From NCBI RefSeq assembly GCF_009708215.1, contig NZ_CP046175.1:558001-622000 (forward strand): 64,000 nt of DNA. Direction: 5' to 3'. Positions within the stretch are counted from its first letter, which is position 1. Every line of letters begins with the position of its first letter. Position numbers and translations under genes: made by a program. The stretch comes from Occultella kanbiaonis. Its GTDB lineage: Bacteria; Actinomycetota; Actinomycetes; Actinomycetales; Beutenbergiaceae. Below, piece by piece: positions 1 to 64,000 of this stretch. Under the pieces are notes generated by a model. That model was not told the origin of the DNA. It did no database searches and worked only from the letters and a program-made list of their open reading frames with translations.

Positions 1-183
1 GCCGGGTTCGGCATCCCGTACGCCTCGCACGGCGGCGGTGCGCACATCCACGTCCTCGCGGCGCTGCCGAACACGATCTACGTCGAGAGCGGGCTGCTGC
101 CGGCGGACGGATCGGTCACCCTGACCGACGGCTGCTACCCGCTGCCCACCGAACCCGGCCTGTCCTCCTGGAGCGCGCACTGA
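1..183 (+). CDS. Enolase-superfamily (mandelate racemase/muconate lactonizing type) protein, C-terminal fragment
   Basis: The window opens inside this gene, so only the last 60 residues are visible, ending in TGA at 181-183. The fragment reads YASHGGGAHIHVLAALPN near its start. A His-containing stretch followed by HVLAALPN is typical of the last barrel strands and C-terminal lid of mandelate racemase/muconate lactonizing enzymes (acid-sugar dehydratases and racemases), where a histidine in this region often acts as general acid or base. The substrate cannot be told from the fragment. A second enolase-superfamily member lies at 15.7 kb, so sugar-acid metabolism recurs in this neighbourhood. 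Confidence 0.6.
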   Translation, partial: AGFGIPYASHGGGAHIHVLAALPNTIYVESGLLPADGSVTLTDGCYPLPTEPGLSSWSAH

Positions 184-193
184 GCGATACCGG

Positions 194-670
194 TCAACCG
201 ACCACCAGAGCGACGACCAGGCAGGCGAGCGCCGCCGTCGACGTGGCAGTGCGCACGTCGTTCCACCGGGACCACCGCGCCTCGAACGCGGCTCGCACCC
301 CGGCCGGGTCGGCCGGGGTGGGGCCGGCCCGGTCGATGGCGTTGTTCAGCGGGATGTTCGCGCGGCCGGTGATGATCAGGCAGGCCAGGTAGCACGCCAC
401 GGCGGCGCCGATCCACGGCACGGCGGCGGAGGAGGCGTCGCCGACCAGGTGCGCGATCAGCGCGAGGACGGACAGCACGATCGCCCCGCCGAACGCGAGC
501 GCGAACCGCGGGTTCAGGATCGCGGTGTTGATGTGGTGCATCACCTCGACGAACGCCGCGTCACGCGCGCGCGCCACCCCGGGCATCACGGCCACGGAGA
601 ACGTGTAGAACAGCCCCGCCGCGAGGCCCATCGCGACCGTGGCCGCGGCGAGGCTGAGGGTGGCGAACAT
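194..670 (-). CDS. DUF1772 (anthrone-oxygenase-like) membrane protein
   Basis: A 158-residue protein with about four hydrophobic segments: the N-terminal ATVAMGLAAGLFYTFSVAVM, two in the middle and one at the C-terminus. The conserved motifs FYTFSVAVMPG, NIPLNN and the C-terminal ARWSRWNDVRT are characteristic of the DUF1772 family, which includes fungal anthrone oxygenases; bacterial members have no firm role. The ATG at 670 is chosen because it overlaps the stop of the upstream gene (TGATG), indicating translational coupling. A start ten codons upstream is possible but would run further into the neighbour. The two genes almost certainly form one operon. Confidence 0.8.
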   Translation of the reverse strand: MFATLSLAAATVAMGLAAGLFYTFSVAVMPGVARARDAAFVEVMHHINTAILNPRFALAFGGAIVLSVLALIAHLVGDASSAAVPWIGAAVACYLACLIITGRANIPLNNAIDRAGPTPADPAGVRAAFEARWSRWNDVRTATSTAALACLVVALVVG

Positions 671-1521
671 CAGCGCACCGGCGCGGGTACGCTGACCCAC
701 GCGCCGCTCGCGGCAGCCTCGCGCGCCCAGTCGGAGAAGTCCCGGGCCGGGCGTCCGAGGACCTGCTGGACACCGTCGGCCGGGATCGAGTTGCGCCCGT
801 CGAGGACCTCGGTGAACAGGTACATGAACAGGTCCACCAGCTCGGGCGGGGTGCCCTCGGCCGTGAGCCCGGCGCGGAACTCCTCGGCCGGGATCTCCTG
901 GTGGCGCACCTCGAGGCCGCTCGCGGCCGAGATCTCGGCCATCGCGTCCGCGAAGGTGAGCGAGCGCGGGCCGGAGAGCTCGTACACCCGGCCGGCGTGG
1001 CCGTCCTCGGTGAGCACGGTCGCGGCCACCTCGGCGATGTCCTCGACGTCGGTGAACGGTTCCGGCTCGCCCGGCCCGGGTGCCGCGAACACGCCGCTGA
1101 GCACGGCCGGCAGCAGGAAGCTCTCGCTGAAGTTCTGGTTGAACCAGCTTGCGCGCAGCACGGTCCAGTCGGCGCCAGAGGCGCGCACGCGCTGTTCGGC
1201 GTGCTCGGCCGCGGTCTCCCCGCGGCCGGAGAGCAGCACCAGGCGGCGCACGCCGGCGGCGACGGCCTGCTCGGCGAACGCACCGATCACGTCGTCGGCG
1301 CCGGGCAAGGCCAGGTCGGGCACGTAGGCGATGTAGACGGCGCTCACGCCATCGAGGGCGTCGGCCCAGGTGGACGGGTCCTCCCAGTCGAACGGCGGCT
1401 CGGCCGATCGGGAGCCGAGGCGAACGGGATGCCCGACGGCGGTGAGTCGCTTGGCCACTCGGCTGCCGGTCTTGCCGGTGCCGCCGAGGACGAGGGTCAA
1501 GTCGTTCGTGGTGGTTGTCAT
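670..1521 (-). CDS. NmrA-like NAD(P)-binding oxidoreductase
   Basis: A 283-residue atypical short-chain dehydrogenase. The N-terminus carries a Rossmann dinucleotide-binding motif GGTGKTGS directly after the first beta strand. It also has the YIAYVPD and LRASWFNQNFSE segments usual in NmrA/azoreductase-like proteins, which bind NAD(P) and act either as quinone or aldehyde reductases or as redox sensors. There is no classical YxxxK catalytic pair. The ATG at 1521 begins MTTTTNDLTLVLGG, so the Rossmann strand sits about ten residues in; an upstream in-frame ATG at 1557 would add 12 unlikely residues. It is coupled to the DUF1772 gene and divergent from the AraC regulator, a common arrangement for a regulator and its target. 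Confidence 0.85.
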   Translation of the reverse strand: MTTTTNDLTLVLGGTGKTGSRVAKRLTAVGHPVRLGSRSAEPPFDWEDPSTWADALDGVSAVYIAYVPDLALPGADDVIGAFAEQAVAAGVRRLVLLSGRGETAAEHAEQRVRASGADWTVLRASWFNQNFSESFLLPAVLSGVFAAPGPGEPEPFTDVEDIAEVAATVLTEDGHAGRVYELSGPRSLTFADAMAEISAASGLEVRHQEIPAEEFRAGLTAEGTPPELVDLFMYLFTEVLDGRNSIPADGVQQVLGRPARDFSDWAREAAASGAWVSVPAPVR

Positions 1522-1603
1522 GTCCCCACTCAACAGGGCGCGCGTGAGACGATCCATAGTTCAGGCTCTTGATTTCATACGTGGGCGTCTACACACTGGG
1601 GTC

Positions 1604-2566
1604 ATGGATGCACTCACCGGACTCCTCGACGGCCCTCGTGCGCGCGGCGCGTTCCTGATGCGCTCGCTGATGGTGCCGCCGTGGGCGATCCGGATCCGGG
1701 ACGAGGCACCGCTCACCGTCGTGGTGATGACCAAGGGGACCACGTGGATCCGTCCGGACGCGGGTGAGCCGGTCCGGTTGACCGCGGGCGACGTGGCCCT
1801 CGTGCGTGGCCCGGACCCGTACACCGTGGCGGAGCCGCCGGACGCGCCGATCGGGGTCTACATCAACCCGGGCCAGCACTGCACCGCACCCGACGGTCGC
1901 TCCCTCGAGGAGGAGATGTACCTCGGTGTGCGCACCTGGGGCAACGACGCCGACGCCCCGACCGAGGTCATCACCGGGGCCTACGGCGTGGAGGGCGAGG
2001 TGAGCCGGCGGCTGCTCGACGTGCTGCCCACCGTGATCGTCATCCCGGCCGGAGATCCGGGCGCACCCACCACGCTGGTCCGGCTCATCCGTGAGGAGAT
2101 CGTCAAGGACGACGTCGGTCAGGACGTGGTGCTCGACCGGATGCTCGACCTGCTCCTGATCGCGGTGCTGCGGAACTGGTTGAGCCGGCCGGAGGCGCAG
2201 CCGCCCGCCTGGTACTCCGCGAGCGCCGACCCGATGGTCGGGCACGCCCTGCGCCTGCTCCACAACAACCCCGGCCACCCCTGGACCGTCGCCGGGCTGG
2301 CTGCCGAGTGCGGCGTCTCCCGGGCCGCGTTCGCCCGCCGGTTCACCCAGCTCGTCGGGCAGGCGCCGATGGCCTACCTCACCGACTGGCGGCTGACCAT
2401 GGCGGCGGACCTGCTCCGCGAGCCGGACGCCACCGTGGCTTCGGTCTCCCGGCGGGTCGGCTACGGGAGCTCGTTCGCGTTCAGCTCCGCGTTCAAGCGG
2501 GTCCGCGGAGTGAGCCCGCAACGGCACCGGAGCGGCGCCGCGCTCGCGGCCGTCGGGGCCGACTGA
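1604..2566 (+). CDS. AraC-family transcriptional regulator
   Basis: A 320-residue regulator. The N-terminal half (residues about 1-180) is a cupin-like sensor domain of the AraC_binding/cupin_6 type, with RPDAGEPVRLTAGDVALVRG as the barrel segment. The C-terminal 100 residues hold two helix-turn-helix motifs: WTVAGLAAECGVSRAAFARR and VASVSRRVGYGSSFAFSSAF, followed by RGVSPQRHR, the usual end of the family signature. The ATG at 1604 is used because it starts directly before the sensor domain. It is transcribed away from the NmrA/DUF1772 pair and most likely controls that operon and itself from the 82-bp gap. The ligand is unknown. Confidence 0.88.
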   Translation: MDALTGLLDGPRARGAFLMRSLMVPPWAIRIRDEAPLTVVVMTKGTTWIRPDAGEPVRLTAGDVALVRGPDPYTVAEPPDAPIGVYINPGQHCTAPDGRSLEEEMYLGVRTWGNDADAPTEVITGAYGVEGEVSRRLLDVLPTVIVIPAGDPGAPTTLVRLIREEIVKDDVGQDVVLDRMLDLLLIAVLRNWLSRPEAQPPAWYSASADPMVGHALRLLHNNPGHPWTVAGLAAECGVSRAAFARRFTQLVGQAPMAYLTDWRLTMAADLLREPDATVASVSRRVGYGSSFAFSSAFKRVRGVSPQRHRSGAALAAVGAD

Positions 2567-2619
2567 GCCCGACGGCGGAACTCGGCTGCCGCCGTCGGGC
2601 GCCGCGGGCGCTCACGCGA

Positions 2620-2637
2620 GCGCTTCCGCGGAAGCGC
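2620..2637. repeat. Dispersed 18-bp palindrome, copy 1
   Basis: A perfect palindrome, GCGCTTCCGCGGAAGCGC, in the gap between the AraC gene and the deaminase gene. The same core occurs at 58.58 kb and five times inside hutI, so this is one copy of a dispersed element rather than a local operator. Confidence 0.85.
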
Positions 2638-2751
2638 GCAGGTGCTGCCCGACGGTCGGCGGACCTGATCGGACGTGGTTCCGGCGGCGCTGCTGGGCCC
2701 GGGGACGGATACCTGGGCGTCGGCCTCGCACCCGGTGAGAGGATGCGGCAG

Positions 2752-3768
2752 ATGAGCGACTCTCCGGCGTGGCTGCCCACGCCTCCCTGCGCCGAGCTGC
2801 ACCTGCACATCGAGGGCACTCTCGAGCCGGACCTGGTGTTCGCGCTCGCGGAGCGCAACGGGGTGGACCTGCCGGATCCGGATGTCGGTGCGTTGCGGTC
2901 CCGGTATGCGTTCACCGACCTGCAGTCCTTCCTGGACCTCTACTACGAGAACATGGCGGTGCTGCGCACGCCGGCCGACTTCGCGGAGATGACGCGCGCC
3001 TACCTGACCCGAGCGCGGGCGGCCGGGGTGCGGCACGCGGAGATCATGTTCGACCCGCAGGCGCACCTGGCCCGGGGGGTGCCGCTGGCGGCGAGCGTCG
3101 GGGGCATCGCCTCCGTGCTGCACACGAGCGAGGCCGAGTTCGGGATCTCCACCGGTCTGATCGCCGCGTTCCTCCGGGACCGGCCGGCGAGTGAGGCCCT
3201 CGAGGTCCTCGAGGAGCTGCTCGCGATGGACGCGCCGATCATCGGCATCGGCCTCGACTCCGCCGAGGTGGGGAACCCGCCGTCGGGCTTCACCGCGGTC
3301 TACGACCGCGCCCGCGGGGCCGGCCTGCACCTGGTGGCGCACGCGGGGGAGGAGGGGCCGCCGTCGTACATCGCCGGCGCGCTCGACGACCTCGGCGTCG
3401 AGCGGATCGACCACGGGATCCGGTGCCTCGACGACCCGGCACTCGTGGCGAGGCTTGCCGCCGAGAAGATCCCGCTGACCGTGTGCCCGCTGTCCAACGT
3501 GCGGCTGCGGGCGGTGCCCTCGCTCGCCGCGCACCCGCTGCGGCGGCTGCTCGAGGCCGGGGTGATCGTGACGATCAACTCCGACGATCCGGCCTACTTC
3601 GGTGGCTACGTGGACGACAACCTGCATGCGGTGCGGGAGGTCCACAAGCTGACCGACGACGAGTTGGCGGCGCTCGCGGCGAACTCGTTCCGGGCATCCT
3701 TCCTCGACGGCGACCGGCGGGACGCGCTGCTCGCCGAGGTCGAGGACTGGCGAACCGCGGCGCGCTAG
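2752..3768 (+). CDS. add: Adenine/adenosine deaminase family protein
   Basis: A 338-residue amidohydrolase. The metal ligands are visible: HLH at 17-19 in ELHLHIEGTLEP, HAGEEG at 197-202 (metal His plus catalytic Glu), DHG at 220-222, and SDDP at 277-280. The HLHIEGTLEPDLVF signature and the SDDPAYFGGYVDDN segment resemble adenine deaminases of the adenosine deaminase superfamily more than classical adenosine deaminase, so hydrolytic removal of ammonia from adenine (giving hypoxanthine) is the better guess. The ATG at 2752 has GAGAGG nine bases upstream; an ATG at 2743 abuts that sequence and is less likely. The xanthine dehydrogenase operon at 52-57 kb could take the purine base further. Confidence 0.88.
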   Translation: MSDSPAWLPTPPCAELHLHIEGTLEPDLVFALAERNGVDLPDPDVGALRSRYAFTDLQSFLDLYYENMAVLRTPADFAEMTRAYLTRARAAGVRHAEIMFDPQAHLARGVPLAASVGGIASVLHTSEAEFGISTGLIAAFLRDRPASEALEVLEELLAMDAPIIGIGLDSAEVGNPPSGFTAVYDRARGAGLHLVAHAGEEGPPSYIAGALDDLGVERIDHGIRCLDDPALVARLAAEKIPLTVCPLSNVRLRAVPSLAAHPLRRLLEAGVIVTINSDDPAYFGGYVDDNLHAVREVHKLTDDELAALAANSFRASFLDGDRRDALLAEVEDWRTAAR

Positions 3769-3779
3769 CGGTCCCGTCG

Positions 3780-5105
3780 TCACGCGACGCGGGCGGCGCG
3801 AGCCGTCTGCCCTCCGGAGACGACGGTGGTGAACAGGGTGATGCCCGCGGCGGCGATGACCACCGCGACCAGGGGAAGGACCTGCACCGCAGCGGCCGCC
3901 GTGCCCGTCTTGAGGATCGCGAAGGGAACAACCACGGCGATCGAGCCGACCGTGCCGACGACGACGGCGACGATCGCGGCCACGGCGGTCTCGGTGACGA
4001 GCATGCGGGTCGCCTGGCCGGTGGTGGCGCCGACCGACGACAGCACGGCCAGCTCGCTGCGCCGCTGCCGGATCGACGCGATCAGGTTGTTGACGAGTGC
4101 GATCGACATGAACGCGGCGATCAGCAGCACGACGAGGTAGTTGATGGCGGCCATCAACTGGCCGATGCCGTCACCGGCGCGGCTCGCCTGGTTCTCGATC
4201 GATTGCATGCTCAACGTGCCTGCGGCGACGCCCACGAACAGGGTCAGGAACGTGACCGCGGGCCGGATGCGCTCGGGCGCGACGCGCAGGTTGGTGGCGG
4301 CGAGGCGGGTCTCCGCGCCGCCGCGCCGTCGCAGCACGACGATCAGTGTGCGGTCCGCGAGCCGCAGCAGCTCGGGCGCCAGGAGGGCCGCACCGACCGC
4401 GACGAGCACACAACCCGGGCCGGTCGCCGCGGTCGCGTAGACCGATGCCGGGTCCATGGCGAGCGCCGTCAGGGACGACCCGAGGCCGACGACGGTCAGG
4501 ATGACGGCAACGATTCGACGTGGCCGGGCGGCCCGTGAGCGCTTCGCGGCGGTCGGTTCGCCGATCGGGCTCCGGCCCGCCGCCTCGCGGCTGCCCACGA
4601 ACGCGCCGACGGTGGCGGCCACGATGACGACCACGCCGGCCAGCACCGGGGCGAGCGCCCCGGGGGCGAACGTGGCGGCACCCGAGATCACGCCGCTCGC
4701 CGCGGTCGCGGTGACGATGACGGCACCGAAGGCGTACCCGAGCAGGATGCCTGGCACCGCGGCGACTGCCGCGATCACCAGGGTCTCGACGGAGACCATC
4801 CGGCGGACCTGGCCCGGTGTGGCGCCGATGAGCCGGAGACCTCGGACCTCCTCCGTTCGCCCGCCGAGTGCCACGCCGACCGTCGAGATGACGGCGAAGA
4901 CGACGATCCCGAGGATCCAGCTCCCGAGGATGACCGGGAACTGCACGAGGAACGCCCGATCCTCGACCCGTGTGCTCGCGGCCAGTCCGGTCGCCATCAC
5001 GCCGGCCATGCCGGACAGGAGCATGACCCCCACGAGCACGACCATGGCGGTCGCGGCGGCGCCGGCCCGATGGCGTGCGATCGACAGCAGCGCGAGCCGG
5101 ATCAC
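3780..5105 (-). CDS. ABC transporter permease with two FtsX domains
   Basis: A 441-residue membrane protein with an N-terminal anchor helix and two FtsX-like blocks. The first has the coupling motif RTEEVRGLRLIGATPGQVRR, the second RQRRSELAVLSSVGATTGQ. Each is followed by two or three transmembrane segments. There is no large extracytoplasmic domain between the blocks, so it resembles antibiotic-efflux or lipid-export permeases (MacB/BceB/LolC superfamily) without the MacB periplasmic domain. It begins with GTG at 5105, overlapping the TGA of the ATPase gene (GTGA), which fixes the start. It forms a transporter with the ATPase encoded just upstream; the substrate is not evident. Confidence 0.9.
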   Translation of the reverse strand: MIRLALLSIARHRAGAAATAMVVLVGVMLLSGMAGVMATGLAASTRVEDRAFLVQFPVILGSWILGIVVFAVISTVGVALGGRTEEVRGLRLIGATPGQVRRMVSVETLVIAAVAAVPGILLGYAFGAVIVTATAASGVISGAATFAPGALAPVLAGVVVIVAATVGAFVGSREAAGRSPIGEPTAAKRSRAARPRRIVAVILTVVGLGSSLTALAMDPASVYATAATGPGCVLVAVGAALLAPELLRLADRTLIVVLRRRGGAETRLAATNLRVAPERIRPAVTFLTLFVGVAAGTLSMQSIENQASRAGDGIGQLMAAINYLVVLLIAAFMSIALVNNLIASIRQRRSELAVLSSVGATTGQATRMLVTETAVAAIVAVVVGTVGSIAVVVPFAILKTGTAAAAVQVLPLVAVVIAAAGITLFTTVVSGGQTARAARVA

Positions 5106-5881
5106 AGCGACGCTCCGGTGATCGCGTTCGAGCGCTCGGCCAGGTCCAGCAGGCTCGACATGCGCACGGCGACGTCGCGGCTGGTGGGGTCGGGCAACCG
5201 GTCCACGATGCGCCCGTCGGCGAGGAACAGCACCTCGTCGGAGTAGGCCGCCGCGGCCGGGTCGTGCGTGACCATGATGATCGTCTGCCCCGCATCGGCG
5301 AGCTCGCGGAGCACGGTGAGTACCTCACGGGCGCTCCGGAGGTCGAGCGCGCCGGTGGGCTCGTCGGCGAAGACGACCGCCGGCCTCGCGATCAGCGCCC
5401 TGGCGATCGCGACGCGCTGCTGCTGCCCGCCGGAGAGCTGGGGCGGGCGATGCGAGGCCCGTTCCCCGAGCCCGACGCGGGCCAGCAGACGCTCGGTGGC
5501 GGCCCGGTCGGGGCGGCGTCCCTCGAGCCGCAAGGGGAGTTCGACGTTCTCGGTGACCGTCAGGGCGGGAAGCAGGTTGAAGGACTGGAAGACGAACCCG
5601 ATCGCGACCCTGCGCAGCCGCGCGAGAGCCTTCTCGTCGAGGGTCGTGACCTCGGAACCGCCGAGCTGCACGGATCCGGAGGTCGGCTTCTGAAGGCCGG
5701 CCGCGCAGTGCATCAACGTCGTCTTTCCCGACCCGGACGGGCCCATGACCGCCGTGAAGCTGCCGCTCCTGATGGCCAGATCGACGTCGCGCAGCGCCCG
5801 GATCGGCGCCCCGCCGGTCTCGTACGTGCAGCTGAGCGCCGTGGTGCTGAGCGCAACGGTTTCGAGTGCTGGGGCAGTCAT
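5102..5881 (-). CDS. ABC transporter ATP-binding protein (MacB/LolD type)
   Basis: A 259-residue ATPase with all motors visible: Walker A GPSGSGKT at 47-54, Q-loop FVFQSFNLLPALTVTENVEL, signature LSGGQQQR at 149-156, Walker B VVFADEPTGALD from about 169, and switch histidine in MVTHD. The combination of DEPTGALD with the NLLPALTVTENVELPL segment is typical of the MacB/LolD/BceA class that partners FtsX-type permeases. The ATG at 5881 is used; extending upstream would run into the regulator gene's promoter. It is coupled to the permease by a GTGA overlap and divergent from a TetR regulator, which implies substrate-induced efflux or export. Confidence 0.93.
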   Translation of the reverse strand: MTAPALETVALSTTALSCTYETGGAPIRALRDVDLAIRSGSFTAVMGPSGSGKTTLMHCAAGLQKPTSGSVQLGGSEVTTLDEKALARLRRVAIGFVFQSFNLLPALTVTENVELPLRLEGRRPDRAATERLLARVGLGERASHRPPQLSGGQQQRVAIARALIARPAVVFADEPTGALDLRSAREVLTVLRELADAGQTIIMVTHDPAAAAYSDEVLFLADGRIVDRLPDPTSRDVAVRMSSLLDLAERSNAITGASL

Positions 5882-5903
5882 GCCATCCTCCGGTGTGAAT
5901 GGT

Positions 5904-5921
5904 CGTTTGAAACGAACGTTT
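5904..5921. promoter_or_regulatory. Candidate TetR operator in the ABC/TetR divergent region
   Basis: In the 67-bp gap between the divergent ATPase and TetR genes lies CGTTTGAAACGAACGTTT. It holds two overlapping inverted repeats: GTTT-G-AAAC (5905-5913) and AAACG-AA-CGTTT (5910-5921, perfect arms). Three half-sites of the form CGTTT/AAACG in 18 bp of AT-rich sequence within this GC-rich genome fit an operator for the adjacent TetR protein, controlling both directions. Confidence 0.6.
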
Positions 5922-5948
5922 ACATTGCCGAGAGATAGAGTACGTCCC

Positions 5949-6536
5949 ATGGGCCATCGCGACAACCTCCTCCTGGCGGCGCGCAACTGCCTGCTCAGAA
6001 AGGGCTACGCGGCGACGACCGTGCGCGATCTCGTCGAGGAGAGCGGCGCCAACCAGGCCTCGATCAACTACCACTTCCGGTCGAAGGACCGGCTTCTGAA
6101 CCAGGCGCTGTTCGAGCTCAACAGGGAGTGGGGGGCGCTTCTGTTCGAAGCGCTCGGCGTGGATCCGACCCGGGAGTCGCCGTCCGGTACGCCTCCGGAC
6201 GAACGCGGGGTCGTCGAGCTCTGGAATCGCGTGATCGGGTCGATCCGTTCGAACGAGCAACTGTGGTTCGTGAACTTCGAGTCGGTCTCATTCGTCCAGC
6301 ACGATCCTGAGATCCGGCAGATGAACGCCGACGGCCAGGCTGCGTCCCGCACTGCGCTCGCCCTGGCGTTCGCCGGTCTTGGCAAGGACAGCGATCCCGC
6401 CCGGCGGCGTGCGGTGGGGTCGCACTACTACTCGCTGCTCGTCGGGCTGGCCCTGCAGCTCCTGACCGATCCTGACCACGCCCCGACCGCAGCCGAGATC
6501 GTAGCGACGGACTCGGGCGTGCACCCCGCCCCGTGA
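5949..6536 (+). CDS. TetR-family transcriptional regulator
   Basis: A 195-residue repressor. The N-terminal helix-turn-helix is clear: AARNCLLRKGYAATTVRDLV, then ESGANQASINYHFRSKDRLL, with the recognition helix ending in YHF. The C-terminal two thirds are alpha-helical and variable, as expected for a ligand-binding domain. The ATG at 5949 directly precedes GHRDNLLLAARN, the usual distance to the first helix. It is transcribed away from the ABC transporter, and three CGTTT/AAACG half-sites lie between them, so it most likely represses the transporter and itself until an exported compound binds. Confidence 0.9.
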   Translation: MGHRDNLLLAARNCLLRKGYAATTVRDLVEESGANQASINYHFRSKDRLLNQALFELNREWGALLFEALGVDPTRESPSGTPPDERGVVELWNRVIGSIRSNEQLWFVNFESVSFVQHDPEIRQMNADGQAASRTALALAFAGLGKDSDPARRRAVGSHYYSLLVGLALQLLTDPDHAPTAAEIVATDSGVHPAP

Positions 6537-6599
6537 GGCGAGGGACCGCTTGCGCTGCATCGCCGATGCAGGGCCCGGGGACCGCGCACCAGACGCCGA

Positions 6600-6626
6600 C
6601 GGCCCCGGCGACAAGCGCCGGGGCCG
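6600..6626. terminator. Hairpin between convergent tetR and kduI genes
   Basis: A perfect 11-bp stem (CGGCCCCGGCG / CGCCGGGGCCG) closes a 5-nt loop. It lies between the TetR stop (6536) and the kduI stop (6654) and is placed to end both convergent transcripts. There is no U-tract, as is common in actinobacteria. A second, smaller stem (CTGCATCG / CGATGCAG) lies just before it at 6555-6571. Confidence 0.65.
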
Positions 6627-6653
6627 AGCGGAGTGCTTCTGTGCGGGTCGGGC

Positions 6654-7484
6654 TCAGCGGAGCTCGGTGACCTGCACGTGGTCCATGTCGTCGAAGGACT
6701 GGTTCTCCCCGGCCATCGCCCACACGAACGAGTAGGCGCTGGTGCCGACACCGGAGTGCACCGACCAACTCGGGGAGATGACTGCCTGTTCGTTGGCGAT
6801 CACGATGTGGCGGCTCTCGGTGGGCTCACCCATGAGGTGCAGCACCCGCGCGTCCTCGGGGAGGTCGAAGTAGAGGTAGGCCTCCATGCGCCGGTCGTGG
6901 GTGTGCGCCGGCATGGTGTTCCACATGCTGCCCTCGTGCAGGGTGGTCACGCCCATCACCACCTGGCAGGACCGCACGCCGTCGGCATGGATGTACTGGT
7001 TCAGGGTGCGCCGGTTCGAGGTGCGCTGCTCGCCGAGTTCGCGCACGTTGCCCTCGCCGGCGCGGACCAGGGTGGTCGGGTAGGTCGTGTGCGCGGGCGC
7101 GGAGAACCCGTAGAACCGGGCCGGTGTCGCGGTGTCGGACGACGCGAACGTCACGTGCTCGGCGCCCCGGCCCACGTACAGGCAGGCGCCGTGACCGAGT
7201 TCGTACGCTGCGCCGTCGACCGTCACGGTGCCGGAGGCACCGACGTTCACGATGCCGATCTCGCGCCGAACGAGGAAGTGCTCGGCGCGCAGTTCTGCCG
7301 GCGCGACCAGGCCGATCGGCCGGTCCGTCGGCATCGCGCCGACCAGGACCACGCGGTCGTGGTGGGAGTACGTCACGCTCACCTCCCCCGGCTGGAAGAG
7401 GTCCTCGACGAGGAACCGGCGGCGGAGCGCGTCGGTGTCGAGCGAGGGAATCTCGGTGGGCGAGGTGGCGTAACGGATGTCCAC
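6654..7484 (-). CDS. kduI: 5-dehydro-4-deoxy-D-glucuronate isomerase
   Basis: A 276-residue cupin isomerase of the usual KduI length. The family hallmark MPAHTHDRRMEAYLYFDL supplies the zinc ligands (two His and a Glu), and a further His is in the PSWSVHSGVGTSAY segment near the C-terminus. KduI interconverts 5-keto-4-deoxyuronate and 3-deoxy-glycero-2,5-hexodiulosonate in the breakdown of unsaturated uronates from pectin, alginate-like or glycosaminoglycan oligosaccharides. The start is GTG at 7484. It is followed upstream by a dehydrogenase and a TRAP transporter in the same direction, suggesting one catabolic operon, although no lyase or KdgK/KdgA gene is visible in the window. Confidence 0.93.
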   Translation of the reverse strand: MDIRYATSPTEIPSLDTDALRRRFLVEDLFQPGEVSVTYSHHDRVVLVGAMPTDRPIGLVAPAELRAEHFLVRREIGIVNVGASGTVTVDGAAYELGHGACLYVGRGAEHVTFASSDTATPARFYGFSAPAHTTYPTTLVRAGEGNVRELGEQRTSNRRTLNQYIHADGVRSCQVVMGVTTLHEGSMWNTMPAHTHDRRMEAYLYFDLPEDARVLHLMGEPTESRHIVIANEQAVISPSWSVHSGVGTSAYSFVWAMAGENQSFDDMDHVQVTELR

Positions 7485-7543
7485 TTCAGGAGCCTGCTTT
7501 CATGTGGCTCGACGGCGGTGCGCCGCCGGGAACGGCTGACCGG

Positions 7544-8524
7544 TCAGCGGGCGGCGCGGCCGGTCTGAAGAACCTCGGGGTTGAGGATGTTGCGGGGGCG
7601 CTTGCCCGCCACGACGTCGACGGCGTTCTCGGCCGTGCGGCGCTTCAATTCGGAGTAGGACTCCTCGGTGTAGAAGGCGGCGTGCGGGGTGAGGATCACG
7701 TTGTCGAACCGGGTCAGCGGGTGCTCGGCCCCGATCGGCTCCTCCTCCAGCACGTCGATCCCGGCCGCGTGCAGGCGTCCGGACTCCAGTGCCGCGACGA
7801 GCGCCGCGGAGTCCACCACGCCGCCGCGCGCGGTGTTGACCAGGACCGCGCCCGGCTTCATCGCCGAGAACGCAGCGCCGTCGAGCAGGTGCAGGCTCGC
7901 GGCGTCGAGCGGCGTGTGCACCGTGATGACATCGGACTCTGCGAGCAACTGCTCACGCGAGACTGCGAGCCAGCCCTCCGGGCGGACCTCCCCGGGGCTG
8001 AACAGCACGTCGTGGACGAGCACCGTGAACCCGAGCGCGGCGGCCTTGCGGGCCGTCGCGGACCCGATCCGGCCGCACCCGAGGACGCCGACCGTCTGGT
8101 TCGAGAACTGCCGGATCGGCAGGGCGGGGCCGAGGTCGTGCTCGCCGCGTCGGATGCCCCGGTCGAGGTTCACCAGACCGCGGATGGTGCCCAGGATGAG
8201 CGCGATCGCGTGGTCGGAGACCGCCTCGGTGCCGTAGTCGGGCACGTTGCAGACGGCCACGCCGAGTTCCGTGGCTGCCTCGATGTCGACCGTGTCCACG
8301 CCGACGCCGTAGCGGCTGATCACCTTGACGTCCGGCAGCGCCTCGAGGACCTCGCGGGTGATCTTGGCGTACTGCACGATCAGGCCGTCGGCCCCCTGCG
8401 CGCCGGCGATGACATCCGCCGGTGCGTTGGTCTGGTTGAGCGTGAACTCACCCCCGGCGGCCGCGACGACGTCGCGTTCGATCTCCAGGGTGGCGTGGTC
8501 GCAGTCGGTGACGACGATGCGCAT
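7544..8524 (-). CDS. D-isomer-specific 2-hydroxyacid dehydrogenase
   Basis: A 326-residue NAD-dependent dehydrogenase. The Rossmann motif is VGVLGCGRIGSATARK. Catalytic residues are in the expected segments: Arg in NTARGGVVD, Glu in DVLEEEPIG and His in ILTPHAAFY. Sequence features such as ISRYGVGVDTVDIEAATELG and VPDYGTEAVSDHA point to the CtBP/phosphoglycerate-dehydrogenase-like branch, which reduces 2-keto acids or oxidises D-2-hydroxyacids. The ATG at 8524 has GGAAGC a few bases upstream. It lies between kduI and the TRAP permease gene, so it probably acts on an intermediate of the imported sugar acid, for example a keto-acid or a glyoxylate-type product. Confidence 0.88.
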   Translation of the reverse strand: MRIVVTDCDHATLEIERDVVAAAGGEFTLNQTNAPADVIAGAQGADGLIVQYAKITREVLEALPDVKVISRYGVGVDTVDIEAATELGVAVCNVPDYGTEAVSDHAIALILGTIRGLVNLDRGIRRGEHDLGPALPIRQFSNQTVGVLGCGRIGSATARKAAALGFTVLVHDVLFSPGEVRPEGWLAVSREQLLAESDVITVHTPLDAASLHLLDGAAFSAMKPGAVLVNTARGGVVDSAALVAALESGRLHAAGIDVLEEEPIGAEHPLTRFDNVILTPHAAFYTEESYSELKRRTAENAVDVVAGKRPRNILNPEVLQTGRAAR

Positions 8525-8540
8525 CGGTGCTTCCTTTCCG

Positions 8541-9848
8541 TTAGATGAGGCCGAACAGTCCGGGTAGCCACAGGGACAGTGCCGGCACGAACTGGATGAC
8601 CAGGAGCATCACGATCAGCGACACGTAGAACCAGAGCAGCGGCTTGAAGACCCGCTCGACCTTCACCTCGGCCACCTTGGCGCCGACGAACAGGACCGGT
8701 GCCGATGGTGGAGATATCACCGCGATGCACATGTTGAACACGAGCATGATGCCGAAGTGGATCGGGCTGATCCCGTACGCCTCCACCGCGATCGGCAGGA
8801 AGATCGGCGTGAAGATCAGCACCGCCGGGGTGGCGTCCAGGGGGATCCCGATGATCAGCAGGATGACCATCATGATGAGCAGGAACACGATCTTGGAGTC
8901 GGTGATCTGCGTCATCCACTCCCCGATCAGCTGCGGCACCCGGGAGTAGGTCATCGCGAAGGACATGATCGAGGAGAGCCCGATCAGGAAGATGACCACC
9001 GAGGAGGTCCGGGTGGACTGCAGCAGGATCTTGGGGAAGTCCTTGATCTTGACCGCCCGGTAGATCATCGCCAGGGCCGCGGAGACCACCACGGAGACCG
9101 CGGCGCCCTCGGTGGGGGTGAAGAACCCGAAGATGATCCCACCGATGACGATGAGCACCATGGACAGGGACGGCAGTGCCCGCCAGAGGATCGTCAGGAA
9201 CACGCGGAACGTCGGGAAACCCTTCCCGCGCAGCTCCGGCTTCTTGCGGGCATAGAGCCAGATGATCACGGCACAGGACAGACCCCAGAGGATGCCGGGG
9301 ATGTACCCGGCGACGAACAGTGCGCCGACGGACGCCTGGGAGACCAGGGCGTACACGATCAGGGTGTTGGACGGCGGGATCAGCATGCCGGAGGGGGCCG
9401 AGGCCACGTTCGCGGCGGCCGCCCAGTGCATGTCGTGGCCGTCCTTGCGCTGCTGCGGCGCCATCGAGGATCCGACGGCGGCCGCGCCCGCGAGGGCGGA
9501 GCCGGAGATCGAACCGAACAGCATGTTCGCGACGACGTTGGTCTGCATGAGCGAGCCGGGCATCCGCCCCGTCATCGCTCTGGCCAGATCGATGAGTCTT
9601 GTGGCTATGCCGCCGTTGTTCATGATGGCACCGGCCAGCACGAAGAGGGGGATCGCGAGCAACGCGAACGAGTCGATGCCGTTGTAGATCTTCTGGGCGC
9701 TCGTGTAGATGCCCTGTTCGTTGCCCTGGAGCAGCACCAGGCAGATCGAGGCGGGAAGTCCGATGGCGACCGAGACGGAGACACCGAGGGCCATCAGGCC
9801 GAACATGCCGATCACCATGATGAGAGTGACCATGAGTGCGTCGTTCAT
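8541..9848 (-). CDS. dctM: TRAP transporter large permease subunit
   Basis: A 435-residue protein with about 12 hydrophobic segments, the normal size for DctM. Typical motifs are LPASICLVLLQG, NGIDSFALLAIPLFVLAG, GRMPGSLMQTNVVANMLFGS and ISGSALAGAAAVGS. This is the ion-coupled permease domain that moves the acid across the membrane with DctQ and the binding protein. It starts one base after the dctQ stop, so the two are translated together. In TRAP systems the coupling ion is usually sodium. Confidence 0.95.
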   Translation of the reverse strand: MNDALMVTLIMVIGMFGLMALGVSVSVAIGLPASICLVLLQGNEQGIYTSAQKIYNGIDSFALLAIPLFVLAGAIMNNGGIATRLIDLARAMTGRMPGSLMQTNVVANMLFGSISGSALAGAAAVGSSMAPQQRKDGHDMHWAAAANVASAPSGMLIPPSNTLIVYALVSQASVGALFVAGYIPGILWGLSCAVIIWLYARKKPELRGKGFPTFRVFLTILWRALPSLSMVLIVIGGIIFGFFTPTEGAAVSVVVSAALAMIYRAVKIKDFPKILLQSTRTSSVVIFLIGLSSIMSFAMTYSRVPQLIGEWMTQITDSKIVFLLIMMVILLIIGIPLDATPAVLIFTPIFLPIAVEAYGISPIHFGIMLVFNMCIAVISPPSAPVLFVGAKVAEVKVERVFKPLLWFYVSLIVMLLVIQFVPALSLWLPGLFGLI

Positions 9849-9849
9849 G

Positions 9850-10392
9850 TCAGATCCCCTCTTCCGCGATCTTGCTGATGTCCACGTCTTCCGGCTCGTC
9901 GTGGTGAGTGATCTGCTCGTCCGAGGCCCGGACGATGTCGATGGTGTGCAGGATGCTGTAGATGACGATCAGCGCACCGGCGATCGGGAGCACCAGGAAC
10001 GTCTGACCCTGGGTGACCGGCATCAGCTGCACGTGGTCCTCCCAGCCGGCCAGGACGTTGCGCATCCCGCCCCAGATCATGATCCAGACCGCGAAGAAGG
10101 CCACGATCGCGTGGGCCAGGATCGAGACACCCTTGACCGCCTTGACCGGCAGCTTGTTGACGAGCCAGTCGATGGCGACGTCCTCCTTCTCGCCGATCAC
10201 GTAGGCGGCGCCGATGATGCCCTGCCAGATGAACACGATCCTTGCGCTCACCTCGGTCCAGGGGAGTGAGATCCCCAGGAACCGGACGACCACCTGGGCA
10301 ATCACCAGGCCGACCATGACCACGAAGAGGATGATGCAGAACCAGCGTAGGAACGCGTTCAACCCCTTGTGGAACCCGTCGATGACCTTCAT
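9850..10392 (-). CDS. dctQ: TRAP transporter small permease subunit
   Basis: A 180-residue protein with four transmembrane segments (for example RWFCIILFVVMVGLVIAQVV and GAALIVIYSIL), the usual topology for DctQ. The motif RFLGISLPWTEVSARIVFIW is characteristic of the family. It forms the membrane complex with DctM, encoded immediately downstream. The acidic C-terminal tail beyond the fourth helix is a minor extension. Confidence 0.93.
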   Translation of the reverse strand: MKVIDGFHKGLNAFLRWFCIILFVVMVGLVIAQVVVRFLGISLPWTEVSARIVFIWQGIIGAAYVIGEKEDVAIDWLVNKLPVKAVKGVSILAHAIVAFFAVWIMIWGGMRNVLAGWEDHVQLMPVTQGQTFLVLPIAGALIVIYSILHTIDIVRASDEQITHHDEPEDVDISKIAEEGI

Positions 10393-10485
10393 CGCTGCTC
10401 CGATTTCTTGTGCTTCAGGTGTCTTGAACAGCCGAATGGGAGTGCGGCCGAAGTCGCCCGCACCCCCACTCGGGTCAGTGCCTGG

Positions 10486-11547
10486 TCAGCTCCCGGCGGG
10501 GAACTGCTCGTTGTACTGCTGGACCGCGTCGAAGAGGTCCTGTCGCACCGGGTTGTTGATGGACTCCTCGACCAGCGGGGTGACCCGCTCACGGAAGGCC
10601 TCGATGTTGACGTCATCGTTGAACTGCGCGCCGGCCTCCTCGGAGGCGGCGATCGACTCGTCGATGAACTCGAGGAAGCCGGTGTTGGCGCTCTCCACCA
10701 GATCCGGGATGAGCGCCTGGAAGGCCTCGCGGTCCTCGTCGCTCATGTCCGCGAGGATGTCGGTGTTCATGAGCAGGTAGTCCGGGATCATGAGGTGACG
10801 GGTGTAGGAGTAGTATTCCGCGACCTCGTCGTGATTGAGGGCGTTGTAGACCGTCTCGTTGTTCTCGGCGCCGTCGAGCACGCCGGACTGGAGCGCGGTG
10901 TAGACCTCGCCCTGGCCCATCGGGGAAGCGACCCCGCCCATCAGCTCGATCATCCGCACCTGGGAGTCGGACTGCTGCACACGAAGCTTCAGGCCGTCCA
11001 GGTCCTCGGGCTCCACGACCGGACGCTCCGCGTTGTACACGTTGCGGACCCCGGCGAACAGGGCGGCCAGGACCGTGATGCCCTTGGACTCCTCGATCGA
11101 GGCGAACAGGTCGCCGGTGACCTCGGTGTCGGCGAACACGCCGGCCTGGGCCTCCTGGGAGGCGAACATGTACGGCAGGTTGAAGACGATGAAGTCCTCG
11201 TTGAAGGACTCCATCACCGGGCCGCCGATGTACATCATCTCGACACTGCCCTCGGAGACGTTGTTCACGACGTCCGCCTGGGTGCCGAGGAGCTCGTTGG
11301 CGTACACCTCGATGCCGTAGCGGCCGTCGGTGGCCTCGTAGAGTGCCTCACCTAGTTCGACCGCGGCGAGGTACTGGGGGTGCTCCTCGGTCTGGTTGAA
11401 CGCGAGCCGCCAGACCGTGTCCGCGCTCGTCACGTCGATGTCGTCTCCGTCGCCACCGTCGATACCACCGCCGGAGCCGCACGCGGCGAGGCCGAGGGTG
11501 ATGGTCAGGGCAGCTGCTGCGGTCGCGAGGACCTTCTTGCGTGTCAT
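10486..11547 (-). CDS. dctP: TRAP transporter substrate-binding lipoprotein
   Basis: A 353-residue extracytoplasmic binding protein. The N-terminus MTRKKVLATAAA is followed by a hydrophobic core and the lipobox LAAC, so it should be lipid-anchored, as expected in a Gram-positive organism. DctP family features include LKLRVQQSDSQVRMIELMGG, the GQGEVYTALQSGVLDGAENN segment that lines the ligand site, and a conserved Arg (in LRVQQ) that binds the substrate carboxylate. The ATG at 11547 is the only start that places the signal peptide correctly. As the first gene of the dctPQM block it faces a 228-bp divergent region with a duplicated 16-bp motif. Confidence 0.95.
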   Translation of the reverse strand: MTRKKVLATAAAALTITLGLAACGSGGGIDGGDGDDIDVTSADTVWRLAFNQTEEHPQYLAAVELGEALYEATDGRYGIEVYANELLGTQADVVNNVSEGSVEMMYIGGPVMESFNEDFIVFNLPYMFASQEAQAGVFADTEVTGDLFASIEESKGITVLAALFAGVRNVYNAERPVVEPEDLDGLKLRVQQSDSQVRMIELMGGVASPMGQGEVYTALQSGVLDGAENNETVYNALNHDEVAEYYSYTRHLMIPDYLLMNTDILADMSDEDREAFQALIPDLVESANTGFLEFIDESIAASEEAGAQFNDDVNIEAFRERVTPLVEESINNPVRQDLFDAVQQYNEQFPAGS

Positions 11548-11651
11548 TACAGACCTCTTCGTCCGGGGGATATCACCGAATGTAGTGCGGACGGCCGGCG
11601 GCCGCCCCTCGGCTCCGCGATCATCGTGGAGCCGCCCCGCCATGCTAGGTC

Positions 11652-11690
11652 AATAGTCATATCAAAGCGGGTGGAATAGTGATATCAAAG
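11652..11690. promoter_or_regulatory. Duplicated 16-bp motif upstream of dctP
   Basis: Two direct copies of AATAGT(C/G)ATATCAAAG lie at 11652-11667 and 11675-11690, with 15 of 16 bases identical and a 23-bp period. The second contains the palindrome TGATATCA. They sit in the divergent gap between dctP and the beta-hydroxyacid dehydrogenase gene. An AT-rich duplicated motif there suggests a regulator binding site, perhaps for one of the two GntR/FCD proteins encoded nearby. Confidence 0.55.
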
Positions 11691-11775
11691 TGTCAGCGGG
11701 TTGTGCAAGTCAACGAGATCGGCTGCAGTCACCGCGGGCATGGACGCCCACCGACACACGAGAGGGACCGGGACG

Positions 11776-12837
11776 ATGATGACGGACATGACGAGCGGGA
11801 CGAGCGGGACGGCTTCGACAGGGGCGGGAGAGGCGAACGGCGGGGCCGCACCGGGCGCGGATGGCACCAGGGTCGGGGTCATCGGGCTGGGCGTGATGGG
11901 TGCGCCGATGGCTCGGCACATGGCGACGGCGGGCATCCCCACCTCGGTGTGGGCACGGCGTCCGGCGATCACGCAGGCGCTCGCCGCGCACGGCGCCTCG
12001 GTGGCGGCAACGGCCGCCGAGCTCGCGGCTGCGAGCGACGTGGTCGTCCTGGTGCTGCCCGGCATGCCGGAGATCGACGCCGTGCTGACCGGCCCGGACG
12101 GGCTGCTCGCGGGCAATGCCGGTGAGCCCGACGGCGTGGGTGGCGCCGAGCAGGTCGGCTCGTCCGACCCCGACGGCGTGGCCGCCGCTGGGCAGGTCGG
12201 CTCGGCGCGGCCGGCCCGGCTGTTGGTGATCTGCTCGACGGTATCCCCGCGCGACGTGCGCGAACTCGCGGATCGACCGGAGCTGCGCGACGCCGGCTGG
12301 CGCGTCGTGGACGCCCCGATCTCCGGCGGCGAGCAGGGCGCCGAGGCCGGAACGCTCGCGATCTTCGTCGGCGGCGAACGCGAGGACGTCGAGGTCGTCG
12401 CCGGGGTCCTGAGCGCCACCGGGAACCCGGTGCACCTGGGCCCGCTCGGCTCGGGCCAGGTCGGCAAGGCCTGCAACCAGGTGATCGTGGCGGCCACCGT
12501 CACCGCCCTCGGAGAGGCCGCGGTCCTCGCCGAGCGGTCCGGGCTGGACGTCGCAGCACTCTTCGACCTGCTCGGCGGCGGCTACGCCGGCTCCCGTCTG
12601 CTCGAGGTCAAGAAGGACCGCTTCGTCGCGCACGACCACTCGCCGTCGGGCGCCGCGAAATACATGGTCAAGGACCTCACCGGCGCCCTCGACCAGGCCG
12701 AGGACGCCCGCACCACGCTGCCGCTGACCACGCAGCTGCTGCAGACCTTCACCGACCTGACCGCAGCCGGCCTCGGGGACAACGACACCGCCGTCGTCCA
12801 GGCCTGGATCGAGCAGCAGGGCGGGCAGGCCTCCTGA
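11776..12837 (+). CDS. Beta-hydroxyacid dehydrogenase (3-hydroxyisobutyrate/tartronate semialdehyde reductase family)
   Basis: A 353-residue NAD(P)-dependent dehydrogenase. The N-terminal Rossmann motif is VGVIGLGVMGAPMARHMA. The substrate motif APISGGEQGAEAGTLAIFVG and the catalytic lysine segment GQVGKACNQVIVA (Lys after GQVG) follow. The last 150 residues are the helical dimerisation domain. It carries about 27 extra residues of Thr/Gly/Ala-rich sequence before the Rossmann fold and a short insertion around residues 118-140 with two near-repeats (EPDGVGGAEQVGSSDPDGV). The ATG at 11776 has AGAGGGA eight bases upstream. In a sugar-acid cluster its likely job is tartronate semialdehyde or a related aldehyde, as for GarR. 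Confidence 0.85.
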   Translation: MMTDMTSGTSGTASTGAGEANGGAAPGADGTRVGVIGLGVMGAPMARHMATAGIPTSVWARRPAITQALAAHGASVAATAAELAAASDVVVLVLPGMPEIDAVLTGPDGLLAGNAGEPDGVGGAEQVGSSDPDGVAAAGQVGSARPARLLVICSTVSPRDVRELADRPELRDAGWRVVDAPISGGEQGAEAGTLAIFVGGEREDVEVVAGVLSATGNPVHLGPLGSGQVGKACNQVIVAATVTALGEAAVLAERSGLDVAALFDLLGGGYAGSRLLEVKKDRFVAHDHSPSGAAKYMVKDLTGALDQAEDARTTLPLTTQLLQTFTDLTAAGLGDNDTAVVQAWIEQQGGQAS

Positions 12838-12951
12838 CGGGCATTGCCTCCCGGGCGGGTGATTGGTAGTATCTATTCCTGCTCGGGCCCAGCCCGCAAC
12901 GACGCGCACCGCGATACCTGCGGTACTCGCCCCGTCCTACGAAGGTGACCA

Positions 12952-13722
12952 ATGACGACTTCCCTCTTCGACCTCACCGGTCGACTCGCGTTCGTGACCG
13001 GTTCCGCCAGGGGTCTCGGCAATGCCCTGGCGCTCGGTCTGGCACAGGCCGGCGCGGACGTCGTCGTGCACGGTCGTGACCAGACGGTCACCGCCGAGGC
13101 GGCGGCCAGTATCGCCGAGGAGACCGGGGTGAAGACCCACACGGTCTGCTTCGACGTCACCGACGCGGACGTGGTCCGCGAGCAGGTCACCGCGCTGATC
13201 GAGGAGGTCGGCGTGCCGGACATCCTCGTCAACAACGCGGGCATGCAGCACCGCGCGCCGTTCAACTCCTTCCCCGCCGACAAGTGGGACCAGGTCCTCA
13301 CCACGAACCTCTCCTCGGTCTTCTACGTCTCCCAGCCGGTCACCACCGCGATGGCCGAGCGTGGCTCCGGGAAGGTCATCAACATCGGCTCGGCGATGTC
13401 GGCACTGGCCCGTCAGACGATCGCGCCGTACACCGCCTCCAAGGGCGGCGTCGTGATGCTCACCAAGGGCATGGCCGCGGACCTGGCCCGCTTCGACATC
13501 CAGGTGAACGCGATCTCGCCGGGGTACTTCGCCTCCGAGATGAACCGCGACCTGTGGAGCGACCCGGAGTTCGACGGCTGGCTCAAGAACCGCACCCCGG
13601 CCCACCGCTGGGGCAAGTTCGAAGAGCTCGTCGGTGCCGCGGTGTTCCTCGCCTCGGCCGCGTCCAGCTTCGTGTCCGGCCAGAACATCCACGTCGACGG
13701 CGGCCTGACCTCCGTCGTCTGA
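12952..13722 (+). CDS. SDR oxidoreductase, gluconate 5-dehydrogenase-like
   Basis: A 256-residue classical short-chain dehydrogenase. The cofactor motif is TGSARGLG at 16-23, then NNAGMQHR. The catalytic Ser is in NIGSAMSALA and the Tyr/Lys pair in YTASKGG. The QHRAPFNSFPADKWDQVL segment and NAISPGYFASEMN strongly resemble gluconate 5-dehydrogenases (IdnO) and the related KduD. It is followed 67 bp downstream by an idonate-5-dehydrogenase-like gene. The pair matches the L-idonate to 5-ketogluconate to gluconate route. A TAGTAT box at 12867-12872 may be a -10 element for this gene. Confidence 0.88.
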   Translation: MTTSLFDLTGRLAFVTGSARGLGNALALGLAQAGADVVVHGRDQTVTAEAAASIAEETGVKTHTVCFDVTDADVVREQVTALIEEVGVPDILVNNAGMQHRAPFNSFPADKWDQVLTTNLSSVFYVSQPVTTAMAERGSGKVINIGSAMSALARQTIAPYTASKGGVVMLTKGMAADLARFDIQVNAISPGYFASEMNRDLWSDPEFDGWLKNRTPAHRWGKFEELVGAAVFLASAASSFVSGQNIHVDGGLTSVV

Positions 13723-13789
13723 CCACGACTCCGGACGGGCCGCGCCGCCGCGGCCCGTCCTCCCACCCTCGATCAGCAAAGGAACCAGC

Positions 13790-14794
13790 GTGCGCGCACT
13801 CAGCATCCACGGCAAGGAAGACCTTCGGCCCGTTGAGGTCGACGTGCCCGAGCCGGGCCCGGACCAGGTCCGGATCAAGGTCGCCTACGTGGGGATCTGT
13901 GGCTCGGACCTGCACTACTACTTCCACGGTGCGAACGGTGCGTTCGTGGTCCGCGAGCCGCTGGTGCCCGGCCACGAGCTCTCCGGCACGGTCGACGCGG
14001 ACCCGAGCGGCCGGCTCGCCCCGGGCACCCCAGTGACCGTGCACCCGGCCACGTTCGGCCCGGTCGTTGCCGGCCTGGAGGACGCGCGGCACCTGTGGCC
14101 CGGCGGTTCCTACCTCGGTTCGGCCTCCACCTGGCCACACACCCAGGGCGGGATGGCGCAGTACCTGGTGGTCGGCGCGGACATGATCCGGGAGCTGCCC
14201 GCGGAACTGCCGCTGACCCGGGCCGCGCTCGCCGAGCCGCTCGCAGTGGCGCTGCACGGCGTCTCCCAGGCCGGTGGCGTCGAGGGCGCGCGCGTCCTGG
14301 TCAGCGGTGCCGGCCCGATCGGACTGCTCACCGCGTTCGCCGCGAAGGCGCTCGGCGCCGCCCACGTGACCGTGGCCGACGTGGTGCCCGAACCGCTCGA
14401 GCGAGCCACCGCCGTCGGCGCGGACGCCACGATCCTGCTCGGCAGCGCCGAGGTGCCCGTCAATGCCTACGACGTGGTGCTCGAGTGCGCGGGCGTGCCC
14501 GCGTCCATCACCACGGCGATCGGCGCGGTGCGCCCCCGCGGTGTCGTCGCCCAGGTGGGCATGCTCCCGAACGCCGAGGTGTCGGTGCTGCTCGCGCCGC
14601 TGATCTCCAAGGAGGCGCGCCTGGTGGGCTGCTTCCGGTTCGACGACGAGATCGGTGAGGCCGTGCGGCTGCTGAACGCCCACCCCGAGGCAGAGGCCGT
14701 GGTGACGCACGTGATCAGCTCCGCCGACGCCGTCGAGGCGTTCGCGACCGCCAAGGACAGCCGCGCCTCGGGCAAGGTCCTCGTCGCACTCTGA
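13790..14794 (+). CDS. L-idonate 5-dehydrogenase-like zinc alcohol dehydrogenase
   Basis: A 334-residue medium-chain dehydrogenase. The catalytic zinc ligands are visible in GICGSDLHYYFHG (Cys) and PLVPGHELSG (His-Glu). The cofactor site is VLVSGAGPIGLLTAFAAKALG. ICGSDLHYY, WPHTQGGMAQYLVV and LAEPLAVALHG are shared with L-idonate 5-dehydrogenases. The structural-zinc loop with four cysteines, present in E. coli IdnD, is absent: residues 81-105 contain no cysteine. The start is GTG at 13790 with AAAGGAA eight bases upstream. It would oxidise L-idonate to 5-keto-D-gluconate, the substrate of the preceding SDR. Confidence 0.85.
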   Translation: MRALSIHGKEDLRPVEVDVPEPGPDQVRIKVAYVGICGSDLHYYFHGANGAFVVREPLVPGHELSGTVDADPSGRLAPGTPVTVHPATFGPVVAGLEDARHLWPGGSYLGSASTWPHTQGGMAQYLVVGADMIRELPAELPLTRAALAEPLAVALHGVSQAGGVEGARVLVSGAGPIGLLTAFAAKALGAAHVTVADVVPEPLERATAVGADATILLGSAEVPVNAYDVVLECAGVPASITTAIGAVRPRGVVAQVGMLPNAEVSVLLAPLISKEARLVGCFRFDDEIGEAVRLLNAHPEAEAVVTHVISSADAVEAFATAKDSRASGKVLVAL

Positions 14795-14844
14795 GGCTCG
14801 AGCGGTCCAGGGTCCGAAGGAGGGCAGCCGGTGGGGAGTGAGGT

Positions 14845-15534
14845 TCAGCCGACCTCGTCCCGGACCAGCGAGAGCATGGTGCGGGAGGCCTCCTCGGCAG
14901 CCTGCGCGCTGCCCTCGGACACCGCGCGGGCCGCGCTGACGTGGCAGGCCAGGGCGAGCGGGTTCGGGTGCGCCGGGGTCAGGCCGAGGTGGGACCGACC
15001 GATCAGGACCTCGGTCACGGCCGGCTCGAGCGCCAGCAGCATCGGGTTGCCGCTGGCCCGCAGCAGCGTCACGTGGAACTCGACGTCCACCCGCAGATAC
15101 TCGTCGGAGTCGCCGCGGCCGGCGTCCCCGATCGCACTGAGCTGGTTGACCAGGTCGAGCAGGAGGGCACGCTGGGCGGCCGTCGCGTGCTGGGCCGCGA
15201 GCCGGGTGGCCGTGGGCTCGATGGCGATGCGCAGGTCCATGAGTGCGAGGAGCTGGGCGTCGCGGCCCTCGCCGAGCAGGTTCCAGCGGATCACCTGTGG
15301 GTCCAGCACGTTCCAGTCCGCGGCGGGGGAGACGATCAGGCCCACGCGCCGGCGCGCGGTGATCATCCCGAGCGACTGCAGCGCGCGCATGGCCTCCCTG
15401 GCCACGGTCCGCGAGACGCCGAACTCCTGCTCCAGGCCCGCCAGCGACATCACCTCGAGTGGTGCGAGCTCACCGCTGACGATGCGACTGCCGAGCACGT
15501 CGACCATGTGCTCGTACATGGAGGCCTTAGCCAT
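14845..15534 (-). CDS. GntR-family regulator, FadR/FCD subfamily
   Basis: A 229-residue regulator. The N-terminal winged helix contains LEQEFGVSRTVAREAMRALQ followed by the wing LGMITARRRVGLIVSP. The C-terminal all-helical FCD domain carries the metal/ligand residues in DLRIAIEPTATRLA and in VDVEFHVTLLRASGNPML. FCD regulators typically sense organic or sugar acids. The ATG at 15534 (MAKASMYEH) is preferred over a TTG three codons upstream. It is divergent from the fuconate-dehydratase-like gene, so it probably represses that gene and perhaps the convergent dehydrogenase genes. Confidence 0.9.
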   Translation of the reverse strand: MAKASMYEHMVDVLGSRIVSGELAPLEVMSLAGLEQEFGVSRTVAREAMRALQSLGMITARRRVGLIVSPAADWNVLDPQVIRWNLLGEGRDAQLLALMDLRIAIEPTATRLAAQHATAAQRALLLDLVNQLSAIGDAGRGDSDEYLRVDVEFHVTLLRASGNPMLLALEPAVTEVLIGRSHLGLTPAHPNPLALACHVSAARAVSEGSAQAAEEASRTMLSLVRDEVG

Positions 15535-15727
15535 CGTTGCCAATCTCCGAACCGGGGGGTCTCGACCGCGCCAGTGACTCGCGACATCTGATCTTTACGG
15601 CCGAATCTAGCCGGTTTCTACGCTGATTCCTAGTCAGAGTGGAAATTCATCGGATGACTGCATAGGGTTGTTGGGGTGCGCTTCGGCGTGCCCTTGGCTG
15701 CCCGGATCCGACCCAGGAGAACCCCAC

Positions 15728-17059
15728 ATGACTCGCATCGTCGGCGTCGACATCGAGGACGTCCGCTTCCCCACCTCCCTCACGGCCGATGGCTCGGACG
15801 CGATGAACAAGGACGGTGACTACTCCGCCGCGTACGTCGTGCTGCGCACCGACGGGCAGGGGCCCGACGGCGGCCCGTTGGCCGGTCATGGCCTCACCTT
15901 CACGATCGGTCGGGGCAACGACATCGTCGCCGTCGCCGCGCGGGAGCAGGCGGCGCAGCTCGTCGGACGGGAGGTCGCCGAGGTCGTCGCCGACCTCGGC
16001 GGGGTCTACCGCGACCTCACTGCGGACTCCCAGATCCGCTGGCTCGGCCCGGAGAAGGGCGTGGTGCACCTGTCCCTGTCCGCGGTGATGAACGCGGTCT
16101 GGGATCTCGCGGCACGCGCCGCCGGCAAGCCGCTCTGGCGCCTGCTCGCTGACCTGAGCCCCGAGGAGCTGGTCGACGTCGCGGACCTGCGCTACCTGTC
16201 CGACGCCCTCACCCGGGACGAGGCGATTGCGATCCTGCGCGCCCAGGAGGCAGGCAAGGCCGAGCGCATCGCCGAGCTCGAGCGCACCGGCTACCCCTGC
16301 TACACCACCTCGGCCGGCTGGCTCGGCTACAGCGACGAGAAGCTGCGGCGGCTGTGCCAGGAGGCCATCGACGACGGCTACAACCACATCAAGCTCAAGG
16401 TCGGCGCGAACCTCGAGGACGACATCCGCCGCTGCTCGATCGCCCGCGAGGTGATCGGCCCGGACCGGACCCTGATGATCGACGCGAACCAGGTCTGGGA
16501 CGTGCCTCAGGCGATCGAGTGGACGAACGCCCTCGCGCAGTTCGACCTGCTCTGGATCGAGGAGCCCACCTCGCCCGACGACATCCTCGGGCACGCCGCC
16601 ATCAAGAAGGGCGTGGCACCCATCGGGGTCGCGACCGGCGAGCACGGCCACAACCGCGTGATGTTCAAGCAGTTCATGCAGGCGGGGGCGATGGACTTCT
16701 GCCAGCTCGACACCGGCCGCCTGGGCAGCCTCAACGAGATCATCGCCGTGCTCCTGCTGGCGGCGAAGTTCGGGGTGCCGGTGTGCCCGCACGCCGGCGG
16801 CGTCGGCCTGTGCGAGATGGTCCAGCACGTCTCGATGCTGGACTTCGTGGCCGTCTCCGGCACTCGCGAGGGCCGGGTCACCGAGTTCGTCGACCACCTG
16901 CACGAGCACTTCACCGACCCGTGCATCGTCGCCGGTGCCGCCTACCGGGTGCCGACCAAGCCGGGGTACTCGACGCAGATGCACGAGTCCTCCATCGCCG
17001 AGTTCCGGTTCCCGGACGGTTCGTACTGGGCCGGACAGCTCGCCGAAGCCTCGGCATGA
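15728..17059 (+). CDS. L-fuconate dehydratase-like enolase-superfamily protein
   Basis: A 443-residue acid-sugar dehydratase. The signature [20 protein letters not shown] at the N-terminus is typical of L-fuconate dehydratases. Active-site residues appear in order: Lys in HIKLKVGA, metal-binding Asp in [10 protein letters not shown], Glu in [11 protein letters not shown], Glu in ATGEHGHNR, and catalytic His in VCPHAGGVG. The enzyme would dehydrate L-fuconate or a close relative to a 2-keto-3-deoxy acid. The ATG at 15728 follows CAGGAGAA. It overlaps the next GntR gene by four bases (ATGA), and a second GntR gene is divergent. The substrate may be the TRAP-imported acid. Confidence 0.9.
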
Positions 17060-17823
17060 GCCCCGGTCCGGGGTCCGCACCGGCGCCGGATCCAGGTGGG
17101 GATGCGGGCGACGGCCGGCGTGGCTCCCGGACCGATCATGTGGTCACCGGGATCGCCCGGCTGATCATCGACGGCGACCTCGCCGCGGGGGACCGGCTGC
17201 CGGTCGAGAAGGACCTGGCGGCCCGGTTCGACGTCTCCCGCGGCTCCCTGCGCGAGGCCGTCCGGGCCCTGGCCGCCCTCGGTGTGGTCGAGTCCCGGCA
17301 GGGTGACGGCACCTACGTGACGAGCCTCGACCCGGCCCTGCTCGTCGGGCCGCTCGGCCTCGCCGTCGACCTCCAGGCGGCCGGGCACGGCGCGCACATC
17401 CATTCGGTGCGCCGGCTGCTCGAGGTGGAGGCGGCCGGCCTCGCCGCCACCCAGGGGCTCGCGTCGACGCCGGAGCGCAGCGACGCCGTCGACGCCATCG
17501 AGGCCGCCGCCGCGATGCTGGCGGAGGTGCCACCGGGCGGTCTCGACCGCGCCGCGTTCCTGGAGCTCGACCTGGCCTTCCACCGCGCCATCGGGGCGGC
17601 CTCCGGCAATCCCGTGCTCGCCGCCCTCATCGAGGCGCTCGCCGGCCGGACCGCGAGGCACCGGCTCCTGCGCAGCGCCACCGAGGCCGGGGTGGAGCAC
17701 CGGACGCAGGCCGAGCACGAGGCGATCCTGAGCGCCGTCACCGCCGGCGACCCGGAGCGGGCGCGGGTCCGGATGGCCGCGCACCTGCTCGCCGTCGAGG
17801 ATTTCCTGCGCGGGAGCGAGTGA
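17056..17823 (+). CDS. GntR-family regulator, FadR/FCD subfamily
   Basis: A 255-residue regulator with a Pro/Gly-rich N-terminal tail of about 25 residues. The winged helix follows: [20 protein letters not shown], then [21 protein letters not shown]. The FCD domain begins near residue 110 with [13 protein letters not shown] and contains [21 protein letters not shown] and [14 protein letters not shown], which carry the usual metal-binding His and Asp residues. It starts inside the stop codon of the dehydratase gene (ATGA overlap), so it is co-expressed with the enzyme. Two FCD regulators flanking one enzyme gene suggests layered control. Confidence 0.9.
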
Positions 17824-17880
17824 CGTCCACGTCCGCGATGCGAGCCCGATGCCACCGAACGGCGGTATCTGGGCATCGAA

Positions 17881-17913
17881 GGTAGAAGGCACCGTGTGAT
17901 GGTAGAATCTACC
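17881..17913 (+). promoter_or_regulatory. vapBC operator and overlapping -10 box
   Basis: A perfect 13-bp palindrome GGTAGAATCTACC (17901-17913) lies one base before the vapB start, with a degenerate copy GGTAGAAGGCACC 20 bp upstream at 17881-17893. The hexamer TAGAAT inside the palindrome (17903-17908) makes a good -10 box, placing the transcription start at or next to the A of the vapB ATG. This is the layout of an autorepressed toxin-antitoxin operon with a leaderless message. Confidence 0.65.
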
Positions 17914-17914
17914 G

Positions 17915-18157
17915 ATGAGCCTCAACATCAAGAATGAGCGCGTCCATGCGTTGGCTCGCGAAGCGGCCGAGCGCACGGGCCGAACACAGACAGGTGCGAT
18001 CGAGTTCGCGCTCGAGCGGCTCCTGGCGACGTTGCCGGAGCGCGACGAACGCGGCGGAGCGCGCATCGACCGTCTGCTCGACGACCTTCGTGGGCGGCTC
18101 GGTGATGACACCCTCACGACGGACGACCTCTACGACGAGACCGGCCTCTACAGGTGA
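17915..18157 (+). CDS. vapB: VapB-type antitoxin
   Basis: An 80-residue protein. The N-terminal MSLNIKNERVHALAREAAER is typical of VapB/PSK-type transcription factors with a ribbon-helix-helix-like DNA-binding part. The acidic C-terminus (LTTDDLYDETGLYR) is the kind of segment that wraps and inhibits the toxin. The ATG at 17915 begins right after the operator palindrome, with no ribosome binding site, so a leaderless message is likely. It overlaps the toxin gene by GTGA. Expected roles are neutralising VapC and, with it, repressing its own promoter. Confidence 0.88.
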   Translation: MSLNIKNERVHALAREAAERTGRTQTGAIEFALERLLATLPERDERGGARIDRLLDDLRGRLGDDTLTTDDLYDETGLYR

Positions 18158-18540
18158 TCGTCGACACCTCGGCCGTCGTAGCCCTGATCCTTGACGAACC
18201 CGAGGCGGCTGCGATCCGCGCCGCGCTCGTGGCGGGTGCGGTGATGTCGGCGGCCACCTACGTGGAGCTCGGCGTCGTCGTCCACCGCAAGGGGGGTGAG
18301 GCCGCGACCAGAAGGCTCGACGCACTGTTGGAGGAGCTCGGGATCGAGATCGTGCCACTCACGCCGCGACAGGGCAGGCTCGCCCGAGCGGCCTACGCGG
18401 AGTACGGCCGAGGCAGTGGCCATCCGGCGGCACTGAATCTCGGTGACTGTTTCAGCTATGCACTCGCAGCCGACCGACGTGAGCAACTGCTGTTCGTCGG
18501 TCGTGACTTCGTCCATACCGACGCGGTGAGTGTGCTCTGA
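18154..18540 (+). CDS. vapC: VapC-type PIN-domain ribonuclease toxin
   Basis: A 128-residue PIN-domain protein. The acidic metal-binding residues are Asp4 in MIVDTSAVV, Glu38 in ATYVELG, Asp97 in LNLGDCFSYA and Asp117 in FVGRDFVHTD. These should hold Mg for cleavage of RNA, usually a tRNA or rRNA loop in VapC toxins. The GTG start at 18154 overlaps the antitoxin stop. All catalytic residues are intact, so the pair looks functional. It sits between the catabolic island and MgtC without any visible mobility genes. Confidence 0.93.
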   Translation: MIVDTSAVVALILDEPEAAAIRAALVAGAVMSAATYVELGVVVHRKGGEAATRRLDALLEELGIEIVPLTPRQGRLARAAYAEYGRGSGHPAALNLGDCFSYALAADRREQLLFVGRDFVHTDAVSVL

Positions 18541-18743
18541 CCCCGGGAGTCAAGGGTCGGGACAGCGGCCCCGGTCCGGCAGGCCGTGCGGGGCAGTCGG
18601 TGGTTGCACGGTTGCCGACGGGGTGGCTCGGTCGGTGGGCCCTCCACTAGGGTCGGCTGGCCTACGCCGACGTCGCGCTCAGAGACGTCGCGAAGGTGCG
18701 TGACCATCCCCCCACGATCCCCGACGACGGGAGTTGACCGACG

Positions 18744-19457
18744 GTGCCATTCGCCACTGACACGGTGCTGACCGAGCTGTACCTCCTCTGTATCGCGTTC
18801 GTCCTCTGCGCGGCCATCGGCACCGAGCGCCAGGTCCGTCAGAAGGCCGCGGGGTTCCGCACCCACGTCCTGGTCGGCACGGGATCGGCCGGCTTCACGC
18901 TCGTGTCCGCGTTCGGTTTCGAGAACGTCCTGGGCGCGGACGTGAACCTGGACCCGTCCCGGATCGCCGCTCAGATCGTGAGCGGGATCGGGTTCCTCGG
19001 CGCCGGGGTCATCTTCACCCGCAAGGACGTGGTGCGCGGCCTGACCACGGCGGCCACGATCTGGGTCGCCGCCGCCGTGGGCATGGCCGCCGGGGCGGGG
19101 ATGGTCGCGCTCGCGGTGCTGCTGACCGTGCTGCACCTGCTCTGCCTGGTGGTGCTCGCGCCGCTGGTCAGGCGGATCCCGACCAAGGACCGCCGCCGGG
19201 TCCTGCGGCTGACCTACCTGGACGGCAACGGCGTCCTGCGCCGCATCCTGGCGGCCGCCAACGGAGCCGGCTTCGCAGCCTCGCTGCTGTCCACCCGGCA
19301 CACCAGGATCGACGGCGAGGACTGCGTCCTCATGGACGTCCGGTTCTCCGGCCGGTACCCGCTGGCCGACCTCATCCCGACCCTGTCCGAGATCGACGGC
19401 ATCCGCGGCGTCGCGGTGCGTGACATCGATGACGACATCGACGACGAACTCGCCTGA
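18744..19457 (+). CDS. MgtC/SapB-family membrane protein
   Basis: A 237-residue protein. Four hydrophobic segments fill the first 140 residues, with the family motifs CAAIGTERQVRQKAAGFRTH, QIVSGIGFLGAGVIF and VVRGLTTAATIWVAAAVGMA. The C-terminal 90 residues form a soluble ACT-like domain. MgtC proteins are linked to survival in low magnesium and inside host cells through effects on ATP synthase or phosphate uptake; here the role is unknown. The GTG at 18744 places the first helix near the N-terminus. No obvious magnesium riboswitch is seen in the 203-bp gap upstream, only a possible TAGGGT box at 18648. Confidence 0.9.
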   Translation: MPFATDTVLTELYLLCIAFVLCAAIGTERQVRQKAAGFRTHVLVGTGSAGFTLVSAFGFENVLGADVNLDPSRIAAQIVSGIGFLGAGVIFTRKDVVRGLTTAATIWVAAAVGMAAGAGMVALAVLLTVLHLLCLVVLAPLVRRIPTKDRRRVLRLTYLDGNGVLRRILAAANGAGFAASLLSTRHTRIDGEDCVLMDVRFSGRYPLADLIPTLSEIDGIRGVAVRDIDDDIDDELA

Positions 19458-19463
19458 GGTGAC

Positions 19464-20084
19464 CTATCGAGCGACCGCGACGGACCGGCCGATGGTCGTC
19501 GGATCCTCCAGCAGATCGACCATGGCGCGGGCGAGGTCGGCGCGAGCGATCAGGATCCCGCCGCGCACGTTGCTGTCGCGGCGCTCCCGGTAGCCGGAGC
19601 GCCCCCGGCCCTGGGTGAGCATGGGCGGGCGCACGATCGTCCAGTCGAGGCCGGAGTCGTGGATCACCGCCTCCGTGGCCACCATGTCCGCGAACTGGTC
19701 CCGCAGTACCCGCTGCACGATCGGCTTCGCGACGTAGCGGGTGAGCGGTCCGTCGCCGTCGGTGAACGGACCGCTCGCCGTGATCAGCGCCAACCGGTCC
19801 ACGCCCGCGATCCGCATCGCCCGGACCGTCGCGATCGCACTCCTCTCCATCACGCCGACGTCGGTCCTGTGGACCGGTCCGATGCAGAACGCGACGGCCT
19901 CGGCGCCCGTCATCGCCTCGGCGAGGGCGGTGGAGTCGGTTCCCTCGGCGATGGCGGCGTTCCAGTCGGATCGGGCTTTGGCGGGGTTGCGCACGACGGC
20001 GATCACGTCGTGGCCTCGGGACGAGGCGTGGTCGACGAGCTCGCGGCCGGTGCGGCCGGAGGCTCCGAGAACGACGAGTCGCAT
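19464..20084 (-). CDS. NAD(P)H-binding (NmrA/BLVRB-like) protein
   Basis: A 206-residue atypical SDR. The Rossmann motif is VVLGASGRTGREL at the N-terminus, and the mid-segments AVAFCIGPVHRTD and DRLALITASGPF match flavin-reductase/NmrA-like proteins. WTIVRPPMLTQGRG is the usual substrate-loop signature. It lacks a YxxxK catalytic pair. The ATG at 20084 follows GGAGAC. It is divergent from a TetR repressor, with two identical operators between them, so it is almost certainly that repressor's target. The inducing compound is unknown. Confidence 0.87.
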   Translation of the reverse strand: MRLVVLGASGRTGRELVDHASSRGHDVIAVVRNPAKARSDWNAAIAEGTDSTALAEAMTGAEAVAFCIGPVHRTDVGVMERSAIATVRAMRIAGVDRLALITASGPFTDGDGPLTRYVAKPIVQRVLRDQFADMVATEAVIHDSGLDWTIVRPPMLTQGRGRSGYRERRDSNVRGGILIARADLARAMVDLLEDPTTIGRSVAVAR

Positions 20085-20111
20085 GAGTTGGTCTCCTTCA
20101 TTCGATGGTGA

Positions 20112-20159
20112 GTGAGTGTTCACTCACCTGCGCTCAGGATAGGGTGAGTGAACACTCAC
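20112..20159. promoter_or_regulatory. Twin TetR operators
   Basis: Two 16-bp palindromes, GTGAGTG-TT-CACTCAC (20112-20127) and GTGAGTG-AA-CACTCAC (20144-20159), share identical 7-bp arms and lie 32 bp apart centre to centre, about three helical turns. They fill the gap between the divergent NAD(P)-binding gene and the TetR gene, one near each start, and are a convincing pair of repressor sites. Confidence 0.85.
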
Positions 20160-20183
20160 TTGTCAAGGGAGGGGCAGTTCACC

Positions 20184-20768
20184 ATGACGGCACGGGAGCG
20201 GATCCTGGACGCGGCGGCGTCCGTCATGCGCGAACGCGGCATCGCCCGGGCGACCACCAAGGAGATCGCTCGCGTGGCCGGGTGCTCGGAGGCTCTGCTC
20301 TACAAGTACTTCGCCGACAAGCAGGAGATCTTCCTTGGCGTGCTCTCCGAGCGGATGCCGCCCATCGCCGGCGCGGCCGAGCTGACCGGCACGGTCCGCG
20401 AGAACCTCGAGACGCTCACCCGAGACGTGCTCGTGTTCTACGTCCAGACGTTTCCGATCGCGGCCGCAGTGTTCAGCGAGGCTGACCTCCTCACCGCCTG
20501 GCGGGACGGCTTGCGCGCCCGCGACGCCGGCCCGCACGTCGTCCATGCCATCGTCGAGGACTACGTGGCGAGCGAACGGCGGGCCGGCAGGCTGCCGATC
20601 TCCATCGATCCCTGGGCCACTGCGGTGCTGCTCTGCGGGGCAGCGCTCCAGCAGGCCTTCCTGGCGACGTTCGCCGGCGAGACCGAGATCCCGGACGCCG
20701 GGGAGGTCGCCGCCAGACTCGTCGCGGGCGTCCTAGGCCCCGCCGAACGACACGCCCCGCCTAGGTGA
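20184..20768 (+). CDS. TetR-family transcriptional regulator
   Basis: A 194-residue repressor. The helix-turn-helix is RERILDAAASVMRERGIARA, then TTKEIARVAGCSEALLYKYF, with the characteristic LYKYFADKQEIF ending. The remaining helical domain binds the ligand. The ATG at 20184 follows AAGGGAGGGG. The first operator-like palindrome would be inside the gene if an upstream ATG at 20148 were used, which argues against that start. It should bind the twin GTGAGTG palindromes and control the NAD(P)-binding gene and itself. Confidence 0.92.
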   Translation: MTARERILDAAASVMRERGIARATTKEIARVAGCSEALLYKYFADKQEIFLGVLSERMPPIAGAAELTGTVRENLETLTRDVLVFYVQTFPIAAAVFSEADLLTAWRDGLRARDAGPHVVHAIVEDYVASERRAGRLPISIDPWATAVLLCGAALQQAFLATFAGETEIPDAGEVAARLVAGVLGPAERHAPPR

Positions 20769-20798
20769 GGACGCGCGGACAGGTCTAGGTTTCGTCGG

Positions 20799-22208
20799 GT
20801 GTCCATGCAAACACGGCCGATCCGGCTCCGCGGCACCCGCGCACCGGTGCTCGGCCGACCGGGACAGGTCCTGGTCGCCAGCTTCGCGGGGGCGGTCGTC
20901 GTCGGGACCCTGCTCCTCATGCTCCCGATCGCGGTGGTGTCGGAGCCACCACCTGGACCGTTGCCGTCGGATACCGGTCCATGGGGCGGCGCACCCGTCC
21001 TGGCCGCGCTGTTCACGGCGACGTCGGCCGTCTGCGTCACCGGGCTGATCGTGGTGGACACCGCCACCTACTGGAGCCCGTTCGGACAAGTGGTGGTCCT
21101 CGCCCTGATCCAGCTCGGCGGGCTCGGCATCATGACCTTCGCCTCGCTCCTGACGATCCTGCTCGCCCGACGTCTGGGACTGCGGTCCCGCCTGATCGCG
21201 AGCGCGAGCGTCCGCAGCGTCAGTCTCGGGGACGTCCGCGCCATCGTGATCGGCGTCGCGAAGGTCGGCTTCGGCACGGAGGCCGTCGTCGCCGTCGTCC
21301 TCGCGGTGCGCCTGGCGACGGGGTACGGCGCCGGGTTCGGGGAGTCCGTCTGGTTCGGCCTCTTCCACTCGGTCTCGGCGTTCAACAACGCCGGCTTCGC
21401 GCTCTACTCCGACAACCTGATGGGGTTCGTGACCGATCCCTGGGTCGGCCTGCCGATCGCCGCAGCCGTGGTCCTCGGCGGCCTGGGCTTCCCGGTGATC
21501 TTCGAGCTACGGCGCCATTTCCGGATGCCCCGGAAGTGGTCGATGCACACCAAGCTGGTGCTGTCCGGGACCGTCGTGCTGCTGCTCGGCGGGGTCATCA
21601 CGATCACCGCGCTGGAGTGGTCCAACCCGCAGACCCTCGGCCCACTGGACCCGGCCGGCAAGGTCCTCGCCGGGGTCTTCGCGTCGGTGGTGGCCCGGAC
21701 GGCCGGCTTCAACAGCATCGACATCTCGGCGATGCACACCCAGACGTGGTTCGCGCAGGACGTGCTCATGTTCATCGGCGGGGGTCCGGCGGGCACGGCG
21801 GGCGGCCTGAAGATCACGACGTTCGCGGTGCTGTTCTTCATCATCGTCACCGAGATCCGTGGCGGCACGGCCGTGAACATCTTCGGCCGCCGCCTCGCCC
21901 GATCCGTGCACCGGGAGGCCACGACGGTCGCCCTCCTCGCGGTGGCCGTCGTCATGATCGGGACCTGGTCCCTGCTCATCATGACCACCTTCAGCCTGGA
22001 CCAGATCGTGTTCGAGGTGGTGTCCGCCTTCGCGACCGTTGGGCTGTCCACCGGGATCACCCACCTGCTTCCGACCGGCGGGCAACTGATCCTCGTCGCA
22101 CTGATGTTCATCGGACGCCTCGGACCGCTGACCCTGGCGTCCGCGTTAGCGTTGCGTTCTCGCAGCTCCTACGTCGAGCTGCCGAAAGAAAGGCCGATCA
22201 TTGGCTAG
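20799..22208 (+). CDS. ktrB: TrkH/KtrB-type potassium uptake channel subunit
   Basis: A 469-residue membrane protein with repeated membrane-pore-membrane units. Selectivity-filter segments with the conserved glycines are TATSAVCVTGLIVVDT, SVSAFNNAGFALYSDN, VVARTAGFNSIDIS and FATVGLSTGITH. The intramembrane loop GGGPAGTAGGLKITT precedes the third to fourth repeats. This is the pore subunit of a sodium- or ATP-gated potassium uptake system. The start is GTG at 20799 (an ATG two codons later is possible). The 3' end overlaps ktrA by eight bases, giving a two-gene operon. Confidence 0.94.
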   Translation: MSMQTRPIRLRGTRAPVLGRPGQVLVASFAGAVVVGTLLLMLPIAVVSEPPPGPLPSDTGPWGGAPVLAALFTATSAVCVTGLIVVDTATYWSPFGQVVVLALIQLGGLGIMTFASLLTILLARRLGLRSRLIASASVRSVSLGDVRAIVIGVAKVGFGTEAVVAVVLAVRLATGYGAGFGESVWFGLFHSVSAFNNAGFALYSDNLMGFVTDPWVGLPIAAAVVLGGLGFPVIFELRRHFRMPRKWSMHTKLVLSGTVVLLLGGVITITALEWSNPQTLGPLDPAGKVLAGVFASVVARTAGFNSIDISAMHTQTWFAQDVLMFIGGGPAGTAGGLKITTFAVLFFIIVTEIRGGTAVNIFGRRLARSVHREATTVALLAVAVVMIGTWSLLIMTTFSLDQIVFEVVSAFATVGLSTGITHLLPTGGQLILVALMFIGRLGPLTLASALALRSRSSYVELPKERPIIG

Positions 22209-22896
22209 CATCCCGCGGGCCGCGCCCGGCTCGATCGCCCTGAACGACTCCGATTCCGTGGTGGTCGCCGGCCTCGGGCGGTTCGGCAGCGCGTTGGCGA
22301 TCGAACTGGCGGAGGCCGGTGTCGAGGTTCTCGGCATCGACACCGATGAGGAGATCGTCCAGGGGCTCAGCGACACCCTGACGCACGTGGTCCGGGCGGA
22401 CACCACCAAGATGGAGGCCCTGGAGCAACTTGGCGTTCCGAACTTCTCGCACGTGGTGGTCGCGATCGGTTCCAACGTCGAAGCCTCCATCCTGACCACC
22501 TCCTGGATGCTCCGCTTCGAGATCGAGCACCTCTGGGCCAAGGCGATCAGCGAGCCGCACGGCCAGATCCTCACGCAGCTCGGCGTCCAGCACGTCGTCT
22601 CCCCCGAGTCGGACATGGGCCGGCGGGTAGCCCACCTGCTGCGCGGGTCGATCGCCGACTATCAGGACGTCGGCGGCGGGTTCGCGACGGTCACCGCGAA
22701 GGCACCGCCCTCGATGGTCGGGAAGTCCCTCGATCAGGTCGGCCTGCGCAAGAAGCACAACCTGAACGTGGTCGCCGTCATGCAGCAGGACGGCACCTGG
22801 GCGCACGCGACCGGCGAGACGATCCTCAACTGGGACGACACGGTCATCGTCATGGGACCCTCCGCACTCGCCGAACGGTTCATCGACATGTCGTGA
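22201..22896 (+). CDS. ktrA: TrkA/KtrA-type potassium uptake regulator (RCK domain)
   Basis: A 231-residue cytosolic RCK protein. The N-terminal Rossmann fold has VVVAGLGRFGSALAIELAEA and the acidic end of strand two, VLGIDTDEEIVQ, for nucleotide binding (ATP/ADP or NAD). The HVVVAIGSNVEASILTT segment and the C-terminal TrkA_C domain complete the usual KtrA layout. It starts with TTG at 22201, inside the last codons of ktrB. It forms a ring that gates the KtrB channel. Confidence 0.93.
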   Translation: MASIPRAAPGSIALNDSDSVVVAGLGRFGSALAIELAEAGVEVLGIDTDEEIVQGLSDTLTHVVRADTTKMEALEQLGVPNFSHVVVAIGSNVEASILTTSWMLRFEIEHLWAKAISEPHGQILTQLGVQHVVSPESDMGRRVAHLLRGSIADYQDVGGGFATVTAKAPPSMVGKSLDQVGLRKKHNLNVVAVMQQDGTWAHATGETILNWDDTVIVMGPSALAERFIDMS

Positions 22897-22923
22897 GCGC
22901 CGCCACTACCGCCGGTGCGTCAC

Positions 22924-22950
22924 CGCCCGCTCGGCGAGGCCGAGCGGGCG
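22924..22950 (+). terminator. Hairpin after ktrA
   Basis: A perfect 12-bp stem, CGCCCGCTCGGC / GCCGAGCGGGCG, with a 3-nt loop lies 28 bp after the ktrA stop. It lacks a U-tract, as many actinobacterial terminators do, and probably ends the ktrBA transcript. Confidence 0.7.
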
Positions 22951-23001
22951 ATCCGGGCACGTACGGTCCCGGACGTCGCCGCGCAAGCGATCCCGCCGAG
23001 T

Positions 23002-23061
23002 TAGTACCTGCCAGTCCGACCTCGTACATCACGACGTGCGAGGTCGAGGCGGCCAGTACTA
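23002..23061. repeat. Composite 60-bp inverted repeat at the edge of the CIS operon
   Basis: Outer arms TAGTAC (23002-23007) and GTACTA (23056-23061) enclose inner arms CGACCTCG (23017-23024) and CGAGGTCG (23039-23046). The outer arms extend imperfectly to 10 of 11 bp. The element lies 18 bp beyond the stop of the last CIS gene, between convergent operons. It may end the CIS transcript. It could also be a boundary scar, but no second copy is seen in the window. Confidence 0.5.
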
Positions 23062-23079
23062 GGTCGCCGTGACGCCGGG

Positions 23080-26000
23080 TCAGAGGCCGAGCAGGACCCT
23101 GCTGCCGCGGGCGCGCACGAGGGCAGCGGCGGCGGCGATGATCCGCGGGGCGAGCGTCGTGGAGACCCCGGGCAGGGTGGCGACCAGGGTGGGGTCGGCG
23201 CCGGCGAGCGCGACGACGTCCGGCACCCCGGCGGCCACCAGCGCCGCGGCCCGGGCCGGCCCGATGAACTCGACCTCCTCGAGGGAGGCCTCGACCATGA
23301 CCTCCGCGACCAGGGCCGGGCCGGTGGCCGGGGTCCGGGCCGGCAGTCGGAACATCGGGAGCGCGACCGCGGTCGGCTGCCCGCCGGCCCGGCCGACGAC
23401 CCGCCCACCGGTGCGCACCACGCCCGTGCCGCACGAGGTGCAGGTGCCCACCGAGACCGGCCGCCCCGCCGTCGAGATGGCCTGGGGCGCGCGGGGGACC
23501 GGCGCCGTCCGCCCGCAACCGCGGCAGTAGCAGGCCGTGCCGTCCTCGCTCGAGCCGGGCGGGGTCGGCGGGCAGAGCCCTTCCGGCGGGACCGGCGCGG
23601 GTGCGGTCGGTCCCTCCTCGAGGACCACGCCGACCCCGGTCAGGCTCACCTCGCCCGGGGCTTCGGATGCCAGGTACACCTCGACCTCGGTCGGCGACCC
23701 GAGCCGCAGGTGCAGGTCGGTGAGCGTGAGCGCGGCGCCGGGTGGCACCACGATCGCCAGGATCGCCTCCACGGCGCCGGCGGGGACGGTGCCGGTCGCG
23801 CCGTGGGCGTCCAGGTCGAGCTCGTCCACCTCGAGCACCACGGACTGCCCGACGGCGGTCGTCGCCTCGTCGGCGAACCGCACCTCGAGCCGTGCTCCCG
23901 GGGCGCCGGTCGTGACCGCCCGGAACGTCAGTTCGTAGGTGTCCCCGGCGCTCACGCCGACCACCTGCGCGAGCTCCGACGGCGCCGCGCCGCCGTTCGT
24001 GAACGTCGCCCCGCCGTCGGTCGGCGTGCTCGTCAGTGCCCCCGCCGCCACCGATTCCACCGGGCTCCAGGTGGTCCCGGCGACGTCGGCGGAGCCGGCC
24101 AGGCTGACGTCGTCGACGAGCAGGTAGGACTCGGCGGCATGGAAGCGCACCTCGGCGCTACGGGCGCCGGCCGGCGCGGTGAGGACGGCCTCGTGGTGGG
24201 GGACCCGCTCCAGGACGGACCGGTCGGCGGTGTCGAACACGCTCACCGGCACCCGGTCCACCCGCTCGACGCCGCAGGCGTCCCCGATCCAGCGCACCTG
24301 CGCGCTGGCCCCCTCGACCAGCGCGACGCCGTCGAACGCGAACCGGTACCGGGCGCCGCCGACGACCGGGACCACCTGCGCGAGCGCCGACTGGGCCACG
24401 GCGCCGGGCTTGGCGGTCTGCCTCAGCCCGGGAGCAGGAGCCGGCGCGGGAACCGGGGCCTGCCGCAGGGCCACCGGCCGGTCCCCGATCAGGGCCATCA
24501 GCCGCCCCGTCGGCAGCGCGATCGGGCGCACCTGGCCGGCGGTCAGCTCCCACTCCACCGGGACCGGGTCGCCGATCGTGATCAGCACGGCGGCGTCAGC
24601 GAACGGTCGGGTGAGCACGGCGTGGGTGCCGGGCGGGCTGACGGCGACGCCCGGGTCACCGTCGCCGGCCAGGGTGTAGCGGCCGGCGCTGGTGCGCCGG
24701 GCCGCGACGTCGAGCACCGTGACCGCGTCGGCGCCCACCACGACGGCGAGGCCACCCGTGGCGTCCAGGGCGAGCGCGCTCGCCGGCGAGTTCGGCCCGC
24801 CCACGCCGACCCGGGCGCCGACCTCGAGGTTCCCGGGGTCGAGGTAGCGCACCTGGGCCGCGGTCAGCACCAGGACCTGGCCCGGTGCGCACGCGACGCC
24901 GCGGGCGCCCTCGACGACGTCCGGCGTGGCCTCGCGGCGGTCGCCGACTCCGACGGCGGCGCGGTCGTCGTAGACGAACAGGTGGGTGACCTCGTCGGCG
25001 CCCGACGACGGCGACGGCGTCCGGGTGAGCACGGCGACGAGCCCGTCGATGCCGGTGGCCAGCGCGACCGGCACGCCGGGCACGTCGTCGGCCGGGATGT
25101 CCGCGGGCAACGGGCCCCCGGTGGCGGCCGCCTCGAGCAGGGCCCAGTCCAGGTGCCGGACCACGGTGCGCCGCCCGGACTCGGTGCTCGTCACGCCGGC
25201 CAGGTAGACGCCGAGGCCGTCGGCGGCCGGGGCCAGGTGCGTCACCGGGTCCGGCACCACGATCGGCTCACCGAGGGGCCGCCCGGTCGCGGCATCGACG
25301 ACCACCAGTGCGCCGCGCGTGACGCTGGAGGAGGACAGGCCAACCCCCCGCCGCGCATCGATCGAGACGATCAGGCGCCGCCCGCCCGGGTCGATCGCGA
25401 CGGCGAGCGGCTCGCCGGCGCCGAGGTCCGTGCGCAGCAGCCGACGGCGGGAGTACGTCTCGTAGGCGGTCAGGACGGCGACCGGCGCGTCGTCGACGAA
25501 CCGGTGGCCGACGACGAACACCTCCGCGCCGTCCGGGGCGACCACGGCCAGGTCCTGGGCCACCTCGGGTGCCCCGGACAGGCGCCCGGTCTCCACCGGC
25601 TGCTGCCCCACCCGGTACCACTGCCCGAAGTCACCGTTCGCGATCTCCTCGCCGGCGTCCGGACCGCCGCCCGCGGACGACAGCGCGGTGTTCAGCGCGT
25701 CGGCGACCTCCGGGAAGTCCAGCGAGAAGTCCACGGCGCCGGACGGGGCGAACCGCTGCAGCGAGACCGCCACCTCCTGCCCACCACCGCCCGCGCGCAA
25801 CTCCAGGGGCATCCGGAACCCGGTGGTCGCGTGCCGCAGCCGGAGCGCGGCGGCCGCACCGATCCCGGCCGCACCGACGGCACCGGCCGCACCGGCCGCA
25901 CCGGCACCGTCGACCGCCCGCCAGGACAGTCCGCCGTCGCGGGTCTGCTGCAGCGCCGGGCCGGGGAGCCCACCCTCGTCGGCGGGCCCCGGTGCGGCGC

Positions 26001-27183
26001 TCCACGCGGCGCGTCCGGCGGTCGCCTGCACCACCAGCCAGACGCGGCGGGCCGGCAGTTCCAGCTCCCCGGGCAGCGCCACGTTCAGCCAGGTCGGTGC
26101 GCCCGCCGTGTCCCGGTTGATCACCAGTTCCGCGGGTCGCGGGAGCAGGGCGGTGCGGCCGGGTTTGCCGTCGTCGTCGGCGAAGAGCCCGACGGCGAGG
26201 CTCGCCTGCGCGGAGACGGAGGTCACCAGCAGGTCGACGGACGTCGCGACGAGCGGCGCGGCCGGCGCCAGCGGCTGCGCCAGCGACCCGCCGGCTTCGA
26301 GGGCCACCAGGTCAACCGCCGCGGCCGCGGTCACCGGCCCGTGCACCACCTGGGTCGCGGCGAACGCCCCGAGCACCTGCCCGGTCGTGCCGGCGACCAC
26401 GGCGCCCGCCGGCACCGCGACGACCAGGCGACCTCCGTCGTCGGACGGGACGCCGTCGAACGCGTACTGCGCGCGCACGGTGCGCACCTGCGCGGGCGCC
26501 ACGGCGAGTGTGAACTCGACGTCGAGGGTGACGTCCAGGCGGGCGATCGAGTCCGAGTGCAGCACGAGTTCGAGCACGTGAGCGCCGTTGGCCACGGGCA
26601 GGCCGGGCAGCAGGGCCGTCACCACCTCGCTGAAGTCCGGGGTGGTGACGGAGGCGGTCAGGTCCCCGAAGTGGGACCAGAACACCGGACCGCCGGCGAC
26701 GGCGAGGGTGAGGTTGCTCGGTGGGGAAGCGACCCGGAGCACGGACACGTCCACCCCACCGGCGGGCACCCGCAGCCCGGTGACGCTCACCCCCGGCAGC
26801 TCGGTCGAGTTCGAGAGCTCGAACGCCGGGCCGTCGGTGAAGCCGCCGTTGGAGTCGAGGCCGAGGAACCCGCCGCCGAGGTCCACCAGCAGCGGCGCGC
26901 CGGCGAACCCGCTGCCGGTCAGCGACGCGAGCCGGCGCCGGGCGTGCAGGTCCACCTCGAGGGCGCCGGTGCCGACCACCTTCGACGCCCCCCACGAGCC
27001 CGGACCGGTCCCGGCGCCGAACGTCAACGACTCCAGGAACCGGCCATCGGCGTCGGCGCTGACCGGCGTGAGGGTGAGGGTGGCCCGGCCGAGCACGGCG
27101 CCAACGGGCAGCCGGCGCAGCACGAGGCGCCGGTCCCGCTCGAACGGCAGCAGCGCACCGGTGTGCCGTGCCTGCACGTGCAT
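23080..27183 (-). CDS. Giant CIS-associated protein with C-terminal zinc ribbon and helix-hairpin-helix-like domain
   Basis: A 1367-residue protein, last gene of the injection-system operon. Residues 1-1190 are beta-rich, low in Lys and Cys, with short Gly/Ala-rich linkers (near residue 430) and a middle part whose repeated hydrophobic strands (AVAIDPGGRRLIVSID, LALDATGGLAVVVGAD, VAVSPPGTHAVLTR) resemble beta-propeller blades. Around residue 1218 a zinc ribbon appears: CYCRGCG, then CTSCG 25 residues later. The last 65 residues (FIGPARAAALVAAGVPDVVA onward) resemble a helix-hairpin-helix DNA- or protein-binding fold. No match to a standard CIS part is recognised; position suggests a fibre, target-binding or cargo protein. 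The ATG at 27183 follows GGAGGT. No signal peptide is visible. Confidence 0.8.
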   Translation of the reverse strand: MHVQARHTGALLPFERDRRLVLRRLPVGAVLGRATLTLTPVSADADGRFLESLTFGAGTGPGSWGASKVVGTGALEVDLHARRRLASLTGSGFAGAPLLVDLGGGFLGLDSNGGFTDGPAFELSNSTELPGVSVTGLRVPAGGVDVSVLRVASPPSNLTLAVAGGPVFWSHFGDLTASVTTPDFSEVVTALLPGLPVANGAHVLELVLHSDSIARLDVTLDVEFTLAVAPAQVRTVRAQYAFDGVPSDDGGRLVVAVPAGAVVAGTTGQVLGAFAATQVVHGPVTAAAAVDLVALEAGGSLAQPLAPAAPLVATSVDLLVTSVSAQASLAVGLFADDDGKPGRTALLPRPAELVINRDTAGAPTWLNVALPGELELPARRVWLVVQATAGRAAWSAAPGPADEGGLPGPALQQTRDGGLSWRAVDGAGAAGAAGAVGAAGIGAAAALRLRHATTGFRMPLELRAGGGGQEVAVSLQRFAPSGAVDFSLDFPEVADALNTALSSAGGGPDAGEEIANGDFGQWYRVGQQPVETGRLSGAPEVAQDLAVVAPDGAEVFVVGHRFVDDAPVAVLTAYETYSRRRLLRTDLGAGEPLAVAIDPGGRRLIVSIDARRGVGLSSSSVTRGALVVVDAATGRPLGEPIVVPDPVTHLAPAADGLGVYLAGVTSTESGRRTVVRHLDWALLEAAATGGPLPADIPADDVPGVPVALATGIDGLVAVLTRTPSPSSGADEVTHLFVYDDRAAVGVGDRREATPDVVEGARGVACAPGQVLVLTAAQVRYLDPGNLEVGARVGVGGPNSPASALALDATGGLAVVVGADAVTVLDVAARRTSAGRYTLAGDGDPGVAVSPPGTHAVLTRPFADAAVLITIGDPVPVEWELTAGQVRPIALPTGRLMALIGDRPVALRQAPVPAPAPAPGLRQTAKPGAVAQSALAQVVPVVGGARYRFAFDGVALVEGASAQVRWIGDACGVERVDRVPVSVFDTADRSVLERVPHHEAVLTAPAGARSAEVRFHAAESYLLVDDVSLAGSADVAGTTWSPVESVAAGALTSTPTDGGATFTNGGAAPSELAQVVGVSAGDTYELTFRAVTTGAPGARLEVRFADEATTAVGQSVVLEVDELDLDAHGATGTVPAGAVEAILAIVVPPGAALTLTDLHLRLGSPTEVEVYLASEAPGEVSLTGVGVVLEEGPTAPAPVPPEGLCPPTPPGSSEDGTACYCRGCGRTAPVPRAPQAISTAGRPVSVGTCTSCGTGVVRTGGRVVGRAGGQPTAVALPMFRLPARTPATGPALVAEVMVEASLEEVEFIGPARAAALVAAGVPDVVALAGADPTLVATLPGVSTTLAPRIIAAAAALVRARGSRVLLGL

Positions 27184-27213
27184 GGTGACCTCCACTCGTG
27201 AGCCGGCCGGGAC

Positions 27214-28224
27214 TCAGACCTTCAGCAGGACCATCAGCTTCAGCTCGTTCTCGAACCGGCCGATGTTGTCGTTGCCGGGCAGGTCCTGGTCCGGGTCCAG
27301 CACCGGCTGGCTCGGGTCGTTGATGTAGGCCCGTGCGCGGGACTCGGGCCCGTCGTCCGCACGGTGCGGGGGCACGAACCAGAGCGCGGTCCGGTTGTTG
27401 TCCAGGTGCTGCACCCCCACGTTCGCCGGCCGCGCGAGCAGCCGCACGCCGTCGTTGCCGAACACGTTCAGCCCCGGGAAGTTGACCGTCTTGCGCGGGT
27501 GGCTGATGAACAGGATGTCGTCCCAGTCCCCGTTGTCCTTGAGCCGCTTCACGGACTGCTGCTCCTTGCAGCAGCGTTCGAACCAGGGCGAGCGGGCGTA
27601 CTGGTCGTCGCTGAACCGGTCGTTCGGAGCCGCGAAGAACGCCTGCCAGAACTCGGTCTCGAGGTCGTCGAGGCTCGAGGTGTCGGTGTAGGACACCTGG
27701 TACCGGGTGAGCATGTCCTTGAACGGGATGCCGACGTCCGGGCCGTCGGGTGGCTGGATGTCGATGGCGCGCCGGCCACCGGAGTTGTTCGGGACCCGGA
27801 CCCGGCGCTCCTCCGCCTGGCACAGGTAGAACGTGGCGAACGCGGCGCGGGTCTCGTCGTCCTCGCGGGCCGCCACCTCGAAGTATTCGAGCTGGTAGAG
27901 GTCCACGAGCGGCGGGGTGCCGAGCTCGTGCTCGATGACGGTGATGTCCCCGCCCTTGAGCACCTTGAACAGCTGCTGGTACCCGGTGCGCTCACGGACC
28001 TCGTCGAGGACCCGGCGGGCCACCTCCTCGGTGAGGGCGGCGATGTCCAGGCCGCCCACGTGGTGGGCGTCGTCGGCCGTCGCGACGTGGGTGATCGCCT
28101 CGGCGGCCGCGGCGGCCTGCGTTCGGATGTCCTCGTGGATCCTCACCTGCATGGTGTTCCATGCGTCAGCGGTGACGAGATCGCCGGGCTCCTGGGTCAC
28201 GTACGGGGGTGCTGTCTCGGTCAT
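27214..28224 (-). CDS. CIS tail-fibre/baseplate-associated protein (putative)
   Basis: A 336-residue protein. The N-terminal 60 residues (TQEPGDLVTADAWNTMQVRI, then helical Ala/Glu-rich sequence) resemble the start of phage fibre or neck-fibre proteins, where such a segment docks to the baseplate. The rest is mixed alpha/beta with RRAIDIQPPDGPDVGIPFKD and a C-terminal LKLMVLLKV. Function is inferred mainly from its place directly after the gpI-like gene, where fibre genes normally lie. The ATG at 28224 has GGAAGG six bases upstream; an ATG at 28230 touches that sequence and overlaps the previous stop (ATGA). Confidence 0.65.
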   Translation of the reverse strand: MTETAPPYVTQEPGDLVTADAWNTMQVRIHEDIRTQAAAAAEAITHVATADDAHHVGGLDIAALTEEVARRVLDEVRERTGYQQLFKVLKGGDITVIEHELGTPPLVDLYQLEYFEVAAREDDETRAAFATFYLCQAEERRVRVPNNSGGRRAIDIQPPDGPDVGIPFKDMLTRYQVSYTDTSSLDDLETEFWQAFFAAPNDRFSDDQYARSPWFERCCKEQQSVKRLKDNGDWDDILFISHPRKTVNFPGLNVFGNDGVRLLARPANVGVQHLDNNRTALWFVPPHRADDGPESRARAYINDPSQPVLDPDQDLPGNDNIGRFENELKLMVLLKV

Positions 28225-28226
28225 GA

Positions 28227-31200
28227 TCATCCTTCCTCTGCGGGTCGGTCCGGCACTGCCGGCACTGTGGGGCCACCGAAGCGAGCCCGGTCCCTGGTGA
28301 CGACGGCGCGGATCCCGGCCGCCTTGGCGGTGCCGACCCCGATCGGGGTCGGGTCGAGCAGACGTTCGGCGAGGGTGGGTGGCTCGGGTCCGGCGACCAC
28401 GGCGCGGGCGTTCTCGAAGCGGGCACCGGGCAGGTGCACGGTGACGTCGTAGATCTCCGGGCCGACCACGCGCATCGACACGCTGATGTCGTTGCCGTAG
28501 GCGCCCGGATCGGCCGCACGGACCTCGAGGAACCCGGGCGCCAGCCCCGGCCCGGAGACGTACATCCGGGCCGGCTGGGTCGGGGAGCCGAGACTCAGGT
28601 GAACCGGCTCCCGGAACGGGAGCGCCACGGGGCGCCAGCCGATCGGGACGGTCGGCGCCGGCGAGCACTCGATCAGGGCGGACTCGGCGTTCACCCGGGT
28701 GATGACGTTGTCGTCGTCGCCCAGCGGCTCGGTCACCACCCCGGCGATCAGTTCCGGCTCGGCCGCGCCGAACCTCGCCTCGCCGAAGGCTCGCCCGAAC
28801 CTGGGGTCGAGGTCCGCGGGCAGGTTCACCTCGAACGACCCGGCGGTGTGCGAGTCCCATGTCACGCTCACGTGCGCGCTCGCGGGGCGGTCCGCCGTCG
28901 CCGTGAACCGGGCCGGTACGGCGGTCGGGGAGAACCGGCTCACGTCGAACACCGCGTCCTCCACGCAGGGGCCACCGGCGAAGGAGTCCTCGTCGAAGAT
29001 CGCCTCGTCGAACCGGGCCGCGTCGCACTCGGTCCAGCTCCACCGGTTCCGGCCTCGGCGCACGGTGAGCGGACCGAGCGGGCCGTGCCCGCCGCCGGTG
29101 CTCACGTGGATCAGGGCCGGGTCCACGGGGTGCCACCCGGACGGTCCGCGCACCCGTGCGCCGATTCCGCCCGGCGCCCATTCCAGGACGAGTTCGCCGC
29201 GGGCCGGCACGGTGGTGTCCACGTGCACCGACCACCCGGCGGCCGGGTCGGTCAGCCGAGGTCCGTGCACGCCGCCGGGGGAGTCCACCCGCACCCGGCC
29301 GGGCACGTCCGCCGAACCGGACGAGGAGAAGACCAGCACCCCGCCGTGCGCGACGGCCGCGGTCACCGTGTCCGTGCTGGGCGGGTACTCGACCACCTCG
29401 AGGTGACGGGTCGGCACCACCTCGACGGCGCCGCCCGGCCCGGTCGTCGGGGACGTCAGCACGAGCCGGTCGGTGGGGCCGAGCGCGGCCACCCCGGGGG
29501 CCACCGACTCGATCGCGGCGACGATCTCGGCGCCGAGCGTGGCCGACGGCGTCACTCCGGCCAGGTCCGCGTCGACCGGTTCGCCGTGGTCGAGGCGCAG
29601 CCGAAGCACCGAGCGTTCGGTCAGGTCGACCGGTGCGAGCAGGTCCACCTCGCCATCGATCGTGGCCGGGGTGGGGTCGGTGCCGGTCACCGATGGGCCC
29701 ACGGCGCCGAACAGCAGCGGCGCGGCGTCGCCGACCTCCGCGCGGGTCACCTCGAGCCGGCTCGCCGGGCCCGTGGTCGGGGAGGTCAGGGCGAGCGCGA
29801 GGCCGCCGGGGATCGGCACGCTCGCCGCGTCGGCGGTGGTGGCCGCACGGATCGCCGCGGTGATCGCCGCGAGGTCGACGATGCCGGCGCCGCCGGGACC
29901 GGCGCCGCCGCCCGGAGCACCCGAGGCGGAGGTGAGGTCGATGTCCACCGGTGCTCCGCCGTCGACCCGGAGCCGGAGCAGGCGACGCGTACCCAGGTCC
30001 GCGCCACCGGTGAGGTCGACCGTGCCGACCACCCGGGCGGCGGTCGCAGCCAGGCCGGTGTAGGTCCGCGGCGCGGGGATGCCCAGGACCACCGGGGTGG
30101 CGTCGGTGCCGGCGGCGGGCGCCTCGATCACCAGCGCGCTGCCGCCGCCGACGGTCGGGGAGGTGAGCAGCACGTGGGCGCCGTCGTGGGCGGCGACCGG
30201 GGCGCCGAGGGCGACGTTGATCTGGGCGCAGATCCGGGCCAGGCCGAGGGTGGCCGGGGTGGTGCCGTCGCCGAGCGGGACGTCCACGGGTGCGGCGCCG
30301 TCGACTCCGAGCCGCAGCGCCGCGTCGGCGGGCAACGGCGCGCCGTCGCCGAGGTCCACGGTGCCCGTGAACCGGACGCCGGCGGGGCCGGTGCCGGTGA
30401 CGGACCCGACGGCGGCGGCCCCGAGGACCTGATCGGCGGCGTCCAGCGGATGCGGCGGTTCGAGCGCCACCCGGGACGCCGCGCCCTGGGTCGGGTCGAG
30501 GAGCACCACCGTGCGCCCGTCGGTGCTCACCTCCAACCCGGGGACGCCGTCGGCCAGGTGCTGGGCGATCTCGGCGGCGGTGGTGGCGCGCGGGCGAGGC
30601 CCGGCGCAGTCCACCTCGACGGCGCCGGAGTCGCCGACCACGACCCGTAGGAACGATCCGCCGGTCAGGTCGATCCCGCCGGACAGGTCGGTGCTCGTGG
30701 CCAGCCGCGCGGACGTGCCGGGCAGCCCGTGGGCGGTGCGGGCGGTGAAGCCGAGCACCGTGGTCGCCGCCTCGTCGAGGACCCGGGCCCGGGTCACGAA
30801 CCGGCGCCGCACGGTGGTGACGATCGGGTCCACCTCGAGCGATCCCGCGGCACCCGCGGTCGGCGAGGTCAGGATCAGGTGGGTGCCGTCGTCCCCGGCG
30901 ACCGGGTCCTCCTCGGCGCCGAGGGCGGCGTTGACCGCGTCCGCGAGTTCGCCGACGTCGGCGGCGGTCACGTCCGCCACCCCGGCGCGCAGGTCGATCT
31001 CGACCGGCTCACCACCGTCCACGGCGAGCCGGAGCAGGTTCCGGGAGGAGAGGTTCAGCCCACCGGCGAGGTCCGCGGTGCCGGTGAGGTTCGCGGTCAC
31101 CTGCGCGGCGCCGCGACCGGACCGGGGCCGCAGCCCGAGCACGTCGAGCGCGGCGTCGCCCTCGACCTCCTCGATGCGCAGCACCGCGGTCGGGCCCTCG

Positions 31201-32600
31201 GAGGAGGACGCCAGGCTGAGGCGGGCGCCGTCGTGGGAGGCGCACTCGGTGCCGAGGCCCTCGTTGATCGCGGTGACCAGTTCGTTCGGGGTGGTCGCGG
31301 CGGGGTCGAGCCCGGCCACGTCCAGGGTGACGGCGGGGGCGGCGTCCAGGCCGAGCCGCAGCTGCGAGTGCCCGCGCAGGTCCACGCCGGACCCGATGGC
31401 GCGGCCCGAGATCACCCGGGCCGGGGTGGCGTCGGTGCCGACCGCGAGCCGCGGCGCCGAACCGAACAGGGTGGTGGTGGCGGATTGGGCGGCCGGCTCG
31501 GTCAGCGCGATCGAGCCGGCGTCCCCGAGGGTGGGGGAGGTGAGGGTCAGGAAGGCGCCGTCGTCGGTCGCGACCGGGATGCCGGCGCCGGCGTTGATCG
31601 CCGCCGTGATCTCGGCGACGTCCACCGCGGCCGGGTCCGCTGCACCTGCGGCGCAGTCCACCTCGGCGACGTGGTCGGCGTCGGTGACGATGCGCAGGTA
31701 CCGGGTCGCGCGCAGGTCCACCGGGGCGGACAGGTCCGCCCGGCCGGTGATCGTGGCCCGGCGCGAGCCGGCGCCGGTGTACCGGCGCGGCGCCAGCCCG
31801 AGCACGAGTTGGGCGGCGTCATCCAGGCCGTCCTCGATGGCGACGGCGGAGCCCGGCCCGGTCGTGGGGGAGGTGAGGACGAGGTGGCCGGCCTCGACCG
31901 TCGCGACGGCGGCGCCGAGTTCCGCGTCGAGGGCGGCGGCGAGCTCGGCGGCCGTCGTGCTCGACGGGTCGGCGACGCCGGTGGTCAGGTCCGCGGGGAT
32001 CGCGCCGCCGTCGTCGAGGGCCACCCAGAGGGTGCGCGCGCCGGTGAGGTCGATCCCGCCGGCGAGGTCGACGGTGCCGACGAGCCGGCCGGGCGCGGCG
32101 TCGCGCCCGCCGACCCGGGCGGCGCCGATGCCGAGCACCGCCGACGCCGCGTCGGCGCCCCGGGGGGCGCTCGTGGTGAGCACGTCCGTGTCACCCGCGG
32201 CTCCGTCCTCCTTGCCCCGGTCCCACCAGGCGTCGAGCGAGGCGTCCTCGATGTGCAGGCCGAGGGCTTCCGCGGTGATCCGTAGGATTCCCCGCACCGT
32301 GACGGTCCCCTCGAGGTGGGTGCGCACGAACGCGAGCAGGTGCTCACGGAACTCCTCCACGCTCTCGTCCGGTCGCGGCGCCAGCCCGTACAGGGCCGCG
32401 AACAGGGCGAGGTCCGTGATCGCGGTCTCGCCGGCGTCGGCGAAGGTCACCCAGTGCGCGCGCATCACCGCGATCAGCGAGTTCTCGGCGGACTGGAGTT
32501 CCCCGCCGTGGGCGTCGCTGAAGGCCCGGAGCGCGCTCGGGTCGCCCCGCACCGCGAAGGTGGGTGGCAGGTTCGCCAGGATGCGATCGGCCTTAGGCAT
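28227..32600 (-). CDS. CIS baseplate gpI-like protein with eight tandem domain repeats
   Basis: A 1457-residue protein. Residues 1-125 (ADRILANLPPTF at the start, FREHLLAFVRTHLEGTVTVR later) look like phage tail protein I, the Pvc12/gp7-type wedge component. Residues about 145-1060 hold eight imperfect tandem repeats of 105-125 aa. Each has the pattern DLxGGxDLxxxxxLRLxVDG, an AEIxxAINxxLG helix, a DGxxLxLTSPTTG strand pair, and VLG near the end, recalling the flagellin hook IN motif. The remaining 400 residues are beta-rich with a NRWSWTECDAARFDEAIFDE segment. It overlaps the gpJ gene by eight bases. The repeat part probably forms an elongated or ring-like extension of the baseplate. Confidence 0.8.
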   Translation of the reverse strand: MPKADRILANLPPTFAVRGDPSALRAFSDAHGGELQSAENSLIAVMRAHWVTFADAGETAITDLALFAALYGLAPRPDESVEEFREHLLAFVRTHLEGTVTVRGILRITAEALGLHIEDASLDAWWDRGKEDGAAGDTDVLTTSAPRGADAASAVLGIGAARVGGRDAAPGRLVGTVDLAGGIDLTGARTLWVALDDGGAIPADLTTGVADPSSTTAAELAAALDAELGAAVATVEAGHLVLTSPTTGPGSAVAIEDGLDDAAQLVLGLAPRRYTGAGSRRATITGRADLSAPVDLRATRYLRIVTDADHVAEVDCAAGAADPAAVDVAEITAAINAGAGIPVATDDGAFLTLTSPTLGDAGSIALTEPAAQSATTTLFGSAPRLAVGTDATPARVISGRAIGSGVDLRGHSQLRLGLDAAPAVTLDVAGLDPAATTPNELVTAINEGLGTECASHDGARLSLASSSEGPTAVLRIEEVEGDAALDVLGLRPRSGRGAAQVTANLTGTADLAGGLNLSSRNLLRLAVDGGEPVEIDLRAGVADVTAADVGELADAVNAALGAEEDPVAGDDGTHLILTSPTAGAAGSLEVDPIVTTVRRRFVTRARVLDEAATTVLGFTARTAHGLPGTSARLATSTDLSGGIDLTGGSFLRVVVGDSGAVEVDCAGPRPRATTAAEIAQHLADGVPGLEVSTDGRTVVLLDPTQGAASRVALEPPHPLDAADQVLGAAAVGSVTGTGPAGVRFTGTVDLGDGAPLPADAALRLGVDGAAPVDVPLGDGTTPATLGLARICAQINVALGAPVAAHDGAHVLLTSPTVGGGSALVIEAPAAGTDATPVVLGIPAPRTYTGLAATAARVVGTVDLTGGADLGTRRLLRLRVDGGAPVDIDLTSASGAPGGGAGPGGAGIVDLAAITAAIRAATTADAASVPIPGGLALALTSPTTGPASRLEVTRAEVGDAAPLLFGAVGPSVTGTDPTPATIDGEVDLLAPVDLTERSVLRLRLDHGEPVDADLAGVTPSATLGAEIVAAIESVAPGVAALGPTDRLVLTSPTTGPGGAVEVVPTRHLEVVEYPPSTDTVTAAVAHGGVLVFSSSGSADVPGRVRVDSPGGVHGPRLTDPAAGWSVHVDTTVPARGELVLEWAPGGIGARVRGPSGWHPVDPALIHVSTGGGHGPLGPLTVRRGRNRWSWTECDAARFDEAIFDEDSFAGGPCVEDAVFDVSRFSPTAVPARFTATADRPASAHVSVTWDSHTAGSFEVNLPADLDPRFGRAFGEARFGAAEPELIAGVVTEPLGDDDNVITRVNAESALIECSPAPTVPIGWRPVALPFREPVHLSLGSPTQPARMYVSGPGLAPGFLEVRAADPGAYGNDISVSMRVVGPEIYDVTVHLPGARFENARAVVAGPEPPTLAERLLDPTPIGVGTAKAAGIRAVVTRDRARFGGPTVPAVPDRPAEEG

Positions 32601-34197
32601 CGGCGTCCTCCGTGGCGACGTCGGCAGGCGTCATGTCGAGCGCGATCCACCACTGCTCACCGGAGACCTCGGCGCGGACGGCGAACGTGCCGGCTTCGAT
32701 CTCGGCGTCCGTCGCCGGTTCGCCGGCGCGGTCGGGTGCCGTGGAGAGGAGCAGGGACCGGTCCGGGATCCGGCCGGTGGTGGGTGCGTTCACCCCGGCC
32801 GTGGCCACCGAGGCGGCGAGTGCGGCGCGCAGGGCCGCGTCGTCGGAGCCGTCCGGCAGCAGCTGGACCGCCTGCACCAGGGCGTCGACGAGCCCGGCGT
32901 CACCCTCCGGCCCGGCCAGGTCCGCGCGTGCGACCACGACGTCCACGATGGTCGCCTCCTGCACGTCGGGGACGGCGCGGATCGCGGCGAGCAGGGTGGC
33001 GCCGTCGGCCGCCTCGCCCCGGGTGAGCCCGTCCACGTACGCCGCGGCGGCGGCGACGATGTCCGCGCGCACCTGCTCCTGCCCGGGGCCGGACAGCCCC
33101 GCCGTGATGCTCGCGCGCACCCGGGGGCTGATGAACACGTACCGGGCCACCAGGGTGGCAACCACCCCGGCCGCGCGGGTGGCGTGCACGGCGTCGGTGA
33201 GAGAGGGCAGCCGCTCGGGCTCGGCGTCGACCACCACGGTGACCGTGCCCGGCTCGGAGCGGGACCCGAGCGGTGAGTTCGGGTCGAAGAACTCCACCGG
33301 CGTGCCGCGGCCCTCCCGGATCACCCGGTCGAGCGCGGCCAGGGTCGCCTTGCCGAGCGAGCGCAGCGCAGCCTTCGCGCGGGTGCGCAGCTCGTCGTCG
33401 GTCTCGTCCGCGGCGGCCCGGATGGTCGGGTCGAGGTTGCTGACGTTCTCGATGCCGGCGATCGGCTGGGTCATCTCGGAGATCGCGCCGGCGGCCACGA
33501 GGCCGTCGTCCCCCGCGAACGCCACATCCGCGCGGATCGGGGCGTCGATGCGGACCTGCCCGGTCTGCAGGGTGCGCGGCTGGGTGGTGGTGAACACCTT
33601 CGCGTCGGCGGTGGCCAGACGGGTGCCGGCCGGGATGTTGATGTTGCCGTCCACGCCCGCGGCGCGGAAGAACGTGGCGAGCCCCTCGGCGAACTCGGCC
33701 GTCTTGCGGGTCACCCCGAGGATCGCGACCACGTAGTCCAGCGAGGTCCCGGTCGCGGTGTCCACGAAGGCGGAGAGGTAGGCGAGGTTGATCTGCTGGT
33801 AGACGACGGCGATCTCGCGGCCGATGGCCTCCGTGAGGGTGCGGGTCACCGATCCGACGTTGATGTCGGAGAGCGGGGATCGGGTATCCAGGCGGAAGTA
33901 GTCGACGTAGAACGTGGACTCGTCGTCCGGGTGGGTGCCGTCCTCGAGCCAGATCACATTGTTCGTGGCGGTCCCGCTGAACGTGAAGTCGATCGCGAGC
34001 AGGAACGTGCGCGGCGCCCCGCCGGAGGTGCCGGTGATGCCTCGGATGCCACCGGCCGGCTCGGCGAGCGGGTACGTGCCGATCTTGAGGTCGAAGACGA
34101 TCGGCTCGTTCACGACCCCGCCGACCACGGAGGTGAGGATGTCCCCGACCAGGTCCCCGTACGGCCGGTTGACGAGGTTGACCACGTCCTCGTTCAT
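32593..34197 (-). CDS. CIS baseplate wedge protein, gpJ/gp6 (Pvc11) type
   Basis: A 534-residue baseplate J-like protein. The core has IREGRGTPVEFFDPNSPLGS, GTVTVVVDAEPERLPSLTDA and VARYVFISPRVRASITAGLS, which match the conserved J-like fold, and a helical N-terminus (VNRPYGDLVGDILTSVVGGV) that contacts the inner baseplate. The INIPAGTRLATADAKVFTT strand is also typical. With gp25 and gpI it builds the baseplate wedges. The ATG at 34197 overlaps the gp25 stop (ATGA). Confidence 0.9.
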   Translation of the reverse strand: MNEDVVNLVNRPYGDLVGDILTSVVGGVVNEPIVFDLKIGTYPLAEPAGGIRGITGTSGGAPRTFLLAIDFTFSGTATNNVIWLEDGTHPDDESTFYVDYFRLDTRSPLSDINVGSVTRTLTEAIGREIAVVYQQINLAYLSAFVDTATGTSLDYVVAILGVTRKTAEFAEGLATFFRAAGVDGNINIPAGTRLATADAKVFTTTQPRTLQTGQVRIDAPIRADVAFAGDDGLVAAGAISEMTQPIAGIENVSNLDPTIRAAADETDDELRTRAKAALRSLGKATLAALDRVIREGRGTPVEFFDPNSPLGSRSEPGTVTVVVDAEPERLPSLTDAVHATRAAGVVATLVARYVFISPRVRASITAGLSGPGQEQVRADIVAAAAAYVDGLTRGEAADGATLLAAIRAVPDVQEATIVDVVVARADLAGPEGDAGLVDALVQAVQLLPDGSDDAALRAALAASVATAGVNAPTTGRIPDRSLLLSTAPDRAGEPATDAEIEAGTFAVRAEVSGEQWWIALDMTPADVATEDADA

Positions 34198-34694
34198 GCT
34201 GCACCTCCCACGAGTGGCACGCCGACCACGAGGTTCAGCTCGGTCTGGGTGCCGATGATGACGACGGCGGCGCGTACCTCCAGGCGGGTGGCGTCGCGTG
34301 GGTCAGTGGTCACCGTGATCGACGCGACCCGCTCCACCCGGGGCTCCTCGGCGAGCGCCTGCAACGCGTAGAGCTTGGCCCGGTTGCGGGTGGTGGGCGT
34401 GTTCGGTTCGCCGATGAGCTCGTGGAGCCGGCTGCCGTAGGTCGGGTGGCCGAGGTGGGCGAGCTCGCCGACCTCGGTGAGGAAGCGGAGCAGCAGCGCC
34501 TGTTCGAGGTTCTCCCAACCGGTCACCGGGAGCAGGTCGTGGCCCGGGTCCGGCTGACCGGGCTCGAGCAGCTGCGGGCGGGGCCCGGTGCGCAGGTCCT
34601 CGCCCCGCTCGCGCTGGGCGGCGGTCAACAGGTCGCCGACCAGGCGCAGGTCGGTCCCGGCGAGCGCCTCGCGTTCGGCGGTGGGGATGCTCAT
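34194..34694 (-). CDS. CIS baseplate protein, gpW/gp25 (Pvc9) family
   Basis: A 166-residue protein with the gp25 hallmark: LLLRFLTEVGELAHLGHPTY, then GSRLHELIGEPNT, and the C-terminal beta segment RLEVRAAVVIIGTQTELNLV. gp25-family proteins start sheath polymerisation and join the tube-sheath to the wedges. About 50 extra residues precede the domain. It is coupled to the gpJ gene and separated by 100 bp from the PAAR-like gene, a stretch that holds a 15-bp tandem duplication (TGCGGTCCGGGTC at 34720 and 34735). Confidence 0.92.
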   Translation of the reverse strand: MSIPTAEREALAGTDLRLVGDLLTAAQRERGEDLRTGPRPQLLEPGQPDPGHDLLPVTGWENLEQALLLRFLTEVGELAHLGHPTYGSRLHELIGEPNTPTTRNRAKLYALQALAEEPRVERVASITVTTDPRDATRLEVRAAVVIIGTQTELNLVVGVPLVGGAA

Positions 34695-34794
34695 CGCGTC
34701 CTCCTCTCTGCTGGGTCGGTGCGGTCCGGGTCTGTGCGGTCCGGGTCCGGGGCGGCTGCGCCGGGGTGGCCGGCGCGGGCCGGCACGCGCGCGA

Positions 34795-35130
34795 TCACGG
34801 CGGCCACCCGTCGGTCACGGACGTCGTGGCGGGCGGCCCGATCACGAGCAGGATCCCGGGCGGGGAGGGGATCCGGTCGCCGGTGCGGACCAGCCCGCGC
34901 CCGCCCACCCGGACGCCCGTGCTGGTGCCGACCGGGCCGATGACCAGCGGATACGGCACGCCGGTGACGGAGTTGACCATGACGCAGATCGACCCGCTGG
35001 TGGCCAGCGGCAGCCCGCTCGCCGAGATGAGCGGGGGCAGCACGGCGATGATCGTGCCGGTGTCGGGTGCGCCGGCCGCGCCGGGCGTCACCATGACGCT
35101 CGCGCCGATGCTCACGGGTGCTCCGGGCAT
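34795..35130 (-). CDS. PAAR-like spike-tip protein (Pvc10 type)
   Basis: A 111-residue Gly/Pro/Val-rich protein. The segments APVSIGASVMVTPGAAGAPD, TSGSICVMVNSVTGVPYPLV and GGRGLVRTGDRIPSPPGILL recall PAAR-type cones that sharpen the spike and can carry effectors. The usual metal-binding His and Cys pattern is weak: one Cys and no His are present. It lies next to the gpV-like spike gene, as expected. The ATG is at 35130. Confidence 0.75.
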   Translation of the reverse strand: MPGAPVSIGASVMVTPGAAGAPDTGTIIAVLPPLISASGLPLATSGSICVMVNSVTGVPYPLVIGPVGTSTGVRVGGRGLVRTGDRIPSPPGILLVIGPPATTSVTDGWPP

Positions 35131-35152
35131 GTCCGTACCTCCCCCTGCTCGC

Positions 35153-35959
35153 TCATGGACCGAAACTGGTCAGGCCGTTGATGGACACGGACACGCCCTG
35201 CACGGTCACCCCGGTGCCCCCGCGGACCGTGGCGGACAGGCCGCCGGCCAGCTCCGCCGTCGTGCCGGCCCGGGCGGTCAGGGAGGTGCCGGCGTCCAGG
35301 GCGATCGAGCCGCCGGCCTGCAGGGTCAGGTCGCCCGAGGCCTGCAACGTCACCGACGCCGCCGAGGTCAGGGTGGCGTCCCCGTCCTGGTCGAGGGTGA
35401 CCGTGGTGGCGCCGGACTTCACCTGCACGGTGCCGCCGCTCGCGCCGGACTGGTCGAGCCGCAGTTCGGTCTGCCCGGCGGTCGCCGTCACCGTGCCGTC
35501 CACGATCCGCACCGTGATCTTCGGCGGCATCTCGATGATCAGCTCCCGCGCCGGGTCGTCGCTGGGGTGGTTGCGCAGCGCCGCGAGCACGCTCGCGTCG
35601 TCGCCGGCGTCCAGGGGCAGCCGGAGCACGATCTCGTCGGTCGTCGAAAGCGGCGGCCGGTCGGCGTCGTCGTAGAACCGGGCGATCACGAGTGGGGCGT
35701 TCACATCCCCGTGGTCGAACGCGACGAGCACCAGGTCGCCGACGTTCGGGATGCCGACGGTGCCGACGTGCCCGGTGCCGACCGGGACCCGCTTCAGCAG
35801 CAGGCCGGAGTTCTTCAGGGCGACGTCGACGCCGTAGTTGTCGTCGTCGTCGGCACTCGTGTGCGGGTACACGGCCTCGACCACGCCGAGCTCGGTGCTG
35901 CGCACCGCCGCCAGCTCGTGCCGCACGATCGCGGCGATGGTGTCGACGATCGTGGTCAC
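35153..35959 (-). CDS. CIS spike protein, gpV/gp5-like
   Basis: A 268-residue protein. Residues about 30-100 form an OB-fold spike base with VPVGTGHVGTVGIPNVGDLV and DVNAPLVIARFYDD. From about 150 onward there is a repetitive beta-prism region (TTVTLDQDGDATLTSAASVT, LQASGDLTLQAGGSIALDAG) like the needle of gp5/VgrG, with no lysozyme domain. The start is GTG at 35959, overlapping the hub gene by GTGA. In PVC-type systems hub and spike are often one fused protein (Pvc8/VgrG); here they are separate, as in phages Mu and P2. Confidence 0.9.
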   Translation of the reverse strand: MTTIVDTIAAIVRHELAAVRSTELGVVEAVYPHTSADDDDNYGVDVALKNSGLLLKRVPVGTGHVGTVGIPNVGDLVLVAFDHGDVNAPLVIARFYDDADRPPLSTTDEIVLRLPLDAGDDASVLAALRNHPSDDPARELIIEMPPKITVRIVDGTVTATAGQTELRLDQSGASGGTVQVKSGATTVTLDQDGDATLTSAASVTLQASGDLTLQAGGSIALDAGTSLTARAGTTAELAGGLSATVRGGTGVTVQGVSVSINGLTSFGP

Positions 35960-37008
35960 GGCGCACCCCCTGTGGCAGTCGTGGCAGCGGCGGCAGCACC
36001 GACGAGGCTGCGCAGCCACACGTCGGTGGTGAAGCCGTGCGTCTTCTCCAGGCGGTGCTCGACCGCGCTCACCTGATGGTTGCCGTCCGGAACCCCCGAG
36101 TCGGGCCGGTCCGGGAAGTCCTCAAGGCGCACCAGCGCGCCGAGGGCCAGCTGTGGCCGGCCCTGGATCCGGACCCGCCCGGTGACGGCGGTCGCGGCCA
36201 GGTGCTCGGCGAGCGCCTGCGCGGCGGTGGCCGCCCCGGCCGCGGTGCGCAGCGACCCGCGTTCGAGCAGCAGGGTGGGCGCGTCGGTGCCGGACGTGCC
36301 CGCGAAGGACGTGAAGTCCTTCGTGAGCCATGCCCATGACTCGTCGCCGCGGGAGCCGCCGGGGCTCTCGCCGAATGCCGTCACGGTCGCGGCGACCGGC
36401 CGGATCCGGGTCAGGTCCGCCTCGAGGACGTGCTCGCCGTAGCGCAGCACGTGCACGGATCTGGTGCCGCCGAACGCCTCGAAGACGAGTTCGCCGTCGG
36501 GCGTGAAGTAGGTGTCCAGCCCCGCCAGGGCGGCGAGGTCGCGCACGTGCCGGCACGCGTCCCGGCGTCCGTCCACCACGTAGGCGTGCAGGCTCGGCCC
36601 GGCGTCCGCCCGCGCCACCGTGACGCCGGCGGCGTCCGCGAGGGCCCGGACCACGTCCCCGGCGGTCGTGTCCTCGAACGTGCGGTCCATCCTGGTGCGC
36701 AGCAGCGCGTCGGCCCTGGAGTGGGCGATGATCCGGGTGGTGCGCAGGTCCGGCTCGACGGCGACCACGGTGCCGGTGAACACGACGACCAGTGCGGGGT
36801 CGGCGTCGGAGTAGCCGAGCTCGACGCGGGCGTCCGCCCCGGGGACGGCGGTCAGGGCGCCGACCTGGCCGGCGACGATGGTCACCTCGTCGGCCGGGGT
36901 GCCCAGATCCGAGCGCACCACGATCTCGACGACGGTGGACGCCTTCGGCTCGACGGTGGTGTCGATCACCTGGTCGCCGATGGTGAGCCGGTAGGCCGGT
37001 CGCAGCAT
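35956..37008 (-). CDS. CIS hub protein, gpD/gp27-like
   Basis: A 350-residue protein resembling phage late control gene D / VgrG N-terminal domains. YRLTIGDQVIDTTVEPKAST at the start, VTIVAGQVGALTAVPGADAR, the VELGYSDADPALVVVFTGTV strand pair and TTAGDVVRALADAAGVTVAR in the middle match the gp27 two-barrel architecture. It should form the trimeric hub that joins tube and spike. It couples to the spike gene by GTGA. Together they replace the VgrG-like fusion. Confidence 0.9.
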   Translation of the reverse strand: MLRPAYRLTIGDQVIDTTVEPKASTVVEIVVRSDLGTPADEVTIVAGQVGALTAVPGADARVELGYSDADPALVVVFTGTVVAVEPDLRTTRIIAHSRADALLRTRMDRTFEDTTAGDVVRALADAAGVTVARADAGPSLHAYVVDGRRDACRHVRDLAALAGLDTYFTPDGELVFEAFGGTRSVHVLRYGEHVLEADLTRIRPVAATVTAFGESPGGSRGDESWAWLTKDFTSFAGTSGTDAPTLLLERGSLRTAAGAATAAQALAEHLAATAVTGRVRIQGRPQLALGALVRLEDFPDRPDSGVPDGNHQVSAVEHRLEKTHGFTTDVWLRSLVGAAAAATTATGGAP

Positions 37009-37011
37009 GGC

Positions 37012-38022
37012 TCAGCCCTCCCCGCCGGTCAGCCAGTCCCGCAGCGCCGGGCTGGTGGTGGCCGGATCGGCGTCGTCGAGGGCGGCGAGCACGGCGGTGC
37101 GAAGGCCGGCGCCATGGAGGGCGGTCACGTCCACGGCGGTCACGTCGCCGTCGGTCGCATCTGCCGCGGTCGTGCCGGGGCCAGCGGCGGTCACGTCGCC
37201 GTCGCCTCGTGCGGAATCCTCGGGGACGGCGTCACCGAACACGTCCGCCGGGGAGAGGGGTTCGGGCACCGGTGCCCGAACCAGATTCGGCACGAACACC
37301 TGGAGCAGGTGCGAGCGCAGCGCGCCGAGGTGGGGGTCGAGGGCGGCCCGCAGCATCGCCCGGGCCAGGCGGGCCCGGTGGGCGGTGTCGAAGTCGGCGG
37401 ACTGCGTCATGTCCAGGTAGGCGTTGACCAGGTAGGCCCGCTGCGCGCGGACGTCGGTCCCGGGGTGCTCGGCCACCCGCATGAGCCGGTCGAACCGGTC
37501 GATGCTCGTGCGCAACGCCTCCCGGGCGAGCGTCCAGACGTACCGGGCGAACAGTGCGCCGGCGTCACGGCGGTGCCGCTCCGCCTGCTCGAGCAGCGCG
37601 TCCGCGGTCGGGTGCTCGCGCTGCAGCGACAGCGCCAGACGCAGGTCGGCGAGCACCGGCCCTGAGGCCTCGAGCCGGAGCAGGTGCTCCTCGGCGAGCA
37701 CGTCGGCCAGGTCCCCGCCGACCCGGCTGAACCCGAGGAGGCGGGCACCGACGTCGACCGGCACGCGCGACCACAGGCCCACCGAACCCACCGGCCGGCC
37801 GGACGCGAGCCGCTCCTGGTGCACCTCGAGCGTGACCACGGATCCAGGCCCTTGCGTCACGGAGCCGCGCAGCACGTCCGCGAGCCGCACGGCCAGGGTG
37901 ACGCGGCGGACCTGCCGGCCGGGCGCGCCGTCCCGCCAGGGGCCGAGGTCGGCGTCGTCGATGACCACCTGGACGATGGTGCCCGCGTCCAGGATCTCCG
38001 AGGTCACGGCGTGCTCGTTCAT
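37012..38022 (-). CDS. CIS-associated protein of unknown function
   Basis: A 336-residue protein not recognised as any standard CIS part. Residues 1-110 are beta-rich (GTIVQVVIDDADLGPW, QVRRVTLAVRLADVLRG, GSVVTLEVHQERL). The middle is helical and Arg/Ala-rich (RLALSLQREHPTADALLEQA to LRAALDPHLGALRSHLLQVF). The C-terminal 80 residues are acidic and Thr/Ala-rich. It overlaps the 1343-aa gene by four bases (ATGA) and lies three bases before the hub gene, so it is firmly in the operon. It might be an adaptor or chaperone of the giant protein upstream of it, but that is inference only. Confidence 0.75.
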   Translation of the reverse strand: MNEHAVTSEILDAGTIVQVVIDDADLGPWRDGAPGRQVRRVTLAVRLADVLRGSVTQGPGSVVTLEVHQERLASGRPVGSVGLWSRVPVDVGARLLGFSRVGGDLADVLAEEHLLRLEASGPVLADLRLALSLQREHPTADALLEQAERHRRDAGALFARYVWTLAREALRTSIDRFDRLMRVAEHPGTDVRAQRAYLVNAYLDMTQSADFDTAHRARLARAMLRAALDPHLGALRSHLLQVFVPNLVRAPVPEPLSPADVFGDAVPEDSARGDGDVTAAGPGTTAADATDGDVTAVDVTALHGAGLRTAVLAALDDADPATTSPALRDWLTGGEG

Positions 38023-41000
38023 GCGCGTGCATCCCTCGCCAGATTGTCCAGCACGGCCGGGAACCGCACTTCGATGGTGGTGTCCCCGATCGCCACGGCC
38101 GGGGACGTGAGAGTGGTGCCGGTGATGGTGGTGGTCGGCGGCACCGCGACCGCGATCGCGCCGGTGGCCGGGTCGATGGTCCACTCCCCGCGCTGGGTCC
38201 ACCGCTTCTGGACGAGCGCGGTGTACACCCGGTCGGCCGGGTCCCCGGTGGCGGCGACCACGCCGGTGATGTTCGTCCAGATCCCGAGGGTCGCGACGAA
38301 GTCCAGGCCCCAGACGAACCGGCGCAACGTGGCCGCGGCCACGGCCGGGTGCGCGCCGGGCTCGCTGTCCCCGGGGGAGTCGATGTCCTCGACGATCCAC
38401 CGCTCGCCCACGGCGAGCGCGGTCCGCCTACGGATCCCGCCGACGCCGAACGTGGCCGTCTCGCCGCCGATGCCCACGGCGCCGACGCCGAAACCCGAGT
38501 CGAGCGTCGGTGGGGCGATGAGCACGGGCGCGGGATCGCCGGGCAGGAACACCGGCGCTCCGGCGGTCCCACCGGTGGCCGCCGCCCGGTTCGAGGCGAC
38601 CACGCTGAGGTCGGTGTGGGCCGCGGGCGGGGCCACCGAGTCGTCCTGGAACCGCCCGAGGATCCCCTCCGGCGCGGTCTCGTTGTTGATCCAGCCGGCG
38701 AGATAGGCGTTCACCGAGCGCCGCCCGGTCGCGCCACCGGTGACGGCGTCCGCCTGCACCAGGAAGTGGATCGCCGCGGTCGCCGGGATGGCGATGTTGA
38801 ACGCCGGGTCCCCGGTGGCCACGCTGATGCCGCCACCCGCGACCGGGGTGACGTTGAAGCTGCCGCTCTGGTCGATGCAGCTGTCCAGGAACATCGTGAC
38901 CCGGCCGAGCAGCACCGTCTTGACGATGCTCGGCTCGCGGTCGATGCCCACGTCGTAGTCGTCGTTGCCGTTGCCGTCCACGAACGCGCGCACCCCGAAC
39001 GTGCCCACGTTGTCCGCGAGCATCGTGGCCCGCAGCGCGTTGCCCGGGTCCCGGGTCACGGTCGGCCCGTCGGCCGCGGACAGGGCGACGATCGCCGCGG
39101 CGTCGTCGCCGCCGTCGGCGGCCGGGATGCCCCGCAGCCGGTGCGCGTCCCAGACCACCGGCACGCCCGCGGGCCGGACCACCACGGTGAACTCGATCGG
39201 ACGATCGGGGCGCACGCAGTTCTCCAGCAGCGGGATCGGCGGGTTCGTGGTCGGGTTGTCGTCGAAGTCCACCGGGGCCGGCACCGCGCGGCCGGGCACC
39301 ACGTGCGCCGGCACCGGCGAGTTCCCGAGCCGCGCCGTGTTCGCCTCGGTGGCGGGGATCGTCATGGTGAGGTTGCTGAGCTCGACGACCGTGAGCACGG
39401 CCCGGTCGCCGTCGGCCTCCACGCCGTCCACCCCGAGCTGCAGCACGGCGTCGCGCAGGGCACCGCTGACCGCGGCGCCCTCGACCCAGAACGCGGAGCC
39501 GGCCGCCGGGATGCCCGCCGCCGGCAGCAGCACCGGTGCGACGACCTCGGCCTGCCCGGCGGCGGCCACCTCGTCGGCGGCCGCGAAGAACCGCGTCCGG
39601 GCGTCCAGGCGGCCCAGGCTGAGCGTGCCCGTGAAGTCCGCGGGCAGGGCCTGGCGCACGGTGATCAGCGCCCGGCCGGCGTGGAAGCCGGCGTCCTGCA
39701 CCTGGACGAACCGTCCCGGGGTGATCTTGTCCGCCTCGGAGAGCGTCACCGGCGCGGCACCGGCCGCGGACCGGGTCCGGTGCAGGTCGAGGAACACCTC
39801 GACGGCGGTCATCGGGTGGGTCTGGCTCAGGCCGGGGGTGCCGGAGACCGTCACGGCGAGCGTCAGCACCACGTCCCCCATCGTGGCGCTCGCGGTGCGG
39901 CCCTCCGCGAACAGGGTGACGCCGGCGGCAAGTGCCGCGGAGTCGAAGACGTTGTCGACGCCGTCGAACGTGATCTCGGTGCCGCCCGCGGCGGCGTCGA
40001 AGAACCGGACCGCGTCGCTGGACGCCTCGAGGCGCCCGGACCCGGTGAACGCGGGGGTGCGCAGCACCACCGGGCGCCGGGCCGGGCTCGTGTGGACCTT
40101 GCGCACGAGCACCACGTCCGGGCCGGTGATGGCCGGGACCACGTCCGCGACGGCCCGGTCCACCACGATGATCTCGGCCGGGGTGCCGGAGTACCGGAAG
40201 CAGGTGGCGTTGCCGCGCACGTCGGCCAGGGACTGGGTTGCGGTGCGGAGCAGGAACGGCCCGTCAACGGAGATCACGTAGATGCCGGGACCCTTCTCCG
40301 GGACGACGCCCCCGGGGAAGGTGAAGTTCCCGTCGGCGTCGGTCCTGCTGCGGATCGGAGTGCCGGCGTGCGCCGCGGCCGAAGTGACGGCGACCTCGCC
40401 ACCGAGGTATTCGCCGTCGGCGGCCATCAGCACGTACGGGCGGTCCGCGAACGCAGTGCCGTCGGTGAACGTGATCCGGCCGACCACGGGGGAGGTGCCG
40501 GGTTCGGCCGGGGTGCGGCACCATTTCGGCTGCGGCGGGCTGGGGCACGGTTGGCCCCACGGGACCACGAAGTCGGCGACGCCGGTGGCGGTGCCGTCGT
40601 CAAGGCACCAGCCGCCGCCGCCCGCGCCGTCGGGCACCTGGTCGAGGGTGATCGGTTCCGGCACCTGCGCCGGCATCGCGGATTCCTTGACGAACATCAG
40701 CTCGGTGCGCCGGTTCGGGCGCCACGCGGACTGGGTGCTCAGCACCGGGTCCTGCTCGCCGCAGCCGATCCAGCGCAGCGGCCCGGAGTCGCACCCCTCG
40801 CTCGCGTTCGGCATCAGCCGGGCGGTCGGCAGGTTCAGCGGGCCGTTGCCGAGGTACTCCCGGATCAGCACCGGCCAGGTCGCGTCGCCGACGATGCCGT
40901 CCGGGGTGAGGCCGTGATCGGACTGGAAGGTGCGGACGGCGGTGTCGGTCAGTTCCGGGTCCGCGCCCACGTTGCCGAAGAACCGGCCGAGGTCGGCCAG

Positions 41001-42050
41001 CATGAACTGGTACTCGCGGGTGCCCCAGGTGTCCTTGACGGTCGTGATGGTCCCGAACGGCCGGGTGCGGCGTAGCTCGTCCCATTCCGCGACGGCGGCC
41101 GCTGGGTTCGAACCGAACGTCATCATCGCGTAGGTGGCCCGGGCCCGGCGCTCGGAGAGGGACTGGTTGTAGTCGTCGCCGCCGGTCAGGTCGGTGTGCC
41201 CGACGATCAACAGCCGCTCGTCCGGGTGCGCGTCGGAGTACGCGATCACCTGGGCGAGCACGTGCCGCTCGCACGGCTCCACGAAGGACTTGTCGAAGTG
41301 GAAGGTGATCACGAAGACGGTGCCGATCTTCGCGCCGCGGCGCAGCACGATGGTGACCGACGCCGTCGCCCCCTCGATCACCCGCACCGTCGCGGACCCG
41401 GTGAGCACCTCGTGCTGCCCGGTGGGGTTGCGGGTGTCGTCGACGAGCGCGCTCGCGGTGTACTGGCCGGCCGGGAACGGGTCGGCGAACCAGGTGTCCG
41501 GGCGGATCCGGTTCGTGAGCACCCGGTCAAGGGCGGTGCCGTCGTCGGTGGTGCCGGCCACGCTGACCCGGACCCGATCCATGTCGAAGGCCGGGTCGCC
41601 CTCGACCACCACGGTGACGGCGAGCTTGCCGTCGGTGACCGTCGGCGGCGGGGGCGGCGGGATGATCACCTCCTCGACGTCGATCGGTTCGGCGTCGGTG
41701 AGCTCGCGCAGCGCCAGCGTGTACTCGAACGCGCTCGGCCGGCCGGCGACCTCGCGCACGTCCATCCGCTCGACGATGACCCGGTCCACGGACGTCGCGG
41801 CGGAGATGTCCGAGACGAACGGGACCGGGTCGCCGGCGTGGAACCGTTCGCGGACCGCCGCCAGGTGCTCCTTCGTGTCCGGTGCGGTGAGCACCCCGGT
41901 GAGCATCAGCCGGGCACCGCGACGGCCGAGGGCCTGCAGGAAGTCCCCCTCGAGGGCAGGCACGCGGTGGCGCACGAGTGCGTGGTCCTCGTCGGAGGAG
42001 ACCACCTGCACCTGTTCCAGCTCGAGCTCACCGAGCATGGGCCGCACCAT
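38019..42050 (-). CDS. Large CIS-associated protein with interrupted OmpA-like domain
   Basis: A 1343-residue multidomain protein. Residues 1-118 are homologous to the 180-aa CIS protein at 42.6 kb (shared VRPMLG start and VREVAGRPSAFEYTLALREL). After a PPPPPP linker and an Ig-like domain (140-240) comes an OmpA-type peptidoglycan-binding domain: FDKSFVEPCERHVLAQVI, LIVGHTDLTGGDDYNQSLSE, RRARATYAMM (252-310). Its last strand (GCGEQDP, PNRRTELMF, 430-454) follows only after an insert holding a PG_binding_1-like motif (AVRTFQSDHGLTPDGIVGDA, 371-390). The remaining 890 residues are beta-rich modules. No signal peptide. It may anchor the particle to peptidoglycan or be a very large baseplate/fibre element. 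Confidence 0.8.
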   Translation of the reverse strand: MVRPMLGELELEQVQVVSSDEDHALVRHRVPALEGDFLQALGRRGARLMLTGVLTAPDTKEHLAAVRERFHAGDPVPFVSDISAATSVDRVIVERMDVREVAGRPSAFEYTLALRELTDAEPIDVEEVIIPPPPPPTVTDGKLAVTVVVEGDPAFDMDRVRVSVAGTTDDGTALDRVLTNRIRPDTWFADPFPAGQYTASALVDDTRNPTGQHEVLTGSATVRVIEGATASVTIVLRRGAKIGTVFVITFHFDKSFVEPCERHVLAQVIAYSDAHPDERLLIVGHTDLTGGDDYNQSLSERRARATYAMMTFGSNPAAAVAEWDELRRTRPFGTITTVKDTWGTREYQFMLADLGRFFGNVGADPELTDTAVRTFQSDHGLTPDGIVGDATWPVLIREYLGNGPLNLPTARLMPNASEGCDSGPLRWIGCGEQDPVLSTQSAWRPNRRTELMFVKESAMPAQVPEPITLDQVPDGAGGGGWCLDDGTATGVADFVVPWGQPCPSPPQPKWCRTPAEPGTSPVVGRITFTDGTAFADRPYVLMAADGEYLGGEVAVTSAAAHAGTPIRSRTDADGNFTFPGGVVPEKGPGIYVISVDGPFLLRTATQSLADVRGNATCFRYSGTPAEIIVVDRAVADVVPAITGPDVVLVRKVHTSPARRPVVLRTPAFTGSGRLEASSDAVRFFDAAAGGTEITFDGVDNVFDSAALAAGVTLFAEGRTASATMGDVVLTLAVTVSGTPGLSQTHPMTAVEVFLDLHRTRSAAGAAPVTLSEADKITPGRFVQVQDAGFHAGRALITVRQALPADFTGTLSLGRLDARTRFFAAADEVAAAGQAEVVAPVLLPAAGIPAAGSAFWVEGAAVSGALRDAVLQLGVDGVEADGDRAVLTVVELSNLTMTIPATEANTARLGNSPVPAHVVPGRAVPAPVDFDDNPTTNPPIPLLENCVRPDRPIEFTVVVRPAGVPVVWDAHRLRGIPAADGGDDAAAIVALSAADGPTVTRDPGNALRATMLADNVGTFGVRAFVDGNGNDDYDVGIDREPSIVKTVLLGRVTMFLDSCIDQSGSFNVTPVAGGGISVATGDPAFNIAIPATAAIHFLVQADAVTGGATGRRSVNAYLAGWINNETAPEGILGRFQDDSVAPPAAHTDLSVVASNRAAATGGTAGAPVFLPGDPAPVLIAPPTLDSGFGVGAVGIGGETATFGVGGIRRRTALAVGERWIVEDIDSPGDSEPGAHPAVAAATLRRFVWGLDFVATLGIWTNITGVVAATGDPADRVYTALVQKRWTQRGEWTIDPATGAIAVAVPPTTTITGTTLTSPAVAIGDTTIEVRFPAVLDNLARDARA

Positions 42051-42089
42051 CGCTCACCCTCCTTGTCCGCGGTCGCCTGGTGTTCTCGC

Positions 42090-42506
42090 TCAGGGCTTGA
42101 GCGAGTTCAGGTGGGTGGTGATCGCCGTGATCAGGTCCAGCAGCTCGGTCTTGACCTGGTCCACCGACGGCAGCCCGGTGACCACCGACGCGACGTCCGC
42201 GATCGACTCGATGGCACCGGTCTCACCGGGCAGGATCTTCTTCGCGGCATCCAGGAACGCCGGGATCTTCCCGGTGAACTCGGCCACCTCGCCCAGGCCC
42301 GGGATGGCGCCGACGTCGAGGTTCTGGATCTCGGTCTTGAGCTTGTTCATCAGCTCGACGAGCAGGTCGATGAGCTCGGTGACCTGCGGCACCAGGGACG
42401 CGATCGCCTGGATCGCGGGCTTGATGGTGGCCACGTTGTCGTCGAGGAACGACTTGAAGTCGGCGAGCACCGCCTTGAGTTCCTCGAAGAGGTTCGGTTC
42501 GGCCAT
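42090..42506 (-). CDS. Small helical CIS-associated protein
   Basis: A 138-residue protein, nearly all amphipathic helix, with heptad-like Leu/Ile/Val spacing (FEELKAVLADFKSFLDDNVA, TELIDLLVELMNKLKTEIQ). It has one Pro/Gly-rich turn (GAIPGLGEVAEFTGKIP). It lies between two genes that share an adaptor domain. Function unknown; a short coiled-coil scaffold, or a cargo or assembly factor, is possible. It is too short to be a conventional tape measure for a contractile tube. Confidence 0.75.
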   Translation of the reverse strand: MAEPNLFEELKAVLADFKSFLDDNVATIKPAIQAIASLVPQVTELIDLLVELMNKLKTEIQNLDVGAIPGLGEVAEFTGKIPAFLDAAKKILPGETGAIESIADVASVVTGLPSVDQVKTELLDLITAITTHLNSLKP

Positions 42507-42556
42507 GATCGGCTCCCGTCTGGGTGGGTCCTGCGTCGGTGTCTTCGGAGGTGGGG

Positions 42557-43099
42557 TCAGCCGCCGGTGGCTTCCCGGAACGCGCGCAGCCGCTCGAGGA
42601 GACCGGTCAGCGGCGTCACGAACGCCTCGAGGCCGGTGGCGAACGGCGGCGTGATGTCGAGCCCGTCGAGGAGGTCGCCGAGCAGGTCGTCGGCCTCGCC
42701 GAGGATGTCCGCCTCGAGGGCGGCGGTGGACGCCGGCGCGACGGGCTCGGTGAACTCGCGCAGGGTGAGCACGTAGGCGAACGCGCCCGGCCGCCCGGCC
42801 AGCTCACGGACCTGCAGGTCGTCCACGAGGACCTCCTCGACGGAGGTGTCCGCAGTGATGTCCGCGACGAACGCGACCGGTTCCCCGGTGCGGACCTGCG
42901 CCTTCAGCTCCTCGATGAGGGTGGCGGCGGCGGTGTCCGTGGCGACCCCGCGCACCCGCACCCCGGTAGGGGCCCGGCCGAGGTTCTGCAGCATCGACCC
43001 GTCCTTGCCCACGGCCTGGTGCTCGGCGACGGCACGCAGGTCGCTGGTGGTCAGGTCCTGCACCTGCGGCAGTTCGAGGGTGCCGAGCATCGGTCGCAT
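42557..43099 (-). CDS. CIS adaptor-domain protein (homologous to N-terminus of the 1343-aa protein)
   Basis: A 180-residue protein. The first 120 residues match the start of the 1343-residue protein: RPMLGTLELPQVQ, then EPVAFVADITADTSVEEVLV, then VRELAGRPGAFAYVLTLREF. This type of domain resembles P2 gpU-like or DNA-circulation-protein N-terminal domains of phage tails, which is a family guess and not certain. The rest is helical and acidic. In PVC-type loci the Pvc7 protein (LysM-bearing) lies at about this position; no LysM motif is visible here. It starts one base after the stop of the disordered protein gene. Confidence 0.75.
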   Translation of the reverse strand: MRPMLGTLELPQVQDLTTSDLRAVAEHQAVGKDGSMLQNLGRAPTGVRVRGVATDTAAATLIEELKAQVRTGEPVAFVADITADTSVEEVLVDDLQVRELAGRPGAFAYVLTLREFTEPVAPASTAALEADILGEADDLLGDLLDGLDITPPFATGLEAFVTPLTGLLERLRAFREATGG

Positions 43100-43100
43100 G

Positions 43101-44570
43101 TCACGCCTCGATCCCGTGCCGGCGGGCCGCATCGGTGAGCATCCGGGCCACCAGCCGTTCGAGCTCGGGCACCGAGGTGGCCGGGACCGACCCGCCGACG
43201 CCGGGGGCCGCCGAGCTCTCGGTGGCCGTCGCCGGACCGGCCGGCCAGGTGGCCGGCCACCCGTGCTCGCCACCCTCGGTCTCCTCCGCGTCCCCGGCGA
43301 GCCGGACCAGCCGGGCCGGGCGCGTGGGTGCGATCGCGAACTCCGCCTGCGGGTCGAGTCCGTGGGCGGCGGTCCGCGCCTGCGGGGCGGCGTCGGGTCC
43401 CTCCTGCGCGGGCCGGCCGCCGAGCGGCGCACCGGGGCTCGTGGCCTGCGTCGGTCCGACGGCGGAGGTGCTCGGGTGGTCGTCGTCGCCGCTCGTGCGG
43501 CGTGGGTCGCTGCGCTCACGCGCCGGCCCGACGGCGGGTCCCGGCTCGGCGGATCCGTTGCCGTTGCGGGCGTTGCGCCACTGACCCGCCCCCCGGGTCA
43601 GTGACGCAGCCAGCGCGAGGGCATCCGCCGCGGAGGCCCGGTGCAGCGGCCGGCGGGAGGTCGCCACGGGGTCGGCGAGGGCGGCGAGCCCGGCCGCGGC
43701 GAGGCCGGCCCGGACCCGCTCGAGCACGTGGTCCAGACCCGCGACGGGCGGCAGGTGGCTCGCGGCGGTCCCGGACCGTGCGGGGTGTTCCCGGGTCGGG
43801 TGGGGGCGGCGTGGGTGGGCCGGGCGAGGGCGCAGTCCTGCGGGCCCGGGCGGCTGGGATCGCCGGTCCGCGGCGTCGGGCCCGGCGAGTTCGCGCAGCC
43901 GGGTGGCCGGCGGGCACGCGTCCGGCGGCGGCAGCGGGCCGAGGTCACCGGGCGTGCGACCTGCCTCGGCACCGGGGCGACGCGGCCCGGGTGCTCCGGC
44001 GCCGGGAGACCGGTCGGTGCTCGGCGCGGCCGGGTCCGGGGCGGCGTGGTTCCCGGCGGCAGGCCCGCGTCCGGGGTCGGCCACCGCGCCGCCCGGGGTC
44101 CACCGGTCCGGTCCGTGCGGCCGGCCCGTGGCGCCGCCGCGACCGGGCCCGAACGGGTCCTCGGACGACCCACCCACCACACCCGGCGAGCCCCGCCCCG
44201 GGCGAGCTCCGCCGTCGTCAGCAACGCCCGAAGGGCGCCAGCGCTCCCGCCGGCCGCCGGCCCCGGGGTCGCCTCCGCCGTCGTCCGGCCCTGCGACGCA
44301 CTGCGCGAGGGTGCGGCCCAGCATGGGGCCCTCCGCGAGGCGGGGCGGCGCCGGGGCGGCCGCGCACGCGGCGCCGACCCGCGCGTCGAGGACGTCGACG
44401 GACCGGGTCAGCCGGGCGGTGTCCCGGCACCATGCGGCCGGACCGGCGCCACCGGCCAGGTGCCCGAGCGTGCCGCCCACCCGGGGCAGCACGCCGCTCA
44501 TCCGGGGCAGCCCGCCACCACCGCCGGCAGCGGGTCTCCCGGCGGTGGACGGTGCCCGGCCGGTGCTCAT
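43101..44570 (-). CDS. Disordered Pro/Gly/Arg-rich CIS-associated protein
   Basis: A 489-residue protein. Most of it (residues 40-420) is low complexity: Gly, Pro, Ala and Arg dominate, with few hydrophobic runs apart from LAGPD-type islands and a helical part near 290-345 (GLDHVLERVRAGLAAAGLAA, LHRASAADALALAASLTRG). A second organised segment closes the protein (VPELERLVARMLTDAARRHG). It overlaps the chaperone-like gene (ATGA). The position after the tube and chaperone genes is where phages place the tape measure, but the composition does not fit one. Because both strands are open over much of this GC-rich stretch, coding in this frame rests on the overlap with both neighbours. Confidence 0.65.
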   Translation of the reverse strand: MSTGRAPSTAGRPAAGGGGGLPRMSGVLPRVGGTLGHLAGGAGPAAWCRDTARLTRSVDVLDARVGAACAAAPAPPRLAEGPMLGRTLAQCVAGPDDGGGDPGAGGRRERWRPSGVADDGGARPGRGSPGVVGGSSEDPFGPGRGGATGRPHGPDRWTPGGAVADPGRGPAAGNHAAPDPAAPSTDRSPGAGAPGPRRPGAEAGRTPGDLGPLPPPDACPPATRLRELAGPDAADRRSQPPGPAGLRPRPAHPRRPHPTREHPARSGTAASHLPPVAGLDHVLERVRAGLAAAGLAALADPVATSRRPLHRASAADALALAASLTRGAGQWRNARNGNGSAEPGPAVGPARERSDPRRTSGDDDHPSTSAVGPTQATSPGAPLGGRPAQEGPDAAPQARTAAHGLDPQAEFAIAPTRPARLVRLAGDAEETEGGEHGWPATWPAGPATATESSAAPGVGGSVPATSVPELERLVARMLTDAARRHGIEA

Positions 44571-45022
44571 GCGACCTCCGCCGCCCGCCCGGTCATCTCC
44601 AGATACATCAGGATCTGCCCGATCGTCATCCCGGCGACGTCCTCCGCCGTCCAGCCGAACTCCTCGGCGAGCACGAAGCACGCCTTCGCCAGCGGGGCCT
44701 GGACGAGCTCGGCGAGCCGGTCCCGGGGGGTCTCGATGCCGCTCAACTCGTTGATCGCGTCCACCAGCACCCGGGCCAGCCCGGCCGGCAGCCGGCCGGC
44801 CTGCTCGGCCGTGAGGGCGGGCTCCACCAGGGCACGGGCGATCATCAGCCCGGCCGCCAGTTCGCGGTCCCCGGCGGCGGCATGCGCCACCAGCTGGACG
44901 TCGCGCACGGTCAGCGGGCGGATCGTCACGGTTCCGGCGGGGCCACCGGGCGGCAGCGTCACCTCGTGGGTGAGCGCGCTGCCGGCCAGCAACTCCTCGG
45001 CGGTCAGGGCCGTGCGTGCCAT
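44567..45022 (-). CDS. Tail-assembly-chaperone-like CIS protein
   Basis: A 151-residue protein of mostly helical sequence. TVTIRPLTVRDVQLVAHAAA resembles phage tail assembly chaperones (gpG/gp14-type), and the C-terminal GWTAEDVAGMTIGQILMYLE recalls the short motif found after it. It lies directly after the tube gene, the normal site of this protein in phages and many CIS loci. It may help in building the inner tube. The ATG at 45022 is 13 bp after the tube stop. Confidence 0.65.
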   Translation of the reverse strand: MARTALTAEELLAGSALTHEVTLPPGGPAGTVTIRPLTVRDVQLVAHAAAGDRELAAGLMIARALVEPALTAEQAGRLPAGLARVLVDAINELSGIETPRDRLAELVQAPLAKACFVLAEEFGWTAEDVAGMTIGQILMYLEMTGRAAEVA

Positions 45023-45035
45023 CGCGGTGCTCCGT

Positions 45036-45590
45036 TCACTCGGTGGCGAACGCGACCTCGGTGGGCGGAGCCTCGCCGCCACCGCCGCCGGCGCCCTCGC
45101 GGTCGAGGACGCGGATGGTGAGTGCCCGGAACCGCAGGTTCTCCACCACGAAGTCGTCCTCGGGCAGGGTGTAGCGCCAGTTCTCGAACTTCACCCCGGC
45201 GATCTCCAGGGTGAGCGAGTTGCCCGGGTGCGCCGGGTCCGCCAACACCAGGTTGATCGTGAAGGCGGGCTGCACGTACGGCTCGGCCACCGCCGTCGGG
45301 GCTGATCCGCGGCCCATCAGCAGCAGGAGCAGCGCCCCGTTGACGTACGCGCGGCCGACCGTGCCCGCGATGTGGATGTCGCCCGGGCTCAGGGACACGG
45401 GGTGGCGCCGGCCGACCTCGTAGAACTCCTTGAGCGCGGTGTCCACGCACACCCGCACGTCGGTGAGCCGGCCGACGGTCTGGATCGCGAACGTGTCAAC
45501 CACGGCGGACGCGTCGGCGCCCTCCGGGGTGTCCTCGGCGGCCAGCGTGAGCGTGCCGTGGTTTCCGGTGAATACCTCTGTCAGTGCCAT
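45036..45590 (-). CDS. CIS inner tube protein
   Basis: A 184-residue protein, the right size for a tail tube or Hcp-like subunit. It is beta-rich: FTGNHGTLTLAAEDTPEG, PVSLSPGDIHIAGTVGRAYV, LTLEIAGVKFENWRYTLPED, DFVVENLRFRALTIRVLD. Such paired strands with one helix (YVNGALLLLLMG) fit the tube fold. It follows the sheath gene, as usual, and the Shine-Dalgarno AAGGA lies next to the sheath stop codon. The last 20 residues are a Gly-rich tail. Sequence similarity to known tubes is modest, so the call rests partly on position. Confidence 0.75.
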   Translation of the reverse strand: MALTEVFTGNHGTLTLAAEDTPEGADASAVVDTFAIQTVGRLTDVRVCVDTALKEFYEVGRRHPVSLSPGDIHIAGTVGRAYVNGALLLLLMGRGSAPTAVAEPYVQPAFTINLVLADPAHPGNSLTLEIAGVKFENWRYTLPEDDFVVENLRFRALTIRVLDREGAGGGGGEAPPTEVAFATE

Positions 45591-45600
45591 GTCGGGGTCC

Positions 45601-47271
45601 TTACTCGAGGAACATCGTGACCTTGATGAAGTCGATGCTGAACGTGGGCCGCAGGAAGATGTCGACCCGGGCGATGCCCCGGATCTCGTCGTCACGGGTG
45701 GCGTGCACGTCCAGCCGGTAGCCGTTCTCGGAGGCGAGGAGCTCGTCCAGCACCATCGAGTTCAGGAAGTTGTTGATGGTGGCCCGCAGCGCGCCGCGGA
45801 CCCGTTCGTTGTTCAGCAGGCCGATGTAGGGGGTGGCGGCGCTGCGGACGCCGAACTTCGCGTAGTCCACGATCCGGCGGGTGGTGATCTGCTGCCACGC
45901 CGTGTTCGTGGACGTGGTGATGCCCCGCACCAGCCGCAGGCCCTGCCGCTTCTCGACGGCGAGCACCCGGCTCAGCACCAACTGCTTCAGCTCGGCGCTG
46001 GACAGGTCGTGCTCGAGCGCCTCCACTCCGAGGACCTTGTTCGTCAGGGAGATGTGCGGCGCCTGCGCGGACAGCAGGCCCGCGACGGCGGCTGCCGTGT
46101 ACGCGCCGGGCAGCGTCACCTTCGCCGGTGGGCTGACCGACCGGTCGTCGGCGACGAAGCCGGGGCCGACCAGGACCACCCGGTCGCTGTTCAGGGCGTG
46201 CCCGGACGCGTTCTGCACGAACGCGGCCCGGTCGTCTTCGAGTGCGGTGCCGACGATGCCGATGCGTTCCCGCTTGTTGTCGTCGTTCGAGGCGAGCGCG
46301 CAGTGCAGGGCGAGGTCGTCGCCGAACGTCGCGTCGGTCTGGCCGGCGCCGACGATGATGTGCGCGTCGACCGCGAGCAGGGCGTCGAGGCCACCGGCGT
46401 GCAGGGCGCCGGTGGGATCCCCGGCGCCGTTCGCGCCGCCGCCCATCGGGGTCGCCGCGAGGGTGCTCGGCACCTCCGCGGGGTTCGCCAGTGCCGTGGC
46501 CGTGACGAGCGCGGAGTCGGCCAGGTCGGCGACCAGGTCGTCGCCGGAGACCACGTTGTACTCCTCCTTCGCGCTCACCCCGAGCGTGACCGTGACCTTC
46601 ACGGCGGACGCCTTGTCGACCATGTAGGTGGCCAGCACGGTGTCACCGGCGGCGGGATCGGTGCCGAACGTGAGGGTGCCGTCCGCCGTCGTGACGCCCA
46701 CCTGGGTGGGGCTCGGAGCGGCGTCGTAGACGATCGGGACCACGGTGTCCGAACCGCCGCCGCCCGGTCGCACCACGATGCGGTTCACCGCGCTGTGCAG
46801 CACCTCGGCGTGGGCCAGCACGAACGGGGGACCGGCCACGGTCTCCTCGCGGACCAGGGCGCTCGCGTCGGCCGTGGAGACCGCCACGGTGAGCCCGTTC
46901 GCCCAGGTGCCCGGCCAACGCGCGTCGACGCGCACGCACGGACCGGTCGCAGAGTCGAGGTCGAGGCCGGCCGTGGCGACGGCGCCCGGATCGGCCACCC
47001 GCACGGCCCACACGCTGGTGGCACCGAACCGGTAGGCCTGCTCGAGGGCGCGGGTCAGGGTGAGTTCGTCGTTGGTGCCGCCGTGCCACGGGTCGTAGGC
47101 GCCGAAGGTGGCGAGGGCGTCGCTGTAGCTGCCGAGCAGGCGGGGCGTGCCCACCGGCCCCTTGGCTGCGGTGCCGACCACGCCGAGGTTCCCGACGGTG
47201 ATCGCCCCCGGGACGATGAGGCCCTCGGGGCGCACTTCGATGAAGACGCCGGGTAGGACTAGTTCGGTCAT
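45601..47271 (-). CDS. Phage-tail-like contractile sheath protein
   Basis: A 556-residue sheath. The N-terminal VLPGVFIEVRPEGLIVPGAI and LGVVGTAAKGPVGTPRLLGS are typical of the sheath attachment domain, and the C-terminal GLRLVRGITTSTNTAWQQIT, then RRIVDYAKFGVRSAATPYIG and RVDIFLRPTFSIDFIKVTMF, of the conserved sheath core that forms the interlocking mesh. The middle (residues 130-330) holds a variable outer domain. It starts with ATG at 47271 after a strong AAGGAG eight bases upstream, fitting high expression. The 65 bp before it also contain a small stem (CGCTCC/GGAGCG). Contraction of this polymer drives the spike into the target. Confidence 0.95.
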   Translation of the reverse strand: MTELVLPGVFIEVRPEGLIVPGAITVGNLGVVGTAAKGPVGTPRLLGSYSDALATFGAYDPWHGGTNDELTLTRALEQAYRFGATSVWAVRVADPGAVATAGLDLDSATGPCVRVDARWPGTWANGLTVAVSTADASALVREETVAGPPFVLAHAEVLHSAVNRIVVRPGGGGSDTVVPIVYDAAPSPTQVGVTTADGTLTFGTDPAAGDTVLATYMVDKASAVKVTVTLGVSAKEEYNVVSGDDLVADLADSALVTATALANPAEVPSTLAATPMGGGANGAGDPTGALHAGGLDALLAVDAHIIVGAGQTDATFGDDLALHCALASNDDNKRERIGIVGTALEDDRAAFVQNASGHALNSDRVVLVGPGFVADDRSVSPPAKVTLPGAYTAAAVAGLLSAQAPHISLTNKVLGVEALEHDLSSAELKQLVLSRVLAVEKRQGLRLVRGITTSTNTAWQQITTRRIVDYAKFGVRSAATPYIGLLNNERVRGALRATINNFLNSMVLDELLASENGYRLDVHATRDDEIRGIARVDIFLRPTFSIDFIKVTMFLE

Positions 47272-47336
47272 GACTTCCGCTCCTTTTCGCTCCCTCGCTC
47301 CCACCGGAGCGCGTTTGGGGTCCTTCGTTCGTGTTC

Positions 47337-48560
47337 TCAGCGGGACAGCCGCAGATAGACGACGGCGGTCTGGTCCAGTCCCGGGCTCGCGCCGGGCGGG
47401 GTGTAGGTGATCTCGAAGCGCTCGCCGGCGGCGAGCAGGATCGGTGCGGTGAGCCGGCGGGCCGCGCCGGAGTAGGCGTCGACGGTGCCGTCGGTGTCCC
47501 AGTCGCCCAGGTCCGGGCCGGGGACGGCGGGCCCGAGGGCGGCGAGCGCGGCCGCGGGCGTGAGCGTCACCGTCGCGTCGCGGTGCGTCGGGACGGCACC
47601 CCCGACGGCGGTGAGGAAGCCGTCGAGGTCGGCGAACGCCGTCGGGACGGCTCCCGACCTGCGCGCGAACGTGACCGTGCCGCCGAGGACGGGCCCCGGG
47701 ACGTATGCGATCGCTGCGATGGTGCCGACCGCCGTCGGGCCGGTGACGTTGAGCGCGGGGGCGGCCTCGTCGTCCCAGCGGCGCAGCTCGTCGACGATCG
47801 TCTGGGCCTCGCTGGTGGGCGCGGCCTCGTCGCCGTGGCCGGTCGTCACCGGGATCCGGGCGATCAGGGAGTCCGCGTCGTCGTCGGCGGTGTAGCGGTA
47901 CTCGTAGAGGACGTCGTAGCTGGAGGCCTTGCGCCACGCGGGCAGGACCGGGATGTGCTCGGCGATCGTGGTCTCGCTGGCGGCGAACCTCAGGAACCCC
48001 TTTGCGCGCAGCGCGTCCTGGTCGTCGAGGAGCGTGGACTGCAGGCCGAGGACGGCGGCGTCCACCTCGGGGGAGGAGGTGGCCCACAGCTGAAACCGCA
48101 CCCGTGCGTCCAGCCGGCCGCCGCGCAGCGTCCGGGTGCCGAGCGCGGGCGCACCCTCGGTGCCGATGTGGTCGCCGAGGCCGACCGGCTTGGCGGTCAC
48201 CTGCTCGATGGTCACGTTGCCGTCGGGCACGCCGGGCAGGGGCGCCGGCAGCCGGGCCCCGAGGGCGCCCAGCATCGCGGTGACCACGTCGGTGAGGGTC
48301 GGGGCGCTCACGTCGGACCCCAGGGTGGGCAGGTCGAGACCATCGGCGCCGGGCCCGACGTCGCTCGTGAGGGCCAGGTCCACGGCGCGCGCGATCTCAC
48401 CGGAGTGGTGCCAGCCGGTGCGGGTGCCGGTCTGCACGTCGGTGACGATCCCGTGCCAGCGCGGGCCCGCCCCGGGAGCGTCCTCGAGCAGCGCGCGGAC
48501 CAGGAACGACCGCGCGACGAGATTCGTCTGCGCCCCGCCGACCTGCTCGTGTCCGGACAT
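47337..48560 (-). CDS. First gene of the CIS operon, unknown function (possible tail-terminator-like)
   Basis: A 407-residue protein. The N-terminal 110 residues (VARSFLVRALLEDAPG, WHGIVTDVQTGTRTGW) are mixed. The middle (TDVVTAMLGALGARL, RLDARVRFQLWATSSPEVDA, YEYRYTADDDADSLIARIPV) resembles tail terminator/tail completion proteins that cap the sheath and tube. The last 150 residues are beta-rich and Ala/Pro-rich, ending in a strand pair (RFEITYTPPGASPG, TAVVYLRLSR). It is the first gene on the minus strand, divergent from the SARP regulator, and 65 bp ahead of the sheath. Similarity is weak, so the terminator idea is only a guess. GGGGAG lies about 13 bases before the ATG. Confidence 0.75.
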   Translation of the reverse strand: MSGHEQVGGAQTNLVARSFLVRALLEDAPGAGPRWHGIVTDVQTGTRTGWHHSGEIARAVDLALTSDVGPGADGLDLPTLGSDVSAPTLTDVVTAMLGALGARLPAPLPGVPDGNVTIEQVTAKPVGLGDHIGTEGAPALGTRTLRGGRLDARVRFQLWATSSPEVDAAVLGLQSTLLDDQDALRAKGFLRFAASETTIAEHIPVLPAWRKASSYDVLYEYRYTADDDADSLIARIPVTTGHGDEAAPTSEAQTIVDELRRWDDEAAPALNVTGPTAVGTIAAIAYVPGPVLGGTVTFARRSGAVPTAFADLDGFLTAVGGAVPTHRDATVTLTPAAALAALGPAVPGPDLGDWDTDGTVDAYSGAARRLTAPILLAAGERFEITYTPPGASPGLDQTAVVYLRLSR

Positions 48561-48650
48561 GCCACGCCAGACTCCCCGCTCGATGTCTTCCGTGCGGGCA
48601 TCGTGGACGGCGCCGGTCTCGCGCGTGTCTCCGGCGCGTCTCGCTGGTGT

Positions 48651-48691
48651 CTTTCACCGTGCTCGCCCCGGACTTTCACCCGACTTCGTCC
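48651..48691 (-). promoter_or_regulatory. Four 11-bp-phased direct repeats between the CIS operon and the SARP gene
   Basis: Eight-base motifs begin at 48651, 48662, 48673 and 48684: CTTTCACC, CTCGCCCC, CTTTCACC, CTTCGTCC. The first and third are identical and the others match at five of eight positions. The exact 11-bp period puts them on one face of the helix, the known arrangement of SARP binding sites. Read on the minus strand (GGTGAAAG) they point to the CIS operon. The rest of the 353-bp gap (48561-48913) shows only scattered GC-rich sequence and no clear -10 box. Confidence 0.55.
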
Positions 48692-48913
48692 TCCAATCAC
48701 CCCACCCTGCCCCGGGTCCGGGGCGGACAATGGGGGCGAGGAACACGGCGGGGAGAGGCCAATGTCCGCGAGGAACCGCGGCCTGCCCGCCGGGCTGAGG
48801 AATCGGCAGGGGCAGCCCGACGGTGGGTCGCTACGAACGAGTGAGGATCCCGGCGCAGGCGGTTCGGCTGCGCCGGACCCGGCGCGCGCCGGGCGGCCGG
48901 GAGGACGTCGGCG

Positions 48914-49876
48914 ATGACCGCGCTGACGGTCCGGCTGCTCGGCCCGTTCCGCGCGCTGCGCGGCGACCGTCCGCTGCCGAGCCCGATGCTGCACAAGGCG
49001 CAGGACCTGCTCACGATGCTGTTCCTCGCGCCCGGGCATGCGCTGCTGCGCGAGGCCGCCGCGGAGTCGCTCTGGCCGGACACGGACGCGGAGACCTCCC
49101 GCAAGGCGATGCGCCAGACGCTGTGGCAGATCCACCACGCCACCGACGAGCCGATGGCGCAGGACCGGCTGGTGATCTGCGACGGCGACGGGCTGATGAT
49201 CAACCCGGAGCGGCCGGTGTCGGTGGACCTGCCGGTGTTCGTCGGCGCCGTCCGGGAGGCGCAGGACACCGGGGGCCGGGTCCTCACCGATGACCGCCTG
49301 ATCCGTCTGTGCACCGCGGCCGACCTCTACCGCGGCCCGCTGCACGCCGGCTGTTACGACGACTGGTGCCTGATCCCACGGGCCCGGCTCGAGGACCGGT
49401 GCCTGACCCTGCTCGACCGGATCAGCCGGGAGCGGGAGCGTCGCGGCGACCTCGACGGAGCCATTGCGTGGACCCAGCGGCTCCTGGAGATCGAGCCCGC
49501 GCATGAGCGCAGCCACCGCCGGCTGATGCGCCTGTTCAGCCGGGTCGGTGACCGCACCGGTGCCCTCCGTCAGCTGGCCGAGTGCCGGGCCGCGCTCGCC
49601 AGGGACCTCGGCGTGCACCCGGAGGCCAGCACCGAGGACCTCGGCGCCGCGATCCTCGCCGACCGGGTGGACCACGGTTCCGGCCGGTCTCCGCTCGCGG
49701 GGGCCGAGATCCCGGATGCCGATACCGAGCTCACCCTGCTGCGCCTGGAGGTCGCCGCGCTGCGGCAGAGCATCGAGTGCATCGGTGAGCAGCTGCGGGA
49801 CGCCCCGGTGCCGGCGTCCCGTGCGGACCTCGGGGTGGCCCCGCCGCTGACCTCGCACCAGCCCGGGCCGAACTGA
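48914..49876 (+). CDS. SARP/BTAD-family transcriptional activator
   Basis: A 320-residue regulator. Residues 1-100 form an OmpR-like winged helix (LTVRLLGPFRALRGD, HALLREAAAESLWPDTDAET, then RKAMRQTLWQIHHA). Residues 105-255 form the bacterial transcriptional activation domain, an all-helical TPR-like part with AADLYRGPLHAGCYDDW, ARLEDRCLTLLDRISRERER and HERSHRRLMRLFSRVGDRTG. A 40-residue helical tail follows. It lacks the ATPase domain of AfsR, so it is a short SARP. GGGAGGACG precedes the ATG. It is divergent from the CIS operon and the only regulator near it, so it is the best candidate for switching that operon on. SARPs usually activate secondary-metabolite genes. Confidence 0.9.
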   Translation: MTALTVRLLGPFRALRGDRPLPSPMLHKAQDLLTMLFLAPGHALLREAAAESLWPDTDAETSRKAMRQTLWQIHHATDEPMAQDRLVICDGDGLMINPERPVSVDLPVFVGAVREAQDTGGRVLTDDRLIRLCTAADLYRGPLHAGCYDDWCLIPRARLEDRCLTLLDRISRERERRGDLDGAIAWTQRLLEIEPAHERSHRRLMRLFSRVGDRTGALRQLAECRAALARDLGVHPEASTEDLGAAILADRVDHGSGRSPLAGAEIPDADTELTLLRLEVAALRQSIECIGEQLRDAPVPASRADLGVAPPLTSHQPGPN

Positions 49877-49880
49877 TGAT

Positions 49881-49920
49881 CACCCCGCTCAGCTGCGGCG
49901 GCGCCTCGCCGAGCGGGGTG
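49881..49920. terminator. Bidirectional hairpin between SARP and M23 genes
   Basis: Perfect 10-bp arms CACCCCGCTC (49881-49890) and GAGCGGGGTG (49911-49920) flank a 20-nt GC-rich loop. The element fills the gap between the convergent SARP and peptidase genes and should end transcription in both directions. Confidence 0.7.
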
Positions 49921-49923
49921 GAC

Positions 49924-50727
49924 TCACGTCACCCGGACCCGTCCGTTGTTGAGCGCCTGCTGGAGTGCCTCGATGGTGACCCGACCACGATCGCCGTCGA
50001 TCGTGCCCCGGTAGAGCCCCAGCCGCGTGAGCCACGTCTGCTCGGCCTTGACCGAGCGCACGCCGAAGAACTTCTCGTTCCGGTCGGGTGCAGTGTTGTT
50101 CGCGACGAGGAACCGCTGGTACCCGCCGATGAACTTCGGGCCGAGCACGGCGTGCTTTCGCTGATCGGCTTCGACGGCTCCGTCGTAGAAGTCGGCACGG
50201 GCGAGCGCACGCTGGAGCTCGGTCGCCGTGCGGTGCGCGAAGCTGCCGTCCACCCGCAGTGGCAGGAACGGCCCGGATGCCGCCGCGGGTGCCCCGTTGC
50301 CCGGGGTCACGCCGTGCTTACGGAACGCCGCCTCGGGATCCTGCGGTCGGCTGGCCCGGTCCCAGGTCTCGAAGTGCAGGTGCGGGCCGGTCTGGATCCC
50401 GGTCGCGTCCGAGAACCCGACCAGCTCACCCTCCTTGACCCGGTCGCCCTTGCGCACGCTCGGCAGCACATGATCGTAGAGCTGCGCCTCGCCGTCGGGA
50501 TTGCGGATGACGGCACCGTTGCCTGTCCGCAGCGGCGCCCGACCCGACGATGTGTCCCCGGGTACCTGCATCGACACGGACTTCTCCACCGTGCCGGCGA
50601 ACGCGGCGAAGACCGGGTTGCCGAGCGTGCCGCCACTCCTTGGCCTGATGTCCACGCCCGCATGGACGAGCTGGCCGCCGCTCCTCTTGAACTTCTGGGA
50701 GATCGATCCTTCGAACGGGTTCTGCAT
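49924..50727 (-). CDS. M23 (LytM) peptidase with peptidoglycan-binding-like C-terminus, no signal peptide
   Basis: A 267-residue protein. The LytM zinc site is intact: His22 and Asp26 in VHAGVDIRP, His86 in YDHVLPS, and His116/His118 in GPHLHFE. This fold cuts peptide cross-links of peptidoglycan. The C-terminal 110 residues end in a PG_binding_1-like motif (GLYRGTIDGDRGRVTIEAL). The N-terminus MQNPFEGSISQKFK has no signal peptide or membrane anchor, unlike housekeeping LytM proteins. Its closeness to the CIS cluster (after the SARP gene) suggests a particle-borne or release hydrolase, as phage tails carry. The ATG at 50727 fits the start of the fold. Confidence 0.85.
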   Translation of the reverse strand: MQNPFEGSISQKFKRSGGQLVHAGVDIRPRSGGTLGNPVFAAFAGTVEKSVSMQVPGDTSSGRAPLRTGNGAVIRNPDGEAQLYDHVLPSVRKGDRVKEGELVGFSDATGIQTGPHLHFETWDRASRPQDPEAAFRKHGVTPGNGAPAAASGPFLPLRVDGSFAHRTATELQRALARADFYDGAVEADQRKHAVLGPKFIGGYQRFLVANNTAPDRNEKFFGVRSVKAEQTWLTRLGLYRGTIDGDRGRVTIEALQQALNNGRVRVT

Positions 50728-50864
50728 GACTGCGCCCTTCCTCTCGGGGGGGACGCCTGCTACCCCCGGACGCAGGTGGCGTCTTGTGTCGACGCCGGTG
50801 CAATCCCCGCCTGGATCGTGATCACACACCTGACGGACCCGGGTGTCAAGGGAGATTCGGCGGG

Positions 50865-51725
50865 TCAGCCGCCCAACTGCGGCAACGCCTCGGCGAGCAG
50901 GTCCACCTGGGCCGGGTCGGCCGCCGTCGGGAACAGGATCAGCTCGTCCGCGCCGGCAGCGGTGAAGCCCTCCACGTAGGCCCGGACGGTGTCCGCGTCC
51001 TTGGCGGCGCCGTTGATGATCATCTCGGCGTAGTCCCCGAGGAAGCCGTAGTAGTGGCCGAGGTCGTTGCGGGCCTGCTGCTGCGCGTTCGGTCCGAGCG
51101 CGTAGTAGGACAGGGCCACCACGCGTGGCTTGCCCTCGCGTCCGGCGTCCTGCCAGGCGGTGGTCAGCGCGGGCAGGGCCTGGGCGACGGCGTCCGGCGG
51201 GGCGCCACCGATGGTCAGTCCGTCGCCGTACCGGACCGCCCGCTGGATGGCCCGGGCGCCGCCACCGCCGACGAGGACCTGCGGGCGGCTGCCCGAGAGC
51301 GGTGCTGGGCCGACGCCGGTCTCGCCCGCCCAGTGCCTGGTGAGCTCCTCCAGCTGGGTGTCGAAGACCCTCCCGCGCTCGCGGAAGTCCAGGCCCGACG
51401 CGGTGTAGTCGTCCTCGCGGCCGCCGACCGCCATGCCGAGGACGAGCCGCCCGCCGGAGAGGTGGTCGAGGGTCAGGGTCTGCTTGGCGAGCAGCGCGGT
51501 GTTCGCGTGCAGCGGCGCCAGGAGGATGTCGGTGGTGAGCCGGATCCGCTCGGTGACGGCGGCTGCCGCGGCGAGGGAGACGAGCTCCTCGTAGTTGGAG
51601 TAGGTCAGTCGCCCGATCGTCCCGAGGGAGGAGAAGCCGGCGTCCTCGGCGCGGCGGGCCCAGTCCACGATCCCCGCACGGCTGACCCCCGGCACCGTAT
51701 TCGGCAGTCCGATTCCGATTTCCAT
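50865..51725 (-). CDS. LLM-class flavin-dependent oxidoreductase
   Basis: A 286-residue luciferase-like monooxygenase. MEIGIGLPNTVPGVSRAGIV at the start, RIRLTTDILLAPLHANTALL, AKQTLTLDHLSGGRLVLGM, and the GGGGARAIQRAVRYGDG cofactor motif mark the F420-dependent LLM class found widely in actinobacteria, using F420 or FMN. The substrate is not known. The ATG at 51725 begins the first beta strand. It is transcribed away from the xdh operon, with 332 bp between them. Confidence 0.9.
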   Translation of the reverse strand: MEIGIGLPNTVPGVSRAGIVDWARRAEDAGFSSLGTIGRLTYSNYEELVSLAAAAAVTERIRLTTDILLAPLHANTALLAKQTLTLDHLSGGRLVLGMAVGGREDDYTASGLDFRERGRVFDTQLEELTRHWAGETGVGPAPLSGSRPQVLVGGGGARAIQRAVRYGDGLTIGGAPPDAVAQALPALTTAWQDAGREGKPRVVALSYYALGPNAQQQARNDLGHYYGFLGDYAEMIINGAAKDADTVRAYVEGFTAAGADELILFPTAADPAQVDLLAEALPQLGG

Positions 51726-51907
51726 CAGCCACTCCTCACGTCGTTGTTCCCCGTGCCAGATCCGGCGTGAGGGCCAACCGGCGCACCGACCGAGCGATTC
51801 CGGCGGTCGGCGCGCGTTCGCCCTGGGCGAAACGGCCCTCGGGCCCAGCATGGCGCCATCGCTCCGGGGTCGCACGCGCCGGGGTGGGAGGCAGATGGCA
51901 GTCCGTA

Positions 51908-51971
51908 CGTGGTATCCGAGACCCGATGGTTATGATGGGAACGGCCCAGCACGTCGTTGGCATGGATAACC
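51908..51971 (+). promoter_or_regulatory. Candidate promoter region upstream of xdhA
   Basis: The 332-bp gap between the LLM gene and xdhA contains TATGAT at 51931-51936, a near-consensus -10 box in a locally AT-rich patch, and an inverted pair GGTTAT (51928-51933) / ATAACC (51966-51971) spanning the likely start of transcription, which could be a regulator site. No convincing -35 is seen. The rest of the gap shows nothing further. Confidence 0.4.
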
Positions 51972-52057
51972 GGCGTCTCGGCTGTTGCCCCAACCATGCG
52001 CATAATCGGCTGATCCTCCCGTCCGGCGGGTGGCAGGCTCAACGAGGAGCGTGGGAG

Positions 52058-56025
<3,968 letters not shown>

Positions 56026-56028
56026 GTG

Positions 56029-56880
56029 ATGGACTGGCTGGGCGCCGTCCAACGGTTGCGGAGCGAGGGGCGACCAGCGGTCCTGGTGACCGTCACGTCC
56101 GTGCGCGGCCACGCCCCGCGTGAGGCGGGCGCGAAGATGGTGGTCTCCGCCGACGGCAGCTGGGGCAGCATCGGCGGCGGGAACCTGGAGGAGACCGCCA
56201 TCGAGCAGGCCCGGGTCCTGATCGCGGCCGGCACTCTCGCACCGTTGACCCTGGCGGCGGCCCTCAATGAGCACGTGACCAACAAGCACGGTCAGCAGTG
56301 CTGCGGCGGGGTGGTGGACGTGCTCCTCGAGCCGCTGCCGGCCCGGCCCGTGGTGGCCGTGTTCGGTATCGGGCACGTCGGGCTGGAACTCGGACGGATC
56401 CTGTCCCGGCTCCCGCTCGTGGTGCACCTCGCGGACAGCCGGTCGGCGCAGATCGCCGCCGCGACTGCCCTCGGGCTGGACGACGGACCCGCCGACGTCC
56501 ACCTGACCCACGCCCCGATCCCGGAGACGCTGATGAGCGCACTGCCGGCCGGAGCGCACGTGCTGATCATGTCCCACGACCACGCCGAGGACATGGTGCT
56601 CTGCGATGCCGCACTGCGCCGCGGCGACCTCGGCTCGATCGGCCTGATCGGTTCGTCCGCGAAGTGGCAGCGGTTCCGCAAGCGGCTGCGCGAGGCGGGC
56701 CACACGGATGCCGCGATCGGGACGGTCACCTGCCCGATCGGGTTGCCGGGCCTGCACGGCAAGGAGCCGGCCGTCATCGCGATCAGCGCCGCCGCCGCGC
56801 TGCTCGAGACCTTGCAGCGCGAACCGGGTGCCGGACTTCATGCCGCCGACGTGAGCGCGGCGCTCACGCCCGTGCACTGA
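56029..56880 (+). CDS. xdhC: Xanthine dehydrogenase accessory protein
   Basis: A 283-residue XdhC/CoxI-family protein. The N-terminal domain has VTVTSVRGHAPREAGAKMVV and GSIGGGNLEETAIEQAR, and the C-terminal Rossmann domain VVAVFGIGHVGLELGRIL, IMSHDHAEDMVLCDAALRR and IGLIGSSAKWQRF. XdhC binds molybdenum cofactor, aids its sulphuration, and inserts it into XdhB. The HGQQCCGGVVDVLLE segment supplies the cysteines for cofactor binding. The ATG at 56029 is preferred over the GTG just before it, which directly follows the xdhB stop. Confidence 0.94.
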   Translation: MDWLGAVQRLRSEGRPAVLVTVTSVRGHAPREAGAKMVVSADGSWGSIGGGNLEETAIEQARVLIAAGTLAPLTLAAALNEHVTNKHGQQCCGGVVDVLLEPLPARPVVAVFGIGHVGLELGRILSRLPLVVHLADSRSAQIAAATALGLDDGPADVHLTHAPIPETLMSALPAGAHVLIMSHDHAEDMVLCDAALRRGDLGSIGLIGSSAKWQRFRKRLREAGHTDAAIGTVTCPIGLPGLHGKEPAVIAISAAAALLETLQREPGAGLHAADVSAALTPVH

Positions 56881-56960
56881 TCAAAAATGGGCGGCGCGGG
56901 CCCGACGGCCGCTGCTACCTTGTCGCGGAAGCCGTGCGAGAGAACGAGGAGGTGGTACCC

Positions 56961-57011
56961 GTGAACGTAACGACGTGGGTGCTCCTGTTCGGGGTCACGG
57001 TCGGGCGATAG
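56961..57011 (+). CDS. Possible 16-residue leader peptide
   Basis: A short reading frame with a very strong Shine-Dalgarno (GAGGAGG seven to eight bases before GTG) encodes MNVTTWVLLFGVTVGR and stops 47 bp before the hydrolase gene. The central WVLLFGVTV is hydrophobic. Such a strong ribosome site ahead of a tiny frame suggests a leader peptide or small membrane peptide. There is no further proof; it could be a chance frame in the 178-bp gap. Confidence 0.35.
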   Translation: MNVTTWVLLFGVTVGR

Positions 57012-57058
57012 GTCGTCCGGGAGCGCCGTTCCAGCGAGCACTCCCGAAAGGCACGACC

Positions 57059-57805
57059 ATGCACTTCACCTCCGAACAGCGCCTCGACGACGGCGTCCTC
57101 GAACGCGAGTTCACACTCGACCGTGGCCCTGGCATCCCCGGCTTCCTGTGGACGCCCGCAGCTGCGACAGGATCAGCGCCGGCGCCGCTGATCCTGCTCG
57201 GCCATCCCGGCGGACTGCGCGCCATGTACCCCCGGCTGGTGGGGCGGGCCCGGCAGGCCGCGGCGAACGGCTTCGCCACGGCCACCATCGAATCCCCGGG
57301 CAGCGGTGACCGGCCCCGATCGGCCGACGCCGAGCAGGCCCGCGCCGAGCTGCGCCGGGCGGTGCTGGCCGGCGAACCGGTCGCCGACGAGATCGTCGAC
57401 CGGCTGGTCCTCCCGCTCGTCGAGAAGGCGGTCCCGGAATGGCAGAGCGCCCTGGACGCCCTCCTCGCCCTGCCCGGGATCGGAGGCCCGGTCGGGTACT
57501 CGGGCGGGGTGATCGCCGTCGGTGTCCGGTTGGCGGTGGTCGAACCGCGCATCGTGGCCGCCGGCCTCTTCGCCGGCAGCTACGTGCCCCGCGCCACGTT
57601 CGACGAGGCCCGCCGGGTCACGATCCCGCTGCACGTCCTGCTGCAGTGGGACGACGAAGGCAACGACCGGCAGCAGGCACTCGATCTGTTCGACGCCTTC
57701 GGCTCCCAGGAGAAGACGCTGCAGGCCAACCTGGGCGGTCACACCGGCGTCCCGCAGTTCGCGGGGGAGGACGCGGCCCGGTTCTTCGCTCGGCACCTGA
57801 CGTGA
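57059..57805 (+). CDS. Alpha/beta hydrolase
   Basis: A 248-residue hydrolase. The oxyanion-hole segment is LILLGHPGGL, the nucleophile elbow GYSGGVIAVG (GxSxG with Ser), the acid is expected near LLQWDDEG, and the His is in NLGGHTGVPQF. This ordering fits dienelactone-hydrolase or FrsA-like esterases. The substrate is unknown. The ATG at 57059 has GAAAGG about ten bases upstream. It sits alone between xdhC and the convergent AlkD-like gene, possibly under control of the short frame just upstream. Confidence 0.82.
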   Translation: MHFTSEQRLDDGVLEREFTLDRGPGIPGFLWTPAAATGSAPAPLILLGHPGGLRAMYPRLVGRARQAAANGFATATIESPGSGDRPRSADAEQARAELRRAVLAGEPVADEIVDRLVLPLVEKAVPEWQSALDALLALPGIGGPVGYSGGVIAVGVRLAVVEPRIVAAGLFAGSYVPRATFDEARRVTIPLHVLLQWDDEGNDRQQALDLFDAFGSQEKTLQANLGGHTGVPQFAGEDAARFFARHLT

Positions 57806-57832
57806 GGCCGGCCGTCGGGCGGGCCGGACGGA

Positions 57833-58501
57833 CTAACCCGCCTCTTGCCGGCGCACGATCTCGGTGATCCAGGTCGGTGCGAACGGTGAGGTGCAGTTCG
57901 GCGGGGTCGGATAGTCCTTGAGGACCTCGAGCCGCTCGCCGATGTCAAGGGCGCGGGCGCGCAGCGACGGATGGCGGATCCCGATCTGGGCGAGCGTCTC
58001 GTTCATCGCCCACTGCAGGGGGTCCGGGGCGTCCTTCATCTGCGCCTCGATGAGGTCGAGCAGCCCGGTCAGGTCGAGGCCCTCGGGCCGCTTGTTCACC
58101 CGCTCGGTGGTCAGCTCCCAGCCGGCGCTGGCCACCGCCGGGTCGGCGTCGGTGAACCAGGCGACCCGCAGGTCCTCGGCGTTCGGGTTCTTCTTCACCA
58201 CGTAGTTGATCAGCCAGTAGTGCACCTTGGGCTGCGGGGACTCACGCAGCATGGTGTCCAGCTCGTCGTAGCCGAACGCCTTCGGCCGGCAGATCAGCAG
58301 AGCCACCAGCCGGGCCGCCGTGTCCCCGGTGTCCCAGAGTTCGACGGCGAGGTCCTGGTTCGTCTTCAGCGGCTTCGCCACGGCCCGCAGTTTGGTGAGG
58401 TTGACGCCGTGATCGTCGCCGTGGCGCTCGTTCACCTCGCGGACCCTCGGGTCCTCGAGCGCGGCCAGCTCCGCCAGTACCCGTGCCACCGTGTCAGACA
58501 T
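57833..58501 (-). CDS. AlkD-like DNA alkylation repair (HEAT repeat) protein
   Basis: A 222-residue all-helical protein. Repeated helix pairs such as RAVAKPLKTNQDLAVELWDT and RLVALLICRPKAFGYDELD, then INYVVKKNPNAEDLRVAWFT, resemble the HEAT-like repeats of AlkC/AlkD DNA glycosylases, which flip out alkylated bases. The conserved WD pair in a LWDTGD segment is present, but the exact active-site aspartate of AlkD cannot be assigned from sequence. The ATG at 58501 fits the first helix. The C-terminus ends in WITEIVRRQ. A 388-bp gap upstream is filled by repeats. Confidence 0.75.
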   Translation of the reverse strand: MSDTVARVLAELAALEDPRVREVNERHGDDHGVNLTKLRAVAKPLKTNQDLAVELWDTGDTAARLVALLICRPKAFGYDELDTMLRESPQPKVHYWLINYVVKKNPNAEDLRVAWFTDADPAVASAGWELTTERVNKRPEGLDLTGLLDLIEAQMKDAPDPLQWAMNETLAQIGIRHPSLRARALDIGERLEVLKDYPTPPNCTSPFAPTWITEIVRRQEAG

Positions 58502-58579
58502 CGTGAGCCTCCCGCGCGTCACCACCGAACCGAGCTCCATGGTGGCACGCCCCTCCGCCGGCCGGAACCGGGTCGACCG

Positions 58580-58597
58580 GCGCTTCCGCGGAAGCGC
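58580..58597. repeat. Dispersed 18-bp palindrome, copy 2
   Basis: A perfect GCGCTTCCGCGGAAGCGC in the gap upstream of the AlkD-like gene, identical in all 18 bases to copies 2620-2637 and 63389-63406. It lies next to, but outside, the 75-bp tandem repeats. Confidence 0.85.
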
Positions 58598-58610
58598 GCG
58601 CCACCTTCCA

Positions 58611-58855
58611 CGTGTCGCGACAGGGGGAGCCGAGGGCGCTCCGGTTCCCCTGTCGCGAAATGCGAGTTCTGCGCCTACCCACCCACATCTCAGGACAGGG
58701 GAGTCAAGGGGGCTCCAGTTCCCCTGGCCCAAAATGCGGGTCCTGCGCCGACCTACCCACACTTCACGACAGGGGAAGCGAGGGCCCACTCGACTGACGT
58801 GAAGTGCGGTCGCGCACACCCAGCCACATCTCACGACAGGGGAGTCACTCGGTGC
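58611..58855. repeat. Tandem repeats of about 75 bp with internal hairpins
   Basis: The word GACAGGGG starts at 58619, 58694, 58768 and 58835 (periods 75, 74 and 67 bp). Each unit contains GGGGA...TTCCCC-type arms, a TGCG(A/G)GT-type box, and an ACCCACAC/CCACATCTCA-type end. The first unit is a strong hairpin: CGCGACAGGGG (58616-58626) pairs with CCCCTGTCGCG (58647-58657), with GAGC/GCTC inside. The units are degenerate copies of one intergenic element and occupy most of the gap between the AlkD-like and ddh genes. No gene is seen in them. Confidence 0.75.
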
Positions 58856-58889
58856 GCGCAAGGGTCGTCGATCGCGCGCAGCCGGAGCG

Positions 58890-59876
58890 TCAGAGCAGCT
58901 CGGCCCGCAGTTGTGCTGGCGTCTTGGGCGAGAGCAGCCCCGGGGGCACGTCCAGCACGGTGACCGCACCGGTCCGGCCCTGCTCGTTCAGGCGGTGCAC
59001 GGCCCGCGCGTAGGCGACGAGCACGCTCGCGGTGAACCCCGGGTTGCTCTCCAGGGCGAGCCGGTACTCGATCACCTGGGCATGCGCGTCACTGGTGTGG
59101 CCGCTCCGGACCACGAACCCGCCGTGCGGCATGGCGTCGTGGTCGCGGCGCAGTTCCTCGTCCGAGATGAACTCCACCGTGGTGTCGTAGTCGGCGAAGT
59201 AGTCCGGCATCCCGACGATCGCGGCCCGGACCTCGTCCGCGTCGGCGCCGGGCTCGAGGACCACGAAGCACGCCCGGGTGTGCTTGTCCCGGGCGTTCAG
59301 GTCCGGTCGCTCGCCCGAGCGGACCCGGTCGATCGCCTGCTGTGACGGGATCGTGTACTGCACCCCGGCGCCGACCCCCGGCACCCGCCGGATCGCGTCC
59401 GAGTGTCCCTGGCTGAGGCCTCGACCCCAGAACGTGTAGGTCGCGCCGTCGGGCAGCAGCGCCTCGCCGTAGGCGCGGTTGATCGAGAACATCCCCGGGT
59501 CCCACCCGGCCGAGATCAGCGCGGTCCTGCCACCGGCTCGCGCCGGACCGTCGACGGCGTCGAAGTACTCGGGGATCCGGGCGTGGGTGTCGAAGCTGTC
59601 CACCGTGTTGAAACGAGCCGCCAGAGCCGGGCCCTGCTCGGGCAGGTCCGACTTGGAGCCACCGCAGAGGATCAGCACATCGATGTCGGCAGTCCGTTCA
59701 CCGAGGGCGTCCATCGCGAACACCGGGGCCGCCGGGTCCAATGCCGTCACGCTCTCCGGCGGGCGGCGGGTGAAGATCCCGACCAGGATCAGGTCCGGGT
59801 TCTTCGCCAGCGCGGCTTCGACGCCGCGACCCAGGTTGCCGTACCCGGCGATGCCGATCCGGATGGGTGCGCTCAT
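58890..59876 (-). CDS. ddh: Meso-diaminopimelate D-dehydrogenase
   Basis: A 328-residue NADPH-dependent enzyme of the usual Ddh length. The Rossmann motif is IGIAGYGNLGRGVEAALA at the N-terminus, with GIFTRRPPE for NADP phosphate binding. LCGGSKSDLPEQGP, VDSFDTHARIPEYF, ALISAGWDPGMFSINR and FWGRGLSQGHSDAIRR are conserved in this enzyme and bind the amino acid. It makes meso-diaminopimelate from tetrahydrodipicolinate in one step, supplying lysine and, where used, peptidoglycan. It is a single gene here; the gap downstream is occupied by tandem repeats. Confidence 0.95.
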   Translation of the reverse strand: MSAPIRIGIAGYGNLGRGVEAALAKNPDLILVGIFTRRPPESVTALDPAAPVFAMDALGERTADIDVLILCGGSKSDLPEQGPALAARFNTVDSFDTHARIPEYFDAVDGPARAGGRTALISAGWDPGMFSINRAYGEALLPDGATYTFWGRGLSQGHSDAIRRVPGVGAGVQYTIPSQQAIDRVRSGERPDLNARDKHTRACFVVLEPGADADEVRAAIVGMPDYFADYDTTVEFISDEELRRDHDAMPHGGFVVRSGHTSDAHAQVIEYRLALESNPGFTASVLVAYARAVHRLNEQGRTGAVTVLDVPPGLLSPKTPAQLRAELL

Positions 59877-59936
59877 TAGAATTCTGTCCTCGCCGCCTGG
59901 GTGCCGCGCGTTCGCGCTCTGGTTGACCCGATCATG

Positions 59937-60914
59937 TCAGGGGAGCGGCCGTGAGGCGGCCTCGGCGAACCGGCGCGAGAGGAGCTCGAACGCGTCCTCG
60001 AGTTCGTGAGGAGCGACGTCGGTGATGGCTGTGTCGAAGCGGCCGATCGACGCGGCCAACGCCACCCACGACCAGGACCCGGCGACCAGTCGGCACCGGT
60101 CGCCGTCGAGCGGTTCGACGGTGCCGTCGTGGACGAACGGAGCGACCTCGCGCGCGGGCAGGGCCAGCACCACTTCGCCCGTGCAGGGCCAAGCATTCCC
60201 CCGGTCCGAGCCCTTGAACCGCCCGGCGAGGAAGTCGTGGACGTTCCCGCCGGGCACGGTGCGTGGTGTGAACCGGGGGCCTGTCGGTATCCGCGGGGTC
60301 AGCCGGTCGAGACGGTAGACCCGCCAGTCCTCGCGGTCGAGGTTCCAGGCGACGAGGTACCAGCGCCCGTTGCGGAACACCACGTGGTGTGGTTCGCCGC
60401 GGCACCGTGACGGCGCCGTGTCCGGATCCTGCCCGACCGCCAGGTAGTCGAAGCGCAGGACCTCGCGCGCCCTGACCGCGGCGCTCACGGCGAGCAGGAC
60501 TGCGGTGTCCACCGTTGCCGCGGGCTCGGCGGGCAGGGCCGTGAACGTGACACCGTCGACCCGGTGCCGCACCCGGGAGGGCAGCACCTGCCGGACCGTC
60601 GCCAGCGCACGCAGCGCCGCCTCGCCGTCCGCCGCACCGGAGACCGCGGCGACCTGGAGCGCGAGCGCGAGGGCCACGGCCTGATCGTCGTCGAACAACA
60701 GCGGCGGCAGCTCCGATCCCGCGTCGAGCCGGTAGCCGCCGTCCGGGCCCTTGATCGCGGTGATCCGATACCCCAGTTCGCGCAGATGGTCGACGTCGCG
60801 CCGCAGTGTGCGGTCGCTGATCTCCAGCCGTTCGGACAGGACCCGGCCGGGCCAGTCGCGCCGGGTCTGCAGCATCGACAGCAGTCTGAGCATCCGTGAG
60901 GGTGATCCGGCCAT
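59937..60914 (-). CDS. WYL-domain transcriptional regulator
   Basis: A 325-residue regulator. The N-terminal HTH is PSRMLRLLSMLQTRRDWPG, then LSERLEISDRTLRRDVDHLR and the wing YRITAIKGPDGGYRLDAG. A WYL domain follows near residue 150-220 (VLRFDYLAVGQDPDTAPSRC, then GRWYLVAWNLDREDWRVYRL), and a WCX-type C-terminus ends it. WYL domains bind nucleic acid fragments or other ligands. ATG at 60914 begins MAGSPSRML; an in-frame ATG at 60944 has a GGAGAA about 11 bases upstream and cannot be excluded. It is divergent from the VOC gene, its likely target. Confidence 0.9.
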   Translation of the reverse strand: MAGSPSRMLRLLSMLQTRRDWPGRVLSERLEISDRTLRRDVDHLRELGYRITAIKGPDGGYRLDAGSELPPLLFDDDQAVALALALQVAAVSGAADGEAALRALATVRQVLPSRVRHRVDGVTFTALPAEPAATVDTAVLLAVSAAVRAREVLRFDYLAVGQDPDTAPSRCRGEPHHVVFRNGRWYLVAWNLDREDWRVYRLDRLTPRIPTGPRFTPRTVPGGNVHDFLAGRFKGSDRGNAWPCTGEVVLALPAREVAPFVHDGTVEPLDGDRCRLVAGSWSWVALAASIGRFDTAITDVAPHELEDAFELLSRRFAEAASRPLP

Positions 60915-61024
60915 GACATTCAGTGTGCGCCGGGAAGCGGACATCAGATGACCGGTTCTCCGATGAGGCTCTTCTCGACAGCCGGAATCCATGCCGGTTC
61001 TCACGAGAGCAAGGAATCGCAGAC

Positions 61025-61447
61025 ATGACCGTCAACGTCACGCCGCACCTGAACTTCCGCGGGAACGCCCGCCAGGCGCTGGAGTTCTACCAGTCCGTGT
61101 TCGGAGGCGAGCTGACCATCGCCAGCTACGCCGACCTGGGCAACACCGATCCGGCCACCGCCGACCACGTCACGTTCGGCCAGGTCGTCGCCGAGAACGG
61201 CTTCCGTGTCATGGCCTACGACGCATACCCGCAGCTGCCGTGGGACCAGGGTCAGGACCCGTTCTTCGTCTCCGTCCGCGGCACCGACCCCGCCGAGCTC
61301 CAGGGCTTCTGGGACGCGCTCGTCGACGGAGCCGAGGTGAAGCAGCCGATCGGCCCCTCGCAGTGGGCCCCGCTCTACGGCCAACTCACCGACCGCTTCG
61401 GCATTACCTGGGTGCTGGATATCGCCGTGGAGTACCCGACGGCCTGA
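61025..61447 (+). CDS. VOC-family (PhnB-like) protein
   Basis: A 140-residue vicinal-oxygen-chelate fold protein. VNVTPHLNFRGNARQALEFY, QSVFGGELTIASYADLG and the closing FGITWVLDIAVEY are typical of the PhnB/YdcL-like subgroup, used for small-molecule binding or resistance, and usually lacking a defined reaction. ADHVTFGQVVAENGFRVMAY is the middle strand pair. The ATG at 61025 is used. A WYL regulator is divergent and 80-110 bp away. Confidence 0.88.
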   Translation: MTVNVTPHLNFRGNARQALEFYQSVFGGELTIASYADLGNTDPATADHVTFGQVVAENGFRVMAYDAYPQLPWDQGQDPFFVSVRGTDPAELQGFWDALVDGAEVKQPIGPSQWAPLYGQLTDRFGITWVLDIAVEYPTA

Positions 61448-61462
61448 CCGGCCGCACCGGCG

Positions 61463-62089
61463 CTAGACCAGGTGCGCAAGCGCCCCGATCATCCGGTCCT
61501 CGATCCCGTCCGGGCCGATGAAGATGCGCGTGCTGGCCCGCTGGTGCGCGATGCCGTGCAGCCCCAGCCACAGCGCGACGGCGTCGTCGGCCGGCGAGTC
61601 GCTGCTGGAGGTGCCGTCCTGGACGCATCGGCCCAGTGCCTCGCGGATGACTGCCATGCTGCCATCCCCCAGCGAGCGCAGCCGATCCTCCGTGATCGTC
61701 TCGTCCAGCTCGGGGATCCACTCGCCGCCGAACATCGCCCGGTAGGAGCCGGGGTGCTCGACGGCGAAGGTGAGGTACGCCTGGCAGCCGGCGACGAGCT
61801 GCGCGCGCGGTTCGGCTCCCGCGGCATCCACGGCCGCGCGCAGGGACTGCTCGAGCGCGGCGAAGTCCTGCTCGACGACGGCCAGCATCATCGCGGGCTG
61901 ACCGTCGAAGTGCCGGTAGATGGAGGGCGCCGCGATCCCGACGGACCGCGCCACGGCTCGCAGCGTCACGGCGCGACTGTCCCCGGTCTCGTTCAACAGG
62001 CCGGCTGCTGCGGCGAGGATCTCCTCGCGCAGCCGGCCGCCCTCGCCTCGGGGATTGCGTGTCCGTCCGGTGTCACGTTCGTTCGGCAT
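61463..62089 (-). CDS. TetR-family transcriptional regulator
   Basis: A 208-residue repressor. The HTH is REEILAAAAGLLNETGDSRA, then VTLRAVARSVGIAAPSIYRH, ending in IYRHFDGQPAMM. The ligand domain belongs to the TetR_C_13-like group, with LVAGCQAYLTFAVEHPGSYR and AMFGGEWIPEL. The ATG at 62089 is chosen; an ATG four codons upstream (62101) is possible. It is divergent from a small membrane protein gene, and direct (CTCGTAAG) and inverted (GTAACC/GGTTAC) repeats lie between them. Confidence 0.92.
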   Translation of the reverse strand: MPNERDTGRTRNPRGEGGRLREEILAAAAGLLNETGDSRAVTLRAVARSVGIAAPSIYRHFDGQPAMMLAVVEQDFAALEQSLRAAVDAAGAEPRAQLVAGCQAYLTFAVEHPGSYRAMFGGEWIPELDETITEDRLRSLGDGSMAVIREALGRCVQDGTSSSDSPADDAVALWLGLHGIAHQRASTRIFIGPDGIEDRMIGALAHLV

Positions 62090-62090
62090 G

Positions 62091-62148
62091 CTCGTAAGCA
62101 TACGGGTGTCAGCTCTTGCGCGTAACCCTAAAGCACTCGTAAGGTTAC
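62091..62148. promoter_or_regulatory. Candidate operator between TetR and membrane protein genes
   Basis: The 90-bp divergent gap contains CTCGTAAG twice as a direct repeat (62091-62098 and 62136-62143), and an inverted pair GTAACC (62122-62127) / GGTTAC (62143-62148). The local sequence is AT-rich for this genome. One of these is probably the site of the adjacent TetR protein. Confidence 0.5.
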
Positions 62149-62179
62149 AACCGTTCACCTATCGCGAGAGAAGGCAGTC

Positions 62180-62791
62180 ATGAGCACCCGAACCACGCAG
62201 AGCACCCCCACCCCCACCGTCGTCGACCGCTGGTCCCGCGCCATCGAGCGCACCGCCGTCATCAGTGCCTGGATCGGCACGATCCTGGTCCCCGCCGGCT
62301 TCGCCAAGATCGCCATCGCACCGATCGCACTGACGCTCATCGCGACCCTCGCCGGCCCCTCGATGCGCCGACTGTGGTGGGCCGCGACGGGTCTCGCCGC
62401 CATCTATGCGATCCCCTTCACGCTGTACGCCGTGAACCCGAACCGGGCGCCGAGCCTGTCCAAGGACATGGACCTCATCTGGTGGGTCGTCATCCCGGTC
62501 GTCGGCGTCGTCTACCTGGTCGCCTACTACCGCGGCCGCCGACGTGCGCCGTCGGCCACCGGGGGAGCGCCATCGACCGCGCCAGCGGCACCCCGGGCCG
62601 GTAGGCGAGATGCTCGTGCGACGGGGCCCCCACCACGGTCAGGTCCGCGCGTGCACCCACGCCGAGGTGCCCGACGTCGTCGCGCCGCAGAGCCAGGGCC
62701 CCGCCGGCGGTGGCCGCCCACAACGCCTCGGCGGGAGTCAGGTGCATCTCCCGCACGGCGAGGGCGACGCACAGCGGCATCGAGCTGGTGA
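62180..62791 (+). CDS. Small membrane protein with anomalous C-terminal tail
   Basis: The frame encodes 203 residues. Residues 25-120 hold about four transmembrane segments: [52 protein letters not shown] and [18 protein letters not shown]. Homologues of such proteins normally end soon after. Here the frame continues for some 80 residues of Arg/Pro-rich sequence, overlapping the end of hutI by 302 bp on the other strand. The tail is probably a non-functional extension. The ATG at 62180 has GAGAGAAGG upstream. It is divergent from a TetR regulator, the likely controller. Confidence 0.7.
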
Positions 62792-63875
62792 ACGAGGTGC
62801 CCGGGTTGCAGTCCGTGGCCAGCGCGACCCGCACCCCTGCGTCCAGCAGGGCGCGCGCGTCCGGGTAGGGAGACCGGGTCGAGAACTCGACTCCGGGAAG
62901 GAGGGTCGCCACGGTGGTTGAGCCGGCCAGGGCGTCGACGTCCTCGCGGGTCAGGTGCGTGCAATGGTCGACGGCGGCCGCACCCAGTTCTACTCCGAGC
63001 CGCACCCCGGGCCCTGGGCCGAGTTGGCCCGCGTGCAAGCGCAGACCGAGCCCGGCCCGGCGGCCGGCGACCAGCACCGCTCGGGCCTGGTCGCCGTCGA
63101 ACGCGTGCGGGGAGCCCGGCTCGCAGAACACATCGATCCAGCGGGCGTGCGGGGCGCACTCGGCGAGCATCGCACCCGTCACCAGGTCGACGTAGTCGTC
63201 CGCGCGCCCCGCGTACTCGGGCGGCACCACGTGCGCGCCGAGGAACGTGGTCTCGCCGGTGACCTCACGTGCCAGTCGCAGCAGCCGGACCTCGTCGGCG
63301 ACGGTCAGCCCGTACCCGCTCTTGATCTCGATCGTGCCGGTGCCCTGGGCGCGGGCTTCGGCCACGAGCGCGGCCAGTCGCGCGCGGAGCGCTTCCGCGG
63401 AAGCGCCTCGGGTGGCGGCCACGGTCGAGGCGATCCCGCCGCCGTCGTAGGACTCGCCAGCCATCCGGGCGGCGAACTCCGGCGCCCGGTCCCCGGCGAA
63501 CGCCAGGTGCGTGTGGGCGTCGACGAACGACGGGACCACCGCGCGCCCGCCGACGTCGATCACCCGGTCGGTCGGCGGCGCCGCGGCGGCGAGGCCCACC
63601 CAGGCGACCCGACCGACCGAGGCGGGGCCGCCGTCGGGCATGCCACGGCGAGGTCCCGACGCTTCCGCGGAAGCGCCGGGAGTGCGTGCCGCTTCCGCGG
63701 AAGCGCGCGAGCCGGGCACCGCTTCCGCGGAAGCGCGCGAGCCGGGCACCGCTTCCGCGGAAGCGCCCAGCTCGACCACGATCGCGGCATCGCGCACGAT
63801 CCCGAGCCGGCCCGCTCCGAGCGCTGGGTCGTTCGTGACCAGCTCGGCGATGCCCGTGACCAGGATCGAGCCCAT
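62490..63875 (-). CDS. hutI: Imidazolonepropionase
   Basis: A 461-residue amidohydrolase that opens the imidazolone ring in histidine breakdown. Metal and substrate motifs are present: [52 protein letters not shown] and [14 protein letters not shown]. It is about 55 residues longer than usual for two reasons: residues 38-72 contain four ASAEA units ten residues apart, and a tail of about 25 residues (ending [11 protein letters not shown]) follows the normal VPLARSMA end. The extra ASAEA units are made by a palindromic DNA repeat. The ATG overlaps the hutU stop (TGATG). Confidence 0.93.
63389..63406. repeat. Dispersed 18-bp palindrome, copy 3 (inside hutI)
   Basis: A perfect GCGCTTCCGCGGAAGCGC within the hutI catalytic domain, read in frame as ASAEA in [12 protein letters not shown], a surface-helix position. 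It matches the intergenic copies exactly, so this copy has been accommodated in a coding region. Confidence 0.85.
63660..63765. repeat. Array of four palindromes at 30-bp period inside hutI
   Basis: Four copies of CGCTTCCGCGGAAGCG begin at 63660, 63690, 63720 and 63750, exactly 30 bp apart. The two 30-bp units from 63691 to 63750 are identical. In the hutI frame each unit encodes ASAEA plus a five-residue spacer (VPGSR or similar) and together they form an extra loop after the N-terminal beta strands. The exact period, a multiple of three, keeps hutI open. Confidence 0.9.
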
Positions 63876-64000
63876 CAGCCCTCCCGCATCGGCACGCGCA
63901 CGCCCCGCTCGGCGGCGACCGCCTCGGCGTGCGGGTAGCCGGCGTCCACATGCCGGATGACGCCCATCGCCGGGTCGTTGGACAGCACCCGGGACAGCTT
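63875..64000 (-). CDS. hutU: Urocanate hydratase, C-terminal fragment
   Basis: The window ends inside this gene; the last 41 residues are visible. [20 protein letters not shown] is the conserved C-terminal signature of urocanase, which uses NAD to hydrate urocanate to imidazolonepropionate, the substrate of HutI. The TGA at 63875-63877 overlaps the hutI ATG (TGATG), so the two are translationally coupled in a hut operon. Confidence 0.92.

What the first reader, a model, noticed from the sequence alone, without database searches (positions are those of the whole stretch)
23080..48560. A 16-gene contractile injection system lacking the usual AAA+ ATPase and tape measure
The order, read on the minus strand, is: unknown 407-aa protein, sheath, tube, chaperone-like, disordered 489-aa protein, adaptor, helical 138-aa protein, 1343-aa OmpA-containing protein, unknown 336-aa protein, gp27-like hub, gp5-like spike, PAAR-like tip, gp25, gpJ, gpI with repeats, fibre-like protein, 1367-aa protein. 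Extracellular CIS loci normally carry a Pvc15-type AAA+ ATPase, a tape measure and a Pvc16 cap. None is recognised here, nor any integrase, capsid, terminase or holin. Three proteins above 1300 aa have no counterpart among standard CIS parts. This is either a divergent lineage of CIS or a system with split or relocated assembly genes.
Basis: partly seen in the sequence, partly recalled or inferred. Interest (0 to 1): 0.87.

Follow-up and report, generated by a model that had tools for sequence, protein, structure and literature searches.

The report
ATPase-free contractile injection machine
This bacterium carries, besides a standard one, a second spring-loaded protein syringe of an apparently undescribed type that lacks the motor protein such syringes usually have, and whose relatives carry exchangeable enzyme genes that look like cargo.

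Summary
The block is real: 17 co-oriented genes (23080-48560, minus strand) encode a contractile tail in an Occultella-like genome. The same order recurs in relatives from Actinobacteria, Acidobacteria, Proteobacteria, Chloroflexi and Cyanobacteria (22 other genomes, two seen only as short fragments). None of 24 stretches read from 21 genomes holds a CIS-type ATPase, Pvc16 cap domain or DUF4157-like motif. It is not a split system: this genome has a separate canonical CIS at 5.60 Mb with its own ATPase and cap, and 10 of 22 other hosts have neither marker in their assembly.

Phage-type counterparts of the 'missing' parts are probably present: a possible terminator before the sheath, a tail-assembly chaperone (split at an A9 run in sister loci) and a 138-aa helical protein where Chloroflexi sister loci have tape-measure-like proteins of 1,124-1,215 aa.

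A slot before the hub gene varies between relatives: tyrosinase, subtilase, phospholipase D, HEAT-like proteins. Tyrosinases and subtilases there share a C-terminal tag whose strong matches in 24 host genomes are all slot enzymes. I read it as a phage-style, ATPase-independent CIS with interchangeable payload. Assembly, tail length and cargo loading are untested, and the window's own slot protein lacks the tag.

The parts
47337..48560 (-). c1, 407 aa, first gene; candidate tail terminator (cap)
   Evidence: Conserved before the sheath in 20 mapped loci. No Pfam or PDB match. 3 of 18 members weakly match PHROG tail terminator (best E 0.026). Not aligned to Pvc16. Fold from one sequence uninformative (pLDDT 35.5).
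45601..47271 (-). c2, 556 aa, tail sheath
   Evidence: Phage_sheath_1C over cut-off; PHROG tail sheath E 5e-37; nearest solved sheaths are phage, R-pyocin and related.
45036..45590 (-). c3, 184 aa, putative tail tube
   Evidence: Position after the sheath; conserved in 18 aligned members; no significant family or PDB match.
44567..45022 (-). c4, 151 aa, tail-assembly-chaperone-like
   Evidence: Weak Pfam and PHROG chaperone matches; homologues in four sister loci lie in two frames joined at an A9 run.
43101..44570 (-). c5, 489 aa, disordered protein with conserved ends, function unknown
   Evidence: Same position in 19 loci, 406-609 aa, C-terminus (A/Q)RRxGI(D/E/N)x; no family match.
42557..43099 (-). 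c6, 180 aa, baseplate-hub adaptor-like
   Evidence: Weak matches to DUF6046, DNA_circ_N and PHROG baseplate hub; paralogous to the c8 N-terminus.
42090..42506 (-). c7, 138 aa, helical; candidate miniature tape measure
   Evidence: 129-155 aa in 20 loci. Weak PHROG tape-measure/tail matches (E 0.009-0.09). Sister loci have 1,124-1,215-aa proteins at this place.
38019..42050 (-). c8, 1343 aa: c6-like domain, OmpA and peptidoglycan-binding domains, long variable C-terminus
   Evidence: OmpA and PG_binding_1 over cut-off; N-terminus paralogous to c6; conserved in the family.
37012..38022 (-). c9, 336 aa, occupant of the variable slot between c8 and the hub gene
   Evidence: No family match; homologues in 5 other mapped loci; other loci have enzymes or HEAT-like proteins here.
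35956..37008 (-). c10, 350 aa, baseplate hub (gp27/GPD type)
   Evidence: Phage_GPD below cut-off; PHROG hub E 1.7e-9; VgrG-related E 3e-14.
35153..35959 (-). c11, 268 aa, spike (gp5/VgrG type)
   Evidence: Phage_base_V over cut-off.
34795..35130 (-). c12, 111 aa, PAAR-like tip
   Evidence: Position; 63-79% identity in most non-Occultella loci; a PAAR-like ORF takes its place in one locus (by eye). No family match.
34194..34694 (-). c13, 166 aa, gp25-like sheath initiator
32593..34197 (-). c14, 534 aa, Baseplate_J wedge
   Evidence: Baseplate_J over cut-off; PHROG wedge E 2e-33.
28227..32600 (-). c15, 1457 aa, gpI-position protein with internal repeats
   Evidence: Position after J; repeats seen by pattern; no family match.
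27214..28230 (-). c16, 338 aa, fibre-like protein
   Evidence: Conserved in 17 aligned loci; no family match.
23080..27183 (-). c17, 1367 aa, large distal protein with C-terminal HHH domain
   Evidence: HHH_5 over cut-off; weak PHROG tail match; found in 19 ORFs of the mapped loci.
48914..49876 (+). Divergent BTAD/SARP-type regulator, probable regulator of the operon
   Evidence: BTAD over cut-off; a homologue lies beside the operon in 7 other loci, 4 of 4 scanned are BTAD.

Best explanation
The operon encodes a complete contractile injection particle of a CIS lineage that assembles like a phage tail and needs no AAA+ ATPase. Shown by sequence: sheath, hub, spike, gp25 and J wedge; gene order kept in other genomes; no CIS-ATPase, Pvc16 or DUF4157-like motif in the loci. 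Inferred: c4 chaperones a tape-measure protein (c7, about 138 aa) onto c6 and the hub; tube and sheath polymerise on the baseplate; c1 terminates the tail; c8, an adaptor domain fused to OmpA and peptidoglycan-binding domains, joins the baseplate and grips a cell wall, of the target or of the producer; c15-c17 are wedge extensions and fibres. The slot before the hub gene encodes an exchangeable payload or payload adaptor; in several relatives it is an enzyme whose C-terminal tag would dock it on the particle. Contraction drives spike, tip and payload through an envelope. With no lysis gene recognised and no clear membrane segment, release probably depends on cell death, or the particle acts inside the producer.
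For: Operon and family matches. Synteny in 21 mapped genomes of five phyla. ATPase and Pvc16 found in 7 of 9 comparison loci but in 0 of 24 family and 0 of 6 sister stretches, apart from one generic 56-bit hit at a contig edge. 10 of 22 hosts lack both markers. Strict DUF4157-like motif in 4 ORFs of 3 of 9 comparison loci and in none of the family or sister ORFs. Frame-split chaperone at A9 in 4 sister loci. Long tape-measure-like proteins in the Chloroflexi sister loci. Slot enzymes; shared tag, E 3e-6 to 7.5e-6 either way, five strong hits, all slot enzymes, in 24 genomes, 1 of 400 Chloroflexota. Four enzymes checked lack an N-terminal hydrophobic stretch.
Against: No particle has been seen. 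Tube, cap and tape measure are not supported by significant matches. c1 does not align with Pvc16. The c7 profile matches the long proteins only weakly, with no significant single stretch, and not the 1,215-aa ones. The window's own slot protein has no tag, nor have the phospholipases or the Geoalkalibacter subtilase; four of the five strong tag hits built the profile. Some c8 and one J gene are broken in relatives. Most genomes lacking the markers are incomplete. In Occultella the ATPase of the second CIS could in principle act in trans.
Confidence: 0.72

Rival explanations
1. R-type-tailocin-like killer: a domesticated phage tail that kills bacteria by puncturing the membrane, without protein cargo.
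For: Phage-like gene order, no ATPase; the sheath profile matches phage and R-pyocin sheaths among solved structures.
Against: No lysis gene recognised among the 17 proteins and 12 flanking proteins; a PAAR-like tip; spread over five phyla; slot with unrelated enzymes sharing a tag.
Confidence: 0.14
2. Producer-anchored or wall-anchored machine working like a T6SS or the cytoplasmic Streptomyces CIS, held on peptidoglycan by c8.
For: OmpA and peptidoglycan-binding domains in c8; no lysis gene recognised; no clear membrane segment, so it would stay in the cytoplasm until the envelope opens.
Against: No membrane complex or ClpV-type protein recognised; c8 has no obvious signal peptide, so the wall it meets may be that of the target.
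Confidence: 0.1
3. Incomplete eCIS that borrows ATPase and cap from the canonical CIS at 5.60 Mb.
For: Own genome and 12 of 22 other hosts also carry canonical markers.
Against: 10 of 22 hosts lack both markers, three of them isolate genomes of 6.5-9.6 Mb; the operon keeps its form with or without them; sheaths lie far apart.
Confidence: 0.03
4. Prophage remnant or tail module of an active phage.
For: Myophage-like gene order and chaperone.
Against: A pattern scan of IMG/VR found no J relative; no sheath match in 50,697 phage records; J matches there cover at most 63% at under 60% identity in the rows listed (15 of 74); metabolic and transport flanks.
Confidence: 0.01

Closest known systems
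Afp/PVC-type eCIS (PLTS), including the Streptomyces and Anabaena CIS
   Same: Sheath, hub, spike, PAAR-like tip, gp25, J wedge; wide distribution; no lysis genes recognised.
   Different: No AAA+ ATPase, no Pvc16, no DUF4157-like effector; separate hub and spike genes; distant sheath.
Streptomyces davawensis CIS group (PMC11126660; one section and passages read)
   Same: Spread over Actinobacteria, Proteobacteria and Chloroflexota; a peptidoglycan-binding protein in the cluster.
   Different: That group is defined by a long Tme effector with DUF4157. Two lookalike loci here (2,103-2,112-aa ORF; my inference, strain not identified) have ATPase and Pvc16 and match only the sheath N-terminus of this family.
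R-type tailocins (pyocin, diffocin)
   Same: Phage-tail assembly without ATPase.
   Different: No lysis cassette recognised; PAAR-like tip; OmpA/peptidoglycan-binding protein; variable enzyme slot.
Myophage tails of Mu/P2 type
   Same: Order sheath, tube, chaperone, (c5), N-like adaptor, hub, spike, W, J, I (comparison recalled).
   Different: No head genes recognised; tape-measure-position protein only 138 aa; exchangeable enzyme genes.
Type VI secretion system
   Same: OmpA-type peptidoglycan-binding domain; no large tape measure.
   Different: No ClpV or membrane complex recognised; one sheath gene instead of two (T6SS features recalled).

Membership tests
eCIS/PLTS (Afp/PVC type) | AAA+ ATPase in the cluster (PMC4122934: always present) | tested here: not met
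   0 of 24 family stretches except a generic 56-bit edge hit; 7 of 9 comparison loci positive.
eCIS/PLTS (Afp/PVC type) | Pvc16/Afp16 cap | tested here: not met
   No Pvc16 match in family stretches; c1 does not align with Pvc16. A distant homologue is not excluded.
eCIS/PLTS (Afp/PVC type) | DUF4157-type effector nearby (common, not universal) | tested here: not met
   Strict motif pattern, 0 family ORFs, 4 comparison ORFs.
eCIS/PLTS (Afp/PVC type) | gp25, J wedge, hub/spike, tip | tested here: met
   the tip by position and similarity only.
R-type tailocin | Phage-type tail without AAA+ ATPase | tested here: met
R-type tailocin | Holin/lysin cassette | tested here: not met
   None recognised in 17 + 12 proteins.
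R-type tailocin | Tape measure protein of tail length | tested here: inconclusive
   Only c7 (138 aa) or the disordered c5 could serve.
T6SS | ClpV ATPase and TssJLM membrane complex | tested here: not met
   No such family match in the 17 proteins; no clear membrane segment.
S. davawensis-type CIS | Long DUF4157-bearing Tme gene | tested here: not met
   No strict DUF4157-like motif in family ORFs; c8 is not of that kind.
Contractile injection system (broad sense) | Forms a sheathed particle that contracts | not testable with these tools
   Needs electron microscopy.

The most novel reading that the evidence does not exclude
A separate class of cellular injection machine: ATPase-free, with a tape measure shrunk about eightfold, so that the contractile tail is a stub of roughly 20 nm (138 residues at 1.5 A each, a recalled rule) or has no molecular ruler, and which carries interchangeable enzymes (tyrosinase, subtilase, phospholipase D), some docked by a C-terminal tag, instead of DUF4157 signals and a loading ATPase. 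It has spread over at least five bacterial phyla.
Probability: 0.3. Interest if true: 0.88.

Novelty: new variant of a known kind. Interest (0 to 1): 0.72.

Why it matters
An AAA+ ATPase has been called a fundamental feature of Afp/PVC-like systems (PMC4122934, passages), and surveys filter in ways that would drop this lineage: one excluded clusters with Cis13 and Cis14 but no Cis15 (PMC12210884, passages), another required at least ten core genes including Afp12, 13, 14 or 16 (PMC8213781, passages). A conserved lineage without the ATPase asks what the ATPase is for (in PVC it helps load effectors, PMC11495950, abstract start in a listing), suggests another way to dock cargo, and makes tape-measure control of tail length directly testable. 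A particle with fewer parts and modular enzyme cargo is also of technical interest.

Tried and rejected
Rejected: relocated or borrowed ATPase; prophage or phage tail; the thylakoid CIS of Anabaena, whose genes are numbered by homology to AFP and include Cis16 caps (PMC8894136, passages), while the four cyanobacterial hosts with a Pvc16 match here (G437, G438, G441, G442) have it on another contig than the operon; the S. davawensis group. My first idea that c5 is the tape measure, because it follows the chaperone, was dropped: Chloroflexi sister loci have both a c5-position protein and a long tape-measure-like protein.

Led nowhere: c1 against Pfam, PDB and Pvc16; c1 fold from one sequence; c7 against PDB gives generic helical proteins; tube and c6 against PDB; tRNA and Rfam scans empty; a second structure job (c9) was never accepted. 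Nine paper searches showed no description of this lineage in the listings; only open-licence papers are held, lists are capped, and Chen et al. 2019 (dbeCIS) was not read, so absence from print is not proven.
Full report
Observation. The window lies in a 5.65-Mb single-contig genome at 558001-622000. Two genomes of the same genus (G001, G002) have contigs of the same length as the named records of Occultella aeris and O. gossypii, so the genus is very probably Occultella (Ruaniaceae). On the minus strand 17 genes run from 48560 to 23080 with spacings from -8 to +100 bp. All 17 have orthologues in both relatives (76-100% identity; c17 cut by the fetched stretch). A third genome of the genus, G003, has no match to the sheath.

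Parts. Sheath, spike, J wedge, and the OmpA, peptidoglycan-binding and HHH domains pass Pfam cut-offs. Hub and gp25 match several tail families. Chaperone (c4) and adaptor (c6) rest on weak matches. c1, c3 (tube), c5, c9, c12, c15 and c16 have no significant family match. The c8 N-terminus is paralogous to c6 (42% over about 120 residues).

Distribution. One scan of a one-genome-per-species collection with a J-protein alignment gave 23 loci in 22 genomes: Actinobacteria (Occultella, Kribbella, Actinopolymorpha, Frankia, Blastococcus), Acidobacteria, Proteobacteria (among them Paraglaciecola, Yoonia) and a Geoalkalibacter MAG, Chloroflexi and Cyanobacteria. Two of the 22 are short fragments (L061/L074, L069). 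I mapped 24 stretches from 21 genomes, window included; the order of the recognised genes is the same wherever the contig reaches, with c12 not recognised in two Chloroflexi loci and insertions in some. The system is rare: in 394 genomes of the class, Frankia and the own genome match strongly and 11 weakly; 3 of 292 Cyanobacteria and 6 of 400 Chloroflexota match at E <= 1e-30, search centres and one weaker row (G765) included. In a six-gene tree of 20 genomes a 98% branch sets Frankia and Blastococcus apart from the other Actinobacteria, which suggests horizontal transfer; several inner branches are weak (16-56%).

ATPase and cap. The own genome has one Pvc16_N match, one CIS-type ATPase of 694 aa and a second sheath, all within 5.596-5.602 Mb, with a DUF4157-like ORF beside them: a separate canonical CIS. 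Of 22 other hosts, 12 have a Pvc16 match (11 over cut-off), and the same 12 have an ATPase match of 187 bits or more; the other 10 have no Pvc16 match and no ATPase match above 72 bits. Of these 10, Actinopolymorpha alba, Kribbella catacumbae, Paraglaciecola and Frankia are not labelled MAGs; the Frankia assembly is 87% complete (as G292). In the loci themselves the ATPase query gives one 56-bit hit at a contig edge among 24 family stretches and none in 6 sister stretches, against 199-1341 bits in 7 of 9 comparison loci, which also have Pvc16 (three of the seven Pvc16 queries came from comparison loci). The two negative comparison loci, G266 and G216, fall on the ATPase-less side of the sheath tree; G216 is cut about 1.6 kb after the sheath.

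Assembly. In three near-identical Chloroflexi loci and one cyanobacterial locus the two halves of c4 lie in different frames that meet at a run of nine A, as in the frameshifted tail chaperones of lambda and P2 (recalled). The Chloroflexi sister loci have a 1,124- or 1,215-aa protein right after c6; these match PHROG tape-measure families (E 7.6e-6 and 5.3e-8; the best match of the 1,124-aa one is a family called tail protein, phrog_1204). A 1,102-aa protein of G266 does not match a tape-measure family. In the main family that place is held by c7, 129-155 aa in 20 loci. c7 weakly matches tape-measure and tail families, phrog_1204 among them, and its profile weakly matches two long proteins (E 0.007 and 0.017, no significant single stretch). 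c7 may thus be a shrunken tape measure; homology is not proven. Three of 18 c1 members weakly match a tail-terminator PHROG.

Payload slot. Between c8 and c10 the loci differ. Tyrosinase: Oscillatoria, Anaerolineales. Subtilase: Anaerolineae by Pfam, Ardenticatenaceae by similarity to it, a gammaproteobacterial MAG by eye. Phospholipase D: Phormidesmis by Pfam, G1066 by eye. HEAT-like: Paraglaciecola and Promineifilum over cut-off, Frankia below, Blastococcus as relative of Frankia. c9 family: three Occultella, Kribbella, Actinopolymorpha, Geoalkalibacter. Yoonia has an unmatched 249-aa protein, A14 a 119-aa ORF; Acidobacteria, SKS4, Myxacorys and Leptolyngbyaceae show no clear occupant. Elsewhere: a subtilase between spike and tip in Geoalkalibacter, a glycosyltransferase between tip and gp25 in Myxacorys and a GH5 cellulase after c17 in Blastococcus. 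The two tyrosinases and two subtilases end in a similar segment of about 54 residues. A profile of either pair finds the other pair at E 3e-6 to 7.5e-6 among 10,821 ORFs. In 24 host genomes the tag has 5 strong hits, all slot enzymes; four built the profile, the fifth is independent (E 3.5e-14); a sixth, weak hit lies in c8 of Paraglaciecola. Among 400 Chloroflexota genomes only the known one matches at E <= 1e-5; judging by the handles this is the draw, so the five other sheath-bearing genomes there lack it. Four enzymes checked (two tyrosinases, a phospholipase, the Geoalkalibacter subtilase) show no N-terminal hydrophobic stretch. This fits cargo docked by a tag; it does not show it, and the window's slot protein lacks the tag.

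Context. A BTAD/SARP-type regulator is divergent from the operon (48914-49876); homologues lie beside the operon in 7 other loci, and 4 of 4 scanned are BTAD proteins. Recognised flanking genes are metabolic, transport and regulatory.

Literature. Passages of PMC4122934, PMC8213781, PMC12210884, PMC11126660 (one section whole), PMC8894136, PMC12998442, PMC10598620 and PMC12923769 and the abstract of PMC13277306 describe no such lineage; filters of two surveys would have removed it.

Verdict. A divergent, ATPase-independent CIS lineage with phage-style assembly and a variable payload slot: a new variant of a known kind, its mechanism partly inferred.

Noticed in passing
Own genome G000:C1, about 5.580-5.602 Mb (L038, L039): A second, canonical CIS with sheath, ATPase, Pvc16 and a DUF4157-like ORF; a 1,184-aa disordered protein follows its tube-like ORFs.
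   Followed up: partly
12 of 22 other host genomes, plus the own genome: Hosts of this lineage often also carry canonical CIS markers; no background rate was measured.
   Followed up: no
L181, L183, L185 (G1017, G814, G846): Sister loci with a sheath of about 359 aa that lacks roughly residues 92-292 of the family sheath.
   Followed up: partly
L187:9562-12129 (G1066): An 855-aa YD-repeat (RHS-like) protein, read by eye, sits between the long tape-measure-like gene and c8.
   Followed up: partly
L044, L045, L156 (G266) and L189 (G765): More distant contractile-tail loci without CIS ATPase or Pvc16 match; whether they are prophages was not examined.
   Followed up: no
L071, L108, L121: c8 is split over several ORFs in Leptolyngbyaceae, Acidobacteria and Myxacorys, and J over three ORFs in Leptolyngbyaceae: decay, draft errors or real splitting.
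   Followed up: no
window 53524-56877 (minus): A 1,117-aa ORF with no Pfam match; it may be the antisense of another gene.
   Followed up: no
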